Part shown: piece by piece, positions 1-64,000 of the stretch
How positions within the stretch are numbered: position 1 is the first letter of the stretch
Layout of the letters: every line of letters starts with the position of its first letter
Notes under the pieces: model-generated
The model's input: only the letters and a program-made list of their open reading frames with translations
The model's database searches: none
What the model was told of the DNA's origin: nothing
Translations under genes and position numbers: made by a program
From: Priestia megaterium NBRC 15308 = ATCC 14581
GTDB taxonomy: Bacteria; Bacillota; Bacilli; Bacillales; Bacillaceae_H
Direction of reading: 5' to 3'
Assembly (NCBI RefSeq): GCF_000832985.1
Contig: NZ_CP009920.1
Coordinates: forward strand, 3,342,501 to 3,406,500
DNA: 64,000 bases

Positions 1-639
1 GAAAGTGGAGAAGTCATTGGTCTTTTAGGACCAAACGGCGCTGGTAAGTCGACGCTTCTGTCTATTTTGTCTACCATTACGGCTCCTTCAAGCGGGAATG
101 TCACGATTGGAGGCTTATCGCTTAAGAAAAATCAAAAAGCGATTCGAGAAGTCATTGGCTATGTTCCACAGGACATAGCGCTGTGGGAAGAGCTTAGCGT
201 AAAAGAAAACATGAAAATGTGGAGCAAAATGACTTCACGCTCTCTGTCGAATGAACAGCTTCAGTCTCTTTGCTCAGCTGTACAGCTCGAAGGTAGATGG
301 AAGGAAAAAGTGAAAAATTTATCAGGGGGCATGAAGCGAAAGCTAAACATAGCCGTTTCACTTATTCATGAACCGTCCGTTTTGTTAATGGACGAGCCGA
401 CGGTCGGAATTGATTTGCAGTCCAAGCTTGAGATCATTCGTTATATTAAACAGCTGGCGGCAAAAGGAAAGACGATTATCTATATTACCCATGATTTGAA
501 TGAAATATTAGATGTGTGTCATCGGTTTGCGGTCTTGAAGGAAGGAAAGCTGGAATTTGTCGGCACGATGGACCAAGCGAAGGAAAAGACTGGGGAAGAG
601 GCAGAAGAGAACGTTGTGTATAAGCTGCTGCATGATTAA
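1..639 (+). CDS. ABC transporter ATP-binding protein, 5'-truncated by window edge
   Basis: The reading frame is open from base 1, so the start lies left of the window. The Walker A motif GPNGAGKS is encoded at about 31-54. The signature LSGGMKRK lies near 320-345, Walker B LLMDEP near 384-402, and the switch histidine in YITHD near 480-495. This is the nucleotide-binding half of an ABC transporter and would energise a membrane partner encoded upstream, outside the window. The signature with MKRK and the short C-terminal tail resemble drug or lantibiotic-type ABC-2 exporters (CcmA family); that subtype is inferred. A strong hairpin follows the stop, so this is the last gene of its operon. Confidence 0.9.
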   Translation, partial: ESGEVIGLLGPNGAGKSTLLSILSTITAPSSGNVTIGGLSLKKNQKAIREVIGYVPQDIALWEELSVKENMKMWSKMTSRSLSNEQLQSLCSAVQLEGRWKEKVKNLSGGMKRKLNIAVSLIHEPSVLLMDEPTVGIDLQSKLEIIRYIKQLAAKGKTIIYITHDLNEILDVCHRFAVLKEGKLEFVGTMDQAKEKTGEEAEENVVYKLLHD

Positions 640-658
640 GATAAAGTAATGATAAAAA

Positions 659-688
659 AGAGCCGCTTCATGAAGAAGCGGCTCTTTC
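659..688. terminator. bidirectional intrinsic terminator
   Basis: The arms AGCCGCTT and AAGCGGCT flank a short loop, with A-rich sequence on the left and T-rich on the right. It serves both the ABC gene (+) and the convergent CNNM-family gene (-). Confidence 0.8.
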
Positions 689-690
689 TA

Positions 691-2046
691 TTATGCTTGT
701 GTAACTTCTTGTTCTGGTGAATGACTTTCAGGCTGCACGCGTTCTTCTTCAGGAAGGGCACGTACTTCTACTTCTTTCATTTGGTGACCGTCCATTTCTT
801 TTGCAATAAACTCGTATCCGAAAAGTTTGAACGATTCGCTTTCCTGGATATCGATATTTTGCATTAACATCCAGCCGCCAATTGTATCGATATCGTCGTT
901 TTCAATTTCGATATGAAGGACTTCGTTAACTTCTTCAAGCAGTACTTTTGAGTTAAAGACAAAGTGCTGATCGCTGATTTTTTGAACAAGCGGCTTTTCA
1001 TCTGTATCAAACTCATCTCGAATTTCTCCAACGATTTCTTCTAAAATATCTTCAACGGTAACGATACCAGCCGTACCGCCGTACTCATCAATCAACACAG
1101 CCATATGCGTACGTTTCTTTTGCATCGAGCGCAATAGGTCTTGAATCGCTACGGTTTCAATTACTTGAATAATAGGATTCATATAAAGCTTCACGCTTTG
1201 CTTTTTTAACGCATCGTTAATTACGACATCGTTTAGAATCTCTTTGACGTTGACTAAGCCGATAATGTTATCTTTGTCTCCGTCAACGGTAACAGGGTAA
1301 CGAGTGTAGCGATCTTCTACAGCAAGCTTTAAGAAATCTTCAATGCTGTCGTCTTCAGAAACAGCTGAAATTTCTGTTCTTGGTACCATGATTTCGCGAG
1401 CAACACGGTTATCGAATTCGAAAATGTTGTTCACGTACTTATATTCAGACTGGTTAATTTCCCCGCCTTTAAAACTTTCTGATAAAATAATGCGCAGCTC
1501 TTCTTCACTGTGCGCAAGTTCATGCTCTGAAGCTGGCTTTAATCCAAACATTCCAGTTAATAAACGGGCAGAACCATTTAGTAACCAAATGAAGGGGAAC
1601 ATAATTTTATAGAATAAAATTAACGGACGAGCAAACAATAACGTAACGGTTTCAGCTTTTTGAATCGCAAATGTTTTTGGCGCTAATTCACCAACGACTA
1701 CGTGAACAAACGTTACAAGCGCAAATGCGATAATGAATGAAAGAATATGTGTTAAAGATGCAGCAACGCCCATTTTTTCAAACAGGGGTTCTACAATCTT
1801 CGCAACAGTCGGTTCTCCTAACCAACCGAGTCCTAAAGCAGTAATCGTAATACCAAGCTGACACGCAGATAAATATTCATCTAAGTGTGTCGTCACGGTT
1901 TTAACCGCATTCGCTCCTTTTTTTCCTTCAGCAACAAGTTGATCTACCCGTGAACTACGAAGCTTCACAATTGCAAACTCTGAAGCAACGAAAAAAGCAG
2001 TGAGTACAATTAAAATCGCAAAAATAATTAAGTTAATGGTTATCAA
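691..2046 (-). CDS. CNNM/CorC-family (HlyC/CorC) transporter, probable Mg2+ exporter
   Basis: The 451 residues have the standard layout. An N-terminal DUF21/CNNM membrane region (residues 1-200, several hydrophobic segments) comes first, then a paired CBS module (about 215-340, with the motif [18 protein letters not shown]), then a C-terminal CorC_HlyC domain (about 350-430). Members of this family in Bacillus export magnesium; in B. subtilis the YhdP/MpfA member lies next to a MerR gene (yhdQ), as here. The older name 'hemolysin-like' has no functional support. The assignment to YhdP is inferred from the neighbour rather than proven. The tail is acidic and probably cytosolic. Confidence 0.88.
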
Positions 2047-2105
2047 TGAATATACTTACTTTATAATGCTATAAAGTAAGTAAACACCTCCTGTAAATAA
2101 TAAAT

Positions 2106-2471
2106 TTACGACAGTAGCAGCAGTAAAGAGTGCAAAAGAGTGACGCTTTCTGGTGAAAGCCGATTCATCATTACTTTTCGATCTTCTTCATTAAGCTTTT
2201 CCATAAGCGGTGCAACTTCTTTTAAACTGTCGTTTAGTACGTAAAATTTGGATGCTAATTCGTCTTTGGAGTGGCTATTCTCGGATTGCTCTATAGAAAA
2301 TAGAGAAGAAATTTCTTCAAGAGAACGGCCTTCGCTTTTTAATTTTTCAATTAAATAAAGACGTTTCAGCGCTTCTTCGTTATAAAAGCGATAGTTAGAA
2401 GCAGAGCGTTCTGCTTTTAACAAACCAATGTTGGTATAATAGTCAACCGTGCGTTTCGTTACATGTGCCAT
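2106..2471 (-). CDS. MerR-family regulator, N-terminus apparently lost to a frameshift
   Basis: The protein carries the MerR signature KRTVDYYTNIGLL followed by a helical dimerisation region. The uninterrupted frame begins at an internal ATG (2471), which removes about the first 11-13 residues of the winged-helix domain. The same frame continues upstream as TYKIGELAE, the expected MerR N-terminus, but has no start codon before a stop. A well-placed ATG at 2509, with a strong Shine-Dalgarno (AAAGGAGG) before it, is out of frame by one base at a run of four G. One extra G would restore a full-length protein. It lies 60 bp upstream of the CNNM gene on the same strand, so the two may be co-transcribed. 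Either a real frameshift or a sequence error is possible. Confidence 0.75.
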   Translation of the reverse strand: MAHVTKRTVDYYTNIGLLKAERSASNYRFYNEEALKRLYLIEKLKSEGRSLEEISSLFSIEQSENSHSKDELASKFYVLNDSLKEVAPLMEKLNEEDRKVMMNRLSPESVTLLHSLLLLLS

Positions 2472-2536
2472 CTCTGCAAGTTCGCCAATTTTGTATGTCG
2501 CAACCCCATCAGAATACCACCTCCTTTAACTATGTC

Positions 2537-2554
2537 AACCATCACGTGATGGTT
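2537..2554. promoter_or_regulatory. perfect 18-bp palindrome, candidate MerR operator
   Basis: AACCATCACGTGATGGTT is a perfect inverted repeat 28 bp upstream of the likely original ATG of the MerR gene. MerR regulators bind such dyads in their own promoters. Assignment to this regulator is inferred from position. Confidence 0.55.
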
Positions 2555-2685
2555 TTTATCTGTGTAACTATTTATCTTTTATCCTATCGTAATTAAGTAT
2601 ACGCGCGTAAGATCAAAAAGTTTCATTTTTTTATTAGCATTCAGTATATCTCAAAATAAGGTAGTTTGACAAAGATTTTATAAAA

Positions 2686-2713
2686 AAACTCGCTTATATT
2701 AAGCGAGTTTTTT
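2686..2713 (-). terminator. intrinsic terminator overlapping the 3' end of a small gene
   Basis: The arms ACTCGCTTA and TAAGCGAGT flank a short loop, with A and T runs on the two sides. It overlaps the end of the 69-residue gene. Confidence 0.75.
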
Positions 2714-2908
2714 AGTAGGATGACGTACGATAATGTGCATGCGTTCATACACATATTGAATACGTTCAGTATAATCTATGAACTCAGGGCTCATTGGAGA
2801 TAGCTGATCAGCAATACGGTGCATAATAGCAGCTTCTTCTTTTAACGAATCTAAATTTTGAGTTCGGTCAATTCTTGCTTTAAATGTTAACGAAATCATG
2901 TTATTCAC
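2699..2908 (-). CDS. small hypothetical protein, 69 aa
   Basis: The function is not recognised. It is a soluble, probably helical protein of 69 residues without membrane segments or cysteines. A GAGGTG ribosome site precedes the ATG by a normal spacing, and an intrinsic terminator overlaps its end, so it forms a plausible single-gene unit. Confidence 0.6.
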   Translation of the reverse strand: MNNMISLTFKARIDRTQNLDSLKEEAAIMHRIADQLSPMSPEFIDYTERIQYVYERMHIIVRHPTKKLA

Positions 2909-3046
2909 CTCGTTGTTATGTTACTTGTTATGAGGAGCTATGTCCGTGACTTTTATCACTCTCGTCAAAGGTGATAACGTAATTATTTGATGTTTGCCGG
3001 CATTTTGTGTAGGATGATTAGAAAAGGGTTTTTATGGGAGAATGAA

Positions 3047-3445
3047 ATGAATTTAAAACGAATGCACCACGTAGCCATTATAGGAAGTAATTATGAACGT
3101 TCAAAAGCTTTTTATGTAAATGTGTTAGGATGCAAGATTATAGAAGAAACATATAGAAAAGAAAGAGATTCATATAAGCTAGATTTAGAAGTAGCTCCTG
3201 GCTATCAAATTGAGTTGTTCTCGTTTCCAAATCCGCCACGGCGTCCTTCAAGACCTGAAGCGTGCGGCTTACGCCATTTAGCTTTTGCGGTTGAAAGCGT
3301 AGAGGATTCCAAGCGTGAACTAGAGCAGCAAGGGATTGATGTGGAATCTATTAGGGTAGATGAACTAACGGGAAAAAAATTCACATTTTTTGCTGATCCG
3401 GATGGGTTACCGCTAGAGCTTTATGAAGAGAAAGAGGGGGAATAA
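3047..3445 (+). CDS. VOC-family (glyoxalase-like) protein, YaeR/SMU1112c type
   Basis: The 132 residues form a vicinal oxygen chelate fold. The start MNLKRMHHVAI supplies the first metal histidine. YQIELFSF supplies a glutamate, GLRHLAFAV the second histidine, and DPDGLPLELYE the last glutamate. This H/E/H/E pattern matches GloA2/YaeR-type proteins, which are metal-dependent lyases or dioxygenases of unknown substrate. The start at 3047 was chosen because GGGAG lies six bases before it; the 20 codons upstream do not look coding. The stop is followed after five bases by the next gene, so the two are probably one operon. Confidence 0.85.
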   Translation: MNLKRMHHVAIIGSNYERSKAFYVNVLGCKIIEETYRKERDSYKLDLEVAPGYQIELFSFPNPPRRPSRPEACGLRHLAFAVESVEDSKRELEQQGIDVESIRVDELTGKKFTFFADPDGLPLELYEEKEGE

Positions 3446-3450
3446 GGAGT

Positions 3451-4317
3451 ATGTGCAATTATTTATTTGTATACGGAACGCTTCTTGAAGGAGAAGGTAA
3501 TCACGGATTGCTGCATCATGCGCGCCCTATTGCCAAGCAGGCAAAAACGAAAGGGAAATTATATGACACAAAGCAAGGCTATCCTATGCTTGATATCGAC
3601 AGTGAACATATTGTGTACGGAGAAGTATATGAAGTGACCGATCAGCTTATGTGGAAGGCTCTTGATGAATTAGAAGGGTACATTCATGAAGGTCATAAAG
3701 ACAATGAATATGATAAAGTTGTGCAAACGGTTGAAACGGACCAAGGTGAATTTGAAGCCGTTGTGTATGTGGCAAGCGATCGTTCGCTGCTGCACGAATT
3801 TATCCCGAGCGGAAACTGGCGCGTGTGGAAAGAAGATTTATTAGAAGGTATGCTGTATTTTGCTTACGGTTCATGTATGGATAACGATCGTTTTATTAAG
3901 CACGGGGTGGATCAGCATTTCCAAGACTGTCTCGGCAGAGCTGTTTTCAAAGGCTATACGCTTCGATATAACCACGTTATTCATGACGGAGGACGTGCAG
4001 ACATGGTTGAAGAAGGCGGAGTCGTTGAAGGCAAACTGTACCGCGTGCCGCCTGAAGCAATTACGTACCTGTATGGCAGAGAAGGCGTAGATAATAACGG
4101 CTATCGCCCTGCTATTATTTCTGTCGAGCATGAAGGTAAGATGGTGGATCATGTTCTTACTTTTTTTGTGTTAAATAAAGAAAAAGAAGTCGCACCTCCG
4201 GATCATTATTCGACTGAAATTATTCGAGGGGCAACAGGTGTACTCAGCGAAGAATATGTTCAGAAGCTAATAGAACAAGTCCATGCGCTAAAAAATAGCG
4301 ATGTTGTAAATAACTAA
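3451..4317 (+). CDS. ykqA: tandem gamma-glutamylcyclotransferase-fold protein (YkqA-like)
   Basis: It has two AIG2/GGCT-fold domains in one chain. The first starts at residue 3 with YLFVYGTLLEGEGNH. The second starts near residue 131 with LYFAYGSCMDNDRF. Both begin with the YG(T/S) loop typical of these cyclotransferases. The family turns gamma-glutamyl-amino compounds into 5-oxoproline and the free amine. The two-domain length (288 aa) matches B. subtilis YkqA. The gene sits five bases after the VOC gene, behind GGAG, so the two are translated from one mRNA. Substrate unknown. Confidence 0.82.
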   Translation: MCNYLFVYGTLLEGEGNHGLLHHARPIAKQAKTKGKLYDTKQGYPMLDIDSEHIVYGEVYEVTDQLMWKALDELEGYIHEGHKDNEYDKVVQTVETDQGEFEAVVYVASDRSLLHEFIPSGNWRVWKEDLLEGMLYFAYGSCMDNDRFIKHGVDQHFQDCLGRAVFKGYTLRYNHVIHDGGRADMVEEGGVVEGKLYRVPPEAITYLYGREGVDNNGYRPAIISVEHEGKMVDHVLTFFVLNKEKEVAPPDHYSTEIIRGATGVLSEEYVQKLIEQVHALKNSDVVNN

Positions 4318-4324
4318 TATAAAA

Positions 4325-4462
4325 AGAAGCAGGGACAAAAGTAGTTTAGTTGAAGAAAGCTCCGAACGAGTAATCGTTCGGAGCTTTTTATTGTTATGGT
4401 GAACGTAGAGTTAATCTATTTAGCTGCTTCTAGCTGTTGATTGAATTGATTTTGTTATGTGT
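4325..4462 (+). repeat. interspersed terminator-carrying element, copy R1 (short form)
   Basis: It starts with a degenerate form of the shared end (GAAGCAGGGACAAAAGTAG), then a terminator with stem AGCTCCGAACGA / TCGTTCGGAGCT, then the conserved GTTATGGTGAACGTAG and AGCTGTTGATTG blocks. It jumps straight to the far-end block TTGATTTTGTTATGTGTTGA. The GC-rich core found in long copies is missing. It lies just after ykqA. Confidence 0.8.
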
Positions 4463-4466
4463 TGAA

Positions 4467-5342
4467 TTAGCTAAAGGAAACAGAGAATTCTGTTTGAAAT
4501 ACACCGTCTTTTGATAAACGGTTGATGCCTAATTTTTCTTTGAAATTTCCGTTGTGATCATGCGTATCTGCAATTCCAAACCAAGGTTCGATGCAAAGAA
4601 AAGGAGCGATTGTATGATTTTCTGCATCATACTTTGACCAAATACCGACATACGGGAAATCATTAAACTGAACGTTAATTTGATTTTCATTAACCGGCGA
4701 TTTAATCGTAATTCCGTCAATATGACTAAAAATTAGCGCATCATTTGCAAATAAATCTGCGCTTAGCGGCAGCTGATGCAAATTTTCTGCAGCTCCTTTT
4801 TCATGAATAAGAGCGTCTTTTAATATAAATTCCTTCGGCGTAGTTTTAGAAGGCTCTATTTCTAAAAAGTAATCAGAAATCTGCTCGTTTTCACGTAACG
4901 GAATACGAAAAGCAGGGTGGGCTCCAATTGAAAAATACATATCGTCTTTATCTTCGTTCACTACTTTCCACTGAAAAGTTAATCGGTTATTTTCCAGACG
5001 GTAGCTGATTTCAACTGAACATTCAAACGGATATACGTCTTTAAAGCGGCCGTTTGTAGCAAATTGCAGCCGTGCCGTTTCGTTTGTTTGTTCGATCACG
5101 CTGAAAGCAGAATCACGTAAAAAACCGTGCTGTGGCAAAGAGTATTCGCGCTGATCAACGGTATACTGATCATTTTTTAATCGGCCTACGATTGGAAACA
5201 ATACGGGGGATACTCGTCCCCAATAAGCGGGGTCTCCGCTCCACATGAACTGCAGGTCTTTTTCTTTATGAAATACTTCTACAACTTCCGCTCCTTTTTC
5301 TTGAATACTTACTTTCATTTTACTATTTTCTAGTACAATCAT
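4467..5342 (-). CDS. aldose-1-epimerase family protein (GalM/LacX-like)
   Basis: The protein of about 291 residues carries the galactose mutarotase beta-sandwich signature. Recognisable parts are the FSIGAHPAFRIP block with the catalytic histidine and the late CIEPWFGIADTHDHNGNF block. The family interconverts alpha and beta anomers of free or phosphorylated sugars in the cytosol; LacX-type members are substrate-unassigned. The start at 5342 has GGGAG eight bases upstream. It stands alone, and its 3' end faces repeat R1. Confidence 0.85.
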   Translation of the reverse strand: MIVLENSKMKVSIQEKGAEVVEVFHKEKDLQFMWSGDPAYWGRVSPVLFPIVGRLKNDQYTVDQREYSLPQHGFLRDSAFSVIEQTNETARLQFATNGRFKDVYPFECSVEISYRLENNRLTFQWKVVNEDKDDMYFSIGAHPAFRIPLRENEQISDYFLEIEPSKTTPKEFILKDALIHEKGAAENLHQLPLSADLFANDALIFSHIDGITIKSPVNENQINVQFNDFPYVGIWSKYDAENHTIAPFLCIEPWFGIADTHDHNGNFKEKLGINRLSKDGVFQTEFSVSFS

Positions 5343-5483
5343 TACAACATCTCCCAAATCATTCTTGTACGCTCGAGCAGCCTCAAACGTACTGGCTTTG
5401 CCTATATTATACCCTTCTTGGCAAAAAAGGTATTAATTTCCCTATTTTTGTTCAAATTAATATAGAAAAAGGAGGGTTCAAAT

Positions 5484-5930
5484 ATGAATCATGCAACATT
5501 ATTGCTCATTAAATTTGCAGCGGCACTTATTGCGTTTGGTATAGGCCTTGATTTGTTTTTTGATGCAACCATCGGAGACATTATTTCCTTTAGCTTGCTA
5601 ACGACAGTTGTGACATATTTAGTAGTGGATCGAATTGTACTGCCTCGAGTGGGCAACCGTGATGCCATTATTGTTGAATTTGTTCTAACCTATATGAGCG
5701 TATGGATTTTTGGAACATTGTTATTAGACAGCTACGTTCAAATTGCTTGGGGAAGTATTATTTCTGCAGCTATTATTACATTTGCCGAGGTTTTTGTTCA
5801 CCGCTACTTATTCAACCATATTGAAACGAAACATACAGTGAGAACGCGTCCCGCTTTTAAGCGAAAACTAGCGTATGACACAGAATTTGCAGAAGAACAG
5901 CATGTAGAAAACAAGGAAAATCCAAAATAA
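5484..5930 (+). CDS. yndM: YndM/DUF2512 family membrane protein
   Basis: The 148 residues have four hydrophobic segments (about 5-25, 30-50, 60-80, 84-105) followed by a basic and acidic cytosolic tail of about 40 residues. This matches the DUF2512 family (B. subtilis YndM), small integral membrane proteins of endospore formers with no known function. AAAGGAGGG lies before the ATG. A terminator follows at once, so it is monocistronic. Confidence 0.82.
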   Translation: MNHATLLLIKFAAALIAFGIGLDLFFDATIGDIISFSLLTTVVTYLVVDRIVLPRVGNRDAIIVEFVLTYMSVWIFGTLLLDSYVQIAWGSIISAAIITFAEVFVHRYLFNHIETKHTVRTRPAFKRKLAYDTEFAEEQHVENKENPK

Positions 5931-5962
5931 AAAGAAAGCTCACTTTTGAGCTTTCTTTTTTA
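5931..5962. terminator. intrinsic terminator between yndM and signal peptidase
   Basis: The arms AAAGAAAGCTCA and TGAGCTTTCTTT are followed by a T run. It can serve both convergent genes. Confidence 0.75.
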
Positions 5963-5966
5963 TGTG

Positions 5967-6518
5967 TTAATGCATAAGAGTCATTTCCTTTAAAGGCCAG
6001 TATTTCATATTGACTTCTCCTATGATCGAAGAAATCGGAGTGAGGCCAAAATGTCTGCCATCTCGGCTAATGCGTCTGTTGTCACCTAGCACTAATACGT
6101 ATCCATCGGGTATCGTGCCGTCTTGAGACAGTTCGTACGTGGAAAAATTTTCAGTAAATCGCTCGTAAGCGGGTACTTTGGATAAATATTTATGAAGATG
6201 CGGTTCTTTTTTGACTTTGTTATTTATATACAGAACATCATCTTTGTATTCGACCGTTTCTCCTGGTAAGCCGACGATGCGCTTTACTAGAAAATCACTG
6301 CTATAGGGAGCTTGCAAAACGACAATGTCAAAGCGCTCCAGCTTGCTGTGTTTGTTAATAATAATTCGATTGCCTTCGTGCAAAATAGGCTTCATAGAAT
6401 CGCCTTTTACAGTGTAGGGCTGAAACCAATAGTGCTGAACGACAACAGAAAGCAAAACAGTGCCGAGGATGACGCTTGTGTATGTAAGAATTTCACGCTT
6501 TAGTTTTTTATTGACCAT
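5967..6518 (-). CDS. type I signal peptidase
   Basis: It is a 183-residue membrane-anchored protease that removes signal peptides from exported proteins. One N-terminal membrane segment (about residues 12-32) is followed by the box with the serine nucleophile (KGDSMKP) and the box with the general-base lysine (VKRIVGLPGE). The GDNR.SRDGR box lies near the end. These are the prokaryotic P-type Ser/Lys boxes of SipS/SipT relatives. The start at 6518 is chosen because AAGGTG precedes it; the 26 upstream codons are unlike the family. Confidence 0.93.
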   Translation of the reverse strand: MVNKKLKREILTYTSVILGTVLLSVVVQHYWFQPYTVKGDSMKPILHEGNRIIINKHSKLERFDIVVLQAPYSSDFLVKRIVGLPGETVEYKDDVLYINNKVKKEPHLHKYLSKVPAYERFTENFSTYELSQDGTIPDGYVLVLGDNRRISRDGRHFGLTPISSIIGEVNMKYWPLKEMTLMH

Positions 6519-6684
6519 AATGGATGAACACCTTCTTAACGGTAAGACTGTCAATTTAAGTTTTTCATAGAGATATAACAGTGTTGATTGTACCATTCAG
6601 AACTAAAGTTTTCCATATCTATATCTATCTGTTTATGCGTGTATGCCAAAAATATAAAAATATGCATGAGGGAACAAAAAATGA

Positions 6685-6722
6685 AAAGAGCCGTTATTCT
6701 AGGGAATAACGGCTCTTCTTTA
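6685..6722 (-). terminator. intrinsic terminator of the LapA-domain gene
   Basis: The arms GAGCCGTTATTC and GAATAACGGCTC form a perfect 12-bp stem just after the stop of the gene at 6723-7058. Confidence 0.8.
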
Positions 6723-7058
6723 TTATAAGTGAGCGCGCTCAGTTCGAGTAGCTGGTTGATTTGGTTCTTCTTCCACAACAGGCTCAACAGGCTTATGCTG
6801 CTTGATTTCTTCTTCCAGCTCAGCAATTCGCTTGTTTTTCTGCTTCACTTGTCCTCTTAGTTGAACAATTTTTACAAAGCTCAATGAAGCAGCAACAACT
6901 CCTCCAAACACGGCCGTTGTTAAGATAATTAAAATAAGAGGCCATTTTTGTGAACCAAATACATAGTTAAATTGTACAGGATCGTTGTTAATTACAGCTA
7001 AAACAGCAATGATAAGAGCAAATATAAGTCCTAAAATAAAAAAGCTCTGTCCTTTCAT
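6723..7058 (-). CDS. LapA-domain (DUF1049) membrane protein
   Basis: The protein of 111 residues has two hydrophobic helices (about 5-25 and 38-65), then a coiled coil with KQKNKRIAELEEEIKQ, then an acidic, proline-rich tail. This is the LapA/DUF1049 layout. LapA helps lipopolysaccharide assembly in Gram-negatives; in Firmicutes the role is unknown. ATG at 7058 with AAGGAA nine bases upstream is preferred over the GTG three codons earlier. It is monocistronic. Confidence 0.8.
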   Translation of the reverse strand: MKGQSFFILGLIFALIIAVLAVINNDPVQFNYVFGSQKWPLILIILTTAVFGGVVAASLSFVKIVQLRGQVKQKNKRIAELEEEIKQHKPVEPVVEEEPNQPATRTERAHL

Positions 7059-7313
7059 AAGCTGCACTTCCTTTCTTTACATGGTCATTACAACTTTTAT
7101 AGCGTAACCACTCATCTTAAGTGTTTGCTATCTTGCTTATAGGTATACGTATCCACATTTAAACAAAATCAAACATTTTCTTGATTATATGTATCTTTCT
7201 TTTAAAACACAATATATCGATTGGTGTAGCAACTTTGACATGTCCAAAGACCTGGTATGTCGAATTTTTGGAATAAAGAGCTCGCGTATCCTTTTTGATT
7301 AAGCAGATTAAGC

Positions 7314-7323
7314 GGGGGGGGGG
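7314..7323. repeat. G10 homopolymer
   Basis: A run of ten G lies in an otherwise AT-rich intergenic stretch, followed by AGGGAC. No gene crosses it. It is a possible slippage site or assembly artefact. Confidence 0.7.
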
Positions 7324-7355
7324 AGGGACTTCCATTTAAATCATATATGTACAAA

Positions 7356-7656
7356 GAGGCTGTGACATAACTGAATGAATCCAATCTAAAGACGAACAAA
7401 TGAGATCCATGAGCTGAACCGCTTATGACACCGCAGTTGATTTCCATGCAAGACTTCGCTTTCCGCGGGCGGCCGCTGAGCCTCCTCGTCTGTCACGCTT
7501 TTCCCGCAGGAGTCTTCGTCTTACCCTTCAATCAACTGCTAGAAGGAACGAAACAGATGAAGCAGTATTCAAGTAACAAAAAAACGAACCACTCATCAAA
7601 CATGTTGATCAATGGTTCGTTTTTCACTTGGGCTAAGATACTTTTGTCCCAGCCTC
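7356..7656 (-). repeat. interspersed terminator-carrying element, copy R2 (long form, inverted)
   Basis: On the minus strand it reads from the GAGGCTGGGACAAAAG end (7656) through a terminator (about 7578-7625, stem with AACGAACCA), past the TTGATTG block and the GC-rich core (CTTTCCGCGGGCGG on the plus strand), to the GTTATGTCACAGCCTC end (7356). The orientation places the terminator arm on the side of the minus-strand ymaF gene. Small frames inside it are not genes. Confidence 0.85.
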
Positions 7657-7722
7657 ACTTTTATTAAAGCGGTTATATGAACTCAAGCTGAGACCTTGGC
7701 TTAATTGCATTAAACTATTTCA

Positions 7723-8061
7723 TTATCTATCGCCCGGAGCAGGATGATCTACACCTTTGACATGATGCCGATGCTGGTTGTCTTCACTGGTATAAAAGTC
7801 ATAATAGTGAACATGCATACCGTTGCCAATGGGAATAGCGGGACCAGAGTAGGCTTTGTAATGATGTGTATGTCCGTCTTCAAAAACAACATAGCCTTCT
7901 GTATAGTGAATGTGGCTTCCATCCTCGCTTTGAATTGGAGGAGACGTTACATCGAGGCATTGATGGACATGTCCTGACGCAACAGAAGTGTAGTCTACTG
8001 AGCCATGATTATGATGAGGAACAAATCCTGAAACAAAATCGTCCTTGCCTATTTTTTTCAT
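7723..8061 (-). CDS. ymaF: YmaF-family histidine-rich protein
   Basis: The 112 residues include many paired or spaced histidines: PHHNHG, SGHVHQ, GSHIHY, DGHTHHY, GMHVHYY and HRHHVKG. They form repeated 'G-H-x-H' turns separated by about 18-22 residues. This matches the YmaF family (PF12788), known only by sequence. The repeated H-x-H motifs suggest metal binding, which is inference. There is no signal peptide or membrane segment. A Shine-Dalgarno GGGGGAAG precedes the ATG. Confidence 0.85.
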   Translation of the reverse strand: MKKIGKDDFVSGFVPHHNHGSVDYTSVASGHVHQCLDVTSPPIQSEDGSHIHYTEGYVVFEDGHTHHYKAYSGPAIPIGNGMHVHYYDFYTSEDNQHRHHVKGVDHPAPGDR

Positions 8062-8289
8062 TTTACTTCCCCCTACAAATTCAATTTTAAAAACTGTTTA
8101 AGTAAATTCTTTAAATTGGCATTTGAATTTCTCTTTTTAGTTAAATTCAAAAATACATGCTATTGATATGAACAAAGAAAAATAAATATGACTTTTGATA
8201 ATCTGGATTTATAAAATAGGTAGTCTTCCTGTGTGTTTGCCGTTTCTACTTGATAACTTTCACATATATTTATTAAGAAAGGACAAGTT

Positions 8290-8721
8290 ATGATACGAAA
8301 GGAAGTCAGCATAATGAGTTGGGAAAATAAAAAGAGTCTGTGTCAGGAGTTTGCGAGAATTCTAGGTGGACAAGGCAGTTTAGATGAAAATGGCGTTTGT
8401 TTGGTACAAAAGTTTCGGACGATTCGTTTTAAAATTTTAGGGCGTCCAACACGCTCTCCATTAGTTACTCCTCAATTTTTCACTTTTGAAGATTTAGATA
8501 GCAAGGGAAGAGCGCTAAATCTAGGTGAAACCGTGCTTTTGCAAGAAGAGGTAAATCCATTATTAACGGAGCTTAGAAAAAGAGATATTAAGGTTACAGC
8601 CGTTCACAACCATTGGCTATTTGAAGAGCCGAGAGCAATGTATATGCATTTTGAATCCGTAGAACCACCGTTAGATTTTGCACGAAAAGTAAGAGAAGCG
8701 TTTAGAGTATTAAAAGGATAA
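8290..8721 (+). CDS. DUF1259-family protein
   Basis: The 143 residues match the DUF1259 (LppY/LpqO-like) domain. It starts with EFARILGGQGSLDENGVC and has the conserved VTAVHNHWLFEEPRAMYMHFES segment, whose clustered histidines suggest a metal site. Actinobacterial relatives are secreted lipoproteins; this one has no signal peptide. ATG 8290 has AAAGG at good spacing; ATG 8314 is a possible alternative with its own weaker site. Function unknown. Confidence 0.78.
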   Translation: MIRKEVSIMSWENKKSLCQEFARILGGQGSLDENGVCLVQKFRTIRFKILGRPTRSPLVTPQFFTFEDLDSKGRALNLGETVLLQEEVNPLLTELRKRDIKVTAVHNHWLFEEPRAMYMHFESVEPPLDFARKVREAFRVLKG

Positions 8722-8888
8722 GAATCAGTTTTTTATAGAATCAGTTTATTCTTATTTACTGCTTTTAAAATTAGATTAATAAAACTTTAAACATGTATAT
8801 TATATATTGGTTTATAAACTGCGCTTGAATGAACCTATCAGGTTAACTAATTTTTGAGCAGTGAGATTATTCGAGTACTTCTATCCAA

Positions 8889-8925
8889 ATAAAAAAAGCA
8901 CGCGTTCGCCGCGTGCTTTTTTTAT
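8889..8925. terminator. intrinsic terminator
   Basis: The stem AGCACGCG / CGCGTGCT with a small TTCG-containing loop sits between A and T runs, just after the stop of the minus-strand gene at 8934. Confidence 0.85.
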
Positions 8926-8933
8926 GTATAAAC

Positions 8934-9686
8934 TTAAAATGCGTTTAGGGTGTTATCGCTTAACCACTGTTTGCGTTCAGCTGCATCTTCGAATAACTCA
9001 TCTGCATTTGTAAATTGAGAAGCAATGACATATTCAATTGTTGCAAGAGGAGCTGTTAGCAAACGCCAGTTTAATACGATTGTATTATCTTGAGTCGTAG
9101 CGTATTCTTCACCTAACTCGTCCCACTTAACAGATTCAGGAGCATTGTCTGCTGCTTTTTTAACAGATTTCAAAGCTTCTTGGAATTTTTCACCTGCGCG
9201 GCCTTGGTACCATTCTGTTAATAGTTGTCCAATACCTTCATTTGTTTGCTGCTCGTTCCAGCTTTCAGGTACTGTAGCAATGAATTTTGCACGGAATGTC
9301 ATTTCAGCCTTTGCTACATCTCCACGAACGATGTTTAATCGATATTGACGTCCTAGGTAAGGGAATTTGTCTCCCTCTTCAAAAGAACCAGTTTTAGCTG
9401 CAGAAGCTGCTGCTTTAGGAGCCTCTTTTTTAGCTGTTTCTTTTTTTACTGCTTCTTTCTTTGGAGCAGCTGGCTTTTCCTCAGCTGGCTGTGAACCGTT
9501 TAGTTGTTTTAAAATCCATGTTGCTTTGCGTGCGATGATTGAACGCACATTGTTTTCATTAAGACCTCTTGGGATAATAACTTTTACCCCTTCTTTGTCA
9601 CAAATTTGCACCGTGATATCGGTTCTATTTGGAACGACTTCAATTTTGTAGTCAATTGTTTGATTGCCTGTTTGATACGTATACAT
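8934..9686 (-). CDS. YgjP-like metallopeptidase-fold protein lacking the metal site
   Basis: The 250-residue protein follows the DUF45/YgjP (WLM, SprT-like) layout. The N-terminal part has YKIEVVPNRTDITVQI and VIIPRG. Much later comes the segment NWRLLTAPLATIEYVIA, which in active members runs straight into HELxH. Here the next residues are SQFTN, so the zinc-binding HExxH is absent. The usual KWGSC block reads KWDELG. A Lys/Ala/Glu-rich linker (about residues 68-100) is inserted between N- and C-terminal parts. The fold is therefore probably kept and the peptidase activity lost. It stands alone, with a strong terminator. An unrelated protein with chance similarity is less likely, given the match of LNWRLLTAP. 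Confidence 0.7.
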   Translation of the reverse strand: MYTYQTGNQTIDYKIEVVPNRTDITVQICDKEGVKVIIPRGLNENNVRSIIARKATWILKQLNGSQPAEEKPAAPKKEAVKKETAKKEAPKAAASAAKTGSFEEGDKFPYLGRQYRLNIVRGDVAKAEMTFRAKFIATVPESWNEQQTNEGIGQLLTEWYQGRAGEKFQEALKSVKKAADNAPESVKWDELGEEYATTQDNTIVLNWRLLTAPLATIEYVIASQFTNADELFEDAAERKQWLSDNTLNAF

Positions 9687-9939
9687 AAAATTTTTCGTAC
9701 TCCTTTCTACAAATCTTCATTTTATAAGCAAAGGTAGAGTTTGGTCAAATGAAAGAATAATCAGACAGTTATCAACTGCTGTTGCAGCGCCTTGCAGAAT
9801 GATATGTATTCCAATATTTAGTGGGAAAGCGCCAATAATAATTGCTTCAATTCTTCTTTAGTTTTTACAAAAACATATAAAAATATGCCGATACTACTAA
9901 TATAGATTAGACATTCTATGTCTTTAGATGGTATAGGGA

Positions 9940-10182
9940 ATGAAAAATAAAAAAAGCGTTTCAAAGTTTACATGTGAAATGCTATATATGATGGTCATAA
10001 CACTTACTGTAATTGAAGTGACAAATTATTATCTTATTATGAAACAAGAGCAAGCAGCCTCGATTATGCTAGTGATTACATTTCTGTTTGCTTTTCTTAC
10101 AACTACCGTGTTCTATTTTATCATACGTCGCTCTATAATGGCGGTTGAAAATTTAACGAAAGTAATGAAAGGGGTTTCGTAA
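9940..10182 (+). CDS. small two-helix membrane protein, 80 aa
   Basis: The function is not recognised. Two hydrophobic helices (about residues 14-33 and 41-62) are separated by the short loop MKQEQAA, with a basic N-terminus and a short C-terminal tail. The ribosome site is poor (AGGGA touches the ATG), so the start is uncertain. Confidence 0.45.
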   Translation: MKNKKSVSKFTCEMLYMMVITLTVIEVTNYYLIMKQEQAASIMLVITFLFAFLTTTVFYFIIRRSIMAVENLTKVMKGVS

Positions 10183-10380
10183 GGGGATTTATTGATATTT
10201 GTTCAGTATAATAAACTGTAAGTATTGGTTTTTATGATAGCTTTCATAGAAAGAGATAATGAAAATTGACACGTTATAAAAGCAGTTGTATAGTGAGTAC
10301 GCAAGGCGGCAGTCTGTCTTTTTTAATTCTTAGTAAACTTATAAGTTAAATAAAATATTTATACATAAGGAGACGAAGGG

Positions 10381-10887
10381 ATGAAAAATGAATTCCGTTT
10401 GGCAACAAATGACGACGCAGATAACTTATTGAACTTAACTCTACAAGCATATAAGCCTATTCGAGAGATAGGCATTCCTTTCTTAGCAGCTGCTGCTGAT
10501 CTTGCCCTCGTTAAGAAAAATATTTCTCAAAACCTTTGCTATGTATATGAAGAAGAGAAAAGAATCGCTGCAACTGTGTCTATACGAATGCCTTGGGGAG
10601 AACATCCAGGTCCGTTTGCTGTTCCGCATCTTTGGTGGTTTGCAGTAGACCCGTCGTTTGCCAGGAAAGGCATTGGATCTAAGCTGCTGCATCTAGTAGA
10701 GGAAGAGATAATAAAAAATATGTTTAAATCACCAGGTGTGTCTTTAGGAACAGCAAAAGAACATCCTTGGTTAGTTGAGATGTATGAACGAAAAGGATAT
10801 GTTCAAGCTAAAGAAAAGCACCTTGCAGAAGGTTATACGACCGTATTTCTTTATAAAAAATTTAATAAGGTACACTCTTTGTCGTAA
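10381..10887 (+). CDS. GNAT-family N-acetyltransferase
   Basis: The 168 residues form a GNAT fold. The acetyl-CoA pyrophosphate loop reads ARKGIGSKLL (about 98-107), following the beta-strand HLWWFAVDPSF. The late LVEMYERKGY is the typical beta6-alpha4 region. It transfers an acetyl group from acetyl-CoA to an unknown amine. AAGGAGACG precedes the ATG. The M20 deacylase gene follows 47 bases downstream on the same strand, so acetylation and deacylation may act on related substrates; this link is inference. Confidence 0.85.
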   Translation: MKNEFRLATNDDADNLLNLTLQAYKPIREIGIPFLAAAADLALVKKNISQNLCYVYEEEKRIAATVSIRMPWGEHPGPFAVPHLWWFAVDPSFARKGIGSKLLHLVEEEIIKNMFKSPGVSLGTAKEHPWLVEMYERKGYVQAKEKHLAEGYTTVFLYKKFNKVHSLS

Positions 10888-10934
10888 AAGATAGAGAAGT
10901 TCTCCAAATTAAGAAATGTGAAAGAGTGATAAAT

Positions 10935-12089
10935 ATGACAGATCAATTACTACTAAATACGCTAATAGACATACGCCGTGAGCTGCACCGGTTTCCAGAG
11001 CTTTCAATGAAAGAATATGAAACAACTAAACGTATTAAAAAGTGGTTAAAGCACTATGATATTTCTATAGCTGATGCATTCCAATTAGACGTAGGAGCAG
11101 TAGCGGAAATTGTGGGAGGAAAGCCGGGACCTACTATCGCAATTCGAGCTGATATTGATGCGCTGCCAATTGAAGAAAAAACCAATCTGCCATTTGCATC
11201 TGAAGTAAACGGAGTTATGCACGCATGCGGCCATGATTTTCATACAGCTTCTATAATCGGAGCAGCCACTCTTCTTAAAGAGCGTCAGCAGGAGCTTTGC
11301 GGTACGGTACGGTTTATCTTTCAACCGGCTGAAGAAACGGCTTCAGGGGCAAAAATGCTAGTTGAAAAAGGTGTGCTCGAAGGAGTAGAAGCGATATTTG
11401 GGATGCATAACAAACCGGATCTTCCTGTAGGAACCATTGGCATCAAATCGGGACCTTTAATGGCAAGCGTTGATCGTTTTGAAATTGACATTAAAGGAGT
11501 AGGAGGTCACGCGGGCATCCCTGAAAAAACAGTAGATCCGATTGCTGCTGCTGGTCAAATTGTTACTAGTTTACAAACCATTGTCAGCCGTAATCTCAGC
11601 CCCTTTCAAAATGTTGTTGTCAGCATAACTCAAATCCATGGAGGGAGCTCGTGGAACGTCATTCCTGACAAAGTAACGCTTGAAGGAACGGTGCGTACCT
11701 TTCAAGAAGAAGCGAGAGAAAAAATACCGGGTCTTATGAAACGAACTGCTGAAGGGATTGGAGCAGCTTTCGGGGCTTCAGTAGACGTTAAATGGTATCC
11801 ATATCTTCCTGTAGTAAACAATGATGATACGCTGGAAAAACTGGCTATTAACGCTGCAGAGAATCTTAGTTATCAAGTCGTAGAAGCTGAACAATCGCCT
11901 GGAGGAGAAGACTTTGCCGTATATCAGCAGCATGTACCAGGATTTTTTGTATGGATGGGTACAGCTGGAGAATATGAATGGCACCATCCTTCTTTTTCAT
12001 TAAATGAAGAGGCATTGCTTGTAGCAGCTTCTTATTTTGCTAATCTAAGCTTTCATTTTTTGAATTCATTCCATTACCGAAAAAATTAA
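10935..12089 (+). CDS. M20-family amidohydrolase (aminoacylase / N-acyl-amino acid deacylase type)
   Basis: The 384-residue zinc hydrolase is of the HipO/AmhX type. Metal-site blocks are visible as RADIDALPIEE, GVMHACGHDFHTA and FQPAEETASGA; the dimerisation lid has DIKGVGGHAGIPE; the late SPGGEDFAVYQ holds another ligand. Members cleave N-acyl or N-acetyl groups from amino acids or indole conjugates in the cytosol. The exact substrate cannot be read here. ATG 10935 is preferred over the GTG three codons earlier. Confidence 0.87.
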   Translation: MTDQLLLNTLIDIRRELHRFPELSMKEYETTKRIKKWLKHYDISIADAFQLDVGAVAEIVGGKPGPTIAIRADIDALPIEEKTNLPFASEVNGVMHACGHDFHTASIIGAATLLKERQQELCGTVRFIFQPAEETASGAKMLVEKGVLEGVEAIFGMHNKPDLPVGTIGIKSGPLMASVDRFEIDIKGVGGHAGIPEKTVDPIAAAGQIVTSLQTIVSRNLSPFQNVVVSITQIHGGSSWNVIPDKVTLEGTVRTFQEEAREKIPGLMKRTAEGIGAAFGASVDVKWYPYLPVVNNDDTLEKLAINAAENLSYQVVEAEQSPGGEDFAVYQQHVPGFFVWMGTAGEYEWHHPSFSLNEEALLVAASYFANLSFHFLNSFHYRKN

Positions 12090-12153
12090 AATATTTTTAT
12101 TTTTCTATTTACGGGGATGGAATTGTTTGATAAAATAAATTTTAAATTAAAAA

Positions 12154-12300
12154 GTTATCACGAGTGGACGAGAGATCTGGCTCTTTGACTCCACAGCAAC
12201 CTACGAATGTAAGGTGCTCCTACCAGCAAAGCATGTGCTTTGGGTGATAAAACGGGTGAAAAACTCATTTTGCATCAAAGCAAAATGAGTTTTTTTTATT
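12154..12300 (+). ncRNA. SAM-I (S-box) riboswitch with terminator
   Basis: P1 is TTATCAC at the start pairing with GTGATAA near 12243-12249. The core keeps AGCAACC, AAGGTGCT and CCAGCA in the S-box order. P2 has TGGA/TCCA around a kink-turn-like GA/TGA element. P3 is CCTAC/GTAAGG and P4 CAAAGC/GCTTTG. The expression platform is an 11-bp terminator (ACTCATTTTGC / GCAAAATGAGT) followed by eight T. High SAM would therefore switch off the next gene. The P2 loop departs from the commonest sequence, but the three-dimensional anchors are present. Confidence 0.85.
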
Positions 12301-12321
12301 TTTCTAAAAGGAGAGGGTTTT

Positions 12322-12564
12322 ATGAGTCATACAGCAGTTGCAGCACATACAGGAGAGAAAGCATTAAAGGAAGCAGTGAAATTATTAGGAAAGCATTATC
12401 AAGTAGCTTATCGTGAGTTAGAAACATTTTATGAAATTGTGGTCGAAAACCATGTTCGTACATATGCTGTAGGCATAGATATTAAAGATATACAAAAAGC
12501 AAATGAACTAGAAATTTATTCATCATGCTGTTCCAAGCTTGAGCGAGTAGGCTGTCTTTTATAG
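12322..12564 (+). CDS. uncharacterised 80-aa protein under SAM riboswitch control
   Basis: I do not recognise the family. It is a small soluble protein with a helical first half (EKALKEAVKLLG) and a central region reading ETFYEIVVENHVRTYAVGIDI. The C-terminal end holds three cysteines, SSCCSKLERVGCLL. A clear AAGGAGAGG site lies before the ATG, and the S-box terminator ends only about 20 bases upstream, so this gene is the only target. The context implies a role in sulphur, methionine, cysteine or SAM metabolism. The cysteine cluster could bind metal or carry redox chemistry (inference). Confidence 0.82.
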   Translation: MSHTAVAAHTGEKALKEAVKLLGKHYQVAYRELETFYEIVVENHVRTYAVGIDIKDIQKANELEIYSSCCSKLERVGCLL

Positions 12565-12580
12565 AAGAAGTCTGCTCGCG
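12541..12580 (+). terminator. possible intrinsic terminator overlapping gene end
   Basis: The imperfect arms GCGAGTAGGCT and AGTCTGCTCGC enclose the stop codon of the 80-residue gene. A short T run follows. Confidence 0.45.
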
Positions 12581-12620
12581 CCTCTATTTTTTAAGTGTTT
12601 TTAAATAGAAAGCATGGTTT

Positions 12621-12650
12621 TTGACAAGCAAAGAATCTGGTGGGTATAAT
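12621..12650 (+). promoter_or_regulatory. strong sigma-A promoter of the 29-aa gene
   Basis: TTGACA (12621-12626) and TATAAT (12645-12650) match the consensus exactly, with an 18-bp spacer. It implies a leader of about 118 bases before the ATG at 12775. Confidence 0.7.
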
Positions 12651-12774
12651 CAATACTCAATAGATTTTAAAATTAATCATAAATTGTCGAAATTTTTACA
12701 CAAATTAAAGGTTACATTCGAAATGAATTGTGGTATGTTATAAAACAAGAATATTTTATGAAAGGAGCATTGAA

Positions 12775-12864
12775 ATGGAAATGTCTCTTGAACACGGAAA
12801 CGATGCAGGAAGCGAACAGCTTATTGATCGTATCCTAGACTTTTTAGAAGATGACCAAAAGTAA
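12775..12864 (+). CDS. 29-residue acidic small protein
   Basis: An ATG frame of 29 codons encodes an acidic, probably amphipathic peptide ending ILDFLEDDQK. Support comes from the surroundings: a consensus promoter at 12621-12650, GAAAGGAG at ideal spacing, and a strong terminator directly after the stop. No function is known to me. It could be a regulatory or sporulation peptide, which is speculation. Confidence 0.65.
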   Translation: MEMSLEHGNDAGSEQLIDRILDFLEDDQK

Positions 12865-12865
12865 A

Positions 12866-12909
12866 AAAAGAGTGTGCGGTGCTATCCCTAGCCGCGCACT
12901 CTTTTTTTA
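12866..12909 (+). terminator. intrinsic terminator of the 29-aa gene
   Basis: The arms AGAGTGTGCGG and CCGCGCACTCT (one G-T mismatch) are followed by seven T. Confidence 0.85.
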
Positions 12910-13024
12910 TCATGTGCGTAAAGGCAGCGCCATACTATGATACATAGGGATAGAATGAAAGGGTCTCTGTCAAAGGGATTGACGAATGGTTTTGTTTGAT
13001 AGAAAATTTAGAAAAAGGAAAGAG

Positions 13025-14647
13025 ATGAAGGGTATGTCGAACAAAACATCTTTGTATCAAACAAAAGCACAGTTAAAAAAACTTGTAAGCGAATTGGTTT
13101 CTATACCTAGCGTGACAGGAACGATGGCAGAAGTGGAAATGGCTGAATCGATAGCGTCGTATTTATTGAAGCTGCCTTACTTTCAAAAAAACGAGCAAGT
13201 CGAGCTTCATTCAACAGGAGACGGGCGATCGATTGTCACAGCTTTTGTTCAAGGGAAAATTACGAATAAAACAGTTGTACTAGTAAGTCATTACGATGTA
13301 GTGGATGTACAAGATTATGGACAGTGGAAAAAGGATGCTTTTCACGCTGATACATTAACGAGTACTTTTTATAACCATATGGAACAAGTTCCGGCGCACG
13401 TACAAAAAGATATGATAAAAGGAGACTGGCTTTTTGGCCGAGGAACGATGGACATGAAAGCAGGCATTGCCCTGCATATCAGTATGGTTGAACGAGCATG
13501 CAACGGGGAGTTTGACGGAAACATCCTGCTGCTGTCAGTGCCGGATGAAGAAGTAAATTCGCTTGGGATGAGAAAAGCAGTGCCTGTTCTTTTAGAACTT
13601 GCCCGCAAACATCAGCTGGATTTTTCTCTCATGCTAAATGCAGAACCGGTGTTCAGCCGCTATCCTGGAGATCAAACGAACTATGTGTACTCAGGATCGA
13701 TTGGAAAAATCATGCCAAGCTTTTTGTGTTATGGAAAAGAAACTCATGTAGGGGAACCGCTAGCTGGTTTAAATGCTAATTTACTAGCTTCTTATTTAAC
13801 AAAAGAAATAGAATTAAACGTTGATTTTTGCGAAAAAGTAAGAGATGAAACGAGTCCACCTCCTACGGTGCTGATACAAAAAGATTTAAAAGAAGAGTAT
13901 TCAGTTCAAGTTCCGCACTCTGCCGTTGTATTATTTAATTTATTTATGTTAAATCGCTCTCTTAAAGAAGTAACAGATCTGCTGTTGAAATCGGCTGACA
14001 AAGCGGCTTTGAATGTAAAAAAACATTATAATAAAGCCGCTAGGCAGTACGCTGAGGGAATGGAGGGTTCATCTCGTGATGTGAACGTATGGACGTATGA
14101 AGAACTTTATACTCATGCAGTCAAACAGCACGGCGAAAAATATGTGCACGAAATGGAAGCAGCACTTTTGGCACAAGAGGAGGATGACAGAAATAAAACC
14201 ATTAAATTAGTAAACTCTTTAGCTGGTTTATGTAAAGAAGCAGCTCCGATGATGGTCTTATTTTTTACGCCGCCTTTTTATCCGGCCGTTTGTTCACATG
14301 ATGATCCATTTGTACAAGAGATTTTGTCAAACGTACAGGCAACTGCCAAAGAGCAATTCCAATTGGAGCTAGTTGAACAAAGTTATTTTGGCGGAATTTC
14401 GGATTTAAGCTATGCCAGCCTGCAGCATCCGCTTCATACATTTAACACGTTAGTAGCCAATATGCCCCTATGGAATAAAGGGTATCATATCCCGCTAGAA
14501 GAGCTAGAGGAGCTGAAGATGCCGGTGCTGAACATTGGACCGCTAGGAAGAGATGCGCATCAATGGACCGAAAGATTAGACGTTCAGTATTCCTTTGAAA
14601 TTTTGCCTCATTTCATTTATCAAGCTATAAAAGAAGCACACAAATAA
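13025..14647 (+). CDS. rocB: M20/M25/M40-type hydrolase, RocB-like arginine utilisation protein
   Basis: The protein is about 540 residues long. It has the di-zinc hydrolase blocks VVLVSHYDVVDV, FGRGTMDMKAGIALH and LLSVPDEEVNSLGMRKAV. An unusually long middle and C-terminal part ends with the conserved GPLGRDAHQWTERLD. Length and blocks match RocB of B. subtilis, which accompanies the arginine degradation genes and whose reaction is not settled. ATG 13025 is chosen for AAGGA five bases upstream; the first 13 codons of the longer frame look non-coding. No other roc gene is adjacent here. Confidence 0.85.
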   Translation: MKGMSNKTSLYQTKAQLKKLVSELVSIPSVTGTMAEVEMAESIASYLLKLPYFQKNEQVELHSTGDGRSIVTAFVQGKITNKTVVLVSHYDVVDVQDYGQWKKDAFHADTLTSTFYNHMEQVPAHVQKDMIKGDWLFGRGTMDMKAGIALHISMVERACNGEFDGNILLLSVPDEEVNSLGMRKAVPVLLELARKHQLDFSLMLNAEPVFSRYPGDQTNYVYSGSIGKIMPSFLCYGKETHVGEPLAGLNANLLASYLTKEIELNVDFCEKVRDETSPPPTVLIQKDLKEEYSVQVPHSAVVLFNLFMLNRSLKEVTDLLLKSADKAALNVKKHYNKAARQYAEGMEGSSRDVNVWTYEELYTHAVKQHGEKYVHEMEAALLAQEEDDRNKTIKLVNSLAGLCKEAAPMMVLFFTPPFYPAVCSHDDPFVQEILSNVQATAKEQFQLELVEQSYFGGISDLSYASLQHPLHTFNTLVANMPLWNKGYHIPLEELEELKMPVLNIGPLGRDAHQWTERLDVQYSFEILPHFIYQAIKEAHK

Positions 14648-14672
14648 ACATCCGTCCGCGGATGTTTATATG
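14646..14672. terminator. bidirectional hairpin between rocB and the VOC gene
   Basis: The arms AAACATCCG and CGGATGTTT flank a tiny loop. It overlaps the last codons of the minus-strand gene. Confidence 0.6.
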
Positions 14673-15463
14673 TTGAATTTAAAAGAAGCTCCTTGTACGG
14701 TAATTTGTTGCGGTGTTAGAGCGTGATCCAATTCAACCAAAAATGGACGTTCTCCAACTTTTTTTAATGTATCATGGACAACACCTTGTGTTCCGCTGCA
14801 AAAAATAAGGTTTCCTCCATTGACATATAGTTTTTGACAACGTGCATCAAGTAAAGAGTCTTTGTAGCTTTCGCCAGACTGAACGTCCAGCAGTTTCGTC
14901 CACTTGCTGATGGATTCTTCGAGGTTATGTACAGCACAGTAAATATTTTTTAGCTGCAGCTGACCAGCTTGGTGGGAAGAAAGATCCGCTAGCTTTGGCT
15001 TGCGTTTTTCTTCTGGTTCACCCCATTCAATAAAAAAAGGAAGAGGCAGGGAATCGTGGTCAGCTTCAATAAAACACATTTTCCATTGAAGTCTTTCTCC
15101 ATCATTGGTTTGGCGAGAACCCGCTACAGGACCTTTTACAGTGACGTTCTTGCTTTCCAGCTCTTTTATTAGCAAATCCATATCATCTGTACGAAGTGCA
15201 AATCGGCCAAAATGACCAAGCAGTGTATGTTCGTTAACAAGCTGCTGAATAAGGTCATTATCTGTAACGTTTTGAGCTAACGCGATATCTCTAAGCCCAA
15301 GCCATTCAATATAGCTGAGGTTAAAATAAGCCAACGTGTTAAAAGTACCCCATTTTTCATGGATGCCGCCTTTAATGACATTTATTCCGTATTCGTTTAG
15401 TTCTTTCTGAGCTTTAATAGGATCAGGTGAAAAATGAACAAGATGATCAAAAGATAAGTGCAT
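14666..15463 (-). CDS. VOC-family protein, glyoxalase-like domain (PF13468 type)
   Basis: The protein of 265 residues starts with LSFDHLVHFSPDPIKA and contains a paired beta-alpha-beta-beta-beta fold. Typical parts are the GGIHEKWGTFNTLAYF segment, FIEWGEPEE and a C-terminal half starting IYCAVHNLEESISKW. These are features of the two-module 'glyoxalase-like' group of VOC proteins. Substrate unknown. ATG 15463 has AAAGGAGG at ideal distance; the 20 codons before it overlap that site and are rejected. Monocistronic. Confidence 0.8.
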   Translation of the reverse strand: MHLSFDHLVHFSPDPIKAQKELNEYGINVIKGGIHEKWGTFNTLAYFNLSYIEWLGLRDIALAQNVTDNDLIQQLVNEHTLLGHFGRFALRTDDMDLLIKELESKNVTVKGPVAGSRQTNDGERLQWKMCFIEADHDSLPLPFFIEWGEPEEKRKPKLADLSSHQAGQLQLKNIYCAVHNLEESISKWTKLLDVQSGESYKDSLLDARCQKLYVNGGNLIFCSGTQGVVHDTLKKVGERPFLVELDHALTPQQITVQGASFKFNI

Positions 15464-15610
15464 GGATAGGCCTCCTTTTAAGAGAGATTCTTTCCCATTA
15501 TTATACGTTGTTTTCCTTTTCAAGAAGAGTAAAACGAATGATTATGTAAAATAAAAATCTTAAAAAAAGCAAGCCGCGTATGTTTTAAACTCGACTTGCT
15601 TTAGATTTAT

Positions 15611-15970
15611 TTAGCGACCACAGCCATGCCCTTTAAAGCAGCAGCCAAATGATTTATTAAACCATGGATATGAGCAGCAAGGTGAACCGCAGCGACAGCG
15701 GCGACGGCTAGAACGGCGAGTAGAACGACGAGTAGAACGACGAGTAGAACGGCGAGTAGTGCGGCGAGTAGTGCGACGAGTAGTGCGGCGAGTAGTGCGG
15801 CGAGTAGTGCGACGAGTAGTGCGGCGAGTAGTGCGGCGAGTAGAACGGCGAGTAGAACGACGACGAGAGCGTCTGTGAAGAGCAGTTGGCTCTTGGTACA
15901 TAAACGTTTCAAGCTCAGTAGAAGCAATCGCTTCTGTTGCTTCTCTAATTCTTTCAGCAGTGATATGCAT
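15611..15970 (-). CDS. Arg/Thr/Ser tandem-repeat protein, CotG/ExsB-like coat candidate
   Basis: The 119 residues have three parts. The head (1-32) is an acidic helix, MHITAERIREATEAIASTE. The middle (about 33-90) is a run of 4-residue repeats of the type (S/T)TRR, about a dozen units. The tail is rich in Cys, Gly and aromatics (CRCGSPCCSYPW, FGCCFKGHGCGR). AGGAGGTG precedes the ATG. Highly basic, Ser/Thr-spaced repeats with a Cys-rich end recall spore outer-coat proteins CotG (Bacillus) and ExsB (B. cereus group), whose Ser/Thr are phosphorylated by CotH-type kinases. That link is by composition only. The opposite frame in the same DNA (Leu/Ala repeats) is a shadow. Confidence 0.72.
   Translation of the reverse strand: MHITAERIREATEAIASTELETFMYQEPTALHRRSRRRSTRRSTRRTTRRTTRRTTRRTTRRTTRRTTRRTTRRSTRRSTRRSTRRSSRRRCRCGSPCCSYPWFNKSFGCCFKGHGCGR
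15706..15870. repeat. 12-bp tandem repeat array encoding the (S/T)TRR units
   Basis: About 13 units of a 12-bp repeat (AGTAGAACGGCG / AGTAGTGCGACG variants on the plus strand). Units differ at one or two bases. Copy number is probably variable by slippage. Confidence 0.85.
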
Positions 15971-16083
15971 ATAAACACCTCCTGGCTAATTCGGTACATA
16001 ATACAATATGTACAAGGAAGGCGTTTGGATATAGTGAAAACATGGAATTTGTCTAAATTTGTGAAAGAAATGGAGTGGTTTTC

Positions 16084-16530
16084 ATGCTTCAAATCCTCGA
16101 ACATCAAAGAGTGGATATCGCTCTTCAAATAGTAGCTGTGCAAGTAGAAGCTTATCAAGAAGAAGCAAGGCTCATTGGTTTTTCAGATATTCCTCAGCTT
16201 ACAGAAAGCAAAGAAGATATTATGAAAAGCAAGGAAGTGTTTATCGGAGAAATGATTGAAGGTAAGCTAGCAGGAGTGCTGTCGTTTGAAAAAGAAAATG
16301 AGCGATTAACGATTTGCCGCCTCGTTGTGCGTCCTCGTTACTTTCGAAAAGGAATCGGAAGCTGTCTTTTAACACATGTACTTCAAAGATATTCTGAATG
16401 TGAATGTATAGTGTCTACAGCCGAAAAAAATACACCTGCGATTAAGCTGTACAAAGCACATCAGTTTTCAATTATAAAACACACTGCAGCTGCTGATAAC
16501 CTTGTGTTAGTAACGATGAAAAGAGATTAA
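16084..16530 (+). CDS. GNAT-family N-acetyltransferase
   Basis: The protein of 148 residues carries the acetyl-CoA loop YFRKGIGSCLL after the strand ICRLVVRPR, and the late NTPAIKLYKAHQF region typical of GNATs. ATG 16084 is chosen because GGAG lies eight bases before it. The last codons and the TAA stop appear to be supplied by the end of the interspersed element R3. Substrate unknown. Confidence 0.8.
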   Translation: MLQILEHQRVDIALQIVAVQVEAYQEEARLIGFSDIPQLTESKEDIMKSKEVFIGEMIEGKLAGVLSFEKENERLTICRLVVRPRYFRKGIGSCLLTHVLQRYSECECIVSTAEKNTPAIKLYKAHQFSIIKHTAAADNLVLVTMKRD

Positions 16531-16829
16531 GACATCGCTAAATTAATCTAAAGGCCAACAAATGAGCTACATGAGCTAGTAGGAATCGACTGTTGATTTC
16601 CGTGCAAGACTTCGCTTTCCGCGGGCGGCCGCTGAGCCTTCTCGTCGCTTGCGCTCCTGCGGGGTCTCATCTCTTCCGCTATTCCTCAGTAGTCTCCGTC
16701 TTGCTTTCCAATCAACACAGCTAGAATACTCATAACAATAAAAAAATCCGAACGCGTTGGATTCTCCATCAAGAATCTCGATTCACCGTTCGGATCTTCT
16801 TTCGACTAAAATAATGTTGTCCCGGCCTC
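16523..16829 (-). repeat. interspersed terminator-carrying element, copy R3 (long form, inverted)
   Basis: It spans the whole gap between two convergent genes. One end (GAGATTAAGACAT, matching GAGGTTGAGACAT of other copies) contains the stop codon of the GNAT gene. The other end (TTGTCCCGGCCTC) touches the TAG of the MFS gene. The terminator stem ATCCGAACG / CGTTCGGAT (16746-16795) lies on the MFS side. The GC-rich core is present but diverged. Confidence 0.82.
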
Positions 16830-17998
16830 TACGATGAGAGTGTTTGCTCAGAATAATCTAGAGCTGTATGACGCTGAATCAGCAGTAAAGCAGCTAAAGT
16901 GACAACAGCTCCGATAATAAAAGGCAGCGTCATATTGAGTTTAAAGGCAAATGCACCAAGCAGAGGGCCAAAAATACGCCCTAAGCTATCCATTGAGGCG
17001 GTCAGCCCCGAAGCAGAGCCATATCCTACTTTGGTTCTCATTGTAATTAATGAGAGGACACAAGGACGAATAAGGGCATTTCCTGCTGTAAATATGCACA
17101 AAAATAAGGTAGCATTAACGGCACTAGAAGATAACAAAATAGACGTAAATCCTATTGCTGAAACTAATAAGCCAATGGCCATCAGCTTTTTTTCATTTCC
17201 TTTTTTAAATCGCTGCAGCACACCGCCTTGAATCAGCGCTTGAGTTAAACCGCTCGCCATAAACATCCATCCGATTGTCGTAGGAGTAGCATTAATTTTC
17301 GCTATTTGAAAAAATTGAAAAGTAGCTTCTAAACCAGCGAGCGTAAAAGTCGCTAAAAATGAAAGAACATATAAATACTTCATAGCTCCTTGAAAATCTG
17401 ACGTGAAGTCATGCCATCTCGATGTCTGTACTTTATCAGCAGATTCTTTTCGTAAAGATTCTTTTAACGTAAAGAATGAGAACGCTGTCATAATCAGTGA
17501 CAAGATACCAGAGATAACGAAGGGAACAAACAAGCCGAAAGATGAAAGGACGCCGCCTAATGCCGGTCCAAAAATAAAGCCTAAGCCAATCGACATTCCT
17601 AACAGTCCCATTGCTTTCGTTCGGTTTTCTTCATCTGTACTATCAGAAGCATATGCAAAAGCACAAGGAATAACAGCTCCTGCAAACAAACCTCCGATGA
17701 TGCGCGACGTATACATTAAAGTCAGAGAGTTTTCTGCCACCGAAAAAAGAAAAAAGCTTGCGCTAAAGCCGAGTAAGCCCCAAAGTAAGATGGGACGCCG
17801 GCCTTTTATATCGGAAAGCTTCCCCCAAAAAGGTGCGGTAATAAAAGATGCGATCGAATAGCTAGCCATTAGTATTCCTAAATTGACCGTGCTTGCACCC
17901 GTGGCACGAATAACTTCAGGTACGATGGGGATGATCACTCCAAAGCCGACAAATACCATAAAAATAACAAACATTAACGTTCCAAGCTGTTTGTTCAT
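16829..17998 (-). CDS. major facilitator superfamily exporter (DHA1, multidrug type)
   Basis: The protein of about 389 residues has twelve hydrophobic segments. The loop 2-3 motif reads GKLSDIKGRRPIL (motif A). The proline/glycine-rich motif C region appears as GLGFIFGPALGGVLS in helix 5. These mark a drug/H+ antiporter of the 12-helix group, like Bacillus Bmr/NorA-type pumps; the substrate is unknown. ATG 17998 is chosen; a TTG two codons earlier is possible given AAAGGGG upstream. Confidence 0.87.
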   Translation of the reverse strand: MNKQLGTLMFVIFMVFVGFGVIIPIVPEVIRATGASTVNLGILMASYSIASFITAPFWGKLSDIKGRRPILLWGLLGFSASFFLFSVAENSLTLMYTSRIIGGLFAGAVIPCAFAYASDSTDEENRTKAMGLLGMSIGLGFIFGPALGGVLSSFGLFVPFVISGILSLIMTAFSFFTLKESLRKESADKVQTSRWHDFTSDFQGAMKYLYVLSFLATFTLAGLEATFQFFQIAKINATPTTIGWMFMASGLTQALIQGGVLQRFKKGNEKKLMAIGLLVSAIGFTSILLSSSAVNATLFLCIFTAGNALIRPCVLSLITMRTKVGYGSASGLTASMDSLGRIFGPLLGAFAFKLNMTLPFIIGAVVTLAALLLIQRHTALDYSEQTLSS

Positions 17999-18172
17999 AT
18001 GCAATTAAGCCCCTTTCTCTGTAGAACATGCCGTGAGTTTAGTATACCAAATACAAAGAAGTTTTTTACGTATATTTGGTAAAAAGCGTTTTATTTACAA
18101 ATGGATAACTATGTTAATATTTACCTGTTGTGCTGAGGATGATACAATTAAAAGAAAAGGGACGTGAAGTGA

Positions 18173-18367
18173 TTGCCAATATGGATTGTATTTGCTGGGA
18201 TCATAGGCGGTCTTTTAGGGTTTGGGGCGCTAGTGGATTATATAGCTAAGAAGAGAAGTATCGAATTAGATCCAGAAGAAGGAATAAAGAATGCTTCTGA
18301 TGCAGAACAAATCTATGTGGAAAATTATCTTTATCAAACAAAAGAAAATAACAATCACTTTCAATAA
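18173..18367 (+). CDS. small single-span membrane protein, 64 aa
   Basis: The function is not recognised. A TTG start leads into one hydrophobic helix (IWIVFAGIIGGLLGFGALV), then a basic KKR and an acidic cytosolic tail. It is divergent from the MFS gene. GGGACGTGAAG lies upstream, and a strong terminator follows directly, supporting a real gene. Confidence 0.6.
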   Translation: MPIWIVFAGIIGGLLGFGALVDYIAKKRSIELDPEEGIKNASDAEQIYVENYLYQTKENNNHFQ

Positions 18368-18402
18368 AAAAAGCTTGGAGACGAATCTCCAAGCTTTTTT
18401 AA
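18366..18402. terminator. bidirectional intrinsic terminator
   Basis: The stem AAGCTTGGAGA / TCTCCAAGCTT has A and T runs on the two sides, between the small membrane gene and the purine permease. Confidence 0.85.
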
Positions 18403-19700
18403 TGCGGTAAAAAGATGAGCTGATAGAGGAATAAAACAGCAAAGACATACACAAGCGGATGGACTTGTTTGCCTTTTCCTTTTACCAGCTTCATTAACGG
18501 ATAAGAAATGAAGCCAAGCGCAATTCCTGTTGCAATACTTGATGTAAGGGGCATCGCTAGAACAACTAAAAAGGCAGGGAACGCTTCATCAAAGTCATTC
18601 CAATTAATTTTAGCTACAGCGCCCATCATCAAGCTTCCGACAATAATTAATGCAGGTGAAGTAATAGCTGCTACGCCAGAAACCGAGCTTACAACCGGAC
18701 TAAAGAACGCTGCAACAATAAATAAAATGGCTACCGTCACACCCGTTAGACCTGTACGTCCGCCTGCTGCTACACCAGATGAAGATTCAACGTAAGCCGT
18801 TGTTGGGCTTGTACCAAATAAAGCTCCAATCGTTGTACCAAATGAGTCAGCGAGCAATGCTTGACGTACGCGAGGCATCTTATTACCTTTCATAAGACCG
18901 GCCTGTTGAGCTACTCCTACCATTGTACCTGTTGTATCAAAAATTGTAACAAGTAAGAAAGAAAAAACAACTGTGTACAGATCATGATGAATAACATCTC
19001 CAAAAGCAGCAAAAGGATTTGAAATCATTAAGCCGTCTGGAAGGTGAGGAGAAGCAAACAAACCTTTATCAAATGAAAGCAGTCCTCTAAAGAAAGCAAT
19101 TAACCCCGTAATAATCATACCGAAGAATAAAGCGCCGTTTACATTTAGCGTATATAAAATGATTGTAATCGCAAGTCCAATCAGTGTTAAAACTACTTTT
19201 TCAGACTGCAAATCACCAAGTCCAATTAAATTTGACTTATTTGCAACAATAATACCGGCTGAACGAAGCCCGATAAAAGCAATAAATAAACCGATACCAG
19301 CACTAATCGCGTGCTTTAAATTGTTTGGAATAGCTTCAATTAATTTTTCACGAAACGATGTTAACGATAGGATGATAAAGATAATGCCCGCTACGAATAC
19401 AGCTGAAAAAGCAGTAGCATAGTCGATACTTCCATTTGAACCAACAACTAAAGCAGCAAAGTATGCATTCATTCCCATACCGGGAGCAATAGCGATTGGA
19501 TAGTTAGCTGCAAGAGCCATCCATAGCGTAGCTACGACTGCTGAAATAATAGTAGCTGTAAATACTTGATCAAAAGGAACGCCGGCGCTGGACAAAATAA
19601 CTGGGTTCACAATGACGATATAAATCATGGTTAAAAACGTTGTAATACCAGCTAAAATCTCCGTTTTAGCATCCGTGTTATATTCTTTTAACTTAAACAT
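18399..19700 (-). CDS. NCS2/AzgA-type purine permease (hypoxanthine/guanine)
   Basis: The 433 residues form a multi-span permease. Family landmarks are GITTFLTMIYIVIVNP near the start, IAPGMGMNAYFA (about 70-82), and GTSPTTAYVESSSGVAAGGRTGLTG (described at about residues 297-321). This is the AzgA/PbuG/PbuO group, which imports hypoxanthine, guanine or adenine with protons. No guanine riboswitch is visible upstream. Instead there are two PurR-like boxes at the promoter, which favours a PbuO-like role. AACCTCC (GGAGGTT) is the ribosome site. Confidence 0.9.
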   Translation of the reverse strand: MFKLKEYNTDAKTEILAGITTFLTMIYIVIVNPVILSSAGVPFDQVFTATIISAVVATLWMALAANYPIAIAPGMGMNAYFAALVVGSNGSIDYATAFSAVFVAGIIFIILSLTSFREKLIEAIPNNLKHAISAGIGLFIAFIGLRSAGIIVANKSNLIGLGDLQSEKVVLTLIGLAITIILYTLNVNGALFFGMIITGLIAFFRGLLSFDKGLFASPHLPDGLMISNPFAAFGDVIHHDLYTVVFSFLLVTIFDTTGTMVGVAQQAGLMKGNKMPRVRQALLADSFGTTIGALFGTSPTTAYVESSSGVAAGGRTGLTGVTVAILFIVAAFFSPVVSSVSGVAAITSPALIIVGSLMMGAVAKINWNDFDEAFPAFLVVLAMPLTSSIATGIALGFISYPLMKLVKGKGKQVHPLVYVFAVLFLYQLIFLPH

Positions 19701-19712
19701 AAGTAACCTCCA

Positions 19713-19772
19713 AAAATAACGAACATTAAAAGCAACATGATATATAATATTCGTTTTTTACTTGAAATGCAA
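19713..19772 (-). promoter_or_regulatory. promoter with paired PurR-like boxes for the purine permease
   Basis: On the minus strand TTGCAT (19767-19772) and TATTAT (19744-19749) lie 17 bp apart. Two inverted CGAA(C/T) boxes (around 19717-19727 and 19746-19758) flank the start region. One overlaps the -10. They resemble the PurBox (CCGAAC core) bound in pairs by PurR. The cores are one base short of consensus, so PurR control is likely but unproven. Confidence 0.55.
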
Positions 19773-19891
19773 TAGATTTGCATATAAAAAATCAAAAACT
19801 AAAAAAGTGACGATAAAAGAGTTAAAACAAGTGTGAAATATTTCTTTTTTTCGGTGCTTTTTATAGTGTGTGCGTATAGAAGAGGCTCATA

Positions 19892-19922
19892 CGAAAAAAA
19901 GCCGCTTGGGCTGCGGCGGCTA
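19892..19922 (-). terminator. intrinsic terminator of natKR
   Basis: The stem AGCCGC / GCGGCT is followed by seven T on the minus strand, directly after natK. Confidence 0.7.
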
Positions 19923-20870
19923 TGTTGCTTGTTTTGAGGAAACGACTATTGGAAATTTTATTTTAATGGAAAGAGTTAAATCGTTATACGTATATTCCAA
20001 GCGTCCGTGGTAGTTGGAAACAAGTTCAGAAATGATCCACGTGCCAAGGCCTTCGTGGCGTTCTTTCTTTTCTGTAACATGAAAAGAAGTAAACAAGTGA
20101 TCTTGACGCTCTCGTGATAAAGGAGCAGTAGAATTGCTGACTTCTAAAATGTAAATGCCACTTCGGATCATACTCGAAACGGTTATCTCTTTTTTCTCAG
20201 AAGAATGAGCGGCTTCTAAAGCATTATGCAGTAAATTCATAATGAGATTCATTTGGTCAAGGTGCTTTAAAGGCAGCTGTGATAACGGTGAATCTAATTG
20301 AACATTCATATGTATTCCCCACGTATGTGCTTGATTCTTGCTTTGATGTACAACAGAAGCAACGTGCGAATGTTCACCTTGAATATATGAATGGGTATCA
20401 TTCAAAGCTTCAACGTAATCTTGAATGTACTCTTGTGCCTGCTGTCTTTGATTTGTTTCTAGAAGATAGGATACGGCGCTGACATGTTTAATAAAATCAT
20501 GTCTTTCAGCCCTTAACGCTTGAAAAAGCTCATTGTTTTTTTGAATTTCACGTGAAGCACTGTTTTCCCGGTTGGTTACGAATATGTATTGTTGATAAGA
20601 GGAAAACATGTCGGTCATGTAACCAATCATTGCGATAACGGTTAGGGCAATGCTAAAAGGTGAAGATAGGCTAAATAAAAGCAGGAAAAAAGACGTCAGT
20701 ACGATTGCTTTTTTTATCGTTAGTGGAGGAGCCGTTTGATATTTCTTTCTCCATATAAAAAATGAACCAATTATAAAAGAACAAAGTAGGAGATGTAAAC
20801 TAACAGGCAGGTCTTTAAAAAAGAGGAGCACGAAAACAGTTAGTAAAACTAGTGTGTAAAATAGTTTCAT
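19920..20870 (-). CDS. natK: sensor histidine kinase of the LytS/AgrC type (NatK-like)
   Basis: The protein has 316 residues. The first about 90 residues form several membrane helices. A coiled stretch leads to the phospho-acceptor region ALRAERHDFIKHVSAVSYLLE, then to a GHKL ATPase with QMNLIMNLLHNALEAAH (N box) and GLGTWIISELV (G box). This is the HPK10-like family that pairs with LytTR regulators. Its partner lies 17 bases upstream on the same strand, and natAB is divergent, so it matches NatK of B. subtilis, which controls the NatAB sodium exporter. Confidence 0.85.
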   Translation of the reverse strand: MKLFYTLVLLTVFVLLFFKDLPVSLHLLLCSFIIGSFFIWRKKYQTAPPLTIKKAIVLTSFFLLLFSLSSPFSIALTVIAMIGYMTDMFSSYQQYIFVTNRENSASREIQKNNELFQALRAERHDFIKHVSAVSYLLETNQRQQAQEYIQDYVEALNDTHSYIQGEHSHVASVVHQSKNQAHTWGIHMNVQLDSPLSQLPLKHLDQMNLIMNLLHNALEAAHSSEKKEITVSSMIRSGIYILEVSNSTAPLSRERQDHLFTSFHVTEKKERHEGLGTWIISELVSNYHGRLEYTYNDLTLSIKIKFPIVVSSKQAT

Positions 20871-20887
20871 TTTAGATAGTCCCTCCT

Positions 20888-21586
20888 TTAAAAGTATTCT
20901 TTTTGCAAGATGTCTAAATTTGTTTTCGTGATTAAAGCTGTTTTTTCGGTGCTTTGAAACATCACTGAGTAGGAGTGCTTAGTATACAGGGAGAAATTTT
21001 GAATATAGGAAATGTTGATAATAAAAGCTCGATGAGACCTTAGAAAATGACTCGCTGTTAATTCTTTTTCAATTTCGTTTAATGATTGATAAGTACTAAA
21101 TTCTCCATTTATCGTTATGATTGTGGTAGAGCGACCTGTTCGTTCTGCAAATATAATATCTTGTTTGTTCAGCACTTGCATTTCGGTTTTTTGTTTTAAA
21201 ATAAGCTTATCTCTTGTGTCAGTTGATTGTTTTTTTTGATGAAAACGCTGAATGCCTTTTAACAGACGCTCTTTAGAATAAGGCTTCATAATGTAGTCTA
21301 AAACGTTGAGTTCAAATGCATGAACGGCAAAGCCGCTGTGCCCAGTGACAAAGATGACTTGAATATCAAGTGCGTAAGCATTGATAAAGTCTGCAAGCTC
21401 ATAACCTGATAGCTTTGGCATTTCAATATCTGTAATTAATAAATCAATTTCATTTTTTTTAATTTCGTTATAAGCTTCCTCCGCGCTGCTAGTCGAAAAA
21501 AGTATGTCTATATCATCTTCTCTTTCTAAAGAAATCCTCAATTTTTCTAAATCATATGAATGATCATCCACTAATCCTACTTTCAT
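20888..21586 (-). CDS. natR: LytTR-type response regulator (NatR-like)
   Basis: The protein of 232 residues starts with a receiver domain (VGLVDDHSYD acidic pair, LLITDIEMPKLSG phospho-aspartate, lysine in DYIMKPYS). It ends with a LytTR DNA-binding domain (from about 135; RTGRSTTIITING, LRSHRAFIINISYI). ATG 21586 has GAGGG nine bases upstream. It is transcribed with natK and divergently from natAB, so it most likely controls natAB. Confidence 0.87.
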   Translation of the reverse strand: MKVGLVDDHSYDLEKLRISLEREDDIDILFSTSSAEEAYNEIKKNEIDLLITDIEMPKLSGYELADFINAYALDIQVIFVTGHSGFAVHAFELNVLDYIMKPYSKERLLKGIQRFHQKKQSTDTRDKLILKQKTEMQVLNKQDIIFAERTGRSTTIITINGEFSTYQSLNEIEKELTASHFLRSHRAFIINISYIQNFSLYTKHSYSVMFQSTEKTALITKTNLDILQKEYF

Positions 21587-21646
21587 AAATAAAAACCCTC
21601 TTTGTTTCATTCTATTGGATATTACCACACTATTTTACCATGATTT

Positions 21647-21702
21647 ACAAGATAGAAAGGACGTTTCGCGACATAAAAAACCCTCTTTATGACAAGATGG
21701 AA
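21647..21702. promoter_or_regulatory. direct repeat ACAAGAT(A/G)GAA in natR-natA intergenic region
   Basis: ACAAGATAGAA at 21647-21657 recurs as ACAAGATGGAA at 21692-21702, 45 bp apart, in the divergent control region. LytTR regulators bind direct repeats, so these are candidate NatR sites (inference). Confidence 0.4.
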
Positions 21703-21761
21703 GATGCTGTATGAAAAATAAGCTAAGATAGATTCAATCACAGTAAAAGGGGAGAGCAGAT

Positions 21762-22499
21762 ATGATTGAAATCAAAGGTGTGACGAAATATTTTAAAGAG
21801 AAAAAGCAAACAATTGCAGCTGTTCAAGATATTCATGTAACCATCGCACAAGGAGAAATTGTAGGACTATTAGGTGAAAATGGAGCGGGGAAAACAACTC
21901 TTTTACGTATGCTGTCGACTGTACTTGAACCATCCGAAGGTAATATGTTCATTCACGGAATAAACATTCATAAACAGCCTGATAAAATAAAGAAAAAAAT
22001 CGGCGTCCTTTTTGGCGGTGAAACAGGTTTATACGACCGTTTGACTGCGCGTGAAAACTTAGCTTATTTTGCTAAGTTTTATGGAATGAGCAAACATGAA
22101 ACAAAGATAAGGATTGAGGAACTGGCCAAACGTTTTGGAATGAAAGACTACTTGGATCGCCGCGTCGGAGGCTTTTCAAAAGGAATGCGTCAAAAAGTAG
22201 CCATTGCACGCACTATTCTTCATAACCCGGACGTTATCCTATTTGATGAGCCGACTACAGGGTTAGACATTACATCAGCAAACATGTTTCGTGAGCTTAT
22301 TAAAAATCTGCAAAGAGAAGGAAAAACGATTGTTTTTTCCAGTCACATTATGGAAGAAGTGGAGATGCTATGTCAGTCTATCATCATGATTCATAAAGGA
22401 AAAATGATTTATCAAGGAACAAATGAACAGCTTTATAAAGAAGAGGAAAGCACAGACTTAAACTACATCTTTATGTCGCGTATCGTGAGGGGGGCTTAA
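21762..22499 (+). CDS. natA: ABC transporter ATPase NatA (Na+ export)
   Basis: The 245 residues contain Walker A GENGAGKTT, the signature FSKGMRQKVAIAR, Walker B VILFDEPTTGLD and the switch FSSHIMEE. Together with the next gene and the divergent natKR pair, this fits the NatAB exporter that removes sodium. AGGGGAGAG precedes the ATG. One base separates its stop from the natB start, so the two are translationally coupled. Confidence 0.88.
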   Translation: MIEIKGVTKYFKEKKQTIAAVQDIHVTIAQGEIVGLLGENGAGKTTLLRMLSTVLEPSEGNMFIHGINIHKQPDKIKKKIGVLFGGETGLYDRLTARENLAYFAKFYGMSKHETKIRIEELAKRFGMKDYLDRRVGGFSKGMRQKVAIARTILHNPDVILFDEPTTGLDITSANMFRELIKNLQREGKTIVFSSHIMEEVEMLCQSIIMIHKGKMIYQGTNEQLYKEEESTDLNYIFMSRIVRGA

Positions 22500-22500
22500 T

Positions 22501-23667
22501 ATGATTTGGCATATTTATAAAAAAGAGTTAATTGATTGTTTGCGAGATCGAAAGACGATTATCTTTAGTGTGTTGATTCCTATTTTATTAAATGTAGGGA
22601 TGCTGTTTTTTGTAGATAGAATGATGTCTAGTAATCAACCTGATGGTATGTCCATAGCTGTTGAGAAAGGCTCAGATACAAGTGTAGTGGAATGGTTAAA
22701 GAAAGATAGAAACCTTCAAGTTGTGGAAAGCGAAGATCCGCTTCAAACAGTGGAAAAAGGCAAAGCATCAGTAGCTTTAAAAGTTGATAAGAAATTTTCT
22801 GATAAAATTCTCCATATGCAATCGCCGGACGTAATGATTTATACAAGTCCAGATAGCGTAGAATCTTCACGTACAACAGAGTACGTTACAGCTATATTAA
22901 ATAAACAGAGAGACGGCATTATAAAAGAACGTTTAACACAATTAAATATTAATGATCAAACAATTCAGCCCTTCTATGTCAAGGAACAAAGCCTTTCAAA
23001 TAAAGATAATAGTTCATTAATTATGGTGGCAATTTATGCTCCTATGATTATTGCTATAGGGGTGTTAGGTGGTATTGTACCTTCCGCTAATGATATTTTC
23101 GCAGGAGAAAAAGAGCGAAAAACGATGGAAGCTCTACTCATGGCTCCTATTAAAAGACTACATTTACTAATAGGGAAGTGGTTTACTATTTCTACATTTG
23201 GGGTCTTAAGCGGAGTGCTTTCTACTATTTCATTTGTGCTTTTTGTACGCTACTTTACCGTGACGTTAAATGATGCCTTGAATCTAAATAATCATCTCAT
23301 TGCTTTTAGCGCTTCATTACTAGTGGCTATCACTTTGTTTGCCTTATTAGCAGGGCTAATTCTTTGTATCTTTAGTCTCTTAGCAAGTTCGGTTAAAGAA
23401 GCGCAAAGCTATACATCGCAAATTGTTACAGTAGCGATACTGCCATGCTTTTTACTGATGGGAAAATCCGTACACGAACTGCAGCCAAGCGGATTCTTAA
23501 TTCCTATTTATAACGTATTTGCACTTATGAAACAGCTTCTCTACGGTGTCTATGACATGCAGAGTCTTGCCTATACAATAGGAAGCTTGTCGGTTTGTAC
23601 AGTTGTTTTATTTACGATTGGTTATACGATGTTTACCAAAAGCCGCTGGGTGCTTGGTAAAGGTTAA
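22501..23667 (+). CDS. natB: ABC-2 permease NatB (Na+ export)
   Basis: The 388 residues have the ABC-2 layout. One N-terminal helix is followed by a large extracytoplasmic domain (about 45-170), then five helices. The conserved EKERKTMEALLMAPI segment marks the coupling region. NatB of B. subtilis has the same size and position after natA. Element R4 follows immediately after the TAA. Confidence 0.87.
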   Translation: MIWHIYKKELIDCLRDRKTIIFSVLIPILLNVGMLFFVDRMMSSNQPDGMSIAVEKGSDTSVVEWLKKDRNLQVVESEDPLQTVEKGKASVALKVDKKFSDKILHMQSPDVMIYTSPDSVESSRTTEYVTAILNKQRDGIIKERLTQLNINDQTIQPFYVKEQSLSNKDNSSLIMVAIYAPMIIAIGVLGGIVPSANDIFAGEKERKTMEALLMAPIKRLHLLIGKWFTISTFGVLSGVLSTISFVLFVRYFTVTLNDALNLNNHLIAFSASLLVAITLFALLAGLILCIFSLLASSVKEAQSYTSQIVTVAILPCFLLMGKSVHELQPSGFLIPIYNVFALMKQLLYGVYDMQSLAYTIGSLSVCTVVLFTIGYTMFTKSRWVLGKG

Positions 23668-23823
23668 GAGACTGGGCAAAAGTAGTTTAGTTGAAGGAAG
23701 GTCCGAACGATAAGTCGAGGTTCTTGATAAAGAATCCAACTCGTTCGGATTTTTTCATTGTTATGATTATCGTATGTGTAGTTGTTTATCTCTAGATTCA
23801 ATTGATTTCGTTATGTCTCAACT
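23668..23823 (+). repeat. interspersed terminator-carrying element, copy R4 (short form)
   Basis: It begins at the base after the natB stop with GAGACTGGGCAAAAGTAGTTTAG. The terminator stem is TCCGAACGA / TCGTTCGGA, with a long inner imperfect stem. It ends in GATTTCGTTATGTCTCAAC. The GC-rich core and most of the middle are missing. Confidence 0.8.
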
Positions 23824-23881
23824 TTTTGTGTAGGGAAAGAGCAATTAAAAGAGAATGTAGGAAGAAAGGAGAGTGAGACAG

Positions 23882-24664
23882 TTGCATCCTATTATAGTAG
23901 AAGAAATTCCTGACTCTATAAAAAAGTATGTGAAACAAATCGAAAAAGTGACGTTTCCAAAGCAGGGATGTACGTCGGATGTTGGTATCCTTCATACCGT
24001 TAAAGGAAGGTATGTTTTAAAGCGGACAAAAGGGGAAAAGTACAGAAAATGGTTATATAAGGAATATTATGTATTAAAGAATATACAAGCACTGGCAGAA
24101 TGTCGAAGTCCGATCGTTTACAAATTCGTCAAAACAGCAGAAGAGAGCTGGCTGCTGCTAGAATTTTTTGAAGGAAAAACTGTAAGAGAGTATTTAGAGA
24201 AAGAAGATAATGAAGAAAAGCGCGAGCACATTGTCTACGAAATGGGGCGTCTTCTTGCTCGCATTCACGATGCGAAGTGTCCAGAACAATTAGTGAGTAA
24301 GCAGCTGTGGATCCACCGAATGCTGCAAGAGGCAGAGTACAATTTAATCCACTATAAGGTAGACGGAAATCAACAGCTGCTAAAACAACTGCAGAAGCAA
24401 AACATGATATGCAAACAAGAGGTGCTTATTCACGGAGACTACACGATTGATAATGTACTTGTGCACGACGGTCGGATAACAGCTGTTATTGACTGGAGCG
24501 GAGGAACTTGGGGAGACGCTCGTTATGATATGGCCCTTGCTGTTCGCTTTGAAGACGGAATTTTTACAGGTAAAGAGCGCGCGTGTTTTTTTAAGGGATA
24601 CGGCAAGGGGATTTCACAGCACGAATTTTGTTATTTTGCAGAAGGATTGTACGAGTTTTTCTAA
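23882..24664 (+). CDS. aminoglycoside-phosphotransferase-fold kinase (APH family)
   Basis: The protein of about 260 residues has a small kinase fold. The catalytic loop reads VLIHGDYTIDNVLVH (Asp base and Asn), and the metal-binding segment AVIDWSGGTWGDARYDMALAV. It lacks a signal sequence. This fold covers antibiotic kinases, choline and homoserine kinases and others; the substrate here is unknown. A TTG start at 23882 has GGAGA eight bases before it; the GTG three codons upstream is too close to that site. Confidence 0.75.
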   Translation: MHPIIVEEIPDSIKKYVKQIEKVTFPKQGCTSDVGILHTVKGRYVLKRTKGEKYRKWLYKEYYVLKNIQALAECRSPIVYKFVKTAEESWLLLEFFEGKTVREYLEKEDNEEKREHIVYEMGRLLARIHDAKCPEQLVSKQLWIHRMLQEAEYNLIHYKVDGNQQLLKQLQKQNMICKQEVLIHGDYTIDNVLVHDGRITAVIDWSGGTWGDARYDMALAVRFEDGIFTGKERACFFKGYGKGISQHEFCYFAEGLYEFF

Positions 24665-24801
24665 GCAATAATGACATCATTTTCTTCATTTGTTGAACGT
24701 CCACTTTCTTTGACGAATTCATACTAGTTTTGTCACGTATGAAGGGATTTAAAAATTTCTCTCGAAATGGCTAGTAAATGAAAAAAATGGAGGGATGGAA
24801 C

Positions 24802-25302
24802 ATGACGATGAAAACGGTAGATGTGGCAAAAGCGCTAGGAATACATCCAAGTACGGTATTAAAGTGGGTCAAAATGGCAGATATCGAGCTAGAGAGAAAT
24901 GAATCGGGACACTGTGAGTTTACAGAAGAAAATGTTGAAGCACTTAGAAACTTTCAAAAAAACCGCAATCGTCAAGCCGTCGTCAAAGTGGTAGAAAAAG
25001 TAGTGGAAAAAGAGGAAGTCGTTATATCTGATGAACGTGCACAAGACATGCAAAAGCAGCTTGATCAGCTTTTTTTAAGGCTAATTGAAAATGAAAAGCG
25101 TACAGAAGAAAAAGCGGGAGAAGTAGTGACTTTTCAAATTTTAGAGCATCGTTCAGAAATCGATCGATTAAATAAAGTTATTACGAAATTAGAAAATCGA
25201 GTAGTGGAACTTGAAAGTCAGTTAAAAAGTGAAGACAGCTTAAAAGGTAAAAAGCCTGTTCCGAGATGGAGAAGCTTTTTAACCGGTATTTTTAGCTATT
25301 AG
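24802..25302 (+). CDS. racA: chromosome-anchoring protein RacA
   Basis: The 166-residue protein has an N-terminal MerR-like helix-turn-helix (MKTVDVAKALGIHPSTVLKW), then a wing with ERNESGHCEFTEENV. A long coiled coil (about 60-150) follows. The basic C-terminal end, PRWRSFLTGIFSY, suits polar attachment. Order and spacing match RacA, which binds centromere-like sites near the origin and tethers them to the pole in the early sporangium. ATG 24802 has GGAGG eight bases upstream. Monocistronic, with a terminator after it. Confidence 0.82.
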   Translation: MTMKTVDVAKALGIHPSTVLKWVKMADIELERNESGHCEFTEENVEALRNFQKNRNRQAVVKVVEKVVEKEEVVISDERAQDMQKQLDQLFLRLIENEKRTEEKAGEVVTFQILEHRSEIDRLNKVITKLENRVVELESQLKSEDSLKGKKPVPRWRSFLTGIFSY

Positions 25303-25338
25303 CAGCGATTTACCATAACGGTAAATCGCTTTTTTTAT
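25303..25338 (+). terminator. intrinsic terminator of racA
   Basis: The stem GCGATTTACC / GGTAAATCGC is followed by seven T. Confidence 0.85.
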
Positions 25339-25398
25339 GGAATTTTATGAAAAATACATCAATTTGTACAGAATTGTGGAAAAAAATCTCAATAATAG

Positions 25399-25431
25399 TT
25401 GACGAAACGCTTAGTAATTTGATAAAACTAA
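25399..25431 (+). promoter_or_regulatory. promoter with inverted repeat before the MarR gene
   Basis: TTGACG (25399-25404) and TAAAAC (25423-25428) are 18 bp apart. TTAGT (25411) and ACTAA (25427) form an inverted repeat inside this promoter, a typical arrangement for MarR autoregulation. Suggestive only. Confidence 0.45.
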
Positions 25432-25504
25432 TTAAGTTAAGAAAGTGAAATACTTTCGTAAATACATATTCGTTATCAGGCGATAGCGTTAAGGAGAGTG
25501 ACAA

Positions 25505-25933
25505 GTGAAAAAAAGAGAAGAGCTCGTTCAAGAAATGGAGACGCTGTTTCGCTTTGTGTTCAGACAGCTACGCCAAGAAATTAATGAAGTATACAATTCA
25601 GAGCTATCAACAAATGAATTTATGGTGCTTCGTATGCTGGTTGATTCCGGCAGGCAGCGATCAACTGATTTATCAAAGTATCTTCAGGTTTCAGCAAGCC
25701 ACATTACCGCGGTAACCGACTTGCTTTTATCAAAAGGCTACATTGCACGCAAACGGTCTGAAAACGATCGGCGTATTATTGATATCGAACTGACCAAGGA
25801 AGGACAGGATATTTTTAATGCTATTCAAGAGAAGAAACGAGCCTATTTCCTTGAGCGTTTTGAGCACTTTACAGATAAAGAAATTGAAACGGTGAATAAA
25901 CTGTTTCACAAAATTAAAGGCGATCAAAAATAA
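25505..25933 (+). CDS. MarR-family transcriptional regulator
   Basis: The 142 residues contain a winged helix-turn-helix: STNEFMVLRMLVDSG, then STDLSKYLQVSASHITAVTDLL (recognition helix) and the wing KRSENDRRIIDIELT. Helices at both ends form the dimer interface. There are no cysteines, so it is not an OhrR-type redox sensor. The GTG start has GGAGA upstream. The msrAB gene is downstream on the same strand but 150 bp away with its own site, so regulation of it is only possible. Confidence 0.85.
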   Translation: MKKREELVQEMETLFRFVFRQLRQEINEVYNSELSTNEFMVLRMLVDSGRQRSTDLSKYLQVSASHITAVTDLLLSKGYIARKRSENDRRIIDIELTKEGQDIFNAIQEKKRAYFLERFEHFTDKEIETVNKLFHKIKGDQK

Positions 25934-26086
25934 AGCGCTTTAAATGCGGAAGAATAATCAGCGAACATGGCTTTCACTGATTATTTTTTTGTCTTAAAAC
26001 GCAAAGAGTATGAAAGGCAAGTTAGTTGGTGAGAACATAAAATCAGCGTATAATAATAGAAAGAACACATGAAGGAGGTCATCTTT

Positions 26087-27049
26087 TTGACAGAACAATA
26101 TGAAGTAGCAACTTTTGCCGGCGGCTGTTTTTGGTGTATGGTGAAGCCCTTTGATGAACAGCCAGGCATTATAAAAGTTGTATCTGGCTATACAGGCGGT
26201 CACAAAGAGAACCCGACGTACAAAGAAGTATGCTCAGAAACAACGGGCCACTATGAAGCGGTCCAAATTACATTTGATCCAGAGGTTTTTCCATATGAAA
26301 AGCTTTTAGAACTATACTGGCCTCAAATTGATCCAACTGATGCAGGCGGACAATTTGCGGATCGAGGCGATTCATATCGAACAGCTATTTTTTATCACAA
26401 TGAACACCAAAAGGCACTAGCTGAAGAATCGAAGCAGCAATTAGAAGCAAGCGGTCGTTTTTCTGAGCCGATTGCTACACAAATTCTACCGGCAAAACCG
26501 TTTTATGAAGCGGAAGAATACCATCAAGGTTACTATAAGAAAAATAAATTCCGCTATGCTATGTATCGACGCGGGTCTGGACGTGATCGTTTTATTAAAG
26601 AAAACTGGAAAGACTTTGGACGCGACGAGCAGCTGAAAACGACATTAACGCCTATTCAGTATGAAGTTACTCAAAATGACGCAACGGAACCTCCGTTTCG
26701 CAATGAATTTTGGGATCATACAGAAGATGGTATTTATGTAGATATCGTATCAGGAGAGCCGTTGTTTAGTTCAACTGATAAATATGATGCCGGATGCGGA
26801 TGGCCGTCTTTCACAAAAGCGATTAATAAAGATGAAGTAAAAGAAAACATGGACGTTAGTCATAATATGGTTCGTACAGAAGTACGAAGCAAGACGGCTA
26901 ACTCTCATTTAGGTCATTTATTTGACGATGGTCCGCAAGATGCAGGCGGCTTGCGCTACTGCATCAACTCAGCAGCTCTTCGCTTTGTTCCGAAAGAAGA
27001 TTTAGAAAAAGAAGGATACGGGGAATACACGGTTTTATTTAACAAATAA
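26087..27049 (+). CDS. msrAB: fused methionine sulfoxide reductase MsrA-MsrB
   Basis: One chain of 320 residues repairs oxidised methionine. The MsrA domain (about 1-160) carries the catalytic GCFWC motif and [15 protein letters not shown]. The MsrB domain (about 170-315) carries GCGWPSF and the catalytic cysteine in [11 protein letters not shown]. The CxxC zinc pairs of many MsrB proteins are not visible, as in other Bacillus members. A TTG start at 26087, with GGAGG eight bases before, is preferred over the upstream ATG, which overlaps that site. It reduces both S- and R-methionine sulfoxide. Confidence 0.9.
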
Positions 27050-27058
27050 AATAATATG

Positions 27059-27106
27059 AGAAAAAGAGCGTGATTCAACTTAAAGTTGGCTCACGCTCTT
27101 CTTTTT
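27059..27106. terminator. bidirectional intrinsic terminator
   Basis: The stem AAAGAGCGTGA / TCACGCTCTT, extended by CAACTT / AAGTTG, lies between msrAB (+) and the Ger permease gene (-). Confidence 0.85.
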
Positions 27107-28199
27107 GTGCTTTCTTTTGTTTTATTTTGGCTCGAATGAGGCTATAGAGAAAAAGGAAAGGAATGTAGCCATAAATAAAGTAAAAGCCGGTCATGGATAA
27201 TCGTGTATTAAGCTGATCGATGGTTTCCCGATCATCAAAGAAAATAGAGAAACCAAGAAGAGCAATAAGAACGAATATGAGAAAAATCGTAGGCGGCTTA
27301 TTAAATGTTTTACTAAATCCACGAATGGTACACCATACGCTGACAGCAATAGTAGGAAGAACGACTAAAAGCCACAGAGAAATTAAAATATATTCAAAAC
27401 GCTGTAAAAAGGGGATTTCAATAATTTTGGCCATCGTTAAAGTTGGCCAGATCGTATGCATTAACTGTCCCTGGCTAAAGTAGGCAAATGAAACTAATGC
27501 TGTGCACAAGTATAAAAAAGCACTGAACAAAATCCCAAGTTGACCCCATTTTTGGCTAGTAGCGCCGTTTTTTATAAAAGGATAGAAAAAAAGCACGGAT
27601 TCAAATCCCAAATTCTCAAAAGTCATCATTTTAGTTGAAATTAAAAATTCCCATATCGTGTGGTCAAATAAAGGAAATAAATTATTAAGATGCCCATATT
27701 TTAATGGATAAAGTAAGGCAAATACGAGCGGCAAGGGAAGCATAACTCCAAAAAAAGCAATTCCAGTAATCACACGAAATCCACCGGAGACTGTATAGTA
27801 AATAATAGGTAAGTAAACAAGTGATACAATCCATGTTTCCAGCTGCGGAAACATCCATATTTGTAAAATTTCTACGTACGTCCGGTAAATGGTTAACGCA
27901 AAAATAAAATAATAAGCCGATGCCGCAAGAGTGAAAGCTCCTCCGAGGTATTTCCCAAAATATAACCGGTGAATATCAACAATATCGCTGTTTTCGCGGA
28001 TTAAGATATTAAAAACCATGGCTAGTAAAATACAGACGCTGATCGCAGCAAGGATGATAGATATCCATGCTTCATAACCAGCTCCTTTAATAATGAGACG
28101 CTGAAATCCTAGTATCCCAACGCCAATTTGCGTAGAATGCACTAGAAAAAAAAGAAAAGAAGGGGAAACTTGATTTTCTTCTTTAATTGTATTGTGCAT
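27075..28199 (-). CDS. spore germination receptor subunit B (GerAB/GerKB-type permease)
   Basis: The 374 residues form about ten membrane helices in the GerAB branch of the amino acid-polyamine-organocation superfamily. This subunit carries the germinant-binding pocket in the inner spore membrane. It begins with a cytosolic NTIKEENQVSPSF stretch typical of the family. It is the last gene of a three-gene operon in the order A-C-B, as in gerK of B. subtilis. It starts 12 bases after the C subunit. Confidence 0.88.
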   Translation of the reverse strand: MHNTIKEENQVSPSFLFFLVHSTQIGVGILGFQRLIIKGAGYEAWISIILAAISVCILLAMVFNILIRENSDIVDIHRLYFGKYLGGAFTLAASAYYFIFALTIYRTYVEILQIWMFPQLETWIVSLVYLPIIYYTVSGGFRVITGIAFFGVMLPLPLVFALLYPLKYGHLNNLFPLFDHTIWEFLISTKMMTFENLGFESVLFFYPFIKNGATSQKWGQLGILFSAFLYLCTALVSFAYFSQGQLMHTIWPTLTMAKIIEIPFLQRFEYILISLWLLVVLPTIAVSVWCTIRGFSKTFNKPPTIFLIFVLIALLGFSIFFDDRETIDQLNTRLSMTGFYFIYGYIPFLFLYSLIRAKIKQKKAQKEEREPTLS

Positions 28200-28211
28200 C
28201 TTTTCTTCCTC

Positions 28212-29297
28212 CTAGTTGCTAATACCGGTTTGAATAAGATGAACGCGAGCTTTTACTTCAATATTCATATCCGGATATTGCGCTTTGAATTTTTCACTGT
28301 TAAACCCTCGCGTTTTACTTCGAACATAATCTGTAAAACAAATGGGGTCGATTTTGTGCCGCTGAAGCTTCTTAATAAAGGCATCCCCGTCTTTTTCAAT
28401 ATCTTTTTGAAGCGTTTTTTCAACCATTTTAATACTAGCCGGGTCTGTTAAATCTATCCATCCAGGAAACTCTTTTACAAGGCCATTGATAGTTAAGTGC
28501 GCAATAATACTTGGATGTTGATGATTTCCTTTAATTTCATACTTTGTTTTGGTGCGCAAGTTTTGCAGTATAATTTCACCTTTACGGTCACTTTCTTTAA
28601 TTTTTACCGAGTAGCGGCCGTGCTTTGCTCCGCTTGTTAGCAGCTTAAATAAAAACGTTTCTTTCATTCCGATGGTTGTAACGACTTTTTGTTTTTTGAA
28701 AAGCGCCAGTCCCTTTAATTTAATGGCATCTTTTTGCTGCGCTAAAACAGGAAGATAAGGGTCGCGGTCGTCGCTAAAAAAACTGAATAAAAAAATTTGT
28801 AAATTGGTGTTAGGCAAATTTTCTGTGCGGATATTTTGTTCGATTAAATTAGAAATAAACTGATAGTCTTTAATTTTCTTTTTCGTAACAGAGCTCAATA
28901 ATTCATGTGCGTTACCATCTGCAATGCTTAATTTAATATTACGTCCAAGGTCTGGATTTCTAGCAATTGTGTTTACTAATTCATCCACGCCATGTGTTGC
29001 AAATTCTTTTCCCATGACGATGCTCCTTAATTGACCAAAAGCGACCGGAAGAGATGATTTATTGTTTAAACGAAGCGGAATATCAAAGGATGAATTAGCA
29101 GTAGCCGCAATAATACTAGGTTCTTCCGTTGGCCCGTACTTATAAATAGGGTATAAAATGGTTCCTCTCACTTTATTGCTTTGAGGAATATAATCATATC
29201 CGATGGAGTTGACTACTTGAATTTCGTCAATTGTTTCACGGTCTGCACAGCTCGTTAAGAAAGTAAGACAAGTGCATAAAATAAGTATTCTCTTCAT
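28212..29297 (-). CDS. spore germination receptor subunit C, Ger(x)C lipoprotein
   Basis: The 361-residue protein has a lipoprotein signal. After MKRILILCTCLTFL the lipobox LTSC places the acylated cysteine near residue 17, followed by the family motif DRETIDEIQVVNSIGYD. The Ger(x)C domain spans the rest. GerC subunits sit on the outer face of the inner spore membrane with the A and B subunits. It lies 14 bases downstream of the A subunit gene. Confidence 0.9.
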   Translation of the reverse strand: MKRILILCTCLTFLTSCADRETIDEIQVVNSIGYDYIPQSNKVRGTILYPIYKYGPTEEPSIIAATANSSFDIPLRLNNKSSLPVAFGQLRSIVMGKEFATHGVDELVNTIARNPDLGRNIKLSIADGNAHELLSSVTKKKIKDYQFISNLIEQNIRTENLPNTNLQIFLFSFFSDDRDPYLPVLAQQKDAIKLKGLALFKKQKVVTTIGMKETFLFKLLTSGAKHGRYSVKIKESDRKGEIILQNLRTKTKYEIKGNHQHPSIIAHLTINGLVKEFPGWIDLTDPASIKMVEKTLQKDIEKDGDAFIKKLQRHKIDPICFTDYVRSKTRGFNSEKFKAQYPDMNIEVKARVHLIQTGISN

Positions 29298-29311
29298 GGC
29301 GTTTCCCCGCT

Positions 29312-30832
29312 TTACTCATTATCTAAATTACTTTTTCGTTTAGTCTTATTCGCTTTATTAGGGTTATAGCGGAAGCGTTCTAAAGGACGCAAGTAGCTTG
29401 GCCGCTTTGCTGTATGACTATAGGGCAATCGCAGAAAGGTATCCCTATACTCTGTTGGACGAAACGGAAAAAGCGGAACAAGATAAGGCATGCCCAAAGA
29501 TTTTAAACGAAGCAAGTGAACCAGCAGGAAGCAAAAGCCGAACGTAATGCCGACTAAACCAAACGCAGTAGCAAACAAAATAAAAGGAAAACGTAATAAA
29601 CGGATGGTGTTAGACATTTTAAAAATAGGCGTTGTAAAAGAGGCTAAAGCTGTCAGTGAAACAATAATAAGTAAAATATTGCTTGTTAATGCAGCTTCTA
29701 CTGTTGCTTGCCCAATAACAATCCCGCCTACGATTCCCAGCGTTTGACCTACTTTTGTTGGAAGTCTGGCTCCGGCCTCGCGAAGCAGTTCAATGGTTAT
29801 TTCTAAAAAAAGTACTTCGATGACCGGTGGAAAAGGAACGTTTGTCCTTGAAAAAATAATAGGCCCGAGCAAATCTTTTGGAAGCATCTCATAATGATAC
29901 GTAACAATGGCTACATAAAGAGGCGTAGCAAAAATAGAGAAAAAGACGCCTAAAATACGAATAACTCGGAAAAAAGATCCTAGAACCCACGGCAGATAGT
30001 AGTCTTCAGGTGAAACAAAGAAGTCAAGCAGCGTTGACGGCCCCGTAACTGCGTAGGGTGAACCGCTTGAAAAGAAGGCAGCTTGCCCGTTTAACAGACT
30101 AAACAAGACTCGGTCAATCCGCTCGGTTGTTAAAAAAAGCGGAAACGCCGTAGAAGAATTATCGGAAATTAATTGATCAAGCATTGTACTATCAAAAATG
30201 ACGTCGAAATCTATATCTTCAAGGCGCTGCGTCATAGTCTCTACGTGCTGAGGGTTCGTTACGCCTTCTAAGTAAACAAGAACGACGCGCGTTTTCGATT
30301 TGTTTCCTACGGTAAGTTCTTTAAAAATAAGATTTTCGGAAATGACCGTTTTTCTCATTAAATAGAGATTGACATCTAAATCCTCTACAAAACCAATTTT
30401 AGGACCAACAACGCTGAACTCATTTTCCGTTTCATTTTCTTTTCGAAAACCTGTATCAAAGCTTTGAACTTTAATAAGCGCTACTAGCTTATCGTCTTTA
30501 TGTAATTGAAACATTACGTAGCCGCGCAGCATCTTTTCTAAAATCTCTTTTGTATCTTTTGTAACGGAAATATCTTCGATTGGCAGAACGTTTTCGACTT
30601 CTTGCACACTGCTTAACGTGAAGTCTAGTTTTTGAAAGGGCTCGAGTATTTTATCTTCAACGCTTTGCATGTTTACGAGCTGCTTAAAATAAGTAATGAT
30701 GTATTTTCGATGCTGTGAGCCAATGGCTAATGTCATAAAGTCACTTGATTTCTTAAACTGTTTAATCAGTTCATCCAATGATTTTTTGGGCTGATCGTCT
30801 GCATTCTTTTTTTTAAATAAATGTTTAAACAT
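29312..30832 (-). CDS. spore germination receptor subunit A (GerA family)
   Basis: The protein of about 506 residues has a soluble N-terminal domain (1-250), a membrane part with four or five helices (with GPIIFSRTNVPFPPVIEVL and PTKVGQTLGIVGGIVIGQ), and a basic cytosolic tail. These are GerAA/GerKA features. It forms the germinant-gated ion channel of the receptor. ATG 30832 is chosen because AGGGG precedes it by seven bases; the upstream 26 codons are unlike the family. Expected to be driven by sigma-G in the forespore; no clear promoter was identified. Confidence 0.9.
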   Translation of the reverse strand: MFKHLFKKKNADDQPKKSLDELIKQFKKSSDFMTLAIGSQHRKYIITYFKQLVNMQSVEDKILEPFQKLDFTLSSVQEVENVLPIEDISVTKDTKEILEKMLRGYVMFQLHKDDKLVALIKVQSFDTGFRKENETENEFSVVGPKIGFVEDLDVNLYLMRKTVISENLIFKELTVGNKSKTRVVLVYLEGVTNPQHVETMTQRLEDIDFDVIFDSTMLDQLISDNSSTAFPLFLTTERIDRVLFSLLNGQAAFFSSGSPYAVTGPSTLLDFFVSPEDYYLPWVLGSFFRVIRILGVFFSIFATPLYVAIVTYHYEMLPKDLLGPIIFSRTNVPFPPVIEVLFLEITIELLREAGARLPTKVGQTLGIVGGIVIGQATVEAALTSNILLIIVSLTALASFTTPIFKMSNTIRLLRFPFILFATAFGLVGITFGFCFLLVHLLRLKSLGMPYLVPLFPFRPTEYRDTFLRLPYSHTAKRPSYLRPLERFRYNPNKANKTKRKSNLDNE

Positions 30833-30937
30833 AACCGTGCCCCTCACTTGACTTTCTATTACTGGTAGTTTGTTCATGTACTTCCTTTTTATTCGACTAT
30901 TTTTTCTCAAGAAGAAAGGAAGAATATAAAGACAAAC

Positions 30938-30975
30938 TTTACACTCTTTTACAGTGGGTAAACAGTGGATTTACG
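30938..30975 (+). promoter_or_regulatory. candidate Pho box (four TT(T/A)ACA-like repeats)
   Basis: Hexamers TTTACA (30938), TTTACA (30948), TAAACA (30959) and TTTACG (30970) recur at 10-11 bp steps on one face of the helix. PhoP of Bacillus binds TT(A/T/C)ACA repeats at this spacing. It lies about 60 bp upstream of the alkaline phosphatase gene. Confidence 0.7.
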
Positions 30976-31034
30976 TTTGAATGGTAACTTTAGACATGTC
31001 GAAGATAATGAAATAAAGGAGCGGGTACATTTAT

Positions 31035-32690
31035 ATGAAGAAAAAATTAGCAGGTATTACACTGGCAGGAGCCGTAGCATTGGCCTCGTTTGGTGTAGGA
31101 AACTCACTTATTCAAACGGAAGCAAAAGTGGAGCACAAGTCAGCTAAGAAACCTCAAAATGTCATTATGATGGTAATGGACGGGACGAGTTCAAATGCTA
31201 CTACACTCGCAAGATGGTACAAGGGAAAACCGTTACATATGGATCAGCTGATGGCCGGGGGAGTACGTGCGTATTCGGCAGAATCTGCTATTACAGATTC
31301 CGCTCCGGCAGCTACTGCTTTAGCAACAGGAAATAAATCAAATTCAGGCTATGTAGGTGTGCTTCCTTCAGTAGTGAATACACCTGGAATTAAACCCGTA
31401 GAAAAAGAAGATCAATTTCGTCCCGTAGCAAACGTTCTAGAAGGAGCAAAGCTTTCAGGGCGCGCGACAGGAATTGTGGCTACTTCTGAAATCCAGCACG
31501 CCACACCAGCTGGTTTTTCAGCCCACAACTATAACCGTGATGATTTTCAAACGCTAGCGGAGCAGCAAGTGTATCAAAACATTGATGTAGTGCTTGGAGG
31601 AGGTAAGCAATCTCTTCTTCCGGGAAAAGAAGAAAAAAGCCGGAAAGATAGTGAAAACTTAGTCAATGTATTGAATAAAAGAGGATATGACTTTGTAGAA
31701 AATAAAAAGGAATTAGAGCAGTCACGCGCCAAAAAAATCTGGGGGAGCTTCGCCGACCGAGACTTAGCGTATGATATGGACCGACCGCAGACAAAAGCAG
31801 AACAGCCAAAGTTGTCCCAGATGACAAATAAAGCAATAACAACACTATCCAAAGATAAAGACGGGTTTTTCTTATTTGTTGAAGGAAGCAAAACCGATTG
31901 GGCAGCTCATGCGAATGATCCAATAGGCATGATTAGCGATGTACTAGCGTTTGATGAAGCAGTAGGCAAAGCAGTAGAGTTCGCTGAAAAAGATGGAAAT
32001 ACGATGGTTATTGCGATTGCCGATCACGGAAACAGCGGTCTTTCAATCGGTAATGCAAATACAACAAAAGGATATGATACCACACCTGTTTCTGCTTATA
32101 TTGATCCATTAAAAAAAGCAAAAATGACGTTAGAAGGTGCTACGTCTAAATTAAAAGAAGATTTATCAAATAAAGAAGAAGTAGCTGCTCTGTATGGTTT
32201 ATCAAATCTAACTTCAGAGGAAAAAGCGCAGCTGACTAAAGCAAGAGATAAAAAAGAAATCAGTGCTGCACTATCGAAGTTATTAGCCAACCGAGCAAAC
32301 CTTGGATTCACAACGGGCGGTCATACGGGTGAGGATGTATTTCTGTATTCATACGGCGTAAATCGACCAACGGGGCACTTTGATAATACGGATATTGCCA
32401 AACATATGGCTAAATCAATGAATATTAACTTAAACCAGTTAACAAATGAATTATTTATTGAAGCAAATAAAGCTTTTAAAGGCTCAAAGGTAGCGGTTGA
32501 CTCAAAAGACAAAAACAACCCTGTGCTGGTTGTTACAAACAATAAGCGAACGGTGCGTTTTCCAGTAAATAAAAATATTGCTATTGTAAATGGAAAAGAA
32601 ATTCAAATGGACAGCGTAGTGGTACAGGATAAAAAGAATCGCTTCTTTGTATCAAAACAAGCACAGCAAATTGTAAAAAATGAAAAATAA
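31035..32690 (+). CDS. secreted alkaline phosphatase
   Basis: The 551-residue protein starts with a signal peptide (MKKKLAGITLAGAVALASFG, cleavage likely after QTEA). The metal site begins with MVMDGTSSN. The nucleophile serine lies in TDSAPAATALATG. Later metal ligands are in DWAAHANDP, IADHGN and TTGGHTGED. It releases phosphate from organic esters outside the cell. It is longer than B. subtilis PhoA, with about 90 extra C-terminal residues that look like a beta-rich appendage. AAAGGAG precedes the ATG. The candidate Pho box upstream fits induction under phosphate starvation. Confidence 0.92.
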   Translation: MKKKLAGITLAGAVALASFGVGNSLIQTEAKVEHKSAKKPQNVIMMVMDGTSSNATTLARWYKGKPLHMDQLMAGGVRAYSAESAITDSAPAATALATGNKSNSGYVGVLPSVVNTPGIKPVEKEDQFRPVANVLEGAKLSGRATGIVATSEIQHATPAGFSAHNYNRDDFQTLAEQQVYQNIDVVLGGGKQSLLPGKEEKSRKDSENLVNVLNKRGYDFVENKKELEQSRAKKIWGSFADRDLAYDMDRPQTKAEQPKLSQMTNKAITTLSKDKDGFFLFVEGSKTDWAAHANDPIGMISDVLAFDEAVGKAVEFAEKDGNTMVIAIADHGNSGLSIGNANTTKGYDTTPVSAYIDPLKKAKMTLEGATSKLKEDLSNKEEVAALYGLSNLTSEEKAQLTKARDKKEISAALSKLLANRANLGFTTGGHTGEDVFLYSYGVNRPTGHFDNTDIAKHMAKSMNINLNQLTNELFIEANKAFKGSKVAVDSKDKNNPVLVVTNNKRTVRFPVNKNIAIVNGKEIQMDSVVVQDKKNRFFVSKQAQQIVKNEK

Positions 32691-32700
32691 GAAATGAATG

Positions 32701-32740
32701 CAAAACAGGTCGGGTTATAACTTTAGGCCTGTTTTTTTAC
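32701..32740 (+). terminator. intrinsic terminator of the phosphatase gene
   Basis: The arms AAACAGG and CCTGTTT with a loose inner loop are followed by seven T. Confidence 0.65.
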
Positions 32741-33441
32741 AAATAATAGATGGTTAATTAGGTTATGTAGCCTTTATAGAGGAATGAAGCTATTTATTTT
32801 ACAAATAAATAGCTTTGAACACTTAAAGAAATGGAAAGTCTTCACGTTTAACTATATGTGATTTATACTATGAAATGGTATAATAATCATAGTTTTAAAA
32901 GGAACTAGTTCGGAATACATATGTAAGTTCATACCTTTGTATGCTAGAATTTTTATAATAAAATGAATAAAAAATACATAAATTCTTTTGGATGAAATCA
33001 CAAAACCATGGTTGTTAAGGACAATATGTAAGTAATTACCTTTAATAAAAAGTAAAAAAATTAACAAAAGTATGGGTGAAAGAGCGTAGAACATGTTTTA
33101 ATAGTAAGAGAAAACAAAATGATTGAAAAGAGCGTGTCGCCTTTATCTAAAATGTTAAATAAAGATTTTGACATGCTGATTTACAGATTATAAAAAGGGT
33201 ATTAAATCATTGTTAGGAAAATAAATGATAATGGATAAACGGTTTTTATGTCTTCTTCTAGAAAACCTACAATTATTGCAATATTCCCCATGAACAATCG
33301 TTGTGTGTTTATTAACGATTAGCGTCCGTGTAGATCATTCATCTCAACATAAAAGCACTATAACGATGTGTAGACATGCATAAAACAGAATGGGCAATAG
33401 TTCGTACTATACTTTAACATTGTATCCTAGGGGGAGTCAGG
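32741..33441. other. long AT-rich intergenic region
   Basis: No convincing gene is present. A perfect hairpin (AAGCTATTTATT / AATAAATAGCTT) lies near 32786-32814. A promoter-like pair TTGACA (33168-33173) and TAAAAA (33191-33196), 17 bp apart, could drive the LytTR gene at 33442 with a leader of about 240 bases. A minus-strand frame near 32852-33094 is too AT-rich and lacks a ribosome site. Confidence 0.5.
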
Positions 33442-34185
33442 ATGAACAAAATTAACTTAATTATTGCCGATGATAACGAAGATTCGGTTGAAATTTTAGA
33501 TTATTTTATAGAACAGCTTCCGGAATTTGAAGTGATTAGCATCTGCAAAGACGGAGAGCAGCTTGTACAGGAAGTGATGGCTAAGAGTCCAGACCTTTTG
33601 CTCGTAGACATTAATATGCCTACGATTAACGGGGTAGATGCCATAAAAAAGTGCCTGCGCATTAAGCCGAATTTAAACTTCATTTTTATCACTGGTTATG
33701 ATGAATTTGCTGTGAAGGCATTTGAGCTGTCAGCACTGGATTACATTGTAAAACCGATTGAAAAAACCAGGCTTTATATGGCGTTAGAGCGGGCAAAAAA
33801 CTCCATTGGAATTGATAAAAATCAGTCAAAAAAGCCAGGGGAGAAATTAAAAAGACTACCTGTAAAATTTAATGGTTCTACTTATTACATTCCAATTGAT
33901 CAAATTATTTTTATCGAGAAATCCGGAAAAAAATGCTTAATCTATACTCAATCACGTGTCTATGAGACATATGAAAATATTAGTGATATCTATATGTATT
34001 TGAACCCTTCTGTATTTAGTCAAACACACCGGTCTTATATCGTGAATTTACAGAAAGTTTCGCACATCACACCAAAAAACGAAACATATCTTGTTTATTT
34101 CTTAGAAATTGATGAATATGCTCATATCTCAAAATTAAAAATCCAAGACGTTCAAAAACAGCTGCATCAGTTAATGACGAATTAA
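33442..34185 (+). CDS. LytTR-type response regulator
   Basis: The 247 residues form a receiver domain (IIADDNEDS, phospho-Asp in LLLVDINMPTING, lysine in DYIVKPIE) and a C-terminal LytTR DNA-binding domain (from about 135; IIFIEKSGKKCLIY, QTHRSYIVNLQKV). It resembles NatR elsewhere in the window in design but is clearly diverged. No LytS-type kinase is adjacent. The next gene encodes a large hybrid kinase whose own receiver is at its C-terminus, so the pairing is uncertain. GGGGGAG precedes the ATG. Confidence 0.87.
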   Translation: MNKINLIIADDNEDSVEILDYFIEQLPEFEVISICKDGEQLVQEVMAKSPDLLLVDINMPTINGVDAIKKCLRIKPNLNFIFITGYDEFAVKAFELSALDYIVKPIEKTRLYMALERAKNSIGIDKNQSKKPGEKLKRLPVKFNGSTYYIPIDQIIFIEKSGKKCLIYTQSRVYETYENISDIYMYLNPSVFSQTHRSYIVNLQKVSHITPKNETYLVYFLEIDEYAHISKLKIQDVQKQLHQLMTN

Positions 34186-34344
34186 GAGATGCTGCTGCTT
34201 CTAAAATAGCTATGTTGATGAAAGGACGAAGCTTATGCAAGTTTCGTCTATTTCATGTGTCTGCTTTCGGAATAAATGATAGTAATATAGTTCTTATGAG
34301 AAGAGTTAGATAGAAGAAGTAACGTTGAATTGAAAGGAAAGCAA

Positions 34345-37300
34345 ATGATGTCAATTACTGGTCACTATAATGAATTTACCGTATTTCTTGCTGTCATTGT
34401 AGGGATTCTTGCCTCTTATACAGCACTTGATATTATGAGCAAAATGATAAAAAAACAGCGGAACAATTATTTGTGGCTTACACTGTCAGCAACTTCAATG
34501 GGGCTTGGAGTGGGGGCGATGCATTATATTGCTATGCTTGCTTATTATGTTCCTGTTAGCTTTCATTTTGATGCTGTACTTTCTGTCCTTGCTTTAATAA
34601 TAGCGATTAGCGGATCATTAGTTGCGTTTTGGACATTCTGGAAATGGCGCACGTCGGTATGGTCAGGGCTTATTTTAGGAAGCAGCATTCTGGGTACGCA
34701 TTACATTGCAATGGCAGCAATCGAAACAGAAGCACGAATTCATTATGCCCTGCTATCTGTTTTGCTTTCTATCATCATCGCCCTGGTCGTTGCATTTTAT
34801 GCGATGCACTTGTTTTTTCGTTCGAAAAGCGTGAAGGCTAATCCGTTTCTTAAACTTGTTAGCTCTATTTTACTGGGCATTGGAATTTCAGTTATGCATT
34901 TCATCAGTATGTATGGAATGAAGCTGCATATTGCACACTCAGTTGCTAGAAAATGGGGGCAGTGGCTGCCGTATCAAGCGCCATTTTCCAATATTATTGC
35001 AAGTATCACAATTACGCTACTCATTGTCTTCCTGCTCGTTGCAGCTTTTAAGCGTCAAGAAGAAGTGAGGGAGAGTCAATTAAAAGAAGAGTATTATCAA
35101 TCTCTTTTTAACTACAATCCCAATATTGTGTGTGCGGTTGATTTGTACGGCAATATTCAAACGATTAATCCAAAAGGAATCGAGCTAACGGGATACACGT
35201 TGCATCAAATGGAGAAAATTCCGTTTCCTTATATGTTTAGAGAAGCTGAGAAAGCTGAAGAATATATGTGGAAATCTCTGAGCGGAGACTCTGTTTATTA
35301 TGAAGCAACGCTCATTCGCAAAGATAATCAGCCTGTATATGTTGAAGTAACGCAAATGCCTATTATTGTTCATGATCAAATTAAAGGCAGTTACGTCATC
35401 GCCAAAGATGTGACGGACCGAAAAAAGGCTCAACAGCAGCTGTTGGATTTACAAAAAGATTTAAAACGCACGCTTTCACAGCAAGATGGCGCTATTTTTA
35501 AATTTGTGAAAAACGATAAAGGATATATTCATACCATGTGCGAAGGAAAGATGGTTCGTGAAATGGGATATGAGGAAATAGATGTTGTTGGTAAAACACT
35601 TGAAGAATTTTTGCCTGAATCCTACGCAAAAGAAAATAAGAGATACTATGAGAAGGCATGGGCGGGAGAGAAAGTGTCTTATGAAGTACTTTTGAACGAC
35701 TTTGCTTACTATACGAAGTTAATACCTCATATCTACAAAGGAGAAGTACAAGAGGTTATTGGTTCTATAGTAGATATTACTGATCTTCACGAAGCAAGAG
35801 AAAAGCTGGCTAAAAGTGAAAGCATGTATCGCTCCGTTCTCTCTACAATGTCAGAAGGTGTAGTGTTTCATGACCTTGAAGGAAATCTAATTGCTGCCAA
35901 TGCATACGCTGCTAAAATTCTAAACGTGCCTTACGACCAAATGTTATCGGTTAACCCGTTTGGTTTAGACTGGGAAATTATTCATCCTGACGGTACACCT
36001 TTTGCACTGGAAGACATTCCATCTGTTCGTTGTCTTCACACAAAAGAGCCTGTACGAAACACGATCATGGGCATTTATTTAAATGAGAAAAAGTTGACTT
36101 GGCTTTCGGTGAATGCTGAACCTCTTCAAGAAAGCAAATATTATAAAGGCGTAGTTGTCACATTTTATGATATTACAAAACAGCAGGAACAAGAACAAGA
36201 TTTGCTTCATTCCAATCAGCAAATGATTATAGCAAAAGAAGAAGCCGAAAAGGCAAATCAAGCCAAGTCTGAATTTTTATCAAAAGTAAGCCATGAGCTT
36301 CGTACGCCTTTAAACAGTATTTTAGGCTATGCACAGATATTGGAAGAGCAAGGGGAAAAAGATTTAACAGAAAAACAATTGAATCGTATACGGAAAATTT
36401 TAAAAGCAGGTAATCATCTTCTTTATTTGATAAATGAAACGCTTGATTTATCGAAAATTGAATCAGGCCACTTAGCGATTAATCTTGAACCGGTGTCGGT
36501 AAAAGAGGCAATTGAAGACGCGCTTAAAATTATGAAACCACTAGCAAAAGATAAGCATAGTATACTTTATACTCGCTTTCACGCATACCAAGAAGTCTTT
36601 ATTGAAGTAGATGAACTTCGGTTTCAGCAGATCTTATTAAATCTGCTTACAAACGCTATTAAATATTCGCCCGCTTATCGCGATATCACTATCTATACCG
36701 ACATCACTCAGCGTCACGTAACTATATCGATCGAAGATAAGGGTTTTGGAATTCCAGCTTCAGAATTAAATCGGATTTTTGAGCCTTTCTACCGTGTGAA
36801 TAGACTAGAAAAAGACGGAACAGGAATTGGGTTGGCGCTTGTAAAACAGCTTGTTGTATTAATGAATGGAACGTACGGAGTGCGAAGTGAAGAAGGAAAA
36901 GGCAGTACATTTTGGGTGCGTTTTCCTATAGTCCATCCACCTGTTCCTAAACGATTATCCAGTGGAGGGGAAGCCGAGTCATTCTTAGGTTTTTCCATGC
37001 CAATTTCAATTGTGTATATTGAGGATAACGATACAAATATCGAGCTTATGCAGTCGATTCTTTATCCATATAAAAACGTTAAGCTCTTAGTTGCCAAAAC
37101 AGGAGAAAACGGCATCGGGCTAATCAGGTCCATTTCACCGGATATGATCTTAATTGATATTGATCTGCCTGATATGAATGGTTTTGAGGTATGCACACAG
37201 CTTCAGCTGGAAAAAGAGTTGAAGCATATTCCGCGAGTCGCCCTGAGTGCAAGCGCGATGCAAAGCGATATCGATCAAGCTTTTTTAGTCGGTTTTAGTG

Positions 37301-37368
37301 AATACGTAACAAAGCCTATTCATATTGCAACGTTTTTGAATGTATTAAAACGCTTAACAAAAGCTTAA
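34345..37368 (+). CDS. MHYT-domain hybrid sensor histidine kinase
   Basis: It is a protein of 1007 residues. The N-terminal seven-helix MHYT sensor (about 1-235) holds three copies of the motif: MHYIAM, THYIAM and MHFISM. Three PAS domains follow (about 245-360, 365-480, 490-620), then HisKA with SHELRTPLNSILGYAQ, HATPase with LLNLLTNAIKYS and GTGIGLALVKQL, and a C-terminal receiver (from about 885) with LIDIDLPDMNG. MHYT domains are proposed to bind copper and sense O2, CO or NO; this is a prediction for the family. ATG 34345 has AAAGGA six bases upstream. The output partner is unknown. Confidence 0.88.
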   Translation: MMSITGHYNEFTVFLAVIVGILASYTALDIMSKMIKKQRNNYLWLTLSATSMGLGVGAMHYIAMLAYYVPVSFHFDAVLSVLALIIAISGSLVAFWTFWKWRTSVWSGLILGSSILGTHYIAMAAIETEARIHYALLSVLLSIIIALVVAFYAMHLFFRSKSVKANPFLKLVSSILLGIGISVMHFISMYGMKLHIAHSVARKWGQWLPYQAPFSNIIASITITLLIVFLLVAAFKRQEEVRESQLKEEYYQSLFNYNPNIVCAVDLYGNIQTINPKGIELTGYTLHQMEKIPFPYMFREAEKAEEYMWKSLSGDSVYYEATLIRKDNQPVYVEVTQMPIIVHDQIKGSYVIAKDVTDRKKAQQQLLDLQKDLKRTLSQQDGAIFKFVKNDKGYIHTMCEGKMVREMGYEEIDVVGKTLEEFLPESYAKENKRYYEKAWAGEKVSYEVLLNDFAYYTKLIPHIYKGEVQEVIGSIVDITDLHEAREKLAKSESMYRSVLSTMSEGVVFHDLEGNLIAANAYAAKILNVPYDQMLSVNPFGLDWEIIHPDGTPFALEDIPSVRCLHTKEPVRNTIMGIYLNEKKLTWLSVNAEPLQESKYYKGVVVTFYDITKQQEQEQDLLHSNQQMIIAKEEAEKANQAKSEFLSKVSHELRTPLNSILGYAQILEEQGEKDLTEKQLNRIRKILKAGNHLLYLINETLDLSKIESGHLAINLEPVSVKEAIEDALKIMKPLAKDKHSILYTRFHAYQEVFIEVDELRFQQILLNLLTNAIKYSPAYRDITIYTDITQRHVTISIEDKGFGIPASELNRIFEPFYRVNRLEKDGTGIGLALVKQLVVLMNGTYGVRSEEGKGSTFWVRFPIVHPPVPKRLSSGGEAESFLGFSMPISIVYIEDNDTNIELMQSILYPYKNVKLLVAKTGENGIGLIRSISPDMILIDIDLPDMNGFEVCTQLQLEKELKHIPRVALSASAMQSDIDQAFLVGFSEYVTKPIHIATFLNVLKRLTKA

Positions 37369-37440
37369 CAAAAGTTTAGAGGGCTTTTAATTGACTTATT
37401 AGTGGACTCTTTGTAAAATAAAAACAACTTAATACATTTA

Positions 37441-37578
37441 CTTCTTAAGGAGTAAAGGGGAGTAGCGTCAGGGAAACCTGAAACAAAGTCGTCATTACAT
37501 GGAGTATTCCATCGGCTTTGTTGGCATAATGATTATGCTTAGCAAGACCTTTGCCATATTTGGCAAAGGTCTTTTTGT
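37441..37578 (+). ncRNA. yybP-ykoY manganese riboswitch with terminator
   Basis: The hallmark AAAGGGGAGTAGC at 37453-37467 opens the aptamer. It is followed by the short CAGGGAAACCTG hairpin and the second strand ACAAAGTCGTCA. A pairing arm returns at CGGCTTTGTTGGCATAATG. A terminator (AGACCTTTGCC / GGCAAAGGTCT plus T run, 37544-37578) ends the leader. Manganese binding in this class disrupts the terminator and raises expression. The TerC gene follows, the usual target. Confidence 0.88.
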
Positions 37579-37635
37579 GTTTTATTCCGGTAATGAGGAT
37601 AAATAAACTTATACAAGAAATGAGAGGGGATTTTT

Positions 37636-38451
37636 ATGGATGCATCGCTTTTGTTAGAGTATGGATGGGTATTGTTAGTGCTGGTTGCATTAGAAGGAAT
37701 TTTGGCGGCGGATAATGCTCTTGTGATGGCTATTATGGTCAAACATTTACCGGAAGAAAAACGCAAGAAGGCATTATTTTACGGACTAGCCGGTGCCTTT
37801 ATTTTTAGATTTGGTTCGTTGTTCTTGATTTCATTTTTAGTCGACGTATGGCAGCTTCAAGCTATAGGAGCCATTTACTTATTGTTCATTTCCATTAATC
37901 ATATTGTGAAGCGATATGTGAAAAAAGACGATCATGAAAAAGTGAAAGAAGCAGACGGAAAAAAGGGCTCAAGTTTCTGGATGACGGTTTTAAAAGTAGA
38001 AATAGCAGACATTGCTTTTGCCGTTGATTCAATTTTGGCTGCTGTGGCTCTCGCTGTTACATTGCCAACAACAAATCTTCCTCAAATTGGCGGACTCGAT
38101 GGCGGACAATTCTTGGTGATCTTCGCCGGAGGAATTATGGGATTAATCATTATGCGTTTTGCTGCAACTTGGTTCGTGAAGCTATTAAATACGCGCCCAG
38201 GCCTAGAAACGGCGGCTTTTGCTATTGTAGGCTGGGTAGGAGTTAAGTTAGCGGTGTATACCCTTGCTCATCCGGAATTAGGTATTATTAATGAACATTT
38301 CCCTGAATCAAAAGTGTGGAAAATTACGTTTTGGATTGTGTTACTTGGCATAGCAGCTTCAGGCTGGTTTCTATCTAAAAATAAAGAACAAATTGATCTT
38401 GAAGGCTCAGAGAAAGAAAAAGAATCGTTAAAAAAAATTGAAAATCAATAA
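37636..38451 (+). CDS. meeY: TerC-family Mn2+ exporter (YkoY/MeeY-like)
   Basis: The 271 residues form seven to eight membrane helices with the two family acidic motifs: LEGILAADNALVMAIM (about 16-31) and EIADIAFAVDSILAAV (about 120-135). TerC proteins of Bacillus (MeeF, MeeY) export manganese and help metalate secreted enzymes. The upstream Mn riboswitch points to the ykoY/meeY orthologue. GAGAGGGG precedes the ATG. The C-terminal tail is short and charged. Confidence 0.87.
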   Translation: MDASLLLEYGWVLLVLVALEGILAADNALVMAIMVKHLPEEKRKKALFYGLAGAFIFRFGSLFLISFLVDVWQLQAIGAIYLLFISINHIVKRYVKKDDHEKVKEADGKKGSSFWMTVLKVEIADIAFAVDSILAAVALAVTLPTTNLPQIGGLDGGQFLVIFAGGIMGLIIMRFAATWFVKLLNTRPGLETAAFAIVGWVGVKLAVYTLAHPELGIINEHFPESKVWKITFWIVLLGIAASGWFLSKNKEQIDLEGSEKEKESLKKIENQ

Positions 38452-38454
38452 TAT

Positions 38455-38500
38455 AGAAAACGCGCCTTCAATGCTAATTGAAGGTGTGTTTTCTATATTA
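38455..38500 (+). terminator. long intrinsic terminator after the TerC gene
   Basis: The arms TATAGAAAAC..CCTTCAAT and ATTGAAGG..GTTTTCTATA give a stem of about 18 bp with G-T pairs. Confidence 0.75.
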
Positions 38501-38822
38501 AGACAAAATACCTAGTTTGGATTGTGTAGATAAAGGGTAAAAGAACTAACTAATGTTTAATTATTTTATATCCGAATGTTTTGCTTTTTCGTTCATATTC
38601 TGTAGAGAACAGAAGCAGCCGTGAGTAATTCAGTTCAATGAAGTTTATTTCAGTTTATAAACATATATTTCAAATGTATGTTAATTGGTAAAATTGAGCT
38701 ATTATGGGTTATAATAAAGGGAAATTAAAAGGAGCAGAGCGCTTCTCAACCCTGTTCGTCATCAAAAGAATGGATATTAACATGGTATAAAGCAACTGAG
38801 TATAGTAAAAGAGGTGAAGCCA

Positions 38823-39533
38823 ATGCTCACAAAAGTTCAAACGCCTCCATCGCTTGAAACGCTTGTACTGACGATTCAGCAAGGGGATAAACAATTACAT
38901 AACGAAATGATTCAACAATATAAACCGTTTATTGCTAAAGTTGTTTCAGCTGTATGTAAACGTTATATAAGTGAAGCTGACGATGAATTTAGCATTGGTC
39001 TGATTGCATTTAATGAAGCCATTGAAAATTACACAATCCAAAAAGGCAGATCCCTTCTTGCATTTGCGGAACTTATTATTAAAAGAAGAGTAATTGATTA
39101 TATTCGAAAAGAAAAGAGAAATCAAACGCTGCTCTATAGCCGAATTGAAAATGAAGGTTTTATTCAAGGCAAGGTAGAAAGGGATATATCGCTTTCTAAC
39201 TATAAAAGGCAAAATGAAACTTCATATATTCAAGAGGAAATGACTTATTTTTGTCAGACGCTAAAAATGTTTAAATTAACTCTTGAAGACATTATTAACA
39301 CATCTCCTAAACATAAGGATGCAAGGGGAAATGCAGTGGAAGTTGCATCCTTTATCGTCAAGGAAAAAGAATTAAAAGATAAGCTGTTTTTAAAGCGGCA
39401 GCTTCCTATTCGCTTGATTGAAAAACATGTCAAAGTGAGCCGGAAAACAATTGAAAGAAACCGTAAATATATTATCGCGATGGTTATTATATTAGCGGGG
39501 GACTACGTGTATTTAAAAGACTATATTATGTAA
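38823..39533 (+). CDS. sigI: RNA polymerase sigma factor SigI, without adjacent rsgI
   Basis: The 236-residue protein contains a sigma-70-like region 2 (NEMIQQYKPFIAKVVSAVCKRY, DDEFSIGLIAFNEAI) and a C-terminal SigI-specific DNA-binding part with the helix-turn-helix LIEKHVKVSRKTIERNRKY. SigI responds to heat or cell-wall cues and is normally held by the membrane anti-sigma RsgI, encoded next in the same operon. Here a terminator follows three bases after the stop, and the next gene is a SASP on the other strand. ATG 38823 has GAGGTG six bases before it. Confidence 0.87.
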   Translation: MLTKVQTPPSLETLVLTIQQGDKQLHNEMIQQYKPFIAKVVSAVCKRYISEADDEFSIGLIAFNEAIENYTIQKGRSLLAFAELIIKRRVIDYIRKEKRNQTLLYSRIENEGFIQGKVERDISLSNYKRQNETSYIQEEMTYFCQTLKMFKLTLEDIINTSPKHKDARGNAVEVASFIVKEKELKDKLFLKRQLPIRLIEKHVKVSRKTIERNRKYIIAMVIILAGDYVYLKDYIM

Positions 39534-39535
39534 GA

Positions 39536-39563
39536 AAAAGGCACACGCAGGTGCCTTTTTTTA
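39536..39563 (+). terminator. intrinsic terminator of sigI
   Basis: The stem AAAGGCAC / GTGCCTTT is followed by a T run. Confidence 0.8.
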
Positions 39564-39584
39564 GCCATGTTATGAAGTTATGTT

Positions 39585-39782
39585 TTATTTTTGTGTACTG
39601 CCGCTTAAGTGAGCTTGAGCTTGTTGCACCAAGCGTTTTGTGATTTCTCCGCCTACTGAACCGTTGCTGCGTGCAGCAGTGTCAGAACCTAGAGTTACCC
39701 CAAATTCTTGAGCGATTTCATATTTATATTGATCTAAAAATTGTTCTACACCTGGTGTTAATAGTTTATTTGTTCTAGCCAT
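39585..39782 (-). CDS. alpha/beta-type small acid-soluble spore protein (SASP)
   Basis: The 65 residues match the alpha/beta SASP family. The germination protease site region reads [12 protein letters not shown] (cut after the glutamate). The second conserved block is [23 protein letters not shown]. These proteins coat and protect spore DNA and are degraded at germination. AGGAGAT precedes the ATG. Expression would be sigma-G dependent; no clear promoter was assigned. Confidence 0.93.
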
Positions 39783-39887
39783 GATTAGTCATCTCCTTTT
39801 TTTTTTAGTGGTACAGCAGTGAACTGCTGTACCTGTATTATTTGTTGTTTCCTATTTTGCATACTGGTAATGGTTTGCAAGAAAGTA

Positions 39888-39924
39888 TAAAAAAGCCCAG
39901 CTTTCAAAGAAGCTGGGCTTTTTT
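39888..39924. terminator. intrinsic terminator of phaP
   Basis: The stem AGCCCAGCTT / AAGCTGGGCT is flanked by A and T runs. Confidence 0.88.
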
Positions 39925-39929
39925 ATATA

Positions 39930-40442
39930 TTATTTTACAACTGCATATTGCTCAAGAGACTGAGCAAATGACTTTTGAAGAGATTTTACTTGTTCTACGT
40001 ATGCATCAGATACGTGTTGGAATTCTTGGCGCGTTTTCTTTTGCTCTTCTACTAATTGTGTTACTACTTGATGATATTGTTCTTGAGCTTGCTTTACTAA
40101 AGAATAGCTTGATTTGCTTTGGTTAAGAGAAAGCTCTTGTAATTTATTTAATGCTTCATGCGTGCGGTTTGTCCATTCTTCATAAGAATCGGCAACAGCG
40201 TTTCCAGCTGTTTTACGTAAGTTTTCAACTGTTTTTTGTTGAAGATCTTCTAATTCAGCTTTCCATTGTTTGTCTGTTGCTTGAAGTTGTTCAACTGCTT
40301 TTGTTACAAATTCTTGCTGTTGCTCAAGTGCTTTTAACGTCCATTGCTCAATTTGTTTGTTTCCTTCTGCAATGTTTTGTAACCCCTTTGTCCATTGTTC
40401 CCACATTGCATCAATTACTGTATCATACTTTACTGTTGACAT
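39930..40442 (-). CDS. phaP: phasin PhaP, PHA granule surface protein
   Basis: The 170-residue, almost wholly helical protein is rich in Gln, Glu and Lys with long amphipathic heptads (for example KALEQQQEFVTKAVEQLQ). It coats polyhydroxyalkanoate granules and sets their number and size. Position upstream and opposite to phaRBC, next to phaQ, matches the known B. megaterium cluster. ATG 40442 has AAGGAGG nine bases upstream. Hydrophobic residues are spaced for granule-surface binding rather than membrane insertion. Confidence 0.93.
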   Translation of the reverse strand: MSTVKYDTVIDAMWEQWTKGLQNIAEGNKQIEQWTLKALEQQQEFVTKAVEQLQATDKQWKAELEDLQQKTVENLRKTAGNAVADSYEEWTNRTHEALNKLQELSLNQSKSSYSLVKQAQEQYHQVVTQLVEEQKKTRQEFQHVSDAYVEQVKSLQKSFAQSLEQYAVVK

Positions 40443-40610
40443 AATCAAATTCCTCCTTGAATAATTTGGTCTGGCGAACAGTTATCGTAATGAACAAAAC
40501 GTTAAAGAAGAAATTCGTAGTTGTGTGATAAACCTAACATTCCGCGCTCGCTGGTTGACCGTGAAATTTAACATTATATTAGGAAACGCAGATGTACTGC
40601 GTGAATCCCT

Positions 40611-41051
40611 TTAATCGTTTTCTTCCTCTTTTGATTCTTTTGACTTTTTAGAAGAAGAAGAGCTAAAAGGGAACAACATGTCGGTATACATGTGAAAAAA
40701 TGAATCTAACATGTTTTGATACTGTTCAAGTGAATTAGCCCACATGCTTAAATATTGTTCGCCGGCATCTGTTAATGAGTAAATCCGGCGTGCAGGTCCT
40801 TCAGCTGACGTATCCCATTGCGATGTAATCAAGTTGTCTTTTTCAAGCTGTCTCAGCGTGCGGTAGACATTTCCCTGATCAACTGATGTGAATCCAAAGC
40901 TCATTAGTTGCTGAATGAGCTTGTAACCATGTAGATTCCAACCTCTTAAACTTAAAAGAAGAAAAGGAACCATCAAGTTTTTTGGTGCACCGCTAATCGA
41001 TTTTTCTAAGTTGTTTGAATTAGAGGTGTTATCTTTTTCACTTGATCCCAA
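40611..41051 (-). CDS. phaQ: PhaQ, PHB-responsive repressor (PadR-like)
   Basis: The 146-residue winged-helix regulator has a PadR-like core: MVPFLLLSLRGWNLHGYKLIQ, GNVYRTLRQLEKDNLI and RRIYSLTDAGEQYL. A polar N-terminal extension and a Ser/Lys/Glu-rich tail flank it. TTG 41051 with AAGGGGTG upstream gives the expected length. In B. megaterium PhaQ represses phaQ and phaP and is released by polyhydroxybutyrate. The candidate operator at 41093-41105 covers its own -10 region. Confidence 0.9.
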   Translation of the reverse strand: MGSSEKDNTSNSNNLEKSISGAPKNLMVPFLLLSLRGWNLHGYKLIQQLMSFGFTSVDQGNVYRTLRQLEKDNLITSQWDTSAEGPARRIYSLTDAGEQYLSMWANSLEQYQNMLDSFFHMYTDMLFPFSSSSSKKSKESKEEEND

Positions 41052-41092
41052 GGTAATCACCCCTTCGAAAAAAGAGAATTTGTTTTCCATAT

Positions 41093-41125
41093 GTGTAATT
41101 TACACCTAGATGAAAAACTTGTCAA
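41093..41125 (-). promoter_or_regulatory. phaQ promoter with palindromic operator candidate
   Basis: On the minus strand TTGACA (41120-41125) and TAAATT (41097-41102) are 17 bp apart. GTGTAA-N-TTACAC at 41093-41105 is a perfect inverted repeat covering the -10, a fitting site for PhaQ autorepression. Confidence 0.65.
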
Positions 41126-41224
41126 CACTTTAAAACAGGTCTTTCAAATACAGGAAAAAAGAACGATTTTTTGGATTTCGACAAAAAGCGTCAAAAAAAT
41201 TCAAAAATAAACAAAGATTTAGAA

Positions 41225-41253
41225 TTGTTTATTTTGGAAAACGTATTTATAAT
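41225..41253 (+). promoter_or_regulatory. sigma-A promoter of phaRBC
   Basis: TTGTTT (41225-41230) and TATAAT (41248-41253) are separated by 17 bp, giving a leader of about 185 bases before the phaR TTG. Confidence 0.65.
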
Positions 41254-41443
41254 AGTACATGTAGGTAATTTTTATAACATTTATAATTTGTTGGTAAGTG
41301 AATTGTGAAAAGATTTACATTATCCAATAAATAAACGCAAAATTGGTTGCGTTTACTTAGAGCTTCTAATATGTCGCTTGTCACATTAAGTGTCCATATT
41401 GAAAGCCATCACTTTTAACGTACACAAGAAAGGAGATGGAGTT

Positions 41444-42043
41444 TTGGAACAGCAAAAAGTATTTGATCCGTTTCAAGCATGGAAAGACGTATATGACAAA
41501 ACCGAATCTTACTGGGGTAAAGTTATTGGGGACAATATGAATCGTGAAGAATTTTCCCAGCTCATGGGAAATGTGCTAAATATGAACCTTCAATATCAAC
41601 AAGCAGTAAATGAAGTAACGGGGCGCTATCTGCACCAAGTAAATGTACCAACAAAAGAAGATGTAGCAAACGTTGCGTCATTAGTCATCAATGTGGAAGA
41701 AAAAGTAGAATTATTAGAAGAGCAATTTGACGATCGTTTTGGTGAATTAGAAGCACAGCAAGAAAGTGCATCTGCTTTGAAAAAAGATGTAACTAAGCTG
41801 AAATCTGATGTCAAATCGTTAGACAAAAAACTCGACAAAGTTTTATCTCTTCTTGAAGGGCAGCAAAAAACACAAGACGAGTTAAAAGAAACTATTCAAA
41901 AACAAATTAAAACTCAAGGTGAGCAGCTTCAGGCTCAGCTGTTAGAAAAACAAGAAAAATTAGCTGAAAAGCCAAAGGCAGAAGCTAAATCTGAAGCAAA
42001 ACCATCAAACGCTCAAAAAACTGAGCAGCCAGCTCGCAAGTAA
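41444..42043 (+). CDS. phaR: class IV PHA synthase subunit PhaR
   Basis: The 199-residue protein is the partner of PhaC in class IV synthases and is needed for activity. It starts at a TTG with AAGGAG upstream (EQQKVFDPFQAWKDVYDKTE). A helical region with the family block NREEFSQLMGNVLNMNLQYQQAV is followed by a long coiled coil (about 85-165) and a Lys/Ala/Glu/Pro tail. First gene of phaRBC. Confidence 0.93.
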   Translation: MEQQKVFDPFQAWKDVYDKTESYWGKVIGDNMNREEFSQLMGNVLNMNLQYQQAVNEVTGRYLHQVNVPTKEDVANVASLVINVEEKVELLEEQFDDRFGELEAQQESASALKKDVTKLKSDVKSLDKKLDKVLSLLEGQQKTQDELKETIQKQIKTQGEQLQAQLLEKQEKLAEKPKAEAKSEAKPSNAQKTEQPARK

Positions 42044-42124
42044 GGTATAGGGGATTTTATAACAACATTAACTGCTGTATTTACAGTAAAAATCATCGCT
42101 GAAGAAGCAAGGGGGAAATTTTTC

Positions 42125-42868
42125 ATGACAACATTACAAGGTAAAGTAGCAATCGTAACAGGCGGATCTAAAGGTATCGGGGCAGCAATTACACGTGAGC
42201 TTGCTTCTAATGGAGTAAAAGTAGCAGTAAACTATAACAGCAGTAAAGAATCTGCAGAAGCAATTGTAAAAGAAATTAAAGACAACGGCGGAGAAGCTAT
42301 TGCGGTTCAAGCTGACGTGTCTTATGTAGATCAAGCAAAACACCTAATCGAAGAAACAAAAGCTGCGTTTGGTCAATTAGACATTCTAGTAAACAATGCT
42401 GGAATTACGCGCGACCGTTCATTCAAGAAGTTAGGTGAAGAAGATTGGAAAAAAGTAATTGATGTAAACTTACATAGCGTATACAACACAACATCAGCTG
42501 CGCTAACGCACCTTTTAGAATCTGAAGGCGGTCGTGTTATCAATATTTCATCAATTATTGGTCAAGCGGGCGGATTTGGTCAAACAAACTACTCAGCTGC
42601 TAAAGCAGGTATGCTAGGATTCACTAAATCATTAGCTCTTGAACTAGCTAAGTCAGGCGTAACGGTTAATGCAATTTGCCCAGGATTTATTGAGACGGAA
42701 ATGGTAATGGCAATGCCGGAAGAAGTTCGTGCAAAAGTTGTAGCAAAAATCCCAACTCGTCGCTTAGGCCACGCTGAAGAAATTGCACGTGGAGTTGTTT
42801 ACTTAGCAAAAGACGGCGCGTACATTACAGGACAACAGTTAAACATTAACGGCGGCTTATACATGTAA
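42125..42868 (+). CDS. phaB: acetoacetyl-CoA reductase PhaB
   Basis: The 247-residue short-chain dehydrogenase makes (R)-3-hydroxybutyryl-CoA from acetoacetyl-CoA with NADPH. The Rossmann motif is TGGSKGIGAAI, followed by NNAG (residues 90-93). The catalytic serine is in ISSIIGQAGGFG and the YSAAKAG motif has the Tyr/Lys pair. It lies between phaR and phaC, as in B. megaterium. AGGGGGAAA precedes the ATG. A weak hairpin separates it from phaC. Confidence 0.95.
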   Translation: MTTLQGKVAIVTGGSKGIGAAITRELASNGVKVAVNYNSSKESAEAIVKEIKDNGGEAIAVQADVSYVDQAKHLIEETKAAFGQLDILVNNAGITRDRSFKKLGEEDWKKVIDVNLHSVYNTTSAALTHLLESEGGRVINISSIIGQAGGFGQTNYSAAKAGMLGFTKSLALELAKSGVTVNAICPGFIETEMVMAMPEEVRAKVVAKIPTRRLGHAEEIARGVVYLAKDGAYITGQQLNINGGLYM

Positions 42869-42944
42869 TAAATGCTGGCCCTGACTTTTGTCGGGGCTGT
42901 GCTTGTTAACTAACTACTAATGGAATGAAAGGGTGTGTATATTC

Positions 42945-44033
42945 GTGGCAATTCCTTACGTGCAAGAGTGGGAAAAATTAATCAAATCAATGCCAAGTGA
43001 ATATAAAAGTTCTGCAAGACGTTTTAAGCGTGCATATGAAATTATGACAGCAGAAGCGGAACCGGAAGTTGGATTAACACCAAAAGAGGTTATTTGGAAA
43101 AAGAACAAAGCAAAATTATACCGCTATACGCCAGTAAAAGATAACCTGCATAAAACACCAATCTTACTCGTATATGCATTGATCAATAAACCGTATATTT
43201 TGGATTTAACACCTGGAAACAGCCTTGTTGAATACTTATTAAACCGTGGTTTTGACGTGTATTTGCTTGACTGGGGAACTCCAGGGCTTGAAGACAGCAA
43301 TATGAAGCTAGATGATTATATTGTAGATTATATTCCAAAAGCGGCGAAAAAGGTGCTGCGCACTTCTAAATCTCCTGATTTGTCTGTTCTTGGTTACTGC
43401 ATGGGCGGAACTATGACATCTATTTTTGCTGCATTAAATGAAGACTTGCCGATTAAAAACTTAATTTTTATGACAAGTCCATTTGATTTTTCGGATACAG
43501 GTTTATACGGAGCATTCCTAGACGATCGCTACTTTAATTTAGATAAAGCAGTAGATACATTCGGAAACATCCCTCCAGAGATGATTGACTTTGGAAACAA
43601 GATGTTAAAGCCAATCACGAATTTCTATGGCCCATATGTAACGTTGGTGGACCGTTCGGAAAATCAGCGGTTTGTTGAAAGCTGGAAGCTAATGCAAAAG
43701 TGGGTTGCTGACGGAATCCCATTTGCTGGTGAAGCTTATCGTCAGTGGATTCGTGACTTCTATCAACAAAATAAATTAATCAATGGTGAACTTGAAGTTC
43801 GCGGACGCAAAGTAGATTTGAAAAATATTAAAGCTAATATTTTAAACATTGCTGCTAGCCGTGATCATATTGCGATGCCGCATCAAGTGGCAGCTTTAAT
43901 GGACGCTGTTTCAAGTGAAGATAAAGAGTACAAATTGTTGCAAACAGGTCACGTATCTGTTGTATTTGGTCCAAAAGCAGTGAAGGAAACATATCCTTCA
44001 ATCGGCGATTGGCTAGAAAAACGCTCTAAATAA
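42945..44033 (+). CDS. phaC: class IV PHA synthase catalytic subunit PhaC
   Basis: The 362-residue alpha/beta-hydrolase-fold enzyme polymerises hydroxyacyl-CoA. The lipase-like box with the catalytic cysteine is GYCMGG. The conserved LLDWGTPG lies upstream. The late GHVSVVFGPKA holds the catalytic histidine, and the aspartate lies in AASRDHIAMPHQV. The GTG start at 42945 has AAAGGGTG upstream. The repeat element R5, with its terminator, follows and probably ends the operon. Confidence 0.95.
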   Translation: MAIPYVQEWEKLIKSMPSEYKSSARRFKRAYEIMTAEAEPEVGLTPKEVIWKKNKAKLYRYTPVKDNLHKTPILLVYALINKPYILDLTPGNSLVEYLLNRGFDVYLLDWGTPGLEDSNMKLDDYIVDYIPKAAKKVLRTSKSPDLSVLGYCMGGTMTSIFAALNEDLPIKNLIFMTSPFDFSDTGLYGAFLDDRYFNLDKAVDTFGNIPPEMIDFGNKMLKPITNFYGPYVTLVDRSENQRFVESWKLMQKWVADGIPFAGEAYRQWIRDFYQQNKLINGELEVRGRKVDLKNIKANILNIAASRDHIAMPHQVAALMDAVSSEDKEYKLLQTGHVSVVFGPKAVKETYPSIGDWLEKRSK

Positions 44034-44042
44034 AATAAAGAA

Positions 44043-44360
44043 GCGGCTGGGACAAAAGTATTTTAGCCGAAGTGAAAAACGAACCACTGATATTAGTGGT
44101 TCGTTTTTTTGTTATGGTAAACGTAGGTTTTAAATATATAGTTGCTTCTAGCTGTTGATTGGAGGGTAAGGCGAAGACTCCTGCGGGAAAAGCGGAACAG
44201 GTGAGACCCCGCAGGAGTGTCAGCGACGAGGAGGTTCACGGGCCGCCCGCGGAAAGCGAAGTCTTGCACGGAAATCAACAGCGATGTCACAAGCGGTTCA
44301 GCACATGTATCCCATTTGTTCGTCTTTAGATTGGATTCATTTAATTATGTCTCAACCTCG
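44043..44360 (+). repeat. interspersed terminator-carrying element, copy R5 (long form)
   Basis: It runs from GCGGCTGGGACAAAAGTA to TATGTCTCAACCTC. The terminator stem AACGAACCACT / AGTGGTTCGTT sits near 44080-44110. The core is bounded by GCTGTTGATT (44151) and AATCAACAGC (44273). Inside these lie CTCCTGCGGG (44178) and CCCGCAGGAG (44208), so stems are nested. It is the best preserved copy with R6 and follows phaC. Confidence 0.88.
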
Positions 44361-44438
44361 TTTTTTTTGTAAACAGACAATATTGATTGACGGTTCTTTA
44401 TGCGGGCTGCTGGAATATATGATATCTAATGACAAGTG

Positions 44439-44470
44439 AGGTGACTTCTTTTATACTAATGTAGTCACCT
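44439..44470. repeat. inverted repeat upstream of ktrD
   Basis: The arms AGGTGACT and AGTCACCT are separated by 16 bases. No T run follows, so it may be an operator or leader hairpin rather than a terminator. Confidence 0.5.
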
Positions 44471-44581
44471 TCTTGAACATGGGATTTTTTACATGGATAT
44501 TGCAATCCGTGTAACAATGAGTATGCTTTGAGAAGAAAGAAGAAAACTATTAGTATTATAACAAAAAAGGAATGTCAGATT

Positions 44582-45937
44582 ATGCCGCAACCATGGAAAC
44601 GACGAGTAAGGCAGATGTCTTCAGCTCAAATTATTGTTACATTTTACATAGTGGCTGTTACGCTTGGATTTCTATTACTTAGTATTCCAGAAGCTTTAAA
44701 GCCGGGAGTGAAGTTAGCATTTATTGATCGCTTATTTATTGCCGTTAGTGCGGTAAGTGTAACAGGGCTGACACCTGTCTCTACTCCGGATACATTTAGT
44801 ACAACGGGCTATTTTTTGCTCGCTTTTATTTTTCAAATCGGTGGTATTGGTGTAATGACACTCAGTACATTTATTTGGATGATTTTGGGTAAAAAAATCG
44901 GTTTAAAGGAACGTCAGCTCATTATGACAGACCATAACCAATCCCGCTTATCAGGATTAGTTGACTTGATGAGAAATATTTTATTTATTATTTTTGCCAT
45001 TGAACTAGTTGGCGCCATTGTTTTAGGATTACATTTTCTCCGTTATTATTCGAGCTGGACAGATGCATTTTTGCATGGTTTCTTTGCTTCTGTCAGCGCT
45101 ACAACAAATGCTGGCTTCGATATTACAGGATCTTCATTTATTCCGTATGCCCATGATTATTTTGTCCAAGTGGTAACCGTTATTTTAATTACGCTTGGAG
45201 CGATTGGATTCCCTGTATTAATTGAAATTAAGCACTATTTTTTAACATTTAAAGATAAGCGTAAATTTCAATTTTCGCTATTTACGAAGCTAACGACCAT
45301 TATGTTTTTTCTGCTGTTAGCAGGGGGAACAATCTTGATTCTTGTGCTAGAGCATTCAGGATTTCTAGCAGATAAGTCTTGGGATGAATCGTTTTTTTAT
45401 GCATTTTTCCAATCTGCTGCCACAAGGAGCGGAGGAGTAGCGACCATGAATATTAATGAGTTTTCACTTCCTACGTTAATTATGATGAGTGCGATGATGT
45501 TTATCGGTGCTTCACCGAGTTCAGTAGGGGGAGGAATTCGTACGACGACGTTTGCATTAAATATTCTTTTCCTGTTTTATTATGTCAGAGGAAATAAGAC
45601 GATTAAAATCTTTCGCCGCGAAATTCATGAAGATGACATTATTAAATCAGTAGCTGTATCGATGTTAGCCGTAATCATTTGCTCGATTTCTCTTCTTATT
45701 TTAAGTATTACAGAACATTTTTCTCTCATTGAGCTTATTTTTGAAGTGTGTTCAGCTTTTGGGACAACAGGTTTATCAATGGGAATTACGGGAGGGCTTT
45801 CGGATATCGGCAAATGCGTTATTATGATTTTAATGTTTATTGGCCGAATCGGCATGTTTTCATTTATTTTAATGCTTCGCCGTCCAACGTCTGGACCGGA
45901 TTATCACTATCCGAAAGAACGTATTATTATTGGATAA
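44582..45937 (+). CDS. ktrD: Ktr/Trk-type K+ transporter membrane subunit (KtrD-like)
   Basis: The 451-residue channel-like subunit has four M1-P-M2 repeats. P-loop filters are visible as SVTGLTPV, ATTNAGFD, TRSGGVAT and FGTTGLSMG. It imports potassium with a cytosolic KtrA/KtrC partner that is not encoded here. B. subtilis KtrD (YkrM) has no adjacent partner gene either, and lies near kinE-ogt-mtn as this gene does. ATG 44582 follows AAAGGAA. Element R6 begins three bases after the stop. Confidence 0.88.
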   Translation: MPQPWKRRVRQMSSAQIIVTFYIVAVTLGFLLLSIPEALKPGVKLAFIDRLFIAVSAVSVTGLTPVSTPDTFSTTGYFLLAFIFQIGGIGVMTLSTFIWMILGKKIGLKERQLIMTDHNQSRLSGLVDLMRNILFIIFAIELVGAIVLGLHFLRYYSSWTDAFLHGFFASVSATTNAGFDITGSSFIPYAHDYFVQVVTVILITLGAIGFPVLIEIKHYFLTFKDKRKFQFSLFTKLTTIMFFLLLAGGTILILVLEHSGFLADKSWDESFFYAFFQSAATRSGGVATMNINEFSLPTLIMMSAMMFIGASPSSVGGGIRTTTFALNILFLFYYVRGNKTIKIFRREIHEDDIIKSVAVSMLAVIICSISLLILSITEHFSLIELIFEVCSAFGTTGLSMGITGGLSDIGKCVIMILMFIGRIGMFSFILMLRRPTSGPDYHYPKERIIIG

Positions 45938-45939
45938 AA

Positions 45940-46270
45940 GAGGCTGAGGTAAAAATATGTTAGTTGAAGAAGAATCCGAACGAGCTTAATTCTTAATCAA
46001 GCTCGTTCGGATTTTTTTATGATGGTAAACATAGGTCTCATATGTTTAGCTGCTTCCAGCTGTTGATTGGAGGGTAAGGCGAAGACGCCTGCGGGAAAAG
46101 CGGAACAGGTGAGACCCCGCAGGAGCATAAGCGACGAGGAGGCTCACCGACCGCCTGCGGAAAGCGAAGCTTTGCACGGAAATCAACAGCGGTGTCACAA
46201 GCGGTTCAGATGAACTCATTTATCCCATTTGTTTGTCTTTAGATTAAAGTAATTTCGTTATGTTTCAACC
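45940..46270 (+). repeat. interspersed terminator-carrying element, copy R6 (long form)
   Basis: It begins just after the ktrD stop (GAGGCTGAGGTAAAAAT). The terminator stem TCCGAACGAGCTT / AAGCTCGTTCGGA lies at 45970-46017. The core from GCTGTTGATTGG to AATCAACAGC is nearly identical to R5. It ends GTTATGTTTCAACC. Confidence 0.88.
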
Positions 46271-46366
46271 GCTTTTTTACAGCTTTTTCTGCTTATATTA
46301 CGCATCAGAAAGTGCATTCTAAGAAAAGGAAGTTCAATGGACTTCCAAGCATAGGAGGGATATATG

Positions 46367-46525
46367 ATGGCAAAGCGTAAAGTAGGTTACAAATCAGCAC
46401 TGACTAACAATAATACACCAAAAGAGAGCCTTTCAGATGCAGAATTTGCTGCTGAATATGCTGGCGGCGAGGAGCCGGCTAAAGGCGCGAATCGCAATTC
46501 GAAAAAAGGAAAGCAAGGTAAGTAA
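46367..46525 (+). CDS. small basic protein, 52 aa, unknown
   Basis: The 52-residue hydrophilic protein starts MAKRKVGYKSAL and ends in a Lys/Gly/Asn tail. Its centre reads SDAEFAAEYAGGEEP. AGGAGGGATAT precedes two consecutive ATG codons (46364 and 46367). Two bases separate its stop from the next small gene, with which it forms a unit. The composition (short, charged, Asn/Lys/Gly) resembles minor spore proteins, but no family is recognised. Confidence 0.65.
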   Translation: MAKRKVGYKSALTNNNTPKESLSDAEFAAEYAGGEEPAKGANRNSKKGKQGK

Positions 46526-46527
46526 CG

Positions 46528-46701
46528 ATGAGCAAACATAAACAAAATAATAAGCATATCGCAAGCACTGAAGCGAAGCAAAAACAGTTACTGCAAGAAG
46601 AGTTCGGAGCGGAAATGGGCGATCCCAACGCAGCTAAAATATATGAATCCCTAGGAAAGACAAAGTCTGATAAAGAGCATGAAAAGAAAAAAGAATGTTA
46701 A
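46528..46701 (+). CDS. small charged protein, 57 aa, unknown
   Basis: The 57-residue hydrophilic protein MSKHKQNNKH...KKKEC is rich in Lys, Glu and Gln. It contains QEEFGAEMGDP, which recalls the EFAAEY motif of the preceding gene and, loosely, the EF(A/G)(T/S)E motif of gamma-type SASP. A terminator follows at once. Likely a sporulation-associated small protein by composition; unproven. Confidence 0.62.
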   Translation: MSKHKQNNKHIASTEAKQKQLLQEEFGAEMGDPNAAKIYESLGKTKSDKEHEKKKEC

Positions 46702-46702
46702 A

Positions 46703-46734
46703 GAAAAAAACCTCGGATATCCGAGGTTTTAGCT
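46703..46734. terminator. bidirectional intrinsic terminator
   Basis: The perfect stem AACCTCGGAT / ATCCGAGGTT has A and T runs outside. It serves the two small genes and the convergent radical SAM gene. Confidence 0.85.
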
Positions 46735-48498
46735 TACAACTGGAAGGCCAAATGCCTCTACAGGTGCTGAATAAAGTTTTGTATCATTTGCTTTTTGATC
46801 ATAATAAGCAAGAAGAACAGATGGTTGTTCATTTATTTTTCCCGTTTGTTTATAATACATATAGTCAAATGGAAGAATCTCTAAAACAGTGTGCTTGTAT
46901 AATTCTTTTTCAGCAAGCTGTTCAGCTTCAAAAGCCTGTCCCATGATAGAAGGATTAGCAAGCATTTGCTGATAGTAATGAGAGCGGACTTGTTTTTCTA
47001 CTTTATCGTCCCACCAAGGTTTACGAGGCTTATGCTTTTGGTTTTGTAAATAATCAATTTTCATAAACCCTTCAATCATTTCTTCATTTGAAAAATTCTC
47101 TGTTTCAATGTACTGTCTAAGGCGTTTGAATAAATCTTCAAGCTGATGGCCGATTCGAACCCAGCCCATTTCATCCCAATACGTCCCGAAGTTTTGGAAG
47201 AAATCAAAAGGTGTATCATAGCAGTGCTCTACTAAAAACTCTATTGTTTCATCCATTCGATGGTCATTCCAAAACTTTTCTAAAATATCTTCTACATGTT
47301 TAATGCGTACGACATCTGAAAATGGCAAGACGTTATTGCTTAAAATTTCATAAGGCGACTGATCCATGTATTGATAATTATAGTGAGGCGCACTTAAGCG
47401 TAAGCCTGTGCCGCGAAGCATTTTTAAAAAGCCTAGCTGAAGCTCTTCAGGGCGAAGTGCAAATACATCATTAAACGTATTCTTAAATGAGTTATAATCT
47501 TCGTCTGGCAGTCCCGCGATTAAATCTAAATGCTGATCGATCTTTCCGCCTTCTTTTACCATTGTTACGGTACGCGTTAACTTTTTAAAGTTTTGTTTGC
47601 GTTTGACTAGTTCATTGACAGCATCATTTGTAGATTGAACGCCAATTTCAAAGCGGAATAATCCTTTTGGCGCATTATCATTTAAGAACTGAATAACTTC
47701 TGGGCGCATAATATCGGCAGTAATTTCAAATTGAAATACGGTACCTTCACGATGTTCATCAATTAAAAATTGGAACATTTCCATGGCGTAGCTGCGGCTG
47801 ATGTTGAATGTGCGGTCTACGAACTTAATCGTGCGCGCTCCGTTATCCATCAAATAGCGAATATCTTCTTTTACCTTTTCTCTATCGAAATAGCGAACGC
47901 CTACTTCAATAGAAGAGAGACAGAACTGACAGCTAAACGGACAGCCGCGGCTTGTTTCAATATATACAACGCGTTTTGAAAGTTCTTGACGGTCTTCTTC
48001 AAAACGGAAAGGAGAAGGCATTTCGCGCAGATCAATTTTATTGCGCTGCGGGTTTACAACTGGTTTTCCTTCTTTTCGGAAAGCCACGCCGCTTACGTTT
48101 TCAAACTGGCGCTCTCCGTGAAGTTCGTCCAACAGCTGCTTGAATGTTTCTTCTCCTTCACCGATCGCGATAAAGTCAGCTTCAGGAATACGCTCTAGCC
48201 AGTGAGTTACATCATAGGTTACTTCTGGTCCACCGAATATAATGATGAGCTCGGGATTGATCTTTTTTAGCATTTGTGCGACTTTAATCGTTTCTTCAAT
48301 ATTCCAAATGTAACAGCTGAAACCAACAATATCTGGGTTGCGTTTATATAAATCCGTGACAATGTTCATAGCAGGATCTTTAATCGTATATTCGGCCATA
48401 TCCACTTTATAGTCAGGCTCGGCATAGGCTTTTAAACATCGAAGCGCTAAAGAAGTATGGATATACTTCGCATTCAATGTACTGACAACAATGTTCAT
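46729..48498 (-). CDS. B12-binding-domain radical SAM protein (DUF4080 type)
   Basis: The 589 residues have an N-terminal cobalamin-binding Rossmann domain (VVSTLNAKYIHTSLALRCL; IIFGGPEVTYD; AIGEGEETF). The radical SAM core has the cluster motif RGCPFSCQFCLSS (three cysteines, about residues 183-195). A C-terminal DUF4080-like region has DYLQNQKHKPRKPWW. Class B members carry out methylations or rearrangements; the substrate is unknown. It stands alone. AAAGGAG precedes the ATG. Confidence 0.85.
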   Translation of the reverse strand: MNIVVSTLNAKYIHTSLALRCLKAYAEPDYKVDMAEYTIKDPAMNIVTDLYKRNPDIVGFSCYIWNIEETIKVAQMLKKINPELIIIFGGPEVTYDVTHWLERIPEADFIAIGEGEETFKQLLDELHGERQFENVSGVAFRKEGKPVVNPQRNKIDLREMPSPFRFEEDRQELSKRVVYIETSRGCPFSCQFCLSSIEVGVRYFDREKVKEDIRYLMDNGARTIKFVDRTFNISRSYAMEMFQFLIDEHREGTVFQFEITADIMRPEVIQFLNDNAPKGLFRFEIGVQSTNDAVNELVKRKQNFKKLTRTVTMVKEGGKIDQHLDLIAGLPDEDYNSFKNTFNDVFALRPEELQLGFLKMLRGTGLRLSAPHYNYQYMDQSPYEILSNNVLPFSDVVRIKHVEDILEKFWNDHRMDETIEFLVEHCYDTPFDFFQNFGTYWDEMGWVRIGHQLEDLFKRLRQYIETENFSNEEMIEGFMKIDYLQNQKHKPRKPWWDDKVEKQVRSHYYQQMLANPSIMGQAFEAEQLAEKELYKHTVLEILPFDYMYYKQTGKINEQPSVLLAYYDQKANDTKLYSAPVEAFGLPVVS

Positions 48499-48691
48499 TC
48501 AAAAAGCTCCTTTTAACTCGTAATATGAAATCAATTTACTATTTTAGCACATTTGAGAAATAAAGTATAAATACCTTGCCACTTTTGTTGTGGAGGGGAA
48601 AGGATTTCGGTAAAATGTAACAGAAACGTAAAAGAAGAAAGAGTCTCGGTTAATGTAAACCTTGGTGAACGAAAAAAATGAGGTGGAAAAC

Positions 48692-49411
48692 GTGGAATAT
48701 AAGCGAATTAAGCCAAAAAAAATATACGAAGAAGTAGCTGAAACGCTTCTTGAGAATATAAAAGAAGGCAGCTTAAAGCCTGGTGACCGTTTGGATTCAG
48801 TGCAGCAGCTGGCGGAAAACTTTCAGGTAGGGCGCTCAGCTATTCGTGAAGCTCTTAGCGCTTTGCGGGCGATGGGGCTTCTGGAGATGAAGCAAGGAGA
48901 AGGCACATTTGTACGCGAATTTAACTCTGATATGCTGTCTTTGCCTGTAACTAGCGCTGTATTAATGAATAAAAATGATATTGAATATTTGCTTGAAGTG
49001 AGAAAAGTATTAGAAATTGGAGCTGTTCGAGCGGCAGCTCAAAAGAGAACAGATGCGGACCTTAAACAACTGTCTGATAGCCTGGAGCAAATGAAAGGAG
49101 CGTTTGGCAATGAAGAGCTGGGAGAGAAAGCAGATTTTGCTTTTCATTTAGCCATTGCCAAAGCCTCGCAAAACCCTCTTTTAGTGAAGCTTATGAATAA
49201 CGTATCAGAAATGATGATTGAAACGATGAAAGAGACAAGACGCATCTGGCTTTATGCGGAAGAAAAAACGGCTGAACGGATTTATAAAGAGCATCAGCAA
49301 ATTTATGAAGCTATTCTTTCTCAGCATGCAGAAGACGCTCAGCATTTTATGATGAGTCATCTTGATAATGTTGAACACGTGTTAATGAAATACATACCAG
49401 AAGAAAAATAA
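48692..49411 (+). CDS. lutR: GntR/FadR-family regulator LutR
   Basis: The 239 residues contain an N-terminal winged helix (KKIYEEVAETLLENIKEG, LAENFQVGRSAIREALSALRAMGLLEMKQGEGTFV described at residues about 40-75) and a C-terminal FCD ligand domain (DADLKQLSDSLEQM, ADFAFHLAIAKASQNPL). This is the FadR subgroup of GntR that includes LldR and LutR, lactate-responsive repressors. lutABC lies 2.8 kb downstream, with a TCATC-N-GATGA site at its promoter. GTG 48692 follows GAGGTG. Confidence 0.8.
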   Translation: MEYKRIKPKKIYEEVAETLLENIKEGSLKPGDRLDSVQQLAENFQVGRSAIREALSALRAMGLLEMKQGEGTFVREFNSDMLSLPVTSAVLMNKNDIEYLLEVRKVLEIGAVRAAAQKRTDADLKQLSDSLEQMKGAFGNEELGEKADFAFHLAIAKASQNPLLVKLMNNVSEMMIETMKETRRIWLYAEEKTAERIYKEHQQIYEAILSQHAEDAQHFMMSHLDNVEHVLMKYIPEEK

Positions 49412-49549
49412 TGCCATTTCAGGTAGAAAAGTGTGCACCAAATAACAGAAAAACTAAAATTCAAGCACCTTCCGATAATTTATGCTTGCTCTATTGTGAA
49501 AAGATTTACATAATAGAAACTAGGATTGTCAAATGGAGGGTTACAAAGT

Positions 49550-51070
49550 ATGAAAAAGCAATATAGAGATGATAGTTTAGCTTTGCATACAGATTTATAT
49601 GAACTGAATATGGCACATACGTATTTTAAAGACCATATTCATAAACGCCGTTCTGTATTTGAAGCTTACTTTCGTCGGATGCCGTTTGAAAGCGGTTATG
49701 CTGTGTTTGCCGGGCTAGAAAGAGTAATTGATTTTATTGCTAATTTCAGATTTAGCGAAACGGACTTAGATTATTTATATGAAGAATTGCATTATGAAGC
49801 GGAGTTTATCGACTATTTAAAGCAAGTTCGCTTTAGCGGTAATGTTCGTTCGGTTGTAGAAGGCGAAATGATTTTTGCTAACGAACCGATGCTGCAAATT
49901 GACGCTCCTTTAGCGCAAGCGCAGCTTATTGAAACGCCGCTTTTAAATATTTTAAATTTCCACCCGCTGATTGCGACAAAAGCATCGCGTATTCGCCTGG
50001 CCGCGGGAGAAGATAATTTATATGAGCATACGGGTACGAATCAGCTTATGGAATTTGGCTCAAGAAGAGCACACGAGATGGATGCTGCATTTTACGGAGC
50101 GAGAGCTGCTTATATTGGAGGCTTTGATGCAACCAGTAATGTCAGAGCGGGGAAAGTATTTGGAATTCCTGTGTCCGGCACTCATGCTCACGCGCTTGTT
50201 CAAGTCTATCGTGATGAGTACAGCGCGTTTAAAAAGTATGCGGAATCACACCGTAACTGTATCTTTTTAGTAGATACATATAATACGTTAAAATCAGGTA
50301 TTCCCAATGCTATTAAAGTAGCAAATGAAATGGGAGATCGCATTAATTTTATCGGTATTCGATTAGATAGCGGAAGACTTCCATATCTTTCTCAAGAGGC
50401 AAGAAAAATGCTTGATGAAGCCGGCTATCATGATGTGAAAATTTTTGCTTCGAATGATCTCGATGAGTACAGCATTCTAGATTTGAAAGCGCAAGGTGCC
50501 AAAATTGATGGATGGGGAGTTGGAACAAAACTCATGACATCTTTTGATCAGCCTGCGCTAGGAGCGGTGTACAAGCTGGTTTCGATTGAAGATGATCATG
50601 GAAACATGGTGGATACGATTAAACTGTCAGAGAATCCAGAAAAAATTTCCACTCCTGGTTTAAAAGAGGTATACCGAATTGTAAATCAAGTGAACCACAA
50701 ATGGGAAGGCGATTATATTACGATGCAAGACGAAATGCCGAATGAAGAGCAGCATTTAAAAATGTTTCATCCTATTCATACGCACGTCAGCAAGTTTGTC
50801 ACGAACTTTAACGCACGTAAAATTCACCAGCCAATCTTTACAGACGGCAAGCTTGTGTACGAGCAGCCTACCATTGAAGAAATGAGAGCCTACTGCTTAC
50901 AGAACTTAAAGCATCTATGGGATGACTACAAAGTCATTACAAAATCGAACGAAGATGTATTCCGTCCTACAGAGTATCCGGTAGACTTGAGTACAAACTG
51001 CTGGGATAACAAAATGCAAAATATTGAAGAGACTAGAAGCAAGTTACTATCTGATACCGTACTTGTGTAG
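49550..51070 (+). CDS. pncB: nicotinate phosphoribosyltransferase PncB
   Basis: The protein of 506 residues makes nicotinate mononucleotide from nicotinate and PRPP in the NAD salvage pathway. It begins SLALHTDLYELNMAHTYF, typical of the family. The substrate-binding GTNQLMEFGSRRAHEMDAA and GTHAHALVQVY (phospho-histidine region) follow, with FIGIRLDSGRLPYLS late. ATG 49550 has GGAGGG nine bases upstream. It forms an operon with nadE 35 bases downstream. Confidence 0.93.
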   Translation: MKKQYRDDSLALHTDLYELNMAHTYFKDHIHKRRSVFEAYFRRMPFESGYAVFAGLERVIDFIANFRFSETDLDYLYEELHYEAEFIDYLKQVRFSGNVRSVVEGEMIFANEPMLQIDAPLAQAQLIETPLLNILNFHPLIATKASRIRLAAGEDNLYEHTGTNQLMEFGSRRAHEMDAAFYGARAAYIGGFDATSNVRAGKVFGIPVSGTHAHALVQVYRDEYSAFKKYAESHRNCIFLVDTYNTLKSGIPNAIKVANEMGDRINFIGIRLDSGRLPYLSQEARKMLDEAGYHDVKIFASNDLDEYSILDLKAQGAKIDGWGVGTKLMTSFDQPALGAVYKLVSIEDDHGNMVDTIKLSENPEKISTPGLKEVYRIVNQVNHKWEGDYITMQDEMPNEEQHLKMFHPIHTHVSKFVTNFNARKIHQPIFTDGKLVYEQPTIEEMRAYCLQNLKHLWDDYKVITKSNEDVFRPTEYPVDLSTNCWDNKMQNIEETRSKLLSDTVLV

Positions 51071-51105
51071 ATTCCGTCAGCTAGTAATGAGAGGAGAGTT
51101 TTTTT

Positions 51106-51936
51106 ATGAAAGAGCTACAAAAGCAAATTATTGAAGAAATGCACGTCCAAAAAGAAATTAATCCCGTGGAAGAAATTCGCCGCAGCGTTGATTTTCTGAA
51201 ATCCTACATGAACAAATATCCGTTTTTACGTTCGTTTGTACTAGGTATTTCCGGCGGCCAAGATTCTACGTTAACTGGAAAGCTGGCGCAGCTAGCGGTT
51301 AATGAGTTGAACGAAGAAGCGGGAGAAGAGCGCTATCAGTTTATTGCTGTTCGTCTTCCATACGGTGTGCAAGCAGATGAAGCAGACTGTCAAGATGCAC
51401 TTGCTTTTATTCAACCAACAAAATCTATTTCTATTAACGTAAAACCAGCAGTAGATGCTATGCTTTCTGCTGTTGAAGAAGCGGCAGATGATAAAGTTTC
51501 CGACTTCAACAAAGGAAATGTAAAAGCGCGTGAACGAATGATTGCGCAATATACGGTAGCGGGCATGTACAGTGGAGTCGTACTCGGAACAGATCACTCT
51601 GCTGAAGCTGTTACAGGATTTTATACAAAATTCGGTGACGGAGGAGCTGACTTAGTACCTATTTTCCGTCTGAACAAGCGACAAGGAAAACAAATGCTAA
51701 AAAAATTAGGCTGTCCCGAGCATCTATATATGAAAAAACCAACGGCTGATTTGGAAGAAGATCGTCCACAGCTTCCGGATGAAGAAGCGCTTGGCGTAAC
51801 GTATGAGCAAATCGACGATTATTTAGAAGGCAAAGATGTAGGTGAACATGCAAGTAACGTCATTGAAGGTCACTTCTTAAAAACGCAGCATAAACGCCAA
51901 TTGCCAATCACAGTATTTGATGATTTTTGGAAATAA
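51106..51936 (+). CDS. nadE: NH3-dependent NAD+ synthetase NadE
   Basis: The 276-residue enzyme catalyses the last NAD step, amidating nicotinate adenine dinucleotide with ammonia and ATP. The P-loop is [41 protein letters not shown] and [16 protein letters not shown] are the substrate segments. It lacks a glutaminase domain, hence ammonia-dependent. Co-transcription with pncB links salvage to synthesis. Element R7 follows. Confidence 0.95.
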
Positions 51937-51944
51937 ATAAGTAA

Positions 51945-52067
51945 GAAGCTAAGACAAAAGTAGTTTAGTTAAAGGAAGATCTGACCGGTGAAGATTCTTG
52001 ATAGAGAATCTTCACCGGTCGGATTTTTTTAATGTTATGGCAAACGTAGGTTTCACGTATCCCAATT
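51945..52067 (+). repeat. interspersed terminator-carrying element, copy R7 (short form)
   Basis: It starts GAAGCTAAGACAAAAGTAGTTTAG, carries the most diverged but longest perfect terminator stem (GACCGGTGAAGATTC / GAATCTTCACCGGTC), then GTTATGGCAAACGTAGGTTTCA. It then jumps to CGTATCCC, found near the far end of long copies. Internal deletion is clear. Confidence 0.75.
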
Positions 52068-52146
52068 TCTTATTTTTTATGAAAAAAAGATAGCAAACAA
52101 AGAAAGGTATTTTCGAAAAACTAGTGAAATTAGAAAAACATAGGAG

Positions 52147-52172
52147 TATAATAGCATTAAGTCATCTGATGA
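52147..52172 (+). promoter_or_regulatory. lutABC promoter -10 and LutR operator
   Basis: TATAAT lies at 52147-52152. The palindrome TCATC-T-GATGA at 52162-52172 falls at or just after the expected transcription start. This matches the site reported for LutR (TCATC-N-GATGA). Repression by road-block or promoter occlusion is likely. Confidence 0.75.
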
Positions 52173-52216
52173 CCTGTTAACTAAAAGAAGTAAAATGATC
52201 AGCTTGGAGGGAGCAA

Positions 52217-52939
52217 ATGATGAAAGTATCTTTATTTGCCACATGTTTGATTGATATGTTTCAAACAAATGTAGGAAAAGCGACGGTAGAATTGTTAGAA
52301 CGATTAGGATGCGAAGTGGATTTTCCAAAGAGTCAAGTTTGCTGCGGACAGCCTGCATATAACAGCGGTTACGTAAAAGAATCAAAAGAAGCGATGAAAA
52401 ACATGATAAAAGCGTTTGAACATGCAGAGTACGTTATATCTCCGTCTGGCTCGTGTGTGACAATGTTCAAAGAGTATCCCCATCTTTTTAAAGGTGATAC
52501 TGCATGGCATGAACCTGCCGTGAAGCTTGCTGATAAAACGTATGAGCTAACAGATTTTATTGTAAACGTTTTAAAAGTGGAAGATGTAGGAGCCAGTTTA
52601 AATGGTAAAGCCACTTATCATTCTTCTTGTCATATGACGCGTTTGCTAAACGTAAAAAAAGAACCTTTTACACTATTAAACAATGTAAAGGGTCTTGAAA
52701 TGGAAAACCTTGAAAACAGTCATAACTGCTGCGGATTCGGCGGGACGTTTTCGGTTAAAATGGGGCAAATCTCTGAACAAATGGTCGATGAAAAAGTGAG
52801 CTGTATAGCTAAGACAAACGCAGAGTACTTAATTGGAGCTGACTGCGGCTGTCTTATGAATATTGGAGGAAGAATTGAACGAAAAGGACAGCCTGTAAAA
52901 GTGATGCATATCGCTGAAGTGTTAAATAGCAGAATGTAA
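52217..52939 (+). CDS. lutA: L-lactate utilisation protein LutA
   Basis: The protein of 239-240 residues has two cysteine-rich CCG domains, with motifs [13 protein letters not shown] and [14 protein letters not shown], which bind iron-sulphur or related cofactors. LutA, LutB and LutC together oxidise L-lactate to pyruvate and allow growth on lactate. GGAGGGAGCAA precedes two ATG codons (52217, 52220); either may be used. First gene of lutABC. Confidence 0.93.
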
Positions 52940-52956
52940 AGAAAGGAGAATACCGA

Positions 52957-54396
52957 ATGTCTATGAAAATAGGAAACGATCAGTTTAAAAAACGCGTCGA
53001 TGATGGAGTCAATAATGCGTTTATGCGCTTTGCGGTTTCAGGTGCTCAAGAGCGCTTAAGAAGCCGTAGATTAGATGCGGCAGAAGAGTTAGGAAACTGG
53101 GAAGAATGGAGAGCGCTTGGCGAAGAAATTCGTCAGCATACGCTTGAAAATTTAGATTATTATTTAGAGCAGCTCACTGATAATGTAGCTAAACGCGGAG
53201 GCCACATTTTTTTCGCTCAAACAGCTGAAGAAGCGAATGAGTACATAAAAAATGTAGCGAAGCAAAAACAGGCAAAGAAAGTGGTTAAATCCAAGTCAAT
53301 GGTTACAGAAGAAATTCATATGAACGCTGCTTTAGAAGAACTAGGCTGTGAAGTTATTGAAACGGACTTAGGAGAATATATCCTGCAAGTAGATGATCAC
53401 GATCCGCCTTCTCATATCGTAGCTCCTGCGCTTCATAAAAATAAAGAACAAATTAGAGATGTGTTTCAGGAAAAGCTTTCTTATAAAAAGACAGAAAAAC
53501 CTGAAGAACTAGCTCTTCATGCCCGGGAAATGCTGAGAAAAGAATTTTTATCAGCAGATATTGGCATCACAGGATGTAATTTTGCGATTGCAGAATCTGG
53601 ATCTATTTCACTTGTAACCAATGAAGGAAATGCAAGGTTAACAACAGCCCTTCCTAAAACGCAAATTACGGTTATGGGAATGGAAAGAATTGTGCCAACG
53701 TTTGAAGAATTTGAAGTGTTGGTAAGCCTGTTAACTAGAAGTGCAGTAGGTCAGCGGCTTACAAGTTACGTAACAGCGCTTACAGGACCTAGACTTCCTG
53801 GAGAAGTAGATGGACCGGAAGAGTTTCACCTAGTAATTGTGGATAACGGACGATCTGCGATTTTAGGAACTGAATTTCAATCTGTTTTACAGTGTATTCG
53901 CTGTGCGGCATGTGTGAATGTATGTCCCGTGTATCGCCATATTGGAGGACATTCATATGGATCTATTTATTCAGGTCCGATTGGAGCTGTATTATCTCCT
54001 TTACTTGGAGGCTATGAAGACTACAAAGAGCTTCCATATGCCTCAACGCTATGCGCAGCCTGTACAGATGCCTGTCCGGTCAAAATTCCGCTGCATGAGC
54101 TATTGCACAAGCATCGTCAGCGAATTGTCGAAAAAGAAGGAAAAGCACCTATTTCGGAAAAGCTGGCGATGAAAGCATTTGGCTTGGGAGCAGCTTCTTC
54201 TTCTCTATATACAGTGGGCGCTAAAGTAGCACCGGCAGCTCTTACTCCTTTTATGTCAGGAAGCAGTATTTCCAAAGGGCCTGGTCCATTAAAAGCGTGG
54301 ACGGAAAGCAGAGAGTTTCCGGCGCCTACAAAAGAGCGCTTACGAGATTGGTTTGATAAAAGGAGTGATGAGGATGAACGGAAGCATTCAAAATAG
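52957..54396 (+). CDS. lutB: L-lactate utilisation iron-sulphur protein LutB
   Basis: The 479 residues have an LutB/LldF (DUF162) domain (about 60-300; [18 protein letters not shown]). Two ferredoxin-like 4Fe-4S motifs follow: [12 protein letters not shown] and [11 protein letters not shown]-terminal tail completes it. It is the electron-transfer subunit. AAAGGAG precedes the ATG. Its end overlaps the start of lutC by 23 bases, so the two are coupled. Confidence 0.93.
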
Positions 54397-55087
54397 AGAC
54401 AGTTTTTTAGACAATATTGCTGCTAATCTTAAGCGAAGCAGGCGAACAAGCGGCGTAGTAAAGCCACAATGGAAGCATGCTCCTCAGCATGAGGTCTACC
54501 GCAGCTATTCGCCAGATCAATTAAAGAAAGAGCTTGAAAACCATTGCGAACGTATTCATACTCGCTATGTAGAAACATCATCACAACACTTGCCAGCTGT
54601 CCTTGAGGAAGCCGTAGCGAACTATGGAAATGGTCTTGTCTGCACGTGGAATGATCCTAGGTTTTCCGAATATGGATTGAATCTGCTGATGGAGAAATGG
54701 GAAACAAGCAGTAGCCTTCATGTATGGAATTCTGGAAAAGGCGATGAGAATATTCAACTAGCTGAACAAGCAAATGTTGGCATTACCTTCAGTGATTTGA
54801 CGCTAGCGGAATCCGGCACAGTTGTTTTGTTCAGTAGCGCTGAAAAAGGACGATCGGTAAGCTTGCTGCCCGCCACTTATATTGCAATCATACCTCAAAG
54901 CTCAATTGTTCCTCGCATGACACAAGCCGCTGAAATGATTCATGAAAAAGTAGAGCGAGGAGAAAAGATTGCTTCTTGCATTAACTTTATTACGGGACCG
55001 AGCAATTCAGCTGATATTGAAATGAATTTAGTAGTTGGTGTGCATGGGCCTATTCAAGCAACTTATATTGTAGTGAATGATCGATGA
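54374..55087 (+). CDS. lutC: L-lactate utilisation protein LutC
   Basis: The protein of 237 residues has an LutC/YkgG (DUF162) domain. The conserved parts are [17 protein letters not shown] and [24 protein letters not shown]. It completes lactate oxidation with LutAB. ATG 54374 has AGGAG eight bases before it, inside the lutB end. The TGA stop overlaps the first bases of repeat element R8. Confidence 0.92.
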
Positions 55088-55344
55088 GGCTGTGACAAAC
55101 GTATTTTAGCCCAAGTGAAAAACGAACCATTACTCAACGTGTTTGAGTAATGGTTCGTTTTCTTTGTTATGGTGAGCGTAGGTTTCATCCGTTTCGTTCC
55201 TTCTAGCAGTTGATTGGAAGGCAAAGCGAAGACTCCTGCGGAAAGAAAAGACTTGTACGGAAATCAACAGCGGTGTAACAAGCGGTTCAGCTCATGTATC
55301 CAATTTGTTTGTCTTTAGATTAGATTGATTTAGTTATGAGCCTC
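55085..55344 (+). repeat. interspersed terminator-carrying element, copy R8 (core partly deleted)
   Basis: It begins TGAGGCTGTGACAAACGTA, with TGA also the lutC stop. The terminator stem ACGAACCATTACTCAA / TTGAGTAATGGTTCGT lies at 55117-55163. The core is shortened, going from GACTCCTGCGGAAAG to GACTTGTACGGAAATC. It ends GTTATGAGCCTC. Confidence 0.82.
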
Positions 55345-55508
55345 TTTTATTTATGCTTTCTTTCTAAATAGCGGGATAATGTGAAGAAATGTCGTATTTT
55401 GAATAAACGTGCCTAATTTTAAAAAGGTAAAAAGCAAATCTTGTAGAATATTAAGTCTATAGATAAAAGGTGGGGAAATGGGAAGTGCAAAAGAAAGGAG
55501 CAATGAGC

Positions 55509-57665
55509 ATGTCACCACACAGAGAATTAACATCTGAAGCTGAGCAAAAGCAGCAAGGTGAATTACAGCAGCTACGAGCTATTTTTAATGACGTATTAGA
55601 TGCCATTGTCGTATTTGATGAGTATTTTCAAGTTATAAATGCAAATGAATCAGCCTGCGGGCTGTTTGAAAAAACAAAGGATGAGCTATTAACGTATCAA
55701 ATGAAAGATTTTCTGATGTATTTTCCGTATGACATGATTGAAGCGTATTATCCAGCACTCTTAGAAGAAAGCTATTTCAAATATGAAGGCGCGATGACGC
55801 TTCGAAGCGGCATGATGAAACATGTTGAATTTACTTCACACAAACATAGTCACATGTCGGGCATTATTGTGTGTACATTTCGGGATATTACGCAGCACAA
55901 AATGATGGAAAATGAACGGTTTATTAGTCATCATATGTTTATGGATGTATTTAATGAAGCGGTAGACGGAATTGTCATTTTTGATCGAACGGGTCAGCTT
56001 ATCGACGCGAACCCTTCATTTTGCGAACGATTAAATTATACAAGAGCACAGCTTCTAACCAAAACATTAGAAGAGCTTGTAGAACCTACTTATCATTATA
56101 AGGTGAAAAAATTATGGAGAACTCTGCATCAAGAAGGAAAGACAAGCGGTGAGCTACCGATCAGGCTCGAAAATGGAGACGTTACTTTTTTTGAATTTAC
56201 CACAACGGCTAATATATACAGTCAATACTATATGTCCATTATGAGAGACGTGACGGAAAAACGGCTGATGGAGCAGCAGCTGTTGAGAAGCGAAAAAAAT
56301 TTCAGGGCTATTTTTGAAAATGCGATTGAAGCGATCTTGATTTGGAGAGATGATGGTGAAATCTTGAACGCTAATCTTGCTTCTTCGCGTACATTTGAGC
56401 TGCCGTTAAACAAATTAATTGGAAGTAATTTGTATACATTTATCGATACAAAAAGCTTTAGTGCGTTAAAGGTGCTCCAAACGTTTCAAACAAAAGGAGA
56501 AATTCGCAATCAGCTTCCTTTTTACATGCCAAATGGAGAAATCAAACAGTTGGAATTCACAGGGAAAAAAGGCATTATAGAAGGAGACCATTTAACGATT
56601 TTTCGAAACATCAGTGAACGTACAAAAATCGAACAGGAGCTTCGGAATAACGAAGAGAAATTCAGACAGATTTTTAATGGTTCGATCGATGGGTTAGTTT
56701 TATGGGACGGCAAGCGAAATATTATTGATGTAAATTCTTCTCTTTGTGATATTCTAGAACTCAGCAAAGAGGAGATTTGTGCGCACTCCATGGAGGATTT
56801 TATTTCTTCAGCGAATTTGGATGCGGTCATTGAGCATAAAGAAACGATTGAGCAAAAAGGGGAAGCTGAAGGAGAGATTACGTACGTTACGGGGAACGAA
56901 AAAGTTAAAAATATCGAATTTTCCACGAAAAAAGATATCTTACCAGGTCTATATATGACGCTTTTAAGAGACGTAACGGAACGAAATCAAATGCAAGAGC
57001 AGATTCGAAAATCGGATACGCTTCAAGTAGTCGGACAGTTAGCAGCTGGGATTGCGCATGAAATCCGCAACCCGATGACAGCTTTAAAAGGGTTTGTTCA
57101 GCTGTTAGAAAGCAGCATTCAAGAAGACCACTCTCTTTATTTTGATATTATTAAATCTGAATTAAAAAGAATTGAAACCATTATTACAGAGTTTCTCGTA
57201 CTCGCTAAGCCACAGGCCGTAAAGTTTGAAAAGAAAAATCTAGCTGCGGTTGTTAAAGAAACGATTGATTTATTAAATGCTCAAGCGCTTTTAGAAAATA
57301 TTCAGTTTGAACTAAGTGTGTCTCCTCAGCTGCCAATGGTGTACTGCGAGCCGAACCAGATTAAGCAAGTACTAATAAATGTCATTAAAAATGCAATTGA
57401 AGTCACGTCAAACGGAGGAAGAATTATTGTTGAAGTCTACTCTACAGAGCCGCACTACGTGACGGTCTCCATTCGAGATCAAGGGGATGGAATGCCCGAA
57501 GAGCGCATCAAGCGCTTAGGAGAACCATTTTATACGACAAAAGAAAAAGGAACGGGACTCGGTTTGATGGTCTCATATAAAATTATCGAAGAACATAAAG
57601 GGCGAATTGAAGTGGAAAGCAAAATAGGAGAAGGCACAGCTTTTCATGTTATTCTTCCAGCTTAA
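55509..57665 (+). CDS. kinE: multi-PAS sporulation-type sensor kinase (KinE-like)
   Basis: The cytosolic kinase of 718 residues lacks membrane segments. Four PAS domains follow one another (about 20-140, 145-265, 270-385, 390-505). HisKA comes next, with AAGIAHEIRNPMTALKGFVQLL, then HATPase with INVIKNAIEVT and GTGLGLMVSYKII. KinE of B. subtilis feeds the Spo0F-Spo0A phosphorelay and lies directly before ogt and the mtn genes, as here. ATG 55509 has AAAGGAG eight bases upstream. Confidence 0.87.
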   Translation: MSPHRELTSEAEQKQQGELQQLRAIFNDVLDAIVVFDEYFQVINANESACGLFEKTKDELLTYQMKDFLMYFPYDMIEAYYPALLEESYFKYEGAMTLRSGMMKHVEFTSHKHSHMSGIIVCTFRDITQHKMMENERFISHHMFMDVFNEAVDGIVIFDRTGQLIDANPSFCERLNYTRAQLLTKTLEELVEPTYHYKVKKLWRTLHQEGKTSGELPIRLENGDVTFFEFTTTANIYSQYYMSIMRDVTEKRLMEQQLLRSEKNFRAIFENAIEAILIWRDDGEILNANLASSRTFELPLNKLIGSNLYTFIDTKSFSALKVLQTFQTKGEIRNQLPFYMPNGEIKQLEFTGKKGIIEGDHLTIFRNISERTKIEQELRNNEEKFRQIFNGSIDGLVLWDGKRNIIDVNSSLCDILELSKEEICAHSMEDFISSANLDAVIEHKETIEQKGEAEGEITYVTGNEKVKNIEFSTKKDILPGLYMTLLRDVTERNQMQEQIRKSDTLQVVGQLAAGIAHEIRNPMTALKGFVQLLESSIQEDHSLYFDIIKSELKRIETIITEFLVLAKPQAVKFEKKNLAAVVKETIDLLNAQALLENIQFELSVSPQLPMVYCEPNQIKQVLINVIKNAIEVTSNGGRIIVEVYSTEPHYVTVSIRDQGDGMPEERIKRLGEPFYTTKEKGTGLGLMVSYKIIEEHKGRIEVESKIGEGTAFHVILPA

Positions 57666-57684
57666 TTAGAAAGGATAAAAAAAT

Positions 57685-58188
57685 ATGTACTACGGAGAAA
57701 TGAATTTATTTTCTGATTTGAAAATTTATATTGTAGCCTCGGAAACAGGGGTTCAACATATTTGGTTTGATAGCGATGATCATAATGAGCAGCTTAAAGA
57801 ACTTGTCCATGACGAGAATTATCACCATGTGAAAGAAGCGAAGCGACAGCTGCAGGATTATGCTGAAGGGCGCACGCTAACATTTGATTTGCCTTTGGAT
57901 ATAAAAGGAACAGACTTTCAAAAAGAAGTGTGGCTAACGCTTAAAGGTATACCTTATGGACAAACGTGGTCTTATAGTGATGTAGCGGATTCTGTTAATC
58001 GCTCTAAAGCCGTAAGGGCTGTGGGACAAGCGAATCGTCGAAATCCACTGCCTATTATTTTACCTTGTCACCGTGTGATTGGAAAAAATGGAGCTTTAAC
58101 AGGTTATGCAGGCTCCCAAACTCATATAAAAGAGAAACTATTAATGCTTGAAAGAAATGTAGCAAAAGGCGCTCTGGAGTTAAAATAA
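57685..58188 (+). CDS. ogt: methylated-DNA--protein-cysteine methyltransferase (Ogt)
   Basis: The 167-residue suicide repair protein takes the methyl group from O6-methylguanine. The acceptor cysteine is in PCHRVIG (about 132-138). The helix-turn-helix reads GQTWSYSDVADSVNRSKAVRAVGQANRRNP (described at residues about 91-120). The gene lies 19 bases after kinE, behind AGAAAGG, probably on one mRNA, as in B. subtilis. Confidence 0.94.
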   Translation: MYYGEMNLFSDLKIYIVASETGVQHIWFDSDDHNEQLKELVHDENYHHVKEAKRQLQDYAEGRTLTFDLPLDIKGTDFQKEVWLTLKGIPYGQTWSYSDVADSVNRSKAVRAVGQANRRNPLPIILPCHRVIGKNGALTGYAGSQTHIKEKLLMLERNVAKGALELK

Positions 58189-58353
58189 CTATTCACCGTC
58201 CAATTTCCAGCCTTCTCCCTGCACAAAAACACCGTCAATTTGCTGAGGAGAAGGGAGGGAATTTAGTTCTTCATCTTTGGATAAATCGAATAGCTGATAG
58301 TGCTGCTTACGATTCAACGCTTTGTTTTTATCCGTTTTTTGCTCTGAACTCAT
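58189..58353 (-). CDS. small hypothetical protein, 54 aa
   Basis: The 54-residue polar protein MSSEQKTDKN...GEGWKLDGE is not recognised. GGGGGAGT precedes the ATG at normal spacing. It is convergent with ogt, with stop codons touching. No cysteines or membrane segment. Confidence 0.55.
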   Translation of the reverse strand: MSSEQKTDKNKALNRKQHYQLFDLSKDEELNSLPSPQQIDGVFVQGEGWKLDGE

Positions 58354-58460
58354 ATTTACTCCCCCTTATTCAAAAAGAATCCCCTATAATATATGTAGAA
58401 AAAGAAGAGAGTACTGTTACAATTGTGTTACAAATGCAGTTGAAAACCAGTGCTCAATAA

Positions 58461-58493
58461 AAAAAAGCCGCATAGCAGCGGCTTTTTTTATTG
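58461..58493 (-). terminator. intrinsic terminator of mtnKA
   Basis: The stem AAAAAGCCGC / GCGGCTTTTT has a six-base loop. Confidence 0.88.
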
Positions 58494-59546
58494 AGCAGAT
58501 TGCAGCAAAACTTTTTGAATGGATTCCAAAGACGGGGAATGGATAATTCCATGCTCTGTAATAATGGCCGTAATCAGTTCGCTTGGCGTCACATCAAAAG
58601 CTGGATTGTACACAGAGATTCCGTCTGGAGCAATTTGTGTATCTCCAATGTGCGTTACTTCTTTAGGTGAACGTTCTTCAATAGGGATGCTGCTGCCGTC
58701 TTGAATAGATAAATCAAATGTGGACTGCGGCGCTGCTACGTAAAATGGAATACCGAATGCTTTCGCTAAAAGAGCAAGTCCATATGTTCCAATTTTGTTA
58801 GCCGTATCGCCATTTGCTGCAATGCGGTCAGCACCTACAATAATCCCATTAATTCCTTTTGTTTTAATGGTATGAGCGGCCATATTATCCGTAATCAGCG
58901 TCACGTCCACTCCCGACTGCTGAAGTTCCCAGGCTGTTAAGCGAGAACCTTGAAGAACGGGTCTTGTTTCACAGGCAAATACTTCAAGCGGAATATCACG
59001 CTGCTTAGACAAGTGAAAAGGTGCTAAGGCTGTTCCATAATAAGCTGTAGCAATTGAACCAGCATTACATATTGTCATGATTTTATCCTTCTTTTTAAAT
59101 AAAGAAAGAGCATGATCCCCAATTCGGTAGCACGTTTCTTCATCTTCTACTTGAATTTGAATAGCTTCATGAACAACTTTTGTTTTAGCTTCATTAACGG
59201 AAGAAGCGGATTCAGCGCTTTTCGCTACGCGCTCCAATGCCCAAAATAAATTGACGGCAGTAGGGCGTGAGCTAGCTAAATACTGTTGATCAAGAGCTAG
59301 CTTTTTGTTAAATTCCTTGACTGAATCTGTGTCATAGCTAAGCGCAGAAAGAGCAAGACCAAAAGCCGCCGTAATGCCAATTGCAGGGGCTCCGCGTACT
59401 TTCAAGGTAGTGATAGCATCCCATACGTCTTTAATGGTTTGCAGCTTAATATATTCAACGTTGCCAGGAAGCTGCTGCTGATCTAATAAAGTAATATATG
59501 ATTCATTCCATTCCACTGAGCGCGGAAGTGATAGTGTATTTGTCAT
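58488..59546 (-). CDS. mtnA: methylthioribose-1-phosphate isomerase MtnA
   Basis: The 352-residue eIF2B-like isomerase converts methylthioribose-1-phosphate to methylthioribulose-1-phosphate in methionine salvage. Landmarks are [30 protein letters not shown] (catalytic cysteine) and [24 protein letters not shown] (described at residues about 240-263, catalytic aspartate). It follows mtnK by 35 bases. The operon is headed by an S box. Confidence 0.95.
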
Positions 59547-59581
59547 GCTGATACCGATCCTTTCATTGTGTACATTATTCG

Positions 59582-60796
<1,215 letters not shown>

Positions 60797-60844
60797 TTAA
60801 TAGGTTTAAGAATATATGGAGGCTTTTATAATTTTAGAAAATAT

Positions 60845-60872
60845 AAAAGCCTCTTTCGTTAGAAAGAGGCTT
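60845..60872 (-). terminator. terminator of the mtnKA S box
   Basis: The perfect stem GCCTCTTTC / GAAAGAGGC is followed by a T-rich run on the minus strand. It is the expression platform of the riboswitch at 60889-61040. Confidence 0.85.
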
Positions 60873-60888
60873 GATTGTAGTGTTCAAA

Positions 60889-61040
60889 CCTCTTATCTGC
60901 CAGAAAAAATTACTTTCTGTTGGAATTAGCACCGTGCCTTTGTAAAACATGTTTTACGGGTGTGATCCATCTTAGGATGGAATGACGGTCGGTTGCTGGG
61001 CTTCACAGGGCCAAATCCCTCAGCCAACTCTTGATAAGAG
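60889..61040 (-). ncRNA. SAM-I (S-box) riboswitch of mtnKA
   Basis: On the minus strand the P1 start CTCTTATCAAGAG is followed by GAGGGATTTGGCCCTGTGAAGCCCAGCAACC. The conserved CGGTGCTAATTCCAACAG comes later, and P1 closes with CAGATAAGAG. All S-box anchors are present. High SAM turns off mtnKA. Confidence 0.95.
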
Positions 61041-61131
61041 TGCGATTACTTATTCAATTTTGATTTGTTTGAATATTTTATGATATCTGGTGAAAATCGT
61101 ATCATGCAAAAAAACGGCTGTCAATACATAA

Positions 61132-61914
61132 TTAATAAAATTCTGTACGGCGATCTGTAAAGACGGGAATTTGTTTACGAATTTCTTTTACAAGTTCCAG
61201 GTTAACGTCAGCACTTAAAAGTTCTTCGCTATCGCCAGCTTCAGCGATTATTTCTCCCCACGGATCGATGACTAAGGAATGTCCGGCAAATGTGTTATTA
61301 GGATCTTGGCCTACACGATTACATGCGATTACATAGCATTGATTTTCGATTGCACGGCTAATGAGCAGGGCTTTCCAGTGGGCAAGTCTTGGAGCCGGCC
61401 ACTGAGCGACAACAAACAAGACTTCTGCTCCGCTGCTAGTATGAACCCGTATCCATTCTGGGAAACGAATATCGTAACAAATAACTCCTGCGCACAGTGA
61501 CTGTTCAAGTGTAAAAAGGTTTTTTGCTGTTCCTGCTTCTAAATACAGGTGTTCATCCATTAATTTAAATAAGTGCAGTTTACTGTATTGTGATACTTCA
61601 CGACCTTTTCGGTCAAAAATATACATCGTATTCGTGACGCCTTGCTCTGTTTTTTTCGCGATCGAACCTCCCACAATATTTACTGCGTTCGTTTTAGCAA
61701 ACTGAGAGATTAATTGCTTGGCTTGCTGCCCTTCATCATCTGCAATTTCGTCTAGCCGCGTCAAATCATAGGCTGTATCCCATAGCTCAGGAAGCACAAG
61801 GATATCAGGGTTTTCTTTCAGGGCTTCCGTCATCTTTTGTTCGATATATTTTCGGTTTTTAGTTGGGTTTCCAAACGCAATATCAAGCTGCAAACACGTA
61901 ATTTTTACACTCAC
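61132..61914 (-). CDS. mtnU: carbon-nitrogen hydrolase MtnU (omega-amidase type)
   Basis: The 260-residue nitrilase-family enzyme has the Glu-Lys-Cys triad in LVLPELWDTAYD, YSKLHLFKLMDE and GVICYDIRFPEW. Family knowledge places it after transamination in methionine salvage, hydrolysing the alpha-keto amide made from glutamine. It is divergent from mtnE, in the same order as B. subtilis ykrU-ykrV. Confidence 0.9.
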   Translation of the reverse strand: MSVKITCLQLDIAFGNPTKNRKYIEQKMTEALKENPDILVLPELWDTAYDLTRLDEIADDEGQQAKQLISQFAKTNAVNIVGGSIAKKTEQGVTNTMYIFDRKGREVSQYSKLHLFKLMDEHLYLEAGTAKNLFTLEQSLCAGVICYDIRFPEWIRVHTSSGAEVLFVVAQWPAPRLAHWKALLISRAIENQCYVIACNRVGQDPNNTFAGHSLVIDPWGEIIAEAGDSEELLSADVNLELVKEIRKQIPVFTDRRTEFY

Positions 61915-62026
61915 TTTATCATCCGTCCTTTTTTTAGTAGTTGAAAAAAATGACTTTACAAGTTGAGTATTACAATATATTATTTGTGACTAGAATTTCA
62001 AGAATTTTTTGAGAAGGTGTGCGATG

Positions 62027-63199
62027 ATGAAACAATTTGAGCAATCGGAACTATTAAAAAGTTTACCAAAACAATTTTTTGCATCACTTGTGGGCAAGGT
62101 AGGAAAAGTAATGGCCCAAGGGCACGACGTTATTAACTTAGGGCAGGGAAATCCTGATCAGCCTACTCCTTCACATATTGTAGAAACACTGCAAAAAGCA
62201 AGTGCTAATCCTATGCATCATAAATATTCTCCATTTCGGGGGCACCAGTTTTTAAAAGAGGCCGTTGCGACTTTTTATAAACGAGAATATGGCGTTGATG
62301 TGGATCCTGAAAAAGAAGTAGCTATTTTATTTGGCGGAAAGGGTGGACTTGTTGAAATCCCGCAGTGCTTGTTAAATCCTGGAGATACGGTGCTGGTTCC
62401 AGATCCTGGATATCCTGACTACTGGTCTGGAGTAGAGCTTGCAAAAGCCAAGATGGAAGTGATGCCTCTCACGGCTGAAAATCATTTTCTACCCGTATAC
62501 GAAGAGATAAGTGAACGTGCTAAAGAACAGGCAAAGCTCATGTTTTTAAACTATCCGAATAATCCTACTGGTGCAGTGGCAACGGCAGAATTTTTTGAAG
62601 ACACCGTGGCGTTTGCTGCCAAGCACGATATTTGTGTGGTACACGACTTTGCTTACGGAGCAATTGGGTTTGATGGTAAAAAGCCAATCAGTTTTTTACA
62701 GACTCCTGGTGCAAAAGAGACGGGAATTGAAATTTATACTCTTTCTAAAACGTATAACATGGCGGGATGGCGAGTTGGATTTGCTGTAGGAAATGAAAGT
62801 GTAGTAGAAGCTATTAATCTTCTTCAAGATCATATGTATGTCAGTCTCTTTGGGGCCGTTCAAGAGGCAGCAGCCGCAGCTCTGTTGGAATCTCAACAAT
62901 GTGTGAATGATTTAGTTAAGCGCTATGAATCTAGACGCAATACCTTTATTCAAGGGCTTCGAGAAATTGGTTGGGATGTTACATCTCCAGCAGGCTCCTT
63001 TTTTGCATGGCTAAAAGTTCCTGAAGGATATACTTCCGAACAGTTTTCAGATTTACTCCTTGAAAAAGCCCACGTTGTGGTTGCTCCTGGTGTAGGCTTT
63101 GGAACATATGGTGAAGGCTATGTGCGCGTAGGATTGCTGACGGATGAAGAGCGCATGAGAGAAGCTGTATCTCGAATAAAAAAATTAAATTTATTTTAA
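62027..63199 (+). CDS. mtnE: methionine salvage aminotransferase MtnE
   Basis: The protein of 390 residues is a PLP-dependent class I aminotransferase that makes methionine from 2-oxo-4-methylthiobutyrate. The PLP lysine is in YTLSKTYNMAGWRVGF. NYPNNPTGAVA binds PLP, and GYVRVGLLTDEER binds the carboxylate. It closely follows the MtnE/YkrV sequence. Two ATG codons (62024, 62027) follow AAGGTG; the second gives better spacing. Confidence 0.94.
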   Translation: MKQFEQSELLKSLPKQFFASLVGKVGKVMAQGHDVINLGQGNPDQPTPSHIVETLQKASANPMHHKYSPFRGHQFLKEAVATFYKREYGVDVDPEKEVAILFGGKGGLVEIPQCLLNPGDTVLVPDPGYPDYWSGVELAKAKMEVMPLTAENHFLPVYEEISERAKEQAKLMFLNYPNNPTGAVATAEFFEDTVAFAAKHDICVVHDFAYGAIGFDGKKPISFLQTPGAKETGIEIYTLSKTYNMAGWRVGFAVGNESVVEAINLLQDHMYVSLFGAVQEAAAAALLESQQCVNDLVKRYESRRNTFIQGLREIGWDVTSPAGSFFAWLKVPEGYTSEQFSDLLLEKAHVVVAPGVGFGTYGEGYVRVGLLTDEERMREAVSRIKKLNLF

Positions 63200-63206
63200 A
63201 AACGCA

Positions 63207-63236
63207 TTGACAATCCTTTTTGAGTTGGCTTAATAT
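63207..63236 (+). promoter_or_regulatory. candidate promoter of mtnW
   Basis: TTGACA (63207-63212) and TAATAT (63231-63236) are 18 bp apart, immediately after mtnE. It would place the S box in the leader. Confidence 0.5.
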
Positions 63237-63330
63237 GTAAGAAGTTAACGAGATTAATAACCGATAAATCCTAGCGGTATTTTTTATTTAGTATATAATC
63301 TACGAATTCAATTTAAATAAATAGCAACTT

Positions 63331-63480
63331 TCTTATTAAGAGTAGGTGGAGGGACTAGCCCGATGAAGCCCGGCAACCGACTTAACGCATGTTAAGCACG
63401 GTGCTAATTCTTGCAGCAGCAGCTGAGAGATAAGAAGAGCAACGAAAGCCTCTTCTTAATCACAGAAGAGGTTTTTTTTA
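63331..63480 (+). ncRNA. SAM-I (S-box) riboswitch of mtnW
   Basis: A canonical S box: TCTTATTAAGAG, then GGTGGAGGGACTAGCCCGATGAAG region (63344-63367), CCCGGCAACC, ACGGTGCTAATTCTTGCAG and GAGAGATAAGAAGAG. The terminator CCTCTTC..GAAGAGG with eight T ends at 63480. It controls mtnW and probably the genes after it. Confidence 0.96.
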
Positions 63481-63516
63481 TTAACGATATTAAACAGCAA
63501 GGGAGTTTTTAGCATA

Positions 63517-64000
63517 ATGAGCGAAATCGTTGCAAGCTACTTACTACATGATAATAAAGGAAATTTTCATAAAAAAGCGGAAGGAATCGCTTTAGGACTA
63601 ACCGTCGGCTCATGGACAGATCTGCCGCTTTTAGATCAGCAGCAGCTTCAAAAGCATAAAGGGCGCGTCGTGTCCGTAACTGAGCTTCAAGATTGCGAAC
63701 GTGTAAACGGATATTTAGGCGGAGAAATTAAGCAGGCTATTGTCAAAATTGCTTATCCAACTGCCAACTTTTCAAGAGATTTACCGGCTATTTTAGTTAC
63801 AGTTTTCGGAAAACTATCACTTGATGGAAAAGTGAAATTATTAGACTTGGATTTTCCTGATGAATTATTAGCTGAATTCCCAGGACCACGCTTTGGAATA
63901 GAAGGTATCCGAGAGAAACTAGGCGTTTATGACCGTCCGCTTGTGATGAGTATTTTTAAAGGCGTGATTGGAAGAGATATGACGTACTTAACAACTCAGC
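63517..64000 (+). CDS. mtnW: 2,3-diketo-5-methylthiopentyl-1-phosphate enolase MtnW, truncated by window edge
   Basis: The first 161 residues of a RuBisCO-like enolase are present. Visible features are the N-terminal [24 protein letters not shown], and later [10 protein letters not shown] and [15 protein letters not shown]. It acts after MtnA and MtnB in methionine salvage. GGGAG precedes the ATG. The rest, including the active-site lysines, lies beyond the right edge. Confidence 0.94.

Follow-up and report, generated by a model that had tools for sequence, protein, structure and literature searches.

Among the closest described systems are IS1272 and TnSha1, IS1182-family insertion sequences of staphylococci whose targets are inverted repeats, often terminators; the hairpin is removed on insertion and no target duplication arises (PMC5678879, PMC4923244), and IS1272 acts in the replacing direction (PMC5678879). 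In the text of these two papers available to us an element-borne terminator is described for neither element, and the word "terminator" is absent from that of PMC5678879. The repeats described here resemble both elements in that a hairpin target is replaced without target duplication, whereas IS1272 and TnSha1 encode a transposase and have a hairpin near each end. The repeats are short (about 120-340 bp) and gene-less, occur in far higher numbers, and contain a single hairpin and a core of different origin. The EFAR repeats of enterococci are miniature palindromes; their empty sites are stem-loops, and stem remnants are kept. Their likeness to the Priestia repeats is drawn from description. 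EFAR repeats are named as enterococcal MITEs in PMC3733652. The bcr repeats, which are specific to the Bacillus cereus group and linked to a TTTAT-associated recombination-like mechanism, are likewise dispersed repeats of 100-400 bp in Bacillus, as compared by description only (PMC6542083). The SPRITE repeats of pneumococcus also contain a terminator-like hairpin, but hairpin-replacing insertion is not reported for them in the available part of PMC10969869. The Bhal-1, Efa-1 and Sta-1 families (PMC2267715) could overlap with the core or the ends.

A search of the open PMC literature found no paper that describes the Priestia repeats or an IS1272-type element bearing a terminator. The preliminary description of this locus had known no published name for the repeats, and this holds for the family itself, while its transposition mode is that of a known insertion sequence family. 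The MITE family and its terminator payback role were not found described. As far as sequence comparison can tell, we consider it likely that the repeats are IS1182-family MITEs of the IS1272 kind that replace terminators, carry one of their own and change their stems in place.

The repeat family and its autonomous relatives

The window, a stretch of 64,000 nucleotides from Priestia megaterium NBRC 15308, was scanned over bases 1-63500 with a profile built from 31 family copies. Eight elements were matched and none in the reversed sequence used as control, showing that the eight dispersed repeats reported earlier are real. They are listed below together with the state of the orthologous site in the close relative G003; A and B are stem types.

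R1, 4326-4470, plus strand: without core, right end degenerate; hairpin 4357-4386; G003 site empty, with hairpin AAAAGCCTATTTGG..CCAAATAGGCTTTT
R2, 7356-7656, minus strand: shortened core; hairpin 7580-7624, type B; no clean orthologous site in the G003 stretch
R3, 16523-16829, minus strand: shortened spacer; hairpin 16745-16798, type A; the last base of the stop codon of the gene at 16829-18004 is the first of the element; G003 site empty
R4, 23668-23825, plus strand: without core; hairpin 23700-23751, type A; G003 site filled by a full-length copy
R5, 44043-44359, plus strand: full length; hairpin 44075-44108, type B; core about 44151-44282; G003 site empty
R6, 45940-46272, plus strand: full length; hairpin 45973-46013, type A; core about 46059-46190; G003 site empty
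R7, 51945-52069, plus strand: left part and right-end remnant; hairpin 51978-52025, rewritten stem; G003 site empty, longer copy in G001 and G007
R8, 55086-55344, plus strand: shortened core; hairpin 55119-55161, type B; the gene ending at 55087 shares the last two bases of its stop codon with the start of the element; G003 site empty, type-A element at the G007 site

Two copies, R5 and R6, are full length; internal shortening affects R2, R3 and R8, and the inner block is missing from R1, R4 and R7. The same ends had been ascribed to all copies. The left end is indeed recognisable in 8/8, but four right ends are degenerate, those of R1 (4458-4470), R4 (23814-23825), R7 (52058-52069) and R8 (55336-55344), so that the statement is strictly true for part of the copies only. 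From 20 copies sampled in 400 kb, the family size in the Priestia genome was estimated at about 270 (267 ± 60). No element contained an Rfam family at gathering score, the four riboswitches detected in the window all lying outside the elements. Phage records gave no matches to the element, nor did a 25-base end pattern match any viral contig exactly; a synteny scan of genome contigs returned 33 loci, one of them from Priestia.

An intact IS1182 element (L230), from a different Bacillales genome, shares the ends GAGGCTGGGACA...TGTCCCAGCCTC and carries a hairpin at the matching place; compared with the repeats, its left end (GAGGCTGGGACAAAA) shows 0 mismatches and its right end 1 in 15. In a sample of related loci (30 IS loci minus L269-L272), both ends were present with at most 4 mismatches in 20/26 (19 genera), and RNA folding gave a left-end hairpin in all 20. 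Related ends (GAGTCTGGGACATAA) and a left-end hairpin were also found in L278, a staphylococcal IS1182 element beside fabI that is probably IS1272. Autonomous elements have hairpins at both ends, the repeats a single one. The repeats have terminal inverted repeats in common with an autonomous member, are gene-less, dispersed and present in many copies, and have replaced a hairpin target without target duplication. These features mark them as MITE-type, gene-less relatives of the IS1272 kind of IS1182-family insertion sequence, and the term non-autonomous mobile element, used for them before, is supported by the shared ends and by the empty alleles described below.

No IS1182 transposase was found in their own Priestia genome, and a resident IS1182 partner was therefore rejected; mobilisation in trans by an autonomous transposase is putative, and the Priestia copies look like ageing relics. 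IS1182 elements with different ends (CAGACTGTAGACAAA, GAGGGCACTGAAAAA) were earlier candidates for the parent and were rejected. Several such other-end elements lie, as judged by eye, at terminator-like hairpins that are not replaced; instead the whole hairpin (L174, L176, L179) or its loop (L166, L170) is doubled.

The carried hairpin and its stem

In every copy in the window one paired hairpin with a T run behind it lies about 30 nt in from the left end, in agreement with the single predicted terminator at a fixed place and the stem types noted before. The same order of hairpin and T run on the transcribed strand, as in intrinsic (Rho-independent) terminators, was found in the 58 distinct copies scored, with the T run being required by the finder and with one duplicate and extra upstream helices removed from the table. 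Because the hairpin region aligns poorly between types A and B, RNAalifold predicted the core stem alone in a mixed alignment (A1), and covariation was therefore counted separately in hairpins of type-B length (26 in all, 24 own and 2 from relatives). Both-side changes were detected at 9/20 pairs, compared to 1.6 ± 1.0 in shuffles (0/500 reached 9), which places the proposal that stems differ while pairing is kept beyond chance.

In orthologues the stems change in place, most of them little or by single steps; this comparison covers single sites and yields no rate, because internal deletions inflate its flank differences and its helices were chosen roughly. Changes at three sites look like arm-to-arm copying, not exchange between copies. 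At site 121100 three genomes have a 21-nt unmatched arm where G009 has a 17-nt arm matching at 15/17. At R7 one arm contains a changed block that mirrors the other arm, and at R8 inverting the G001 hairpin gives exactly that of G009. Template-switch remodelling, by which a multi-base compensatory change arises in one event, was described by Monttinen and Loytynoja in 2022 for RNA genes, whereas a mobile-element hairpin is concerned here (PMC8794818). Ordinary compensatory point mutations and selection alone, without template switching, are possible, and the many G-U intermediates as well as the single-step differences between orthologues fit them, but the new matching arm at 121100, the mirrored block of R7 and the inverted hairpin of R8 incline us against this explanation. 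Since most orthologous stems have changed little or by single steps, template switching would account for a minority.

G-U pairs numbered 84 on the gene strand and 31 on the opposite strand (58 hairpins; the copies are related and the counts not independent), which means better pairing of the hairpin in RNA of the gene strand. With respect to the upstream gene, 24 of 36 copies were sense-only, 9 convergent, 1 antisense-only and 2 neither (p 1.5e-6, with copies being related), compared to 6, 7, 4 and 3 in a small sample of 20 autonomous elements (Fisher p 0.017 versus the repeats). Orientation and strand-specific pairing thus support the idea of a portable terminator to the extent that sequence can do so, and we read the carried hairpin as a stand-in for the terminator lost on insertion. 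In autonomous elements the hairpin lies between outside transcription and the transposase gene; it might therefore shield that parental gene and be merely inherited by the MITE, with the bias arising from the insertion reaction. We regard pure inheritance as unlikely, given that orientation is not clearly biased among autonomous elements with shared ends (6 to 4), that TnSha1 enters one terminator in both orientations (PMC4923244) and that the gene-less copies keep their hairpin paired and covarying.

Within type B (17 copies), mean pairwise identity was 0.891 in the hairpin versus 0.818 in the left and 0.728 in the right flank, while between type A (9 copies) and type B it was 0.62 in the 5' stem arm versus 0.81 and 0.71 in the left and right flanks. 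A variable stem between conserved flanks, as first suggested, is thus seen between the types in the 5' arm; within type B the hairpin is more conserved than its flanks, which speaks against this part of the suggestion. Exchange of hairpins among dispersed copies by recombination (gene conversion) would suit the flanks common to both types, and two sites with different types in different genomes fit either conversion or separate insertion. Such exchange appears improbable to us, as the R7 stem occurs once in the genome and the R8 stem has no second copy within two mismatches, leaving both without a donor, as the G007 copy at the R8 site begins one base differently, which suits separate insertion, and as most same-type orthologous pairs keep their own stem. 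The exchanging stem of the preliminary description is therefore given up in favour of in-place change with signs of arm copying. Its mobile predicted terminator is retained and extended to an element that would land on and replace host terminators.

Orthologous empty sites

In G003, a relative about 96% identical, the element is absent at 18/19 compared sites, the R4 site being the only filled one; matches scoring 30 or less and antisense hairpin repeats had been removed from the site count beforehand. Orthologous empty sites, proposed earlier as a check on mobility, do therefore exist. A terminator-like hairpin (at least 80% of the gap) was detected at 16/18 of them versus 33/600 control windows, which were random positions unmatched for gene ends, by a criterion set after the sites had been seen; the two remaining sites are 121100 and 131000. 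The outgroup G006 has a hairpin at the sites of R5, R6 and R8, with arms similar to those of G003 at R6 and R8, whereas G002 and G004 showed no evident hairpin directly 3' of the gene at R6. Judged by the end state in filled and empty alleles, the element took the place of a predicted host terminator hairpin, as published for IS1272. That the empty state is derived, G003 (a single close relative, mostly empty) having lost elements and regained terminators, is scarcely credible in view of the G006 hairpins, of 18 precise losses each with a new terminator and of the hairpin replacement published for IS1272 (PMC5678879).

Proposed mechanism and meaning

In the mechanism that we propose, a transposase acting on GAGGCTGGGACA ends would place the MITEs at intrinsic-terminator hairpins and the hairpin would be removed, a reaction taken from the published IS1272 model. 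The carried intrinsic terminator would lie near the end that faces the upstream gene, about 30 nt in, so that the gene would keep a terminator, and wrongly oriented copies would be purged, as the orientation bias suggests. After insertion the stem would change in place, selection on the transcript would maintain its pairing, and template switching may at some sites rewrite one arm from the other, a process to which the signature at three sites points. The core plays no part in this account.

On a broader reading our judgement is evenly divided, namely that the IS1272 kind in Bacilli lives by terminator barter, destroying the host terminator and paying with its own. Gene-less elements would have to pay because only correctly oriented copies survive, and the stem would be free to drift, since template switching continually restores matched arms; genome terminators would be turned over with time, with an estimated 270 Priestia gene ends on element-borne terminators.

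Gene ends that are filled in one species and empty in another, the two being about 96% identical, form a natural experiment on terminator swap, and orthologous hairpins with half-matched intermediates offer a direct test of how paired stems change. The system joins structure-aiming transposons, insertion cost and terminator evolution, which are usually separate fields, and replacement of the lost stop signal may explain how a gene-less parasite grows common without harm to its host.

Anatomy and abundance of the repeats

With a family profile built from 31 copies (alignment A1), the eight elements R1-R8 reported in the preliminary description were recovered in the window (contig C6:3342501-3406500 of the Priestia genome G000), and the reversed sequence gave zero matches to this profile. 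A full element is approximately 325 bp long and consists of the following parts:

Element left end: GAGGCTGGGACAAAA
Hairpin with T run: approximately 30 nt inside the left end
First spacer: GTTATGGTGAACGTAG
Core: G+C-rich, approximately 130 bp, closed by GCTGTTGATT/AATCAACAGC
Second spacer: between core and right end
Element right end: TTATGTCTCAACCTC

Sampling of twenty chromosomal segments of 20 kb at dispersed positions yielded 20 elements, corresponding by scaling to 267 ± 60 copies, and 16 were present in 183.5 kb around the window. No recent burst is apparent, since among the 31 aligned copies the closest pair was 89% identical and the median identity was 79%. R5-R8 and their orthologues in L065, a locus of another genome, differed chiefly through internal deletions, as is expected for long palindromic DNA. 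In the open-access literature, descriptions were found neither of this MITE family, nor of MITE and IS bearing a terminator at the end that faces the gene, nor of the contrast in orientation between MITE and IS, nor of the rewriting of stems.

In the P. megaterium plasmid pPmC-129-3 of another strain (L037), the gene of a class III PHA synthase subunit (PhaC), an R5-like element (89% identical) and a TrkH gene were observed next to one another in this order; the reading frames beside R5 (window 42933-45937) show the same layout, the comparison concerning layout only. The window also contains four riboswitches, three SAM and one manganese (12152-12253, 37445-37540, 60890-61040 and 63330-63436).

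Hairpins at empty target sites

The 183.5 kb of the own genome were compared with the same region of G009 and G007 (180 kb each), G003 (200 kb; approximately 96% identical) and G001 (72 kb). For 19 sites that carry the element in one or more of the genomes, the counterpart in G003 was located; 18 of these were empty there and one, that of R4, was filled; among the other window copies, the sites of R1, R3, R5, R6, R7 and R8 were empty and R2 was not placed. Of the 18 empty sites, 16 had a hairpin (stem score of at least 7) extending over 80% or more of the gap, compared to 33 of 600 control windows (Fisher p 2.6e-17), which were random and unmatched for gene ends, so that part of the contrast reflects the position of the elements at gene ends. 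The specific point is that the gap coincides with the hairpin. The two remaining sites had no strong hairpin over the gap (site 121100) or a strong hairpin covering 76% of it (site 131000).

In filled alleles the A and T tracts were retained, sometimes with about one pair of the old stem, and the old hairpin was gone. No target duplication was seen at the filled and empty alleles compared. At R3 and R8 the stop codon is completed by the first one or two bases of the element. Read by eye, a hairpin was present at R5, R6 and R8 in the outgroup G006 and at R6 in G008, and none was seen just after the gene at R6 in G002 and G004. The hairpin at target sites is taken here as the ancestral state. 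Sites 76600 and 93000 carried different hairpin types in different genomes, in keeping with one target having been used more than once. For IS1272, PMC5678879 and PMC4923244 describe how the transposon takes the place of a stem-loop.

Five other IS1182-family elements with ends CAGACTGTAGACAAA or GAGGGCACTGAAAAA (L174, L176, L179, L166 and L170) were found, by eye, at terminator-like hairpins, with either the whole hairpin or the loop alone duplicated. These duplications match the two other outcomes drawn in the model of PMC5678879.

Autonomous relatives and distribution

No IS1182-family transposase was found in a search of the own genome. In the genus Priestia, matches were obtained in 4 of 10 genomes, a single one being above the curated cut-off and containing an internal stop, and element-type ends were absent from all matches examined. 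An intact IS1182-family element of 1823 bp (L230; NF033551, 436.7 bits) was identified in genome G053, in the wider order; its ends are GAGGCTGGGACAAAA and TTATGTCCCAGCCTC, and bases 33-75 form a hairpin of 19 pairs. Relatives of its protein occur in 68 of 299 Bacillales genomes. Of 30 related loci returned, 26 were examined; 20, spanning 19 genera, had both ends at no more than four mismatches and six were without them. RNA folds placed a left-end hairpin in all 20 of these IS elements, and a simpler finder in 17, starting at base 24-38. All 20 hairpins differ, yet identity over the first 15 bases is 94% on average; a second hairpin of at least 15 pairs lies within the last 90 bases in 19 of the 20. 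The same ends and left hairpin were found in Cytobacillus and Kurthia plasmids, and related ends (2-3 mismatches) with a left hairpin in S. epidermidis and E. faecium plasmids. The S. epidermidis element is probably IS1272 itself, because it adjoins fabI. Since left hairpins occur in the autonomous relatives and the four plasmids, a stem that varies but keeps its pairing and its position, first recognized in the eight copies, is common to the whole group. The repeats are classed here as a new family of putatively mobile MITEs belonging to a transposon kind already known.

A full type-B element (types A and B being stem classes) matched 128 of 199 Bacillales genomes. Among the matches listed, those outside the P. 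megaterium group were mostly to the core, indicating that the core is an older, wider repeat. Inspection by eye showed elements complete in ends, hairpin and core in G018, G092 and G115 (L229, L226 and L227), and in a Peribacillus plasmid the core adjoins an IS1182 transposase, apparently within the end of that element. Four elements were found in 400 kb sampled of G003, and none in the samples of G002 and G006 (100 kb each) and G005 and G008 (20 kb each). The core of approximately 130 bp (window 44151-44282 in R5) is a repeat in its own right, matched across the order in 128 of the 199 genomes, and its closing stem shows covariation, one pair being A-U in some copies and U-A in others.

Stem change and orientation of the carried hairpin

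Orthologous stems were mostly near-unchanged or differed by a single step, and in type B the hairpin was more conserved than its own flanks. At R7 the arms matched at 13/17 positions in G007, 15/17 in G009, 17/17 in G001 and 16/17 in the own genome, the latter two stems differing from each other; where the sequence has changed, the right arm of the own genome is identical to the G007 right arm, and the left arm of the own genome is complementary to it. At site 121100 the left arm is 21 nt long in three genomes and does not match the right arm of 17 nt, and in G009 the left arm is 17 nt long and matches at 15/17. At R8 three pairs differed jointly between the own genome and G001, and the G009 hairpin was the exact inversion of that of G001. 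A donor copy is unlikely, since in the own genome no second copy of the R7 stem was found, and none of the R8 stem within two mismatches. The three loci carry what appear to be marks of template switching within the hairpin, as proposed for RNA genes in PMC8794818; here the hairpin belongs to a mobile element. In hairpins of type-B length, 9 of the 20 pairs covaried, a level that none of 500 shuffles attained, under a control that keeps relatedness.

In 58 distinct own hairpins, the gene strand gave 84 G-U pairs and the opposite strand 31. The hairpin was more stable on the gene strand in 39 cases, on the other in 11 and equal in 8 (p 9e-5), and with type B left out the gene strand was favoured 23 to 7 among 37 hairpins (p 0.005), these p values being too small as the copies are related. 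Orientation was scored from reading frames of at least 80 codons ending no more than 200 nt from the left end.

Reading frames at the left end of MITE copies and autonomous elements
Class: own MITE copies (36); autonomous elements (20)
Same-strand only: 24; 6
Convergent: 9; 7
Antisense only: 1; 4
Neither: 2; 3

The MITE was biased (binomial p 1.5e-6) and differed from the IS (Fisher p 0.017), as would be expected if an element has to end transcription of the gene whose terminator its insertion destroyed, because IS elements have hairpins near both ends and the MITE near one. PMC4923244 describes a single terminator that received insertions in either orientation.
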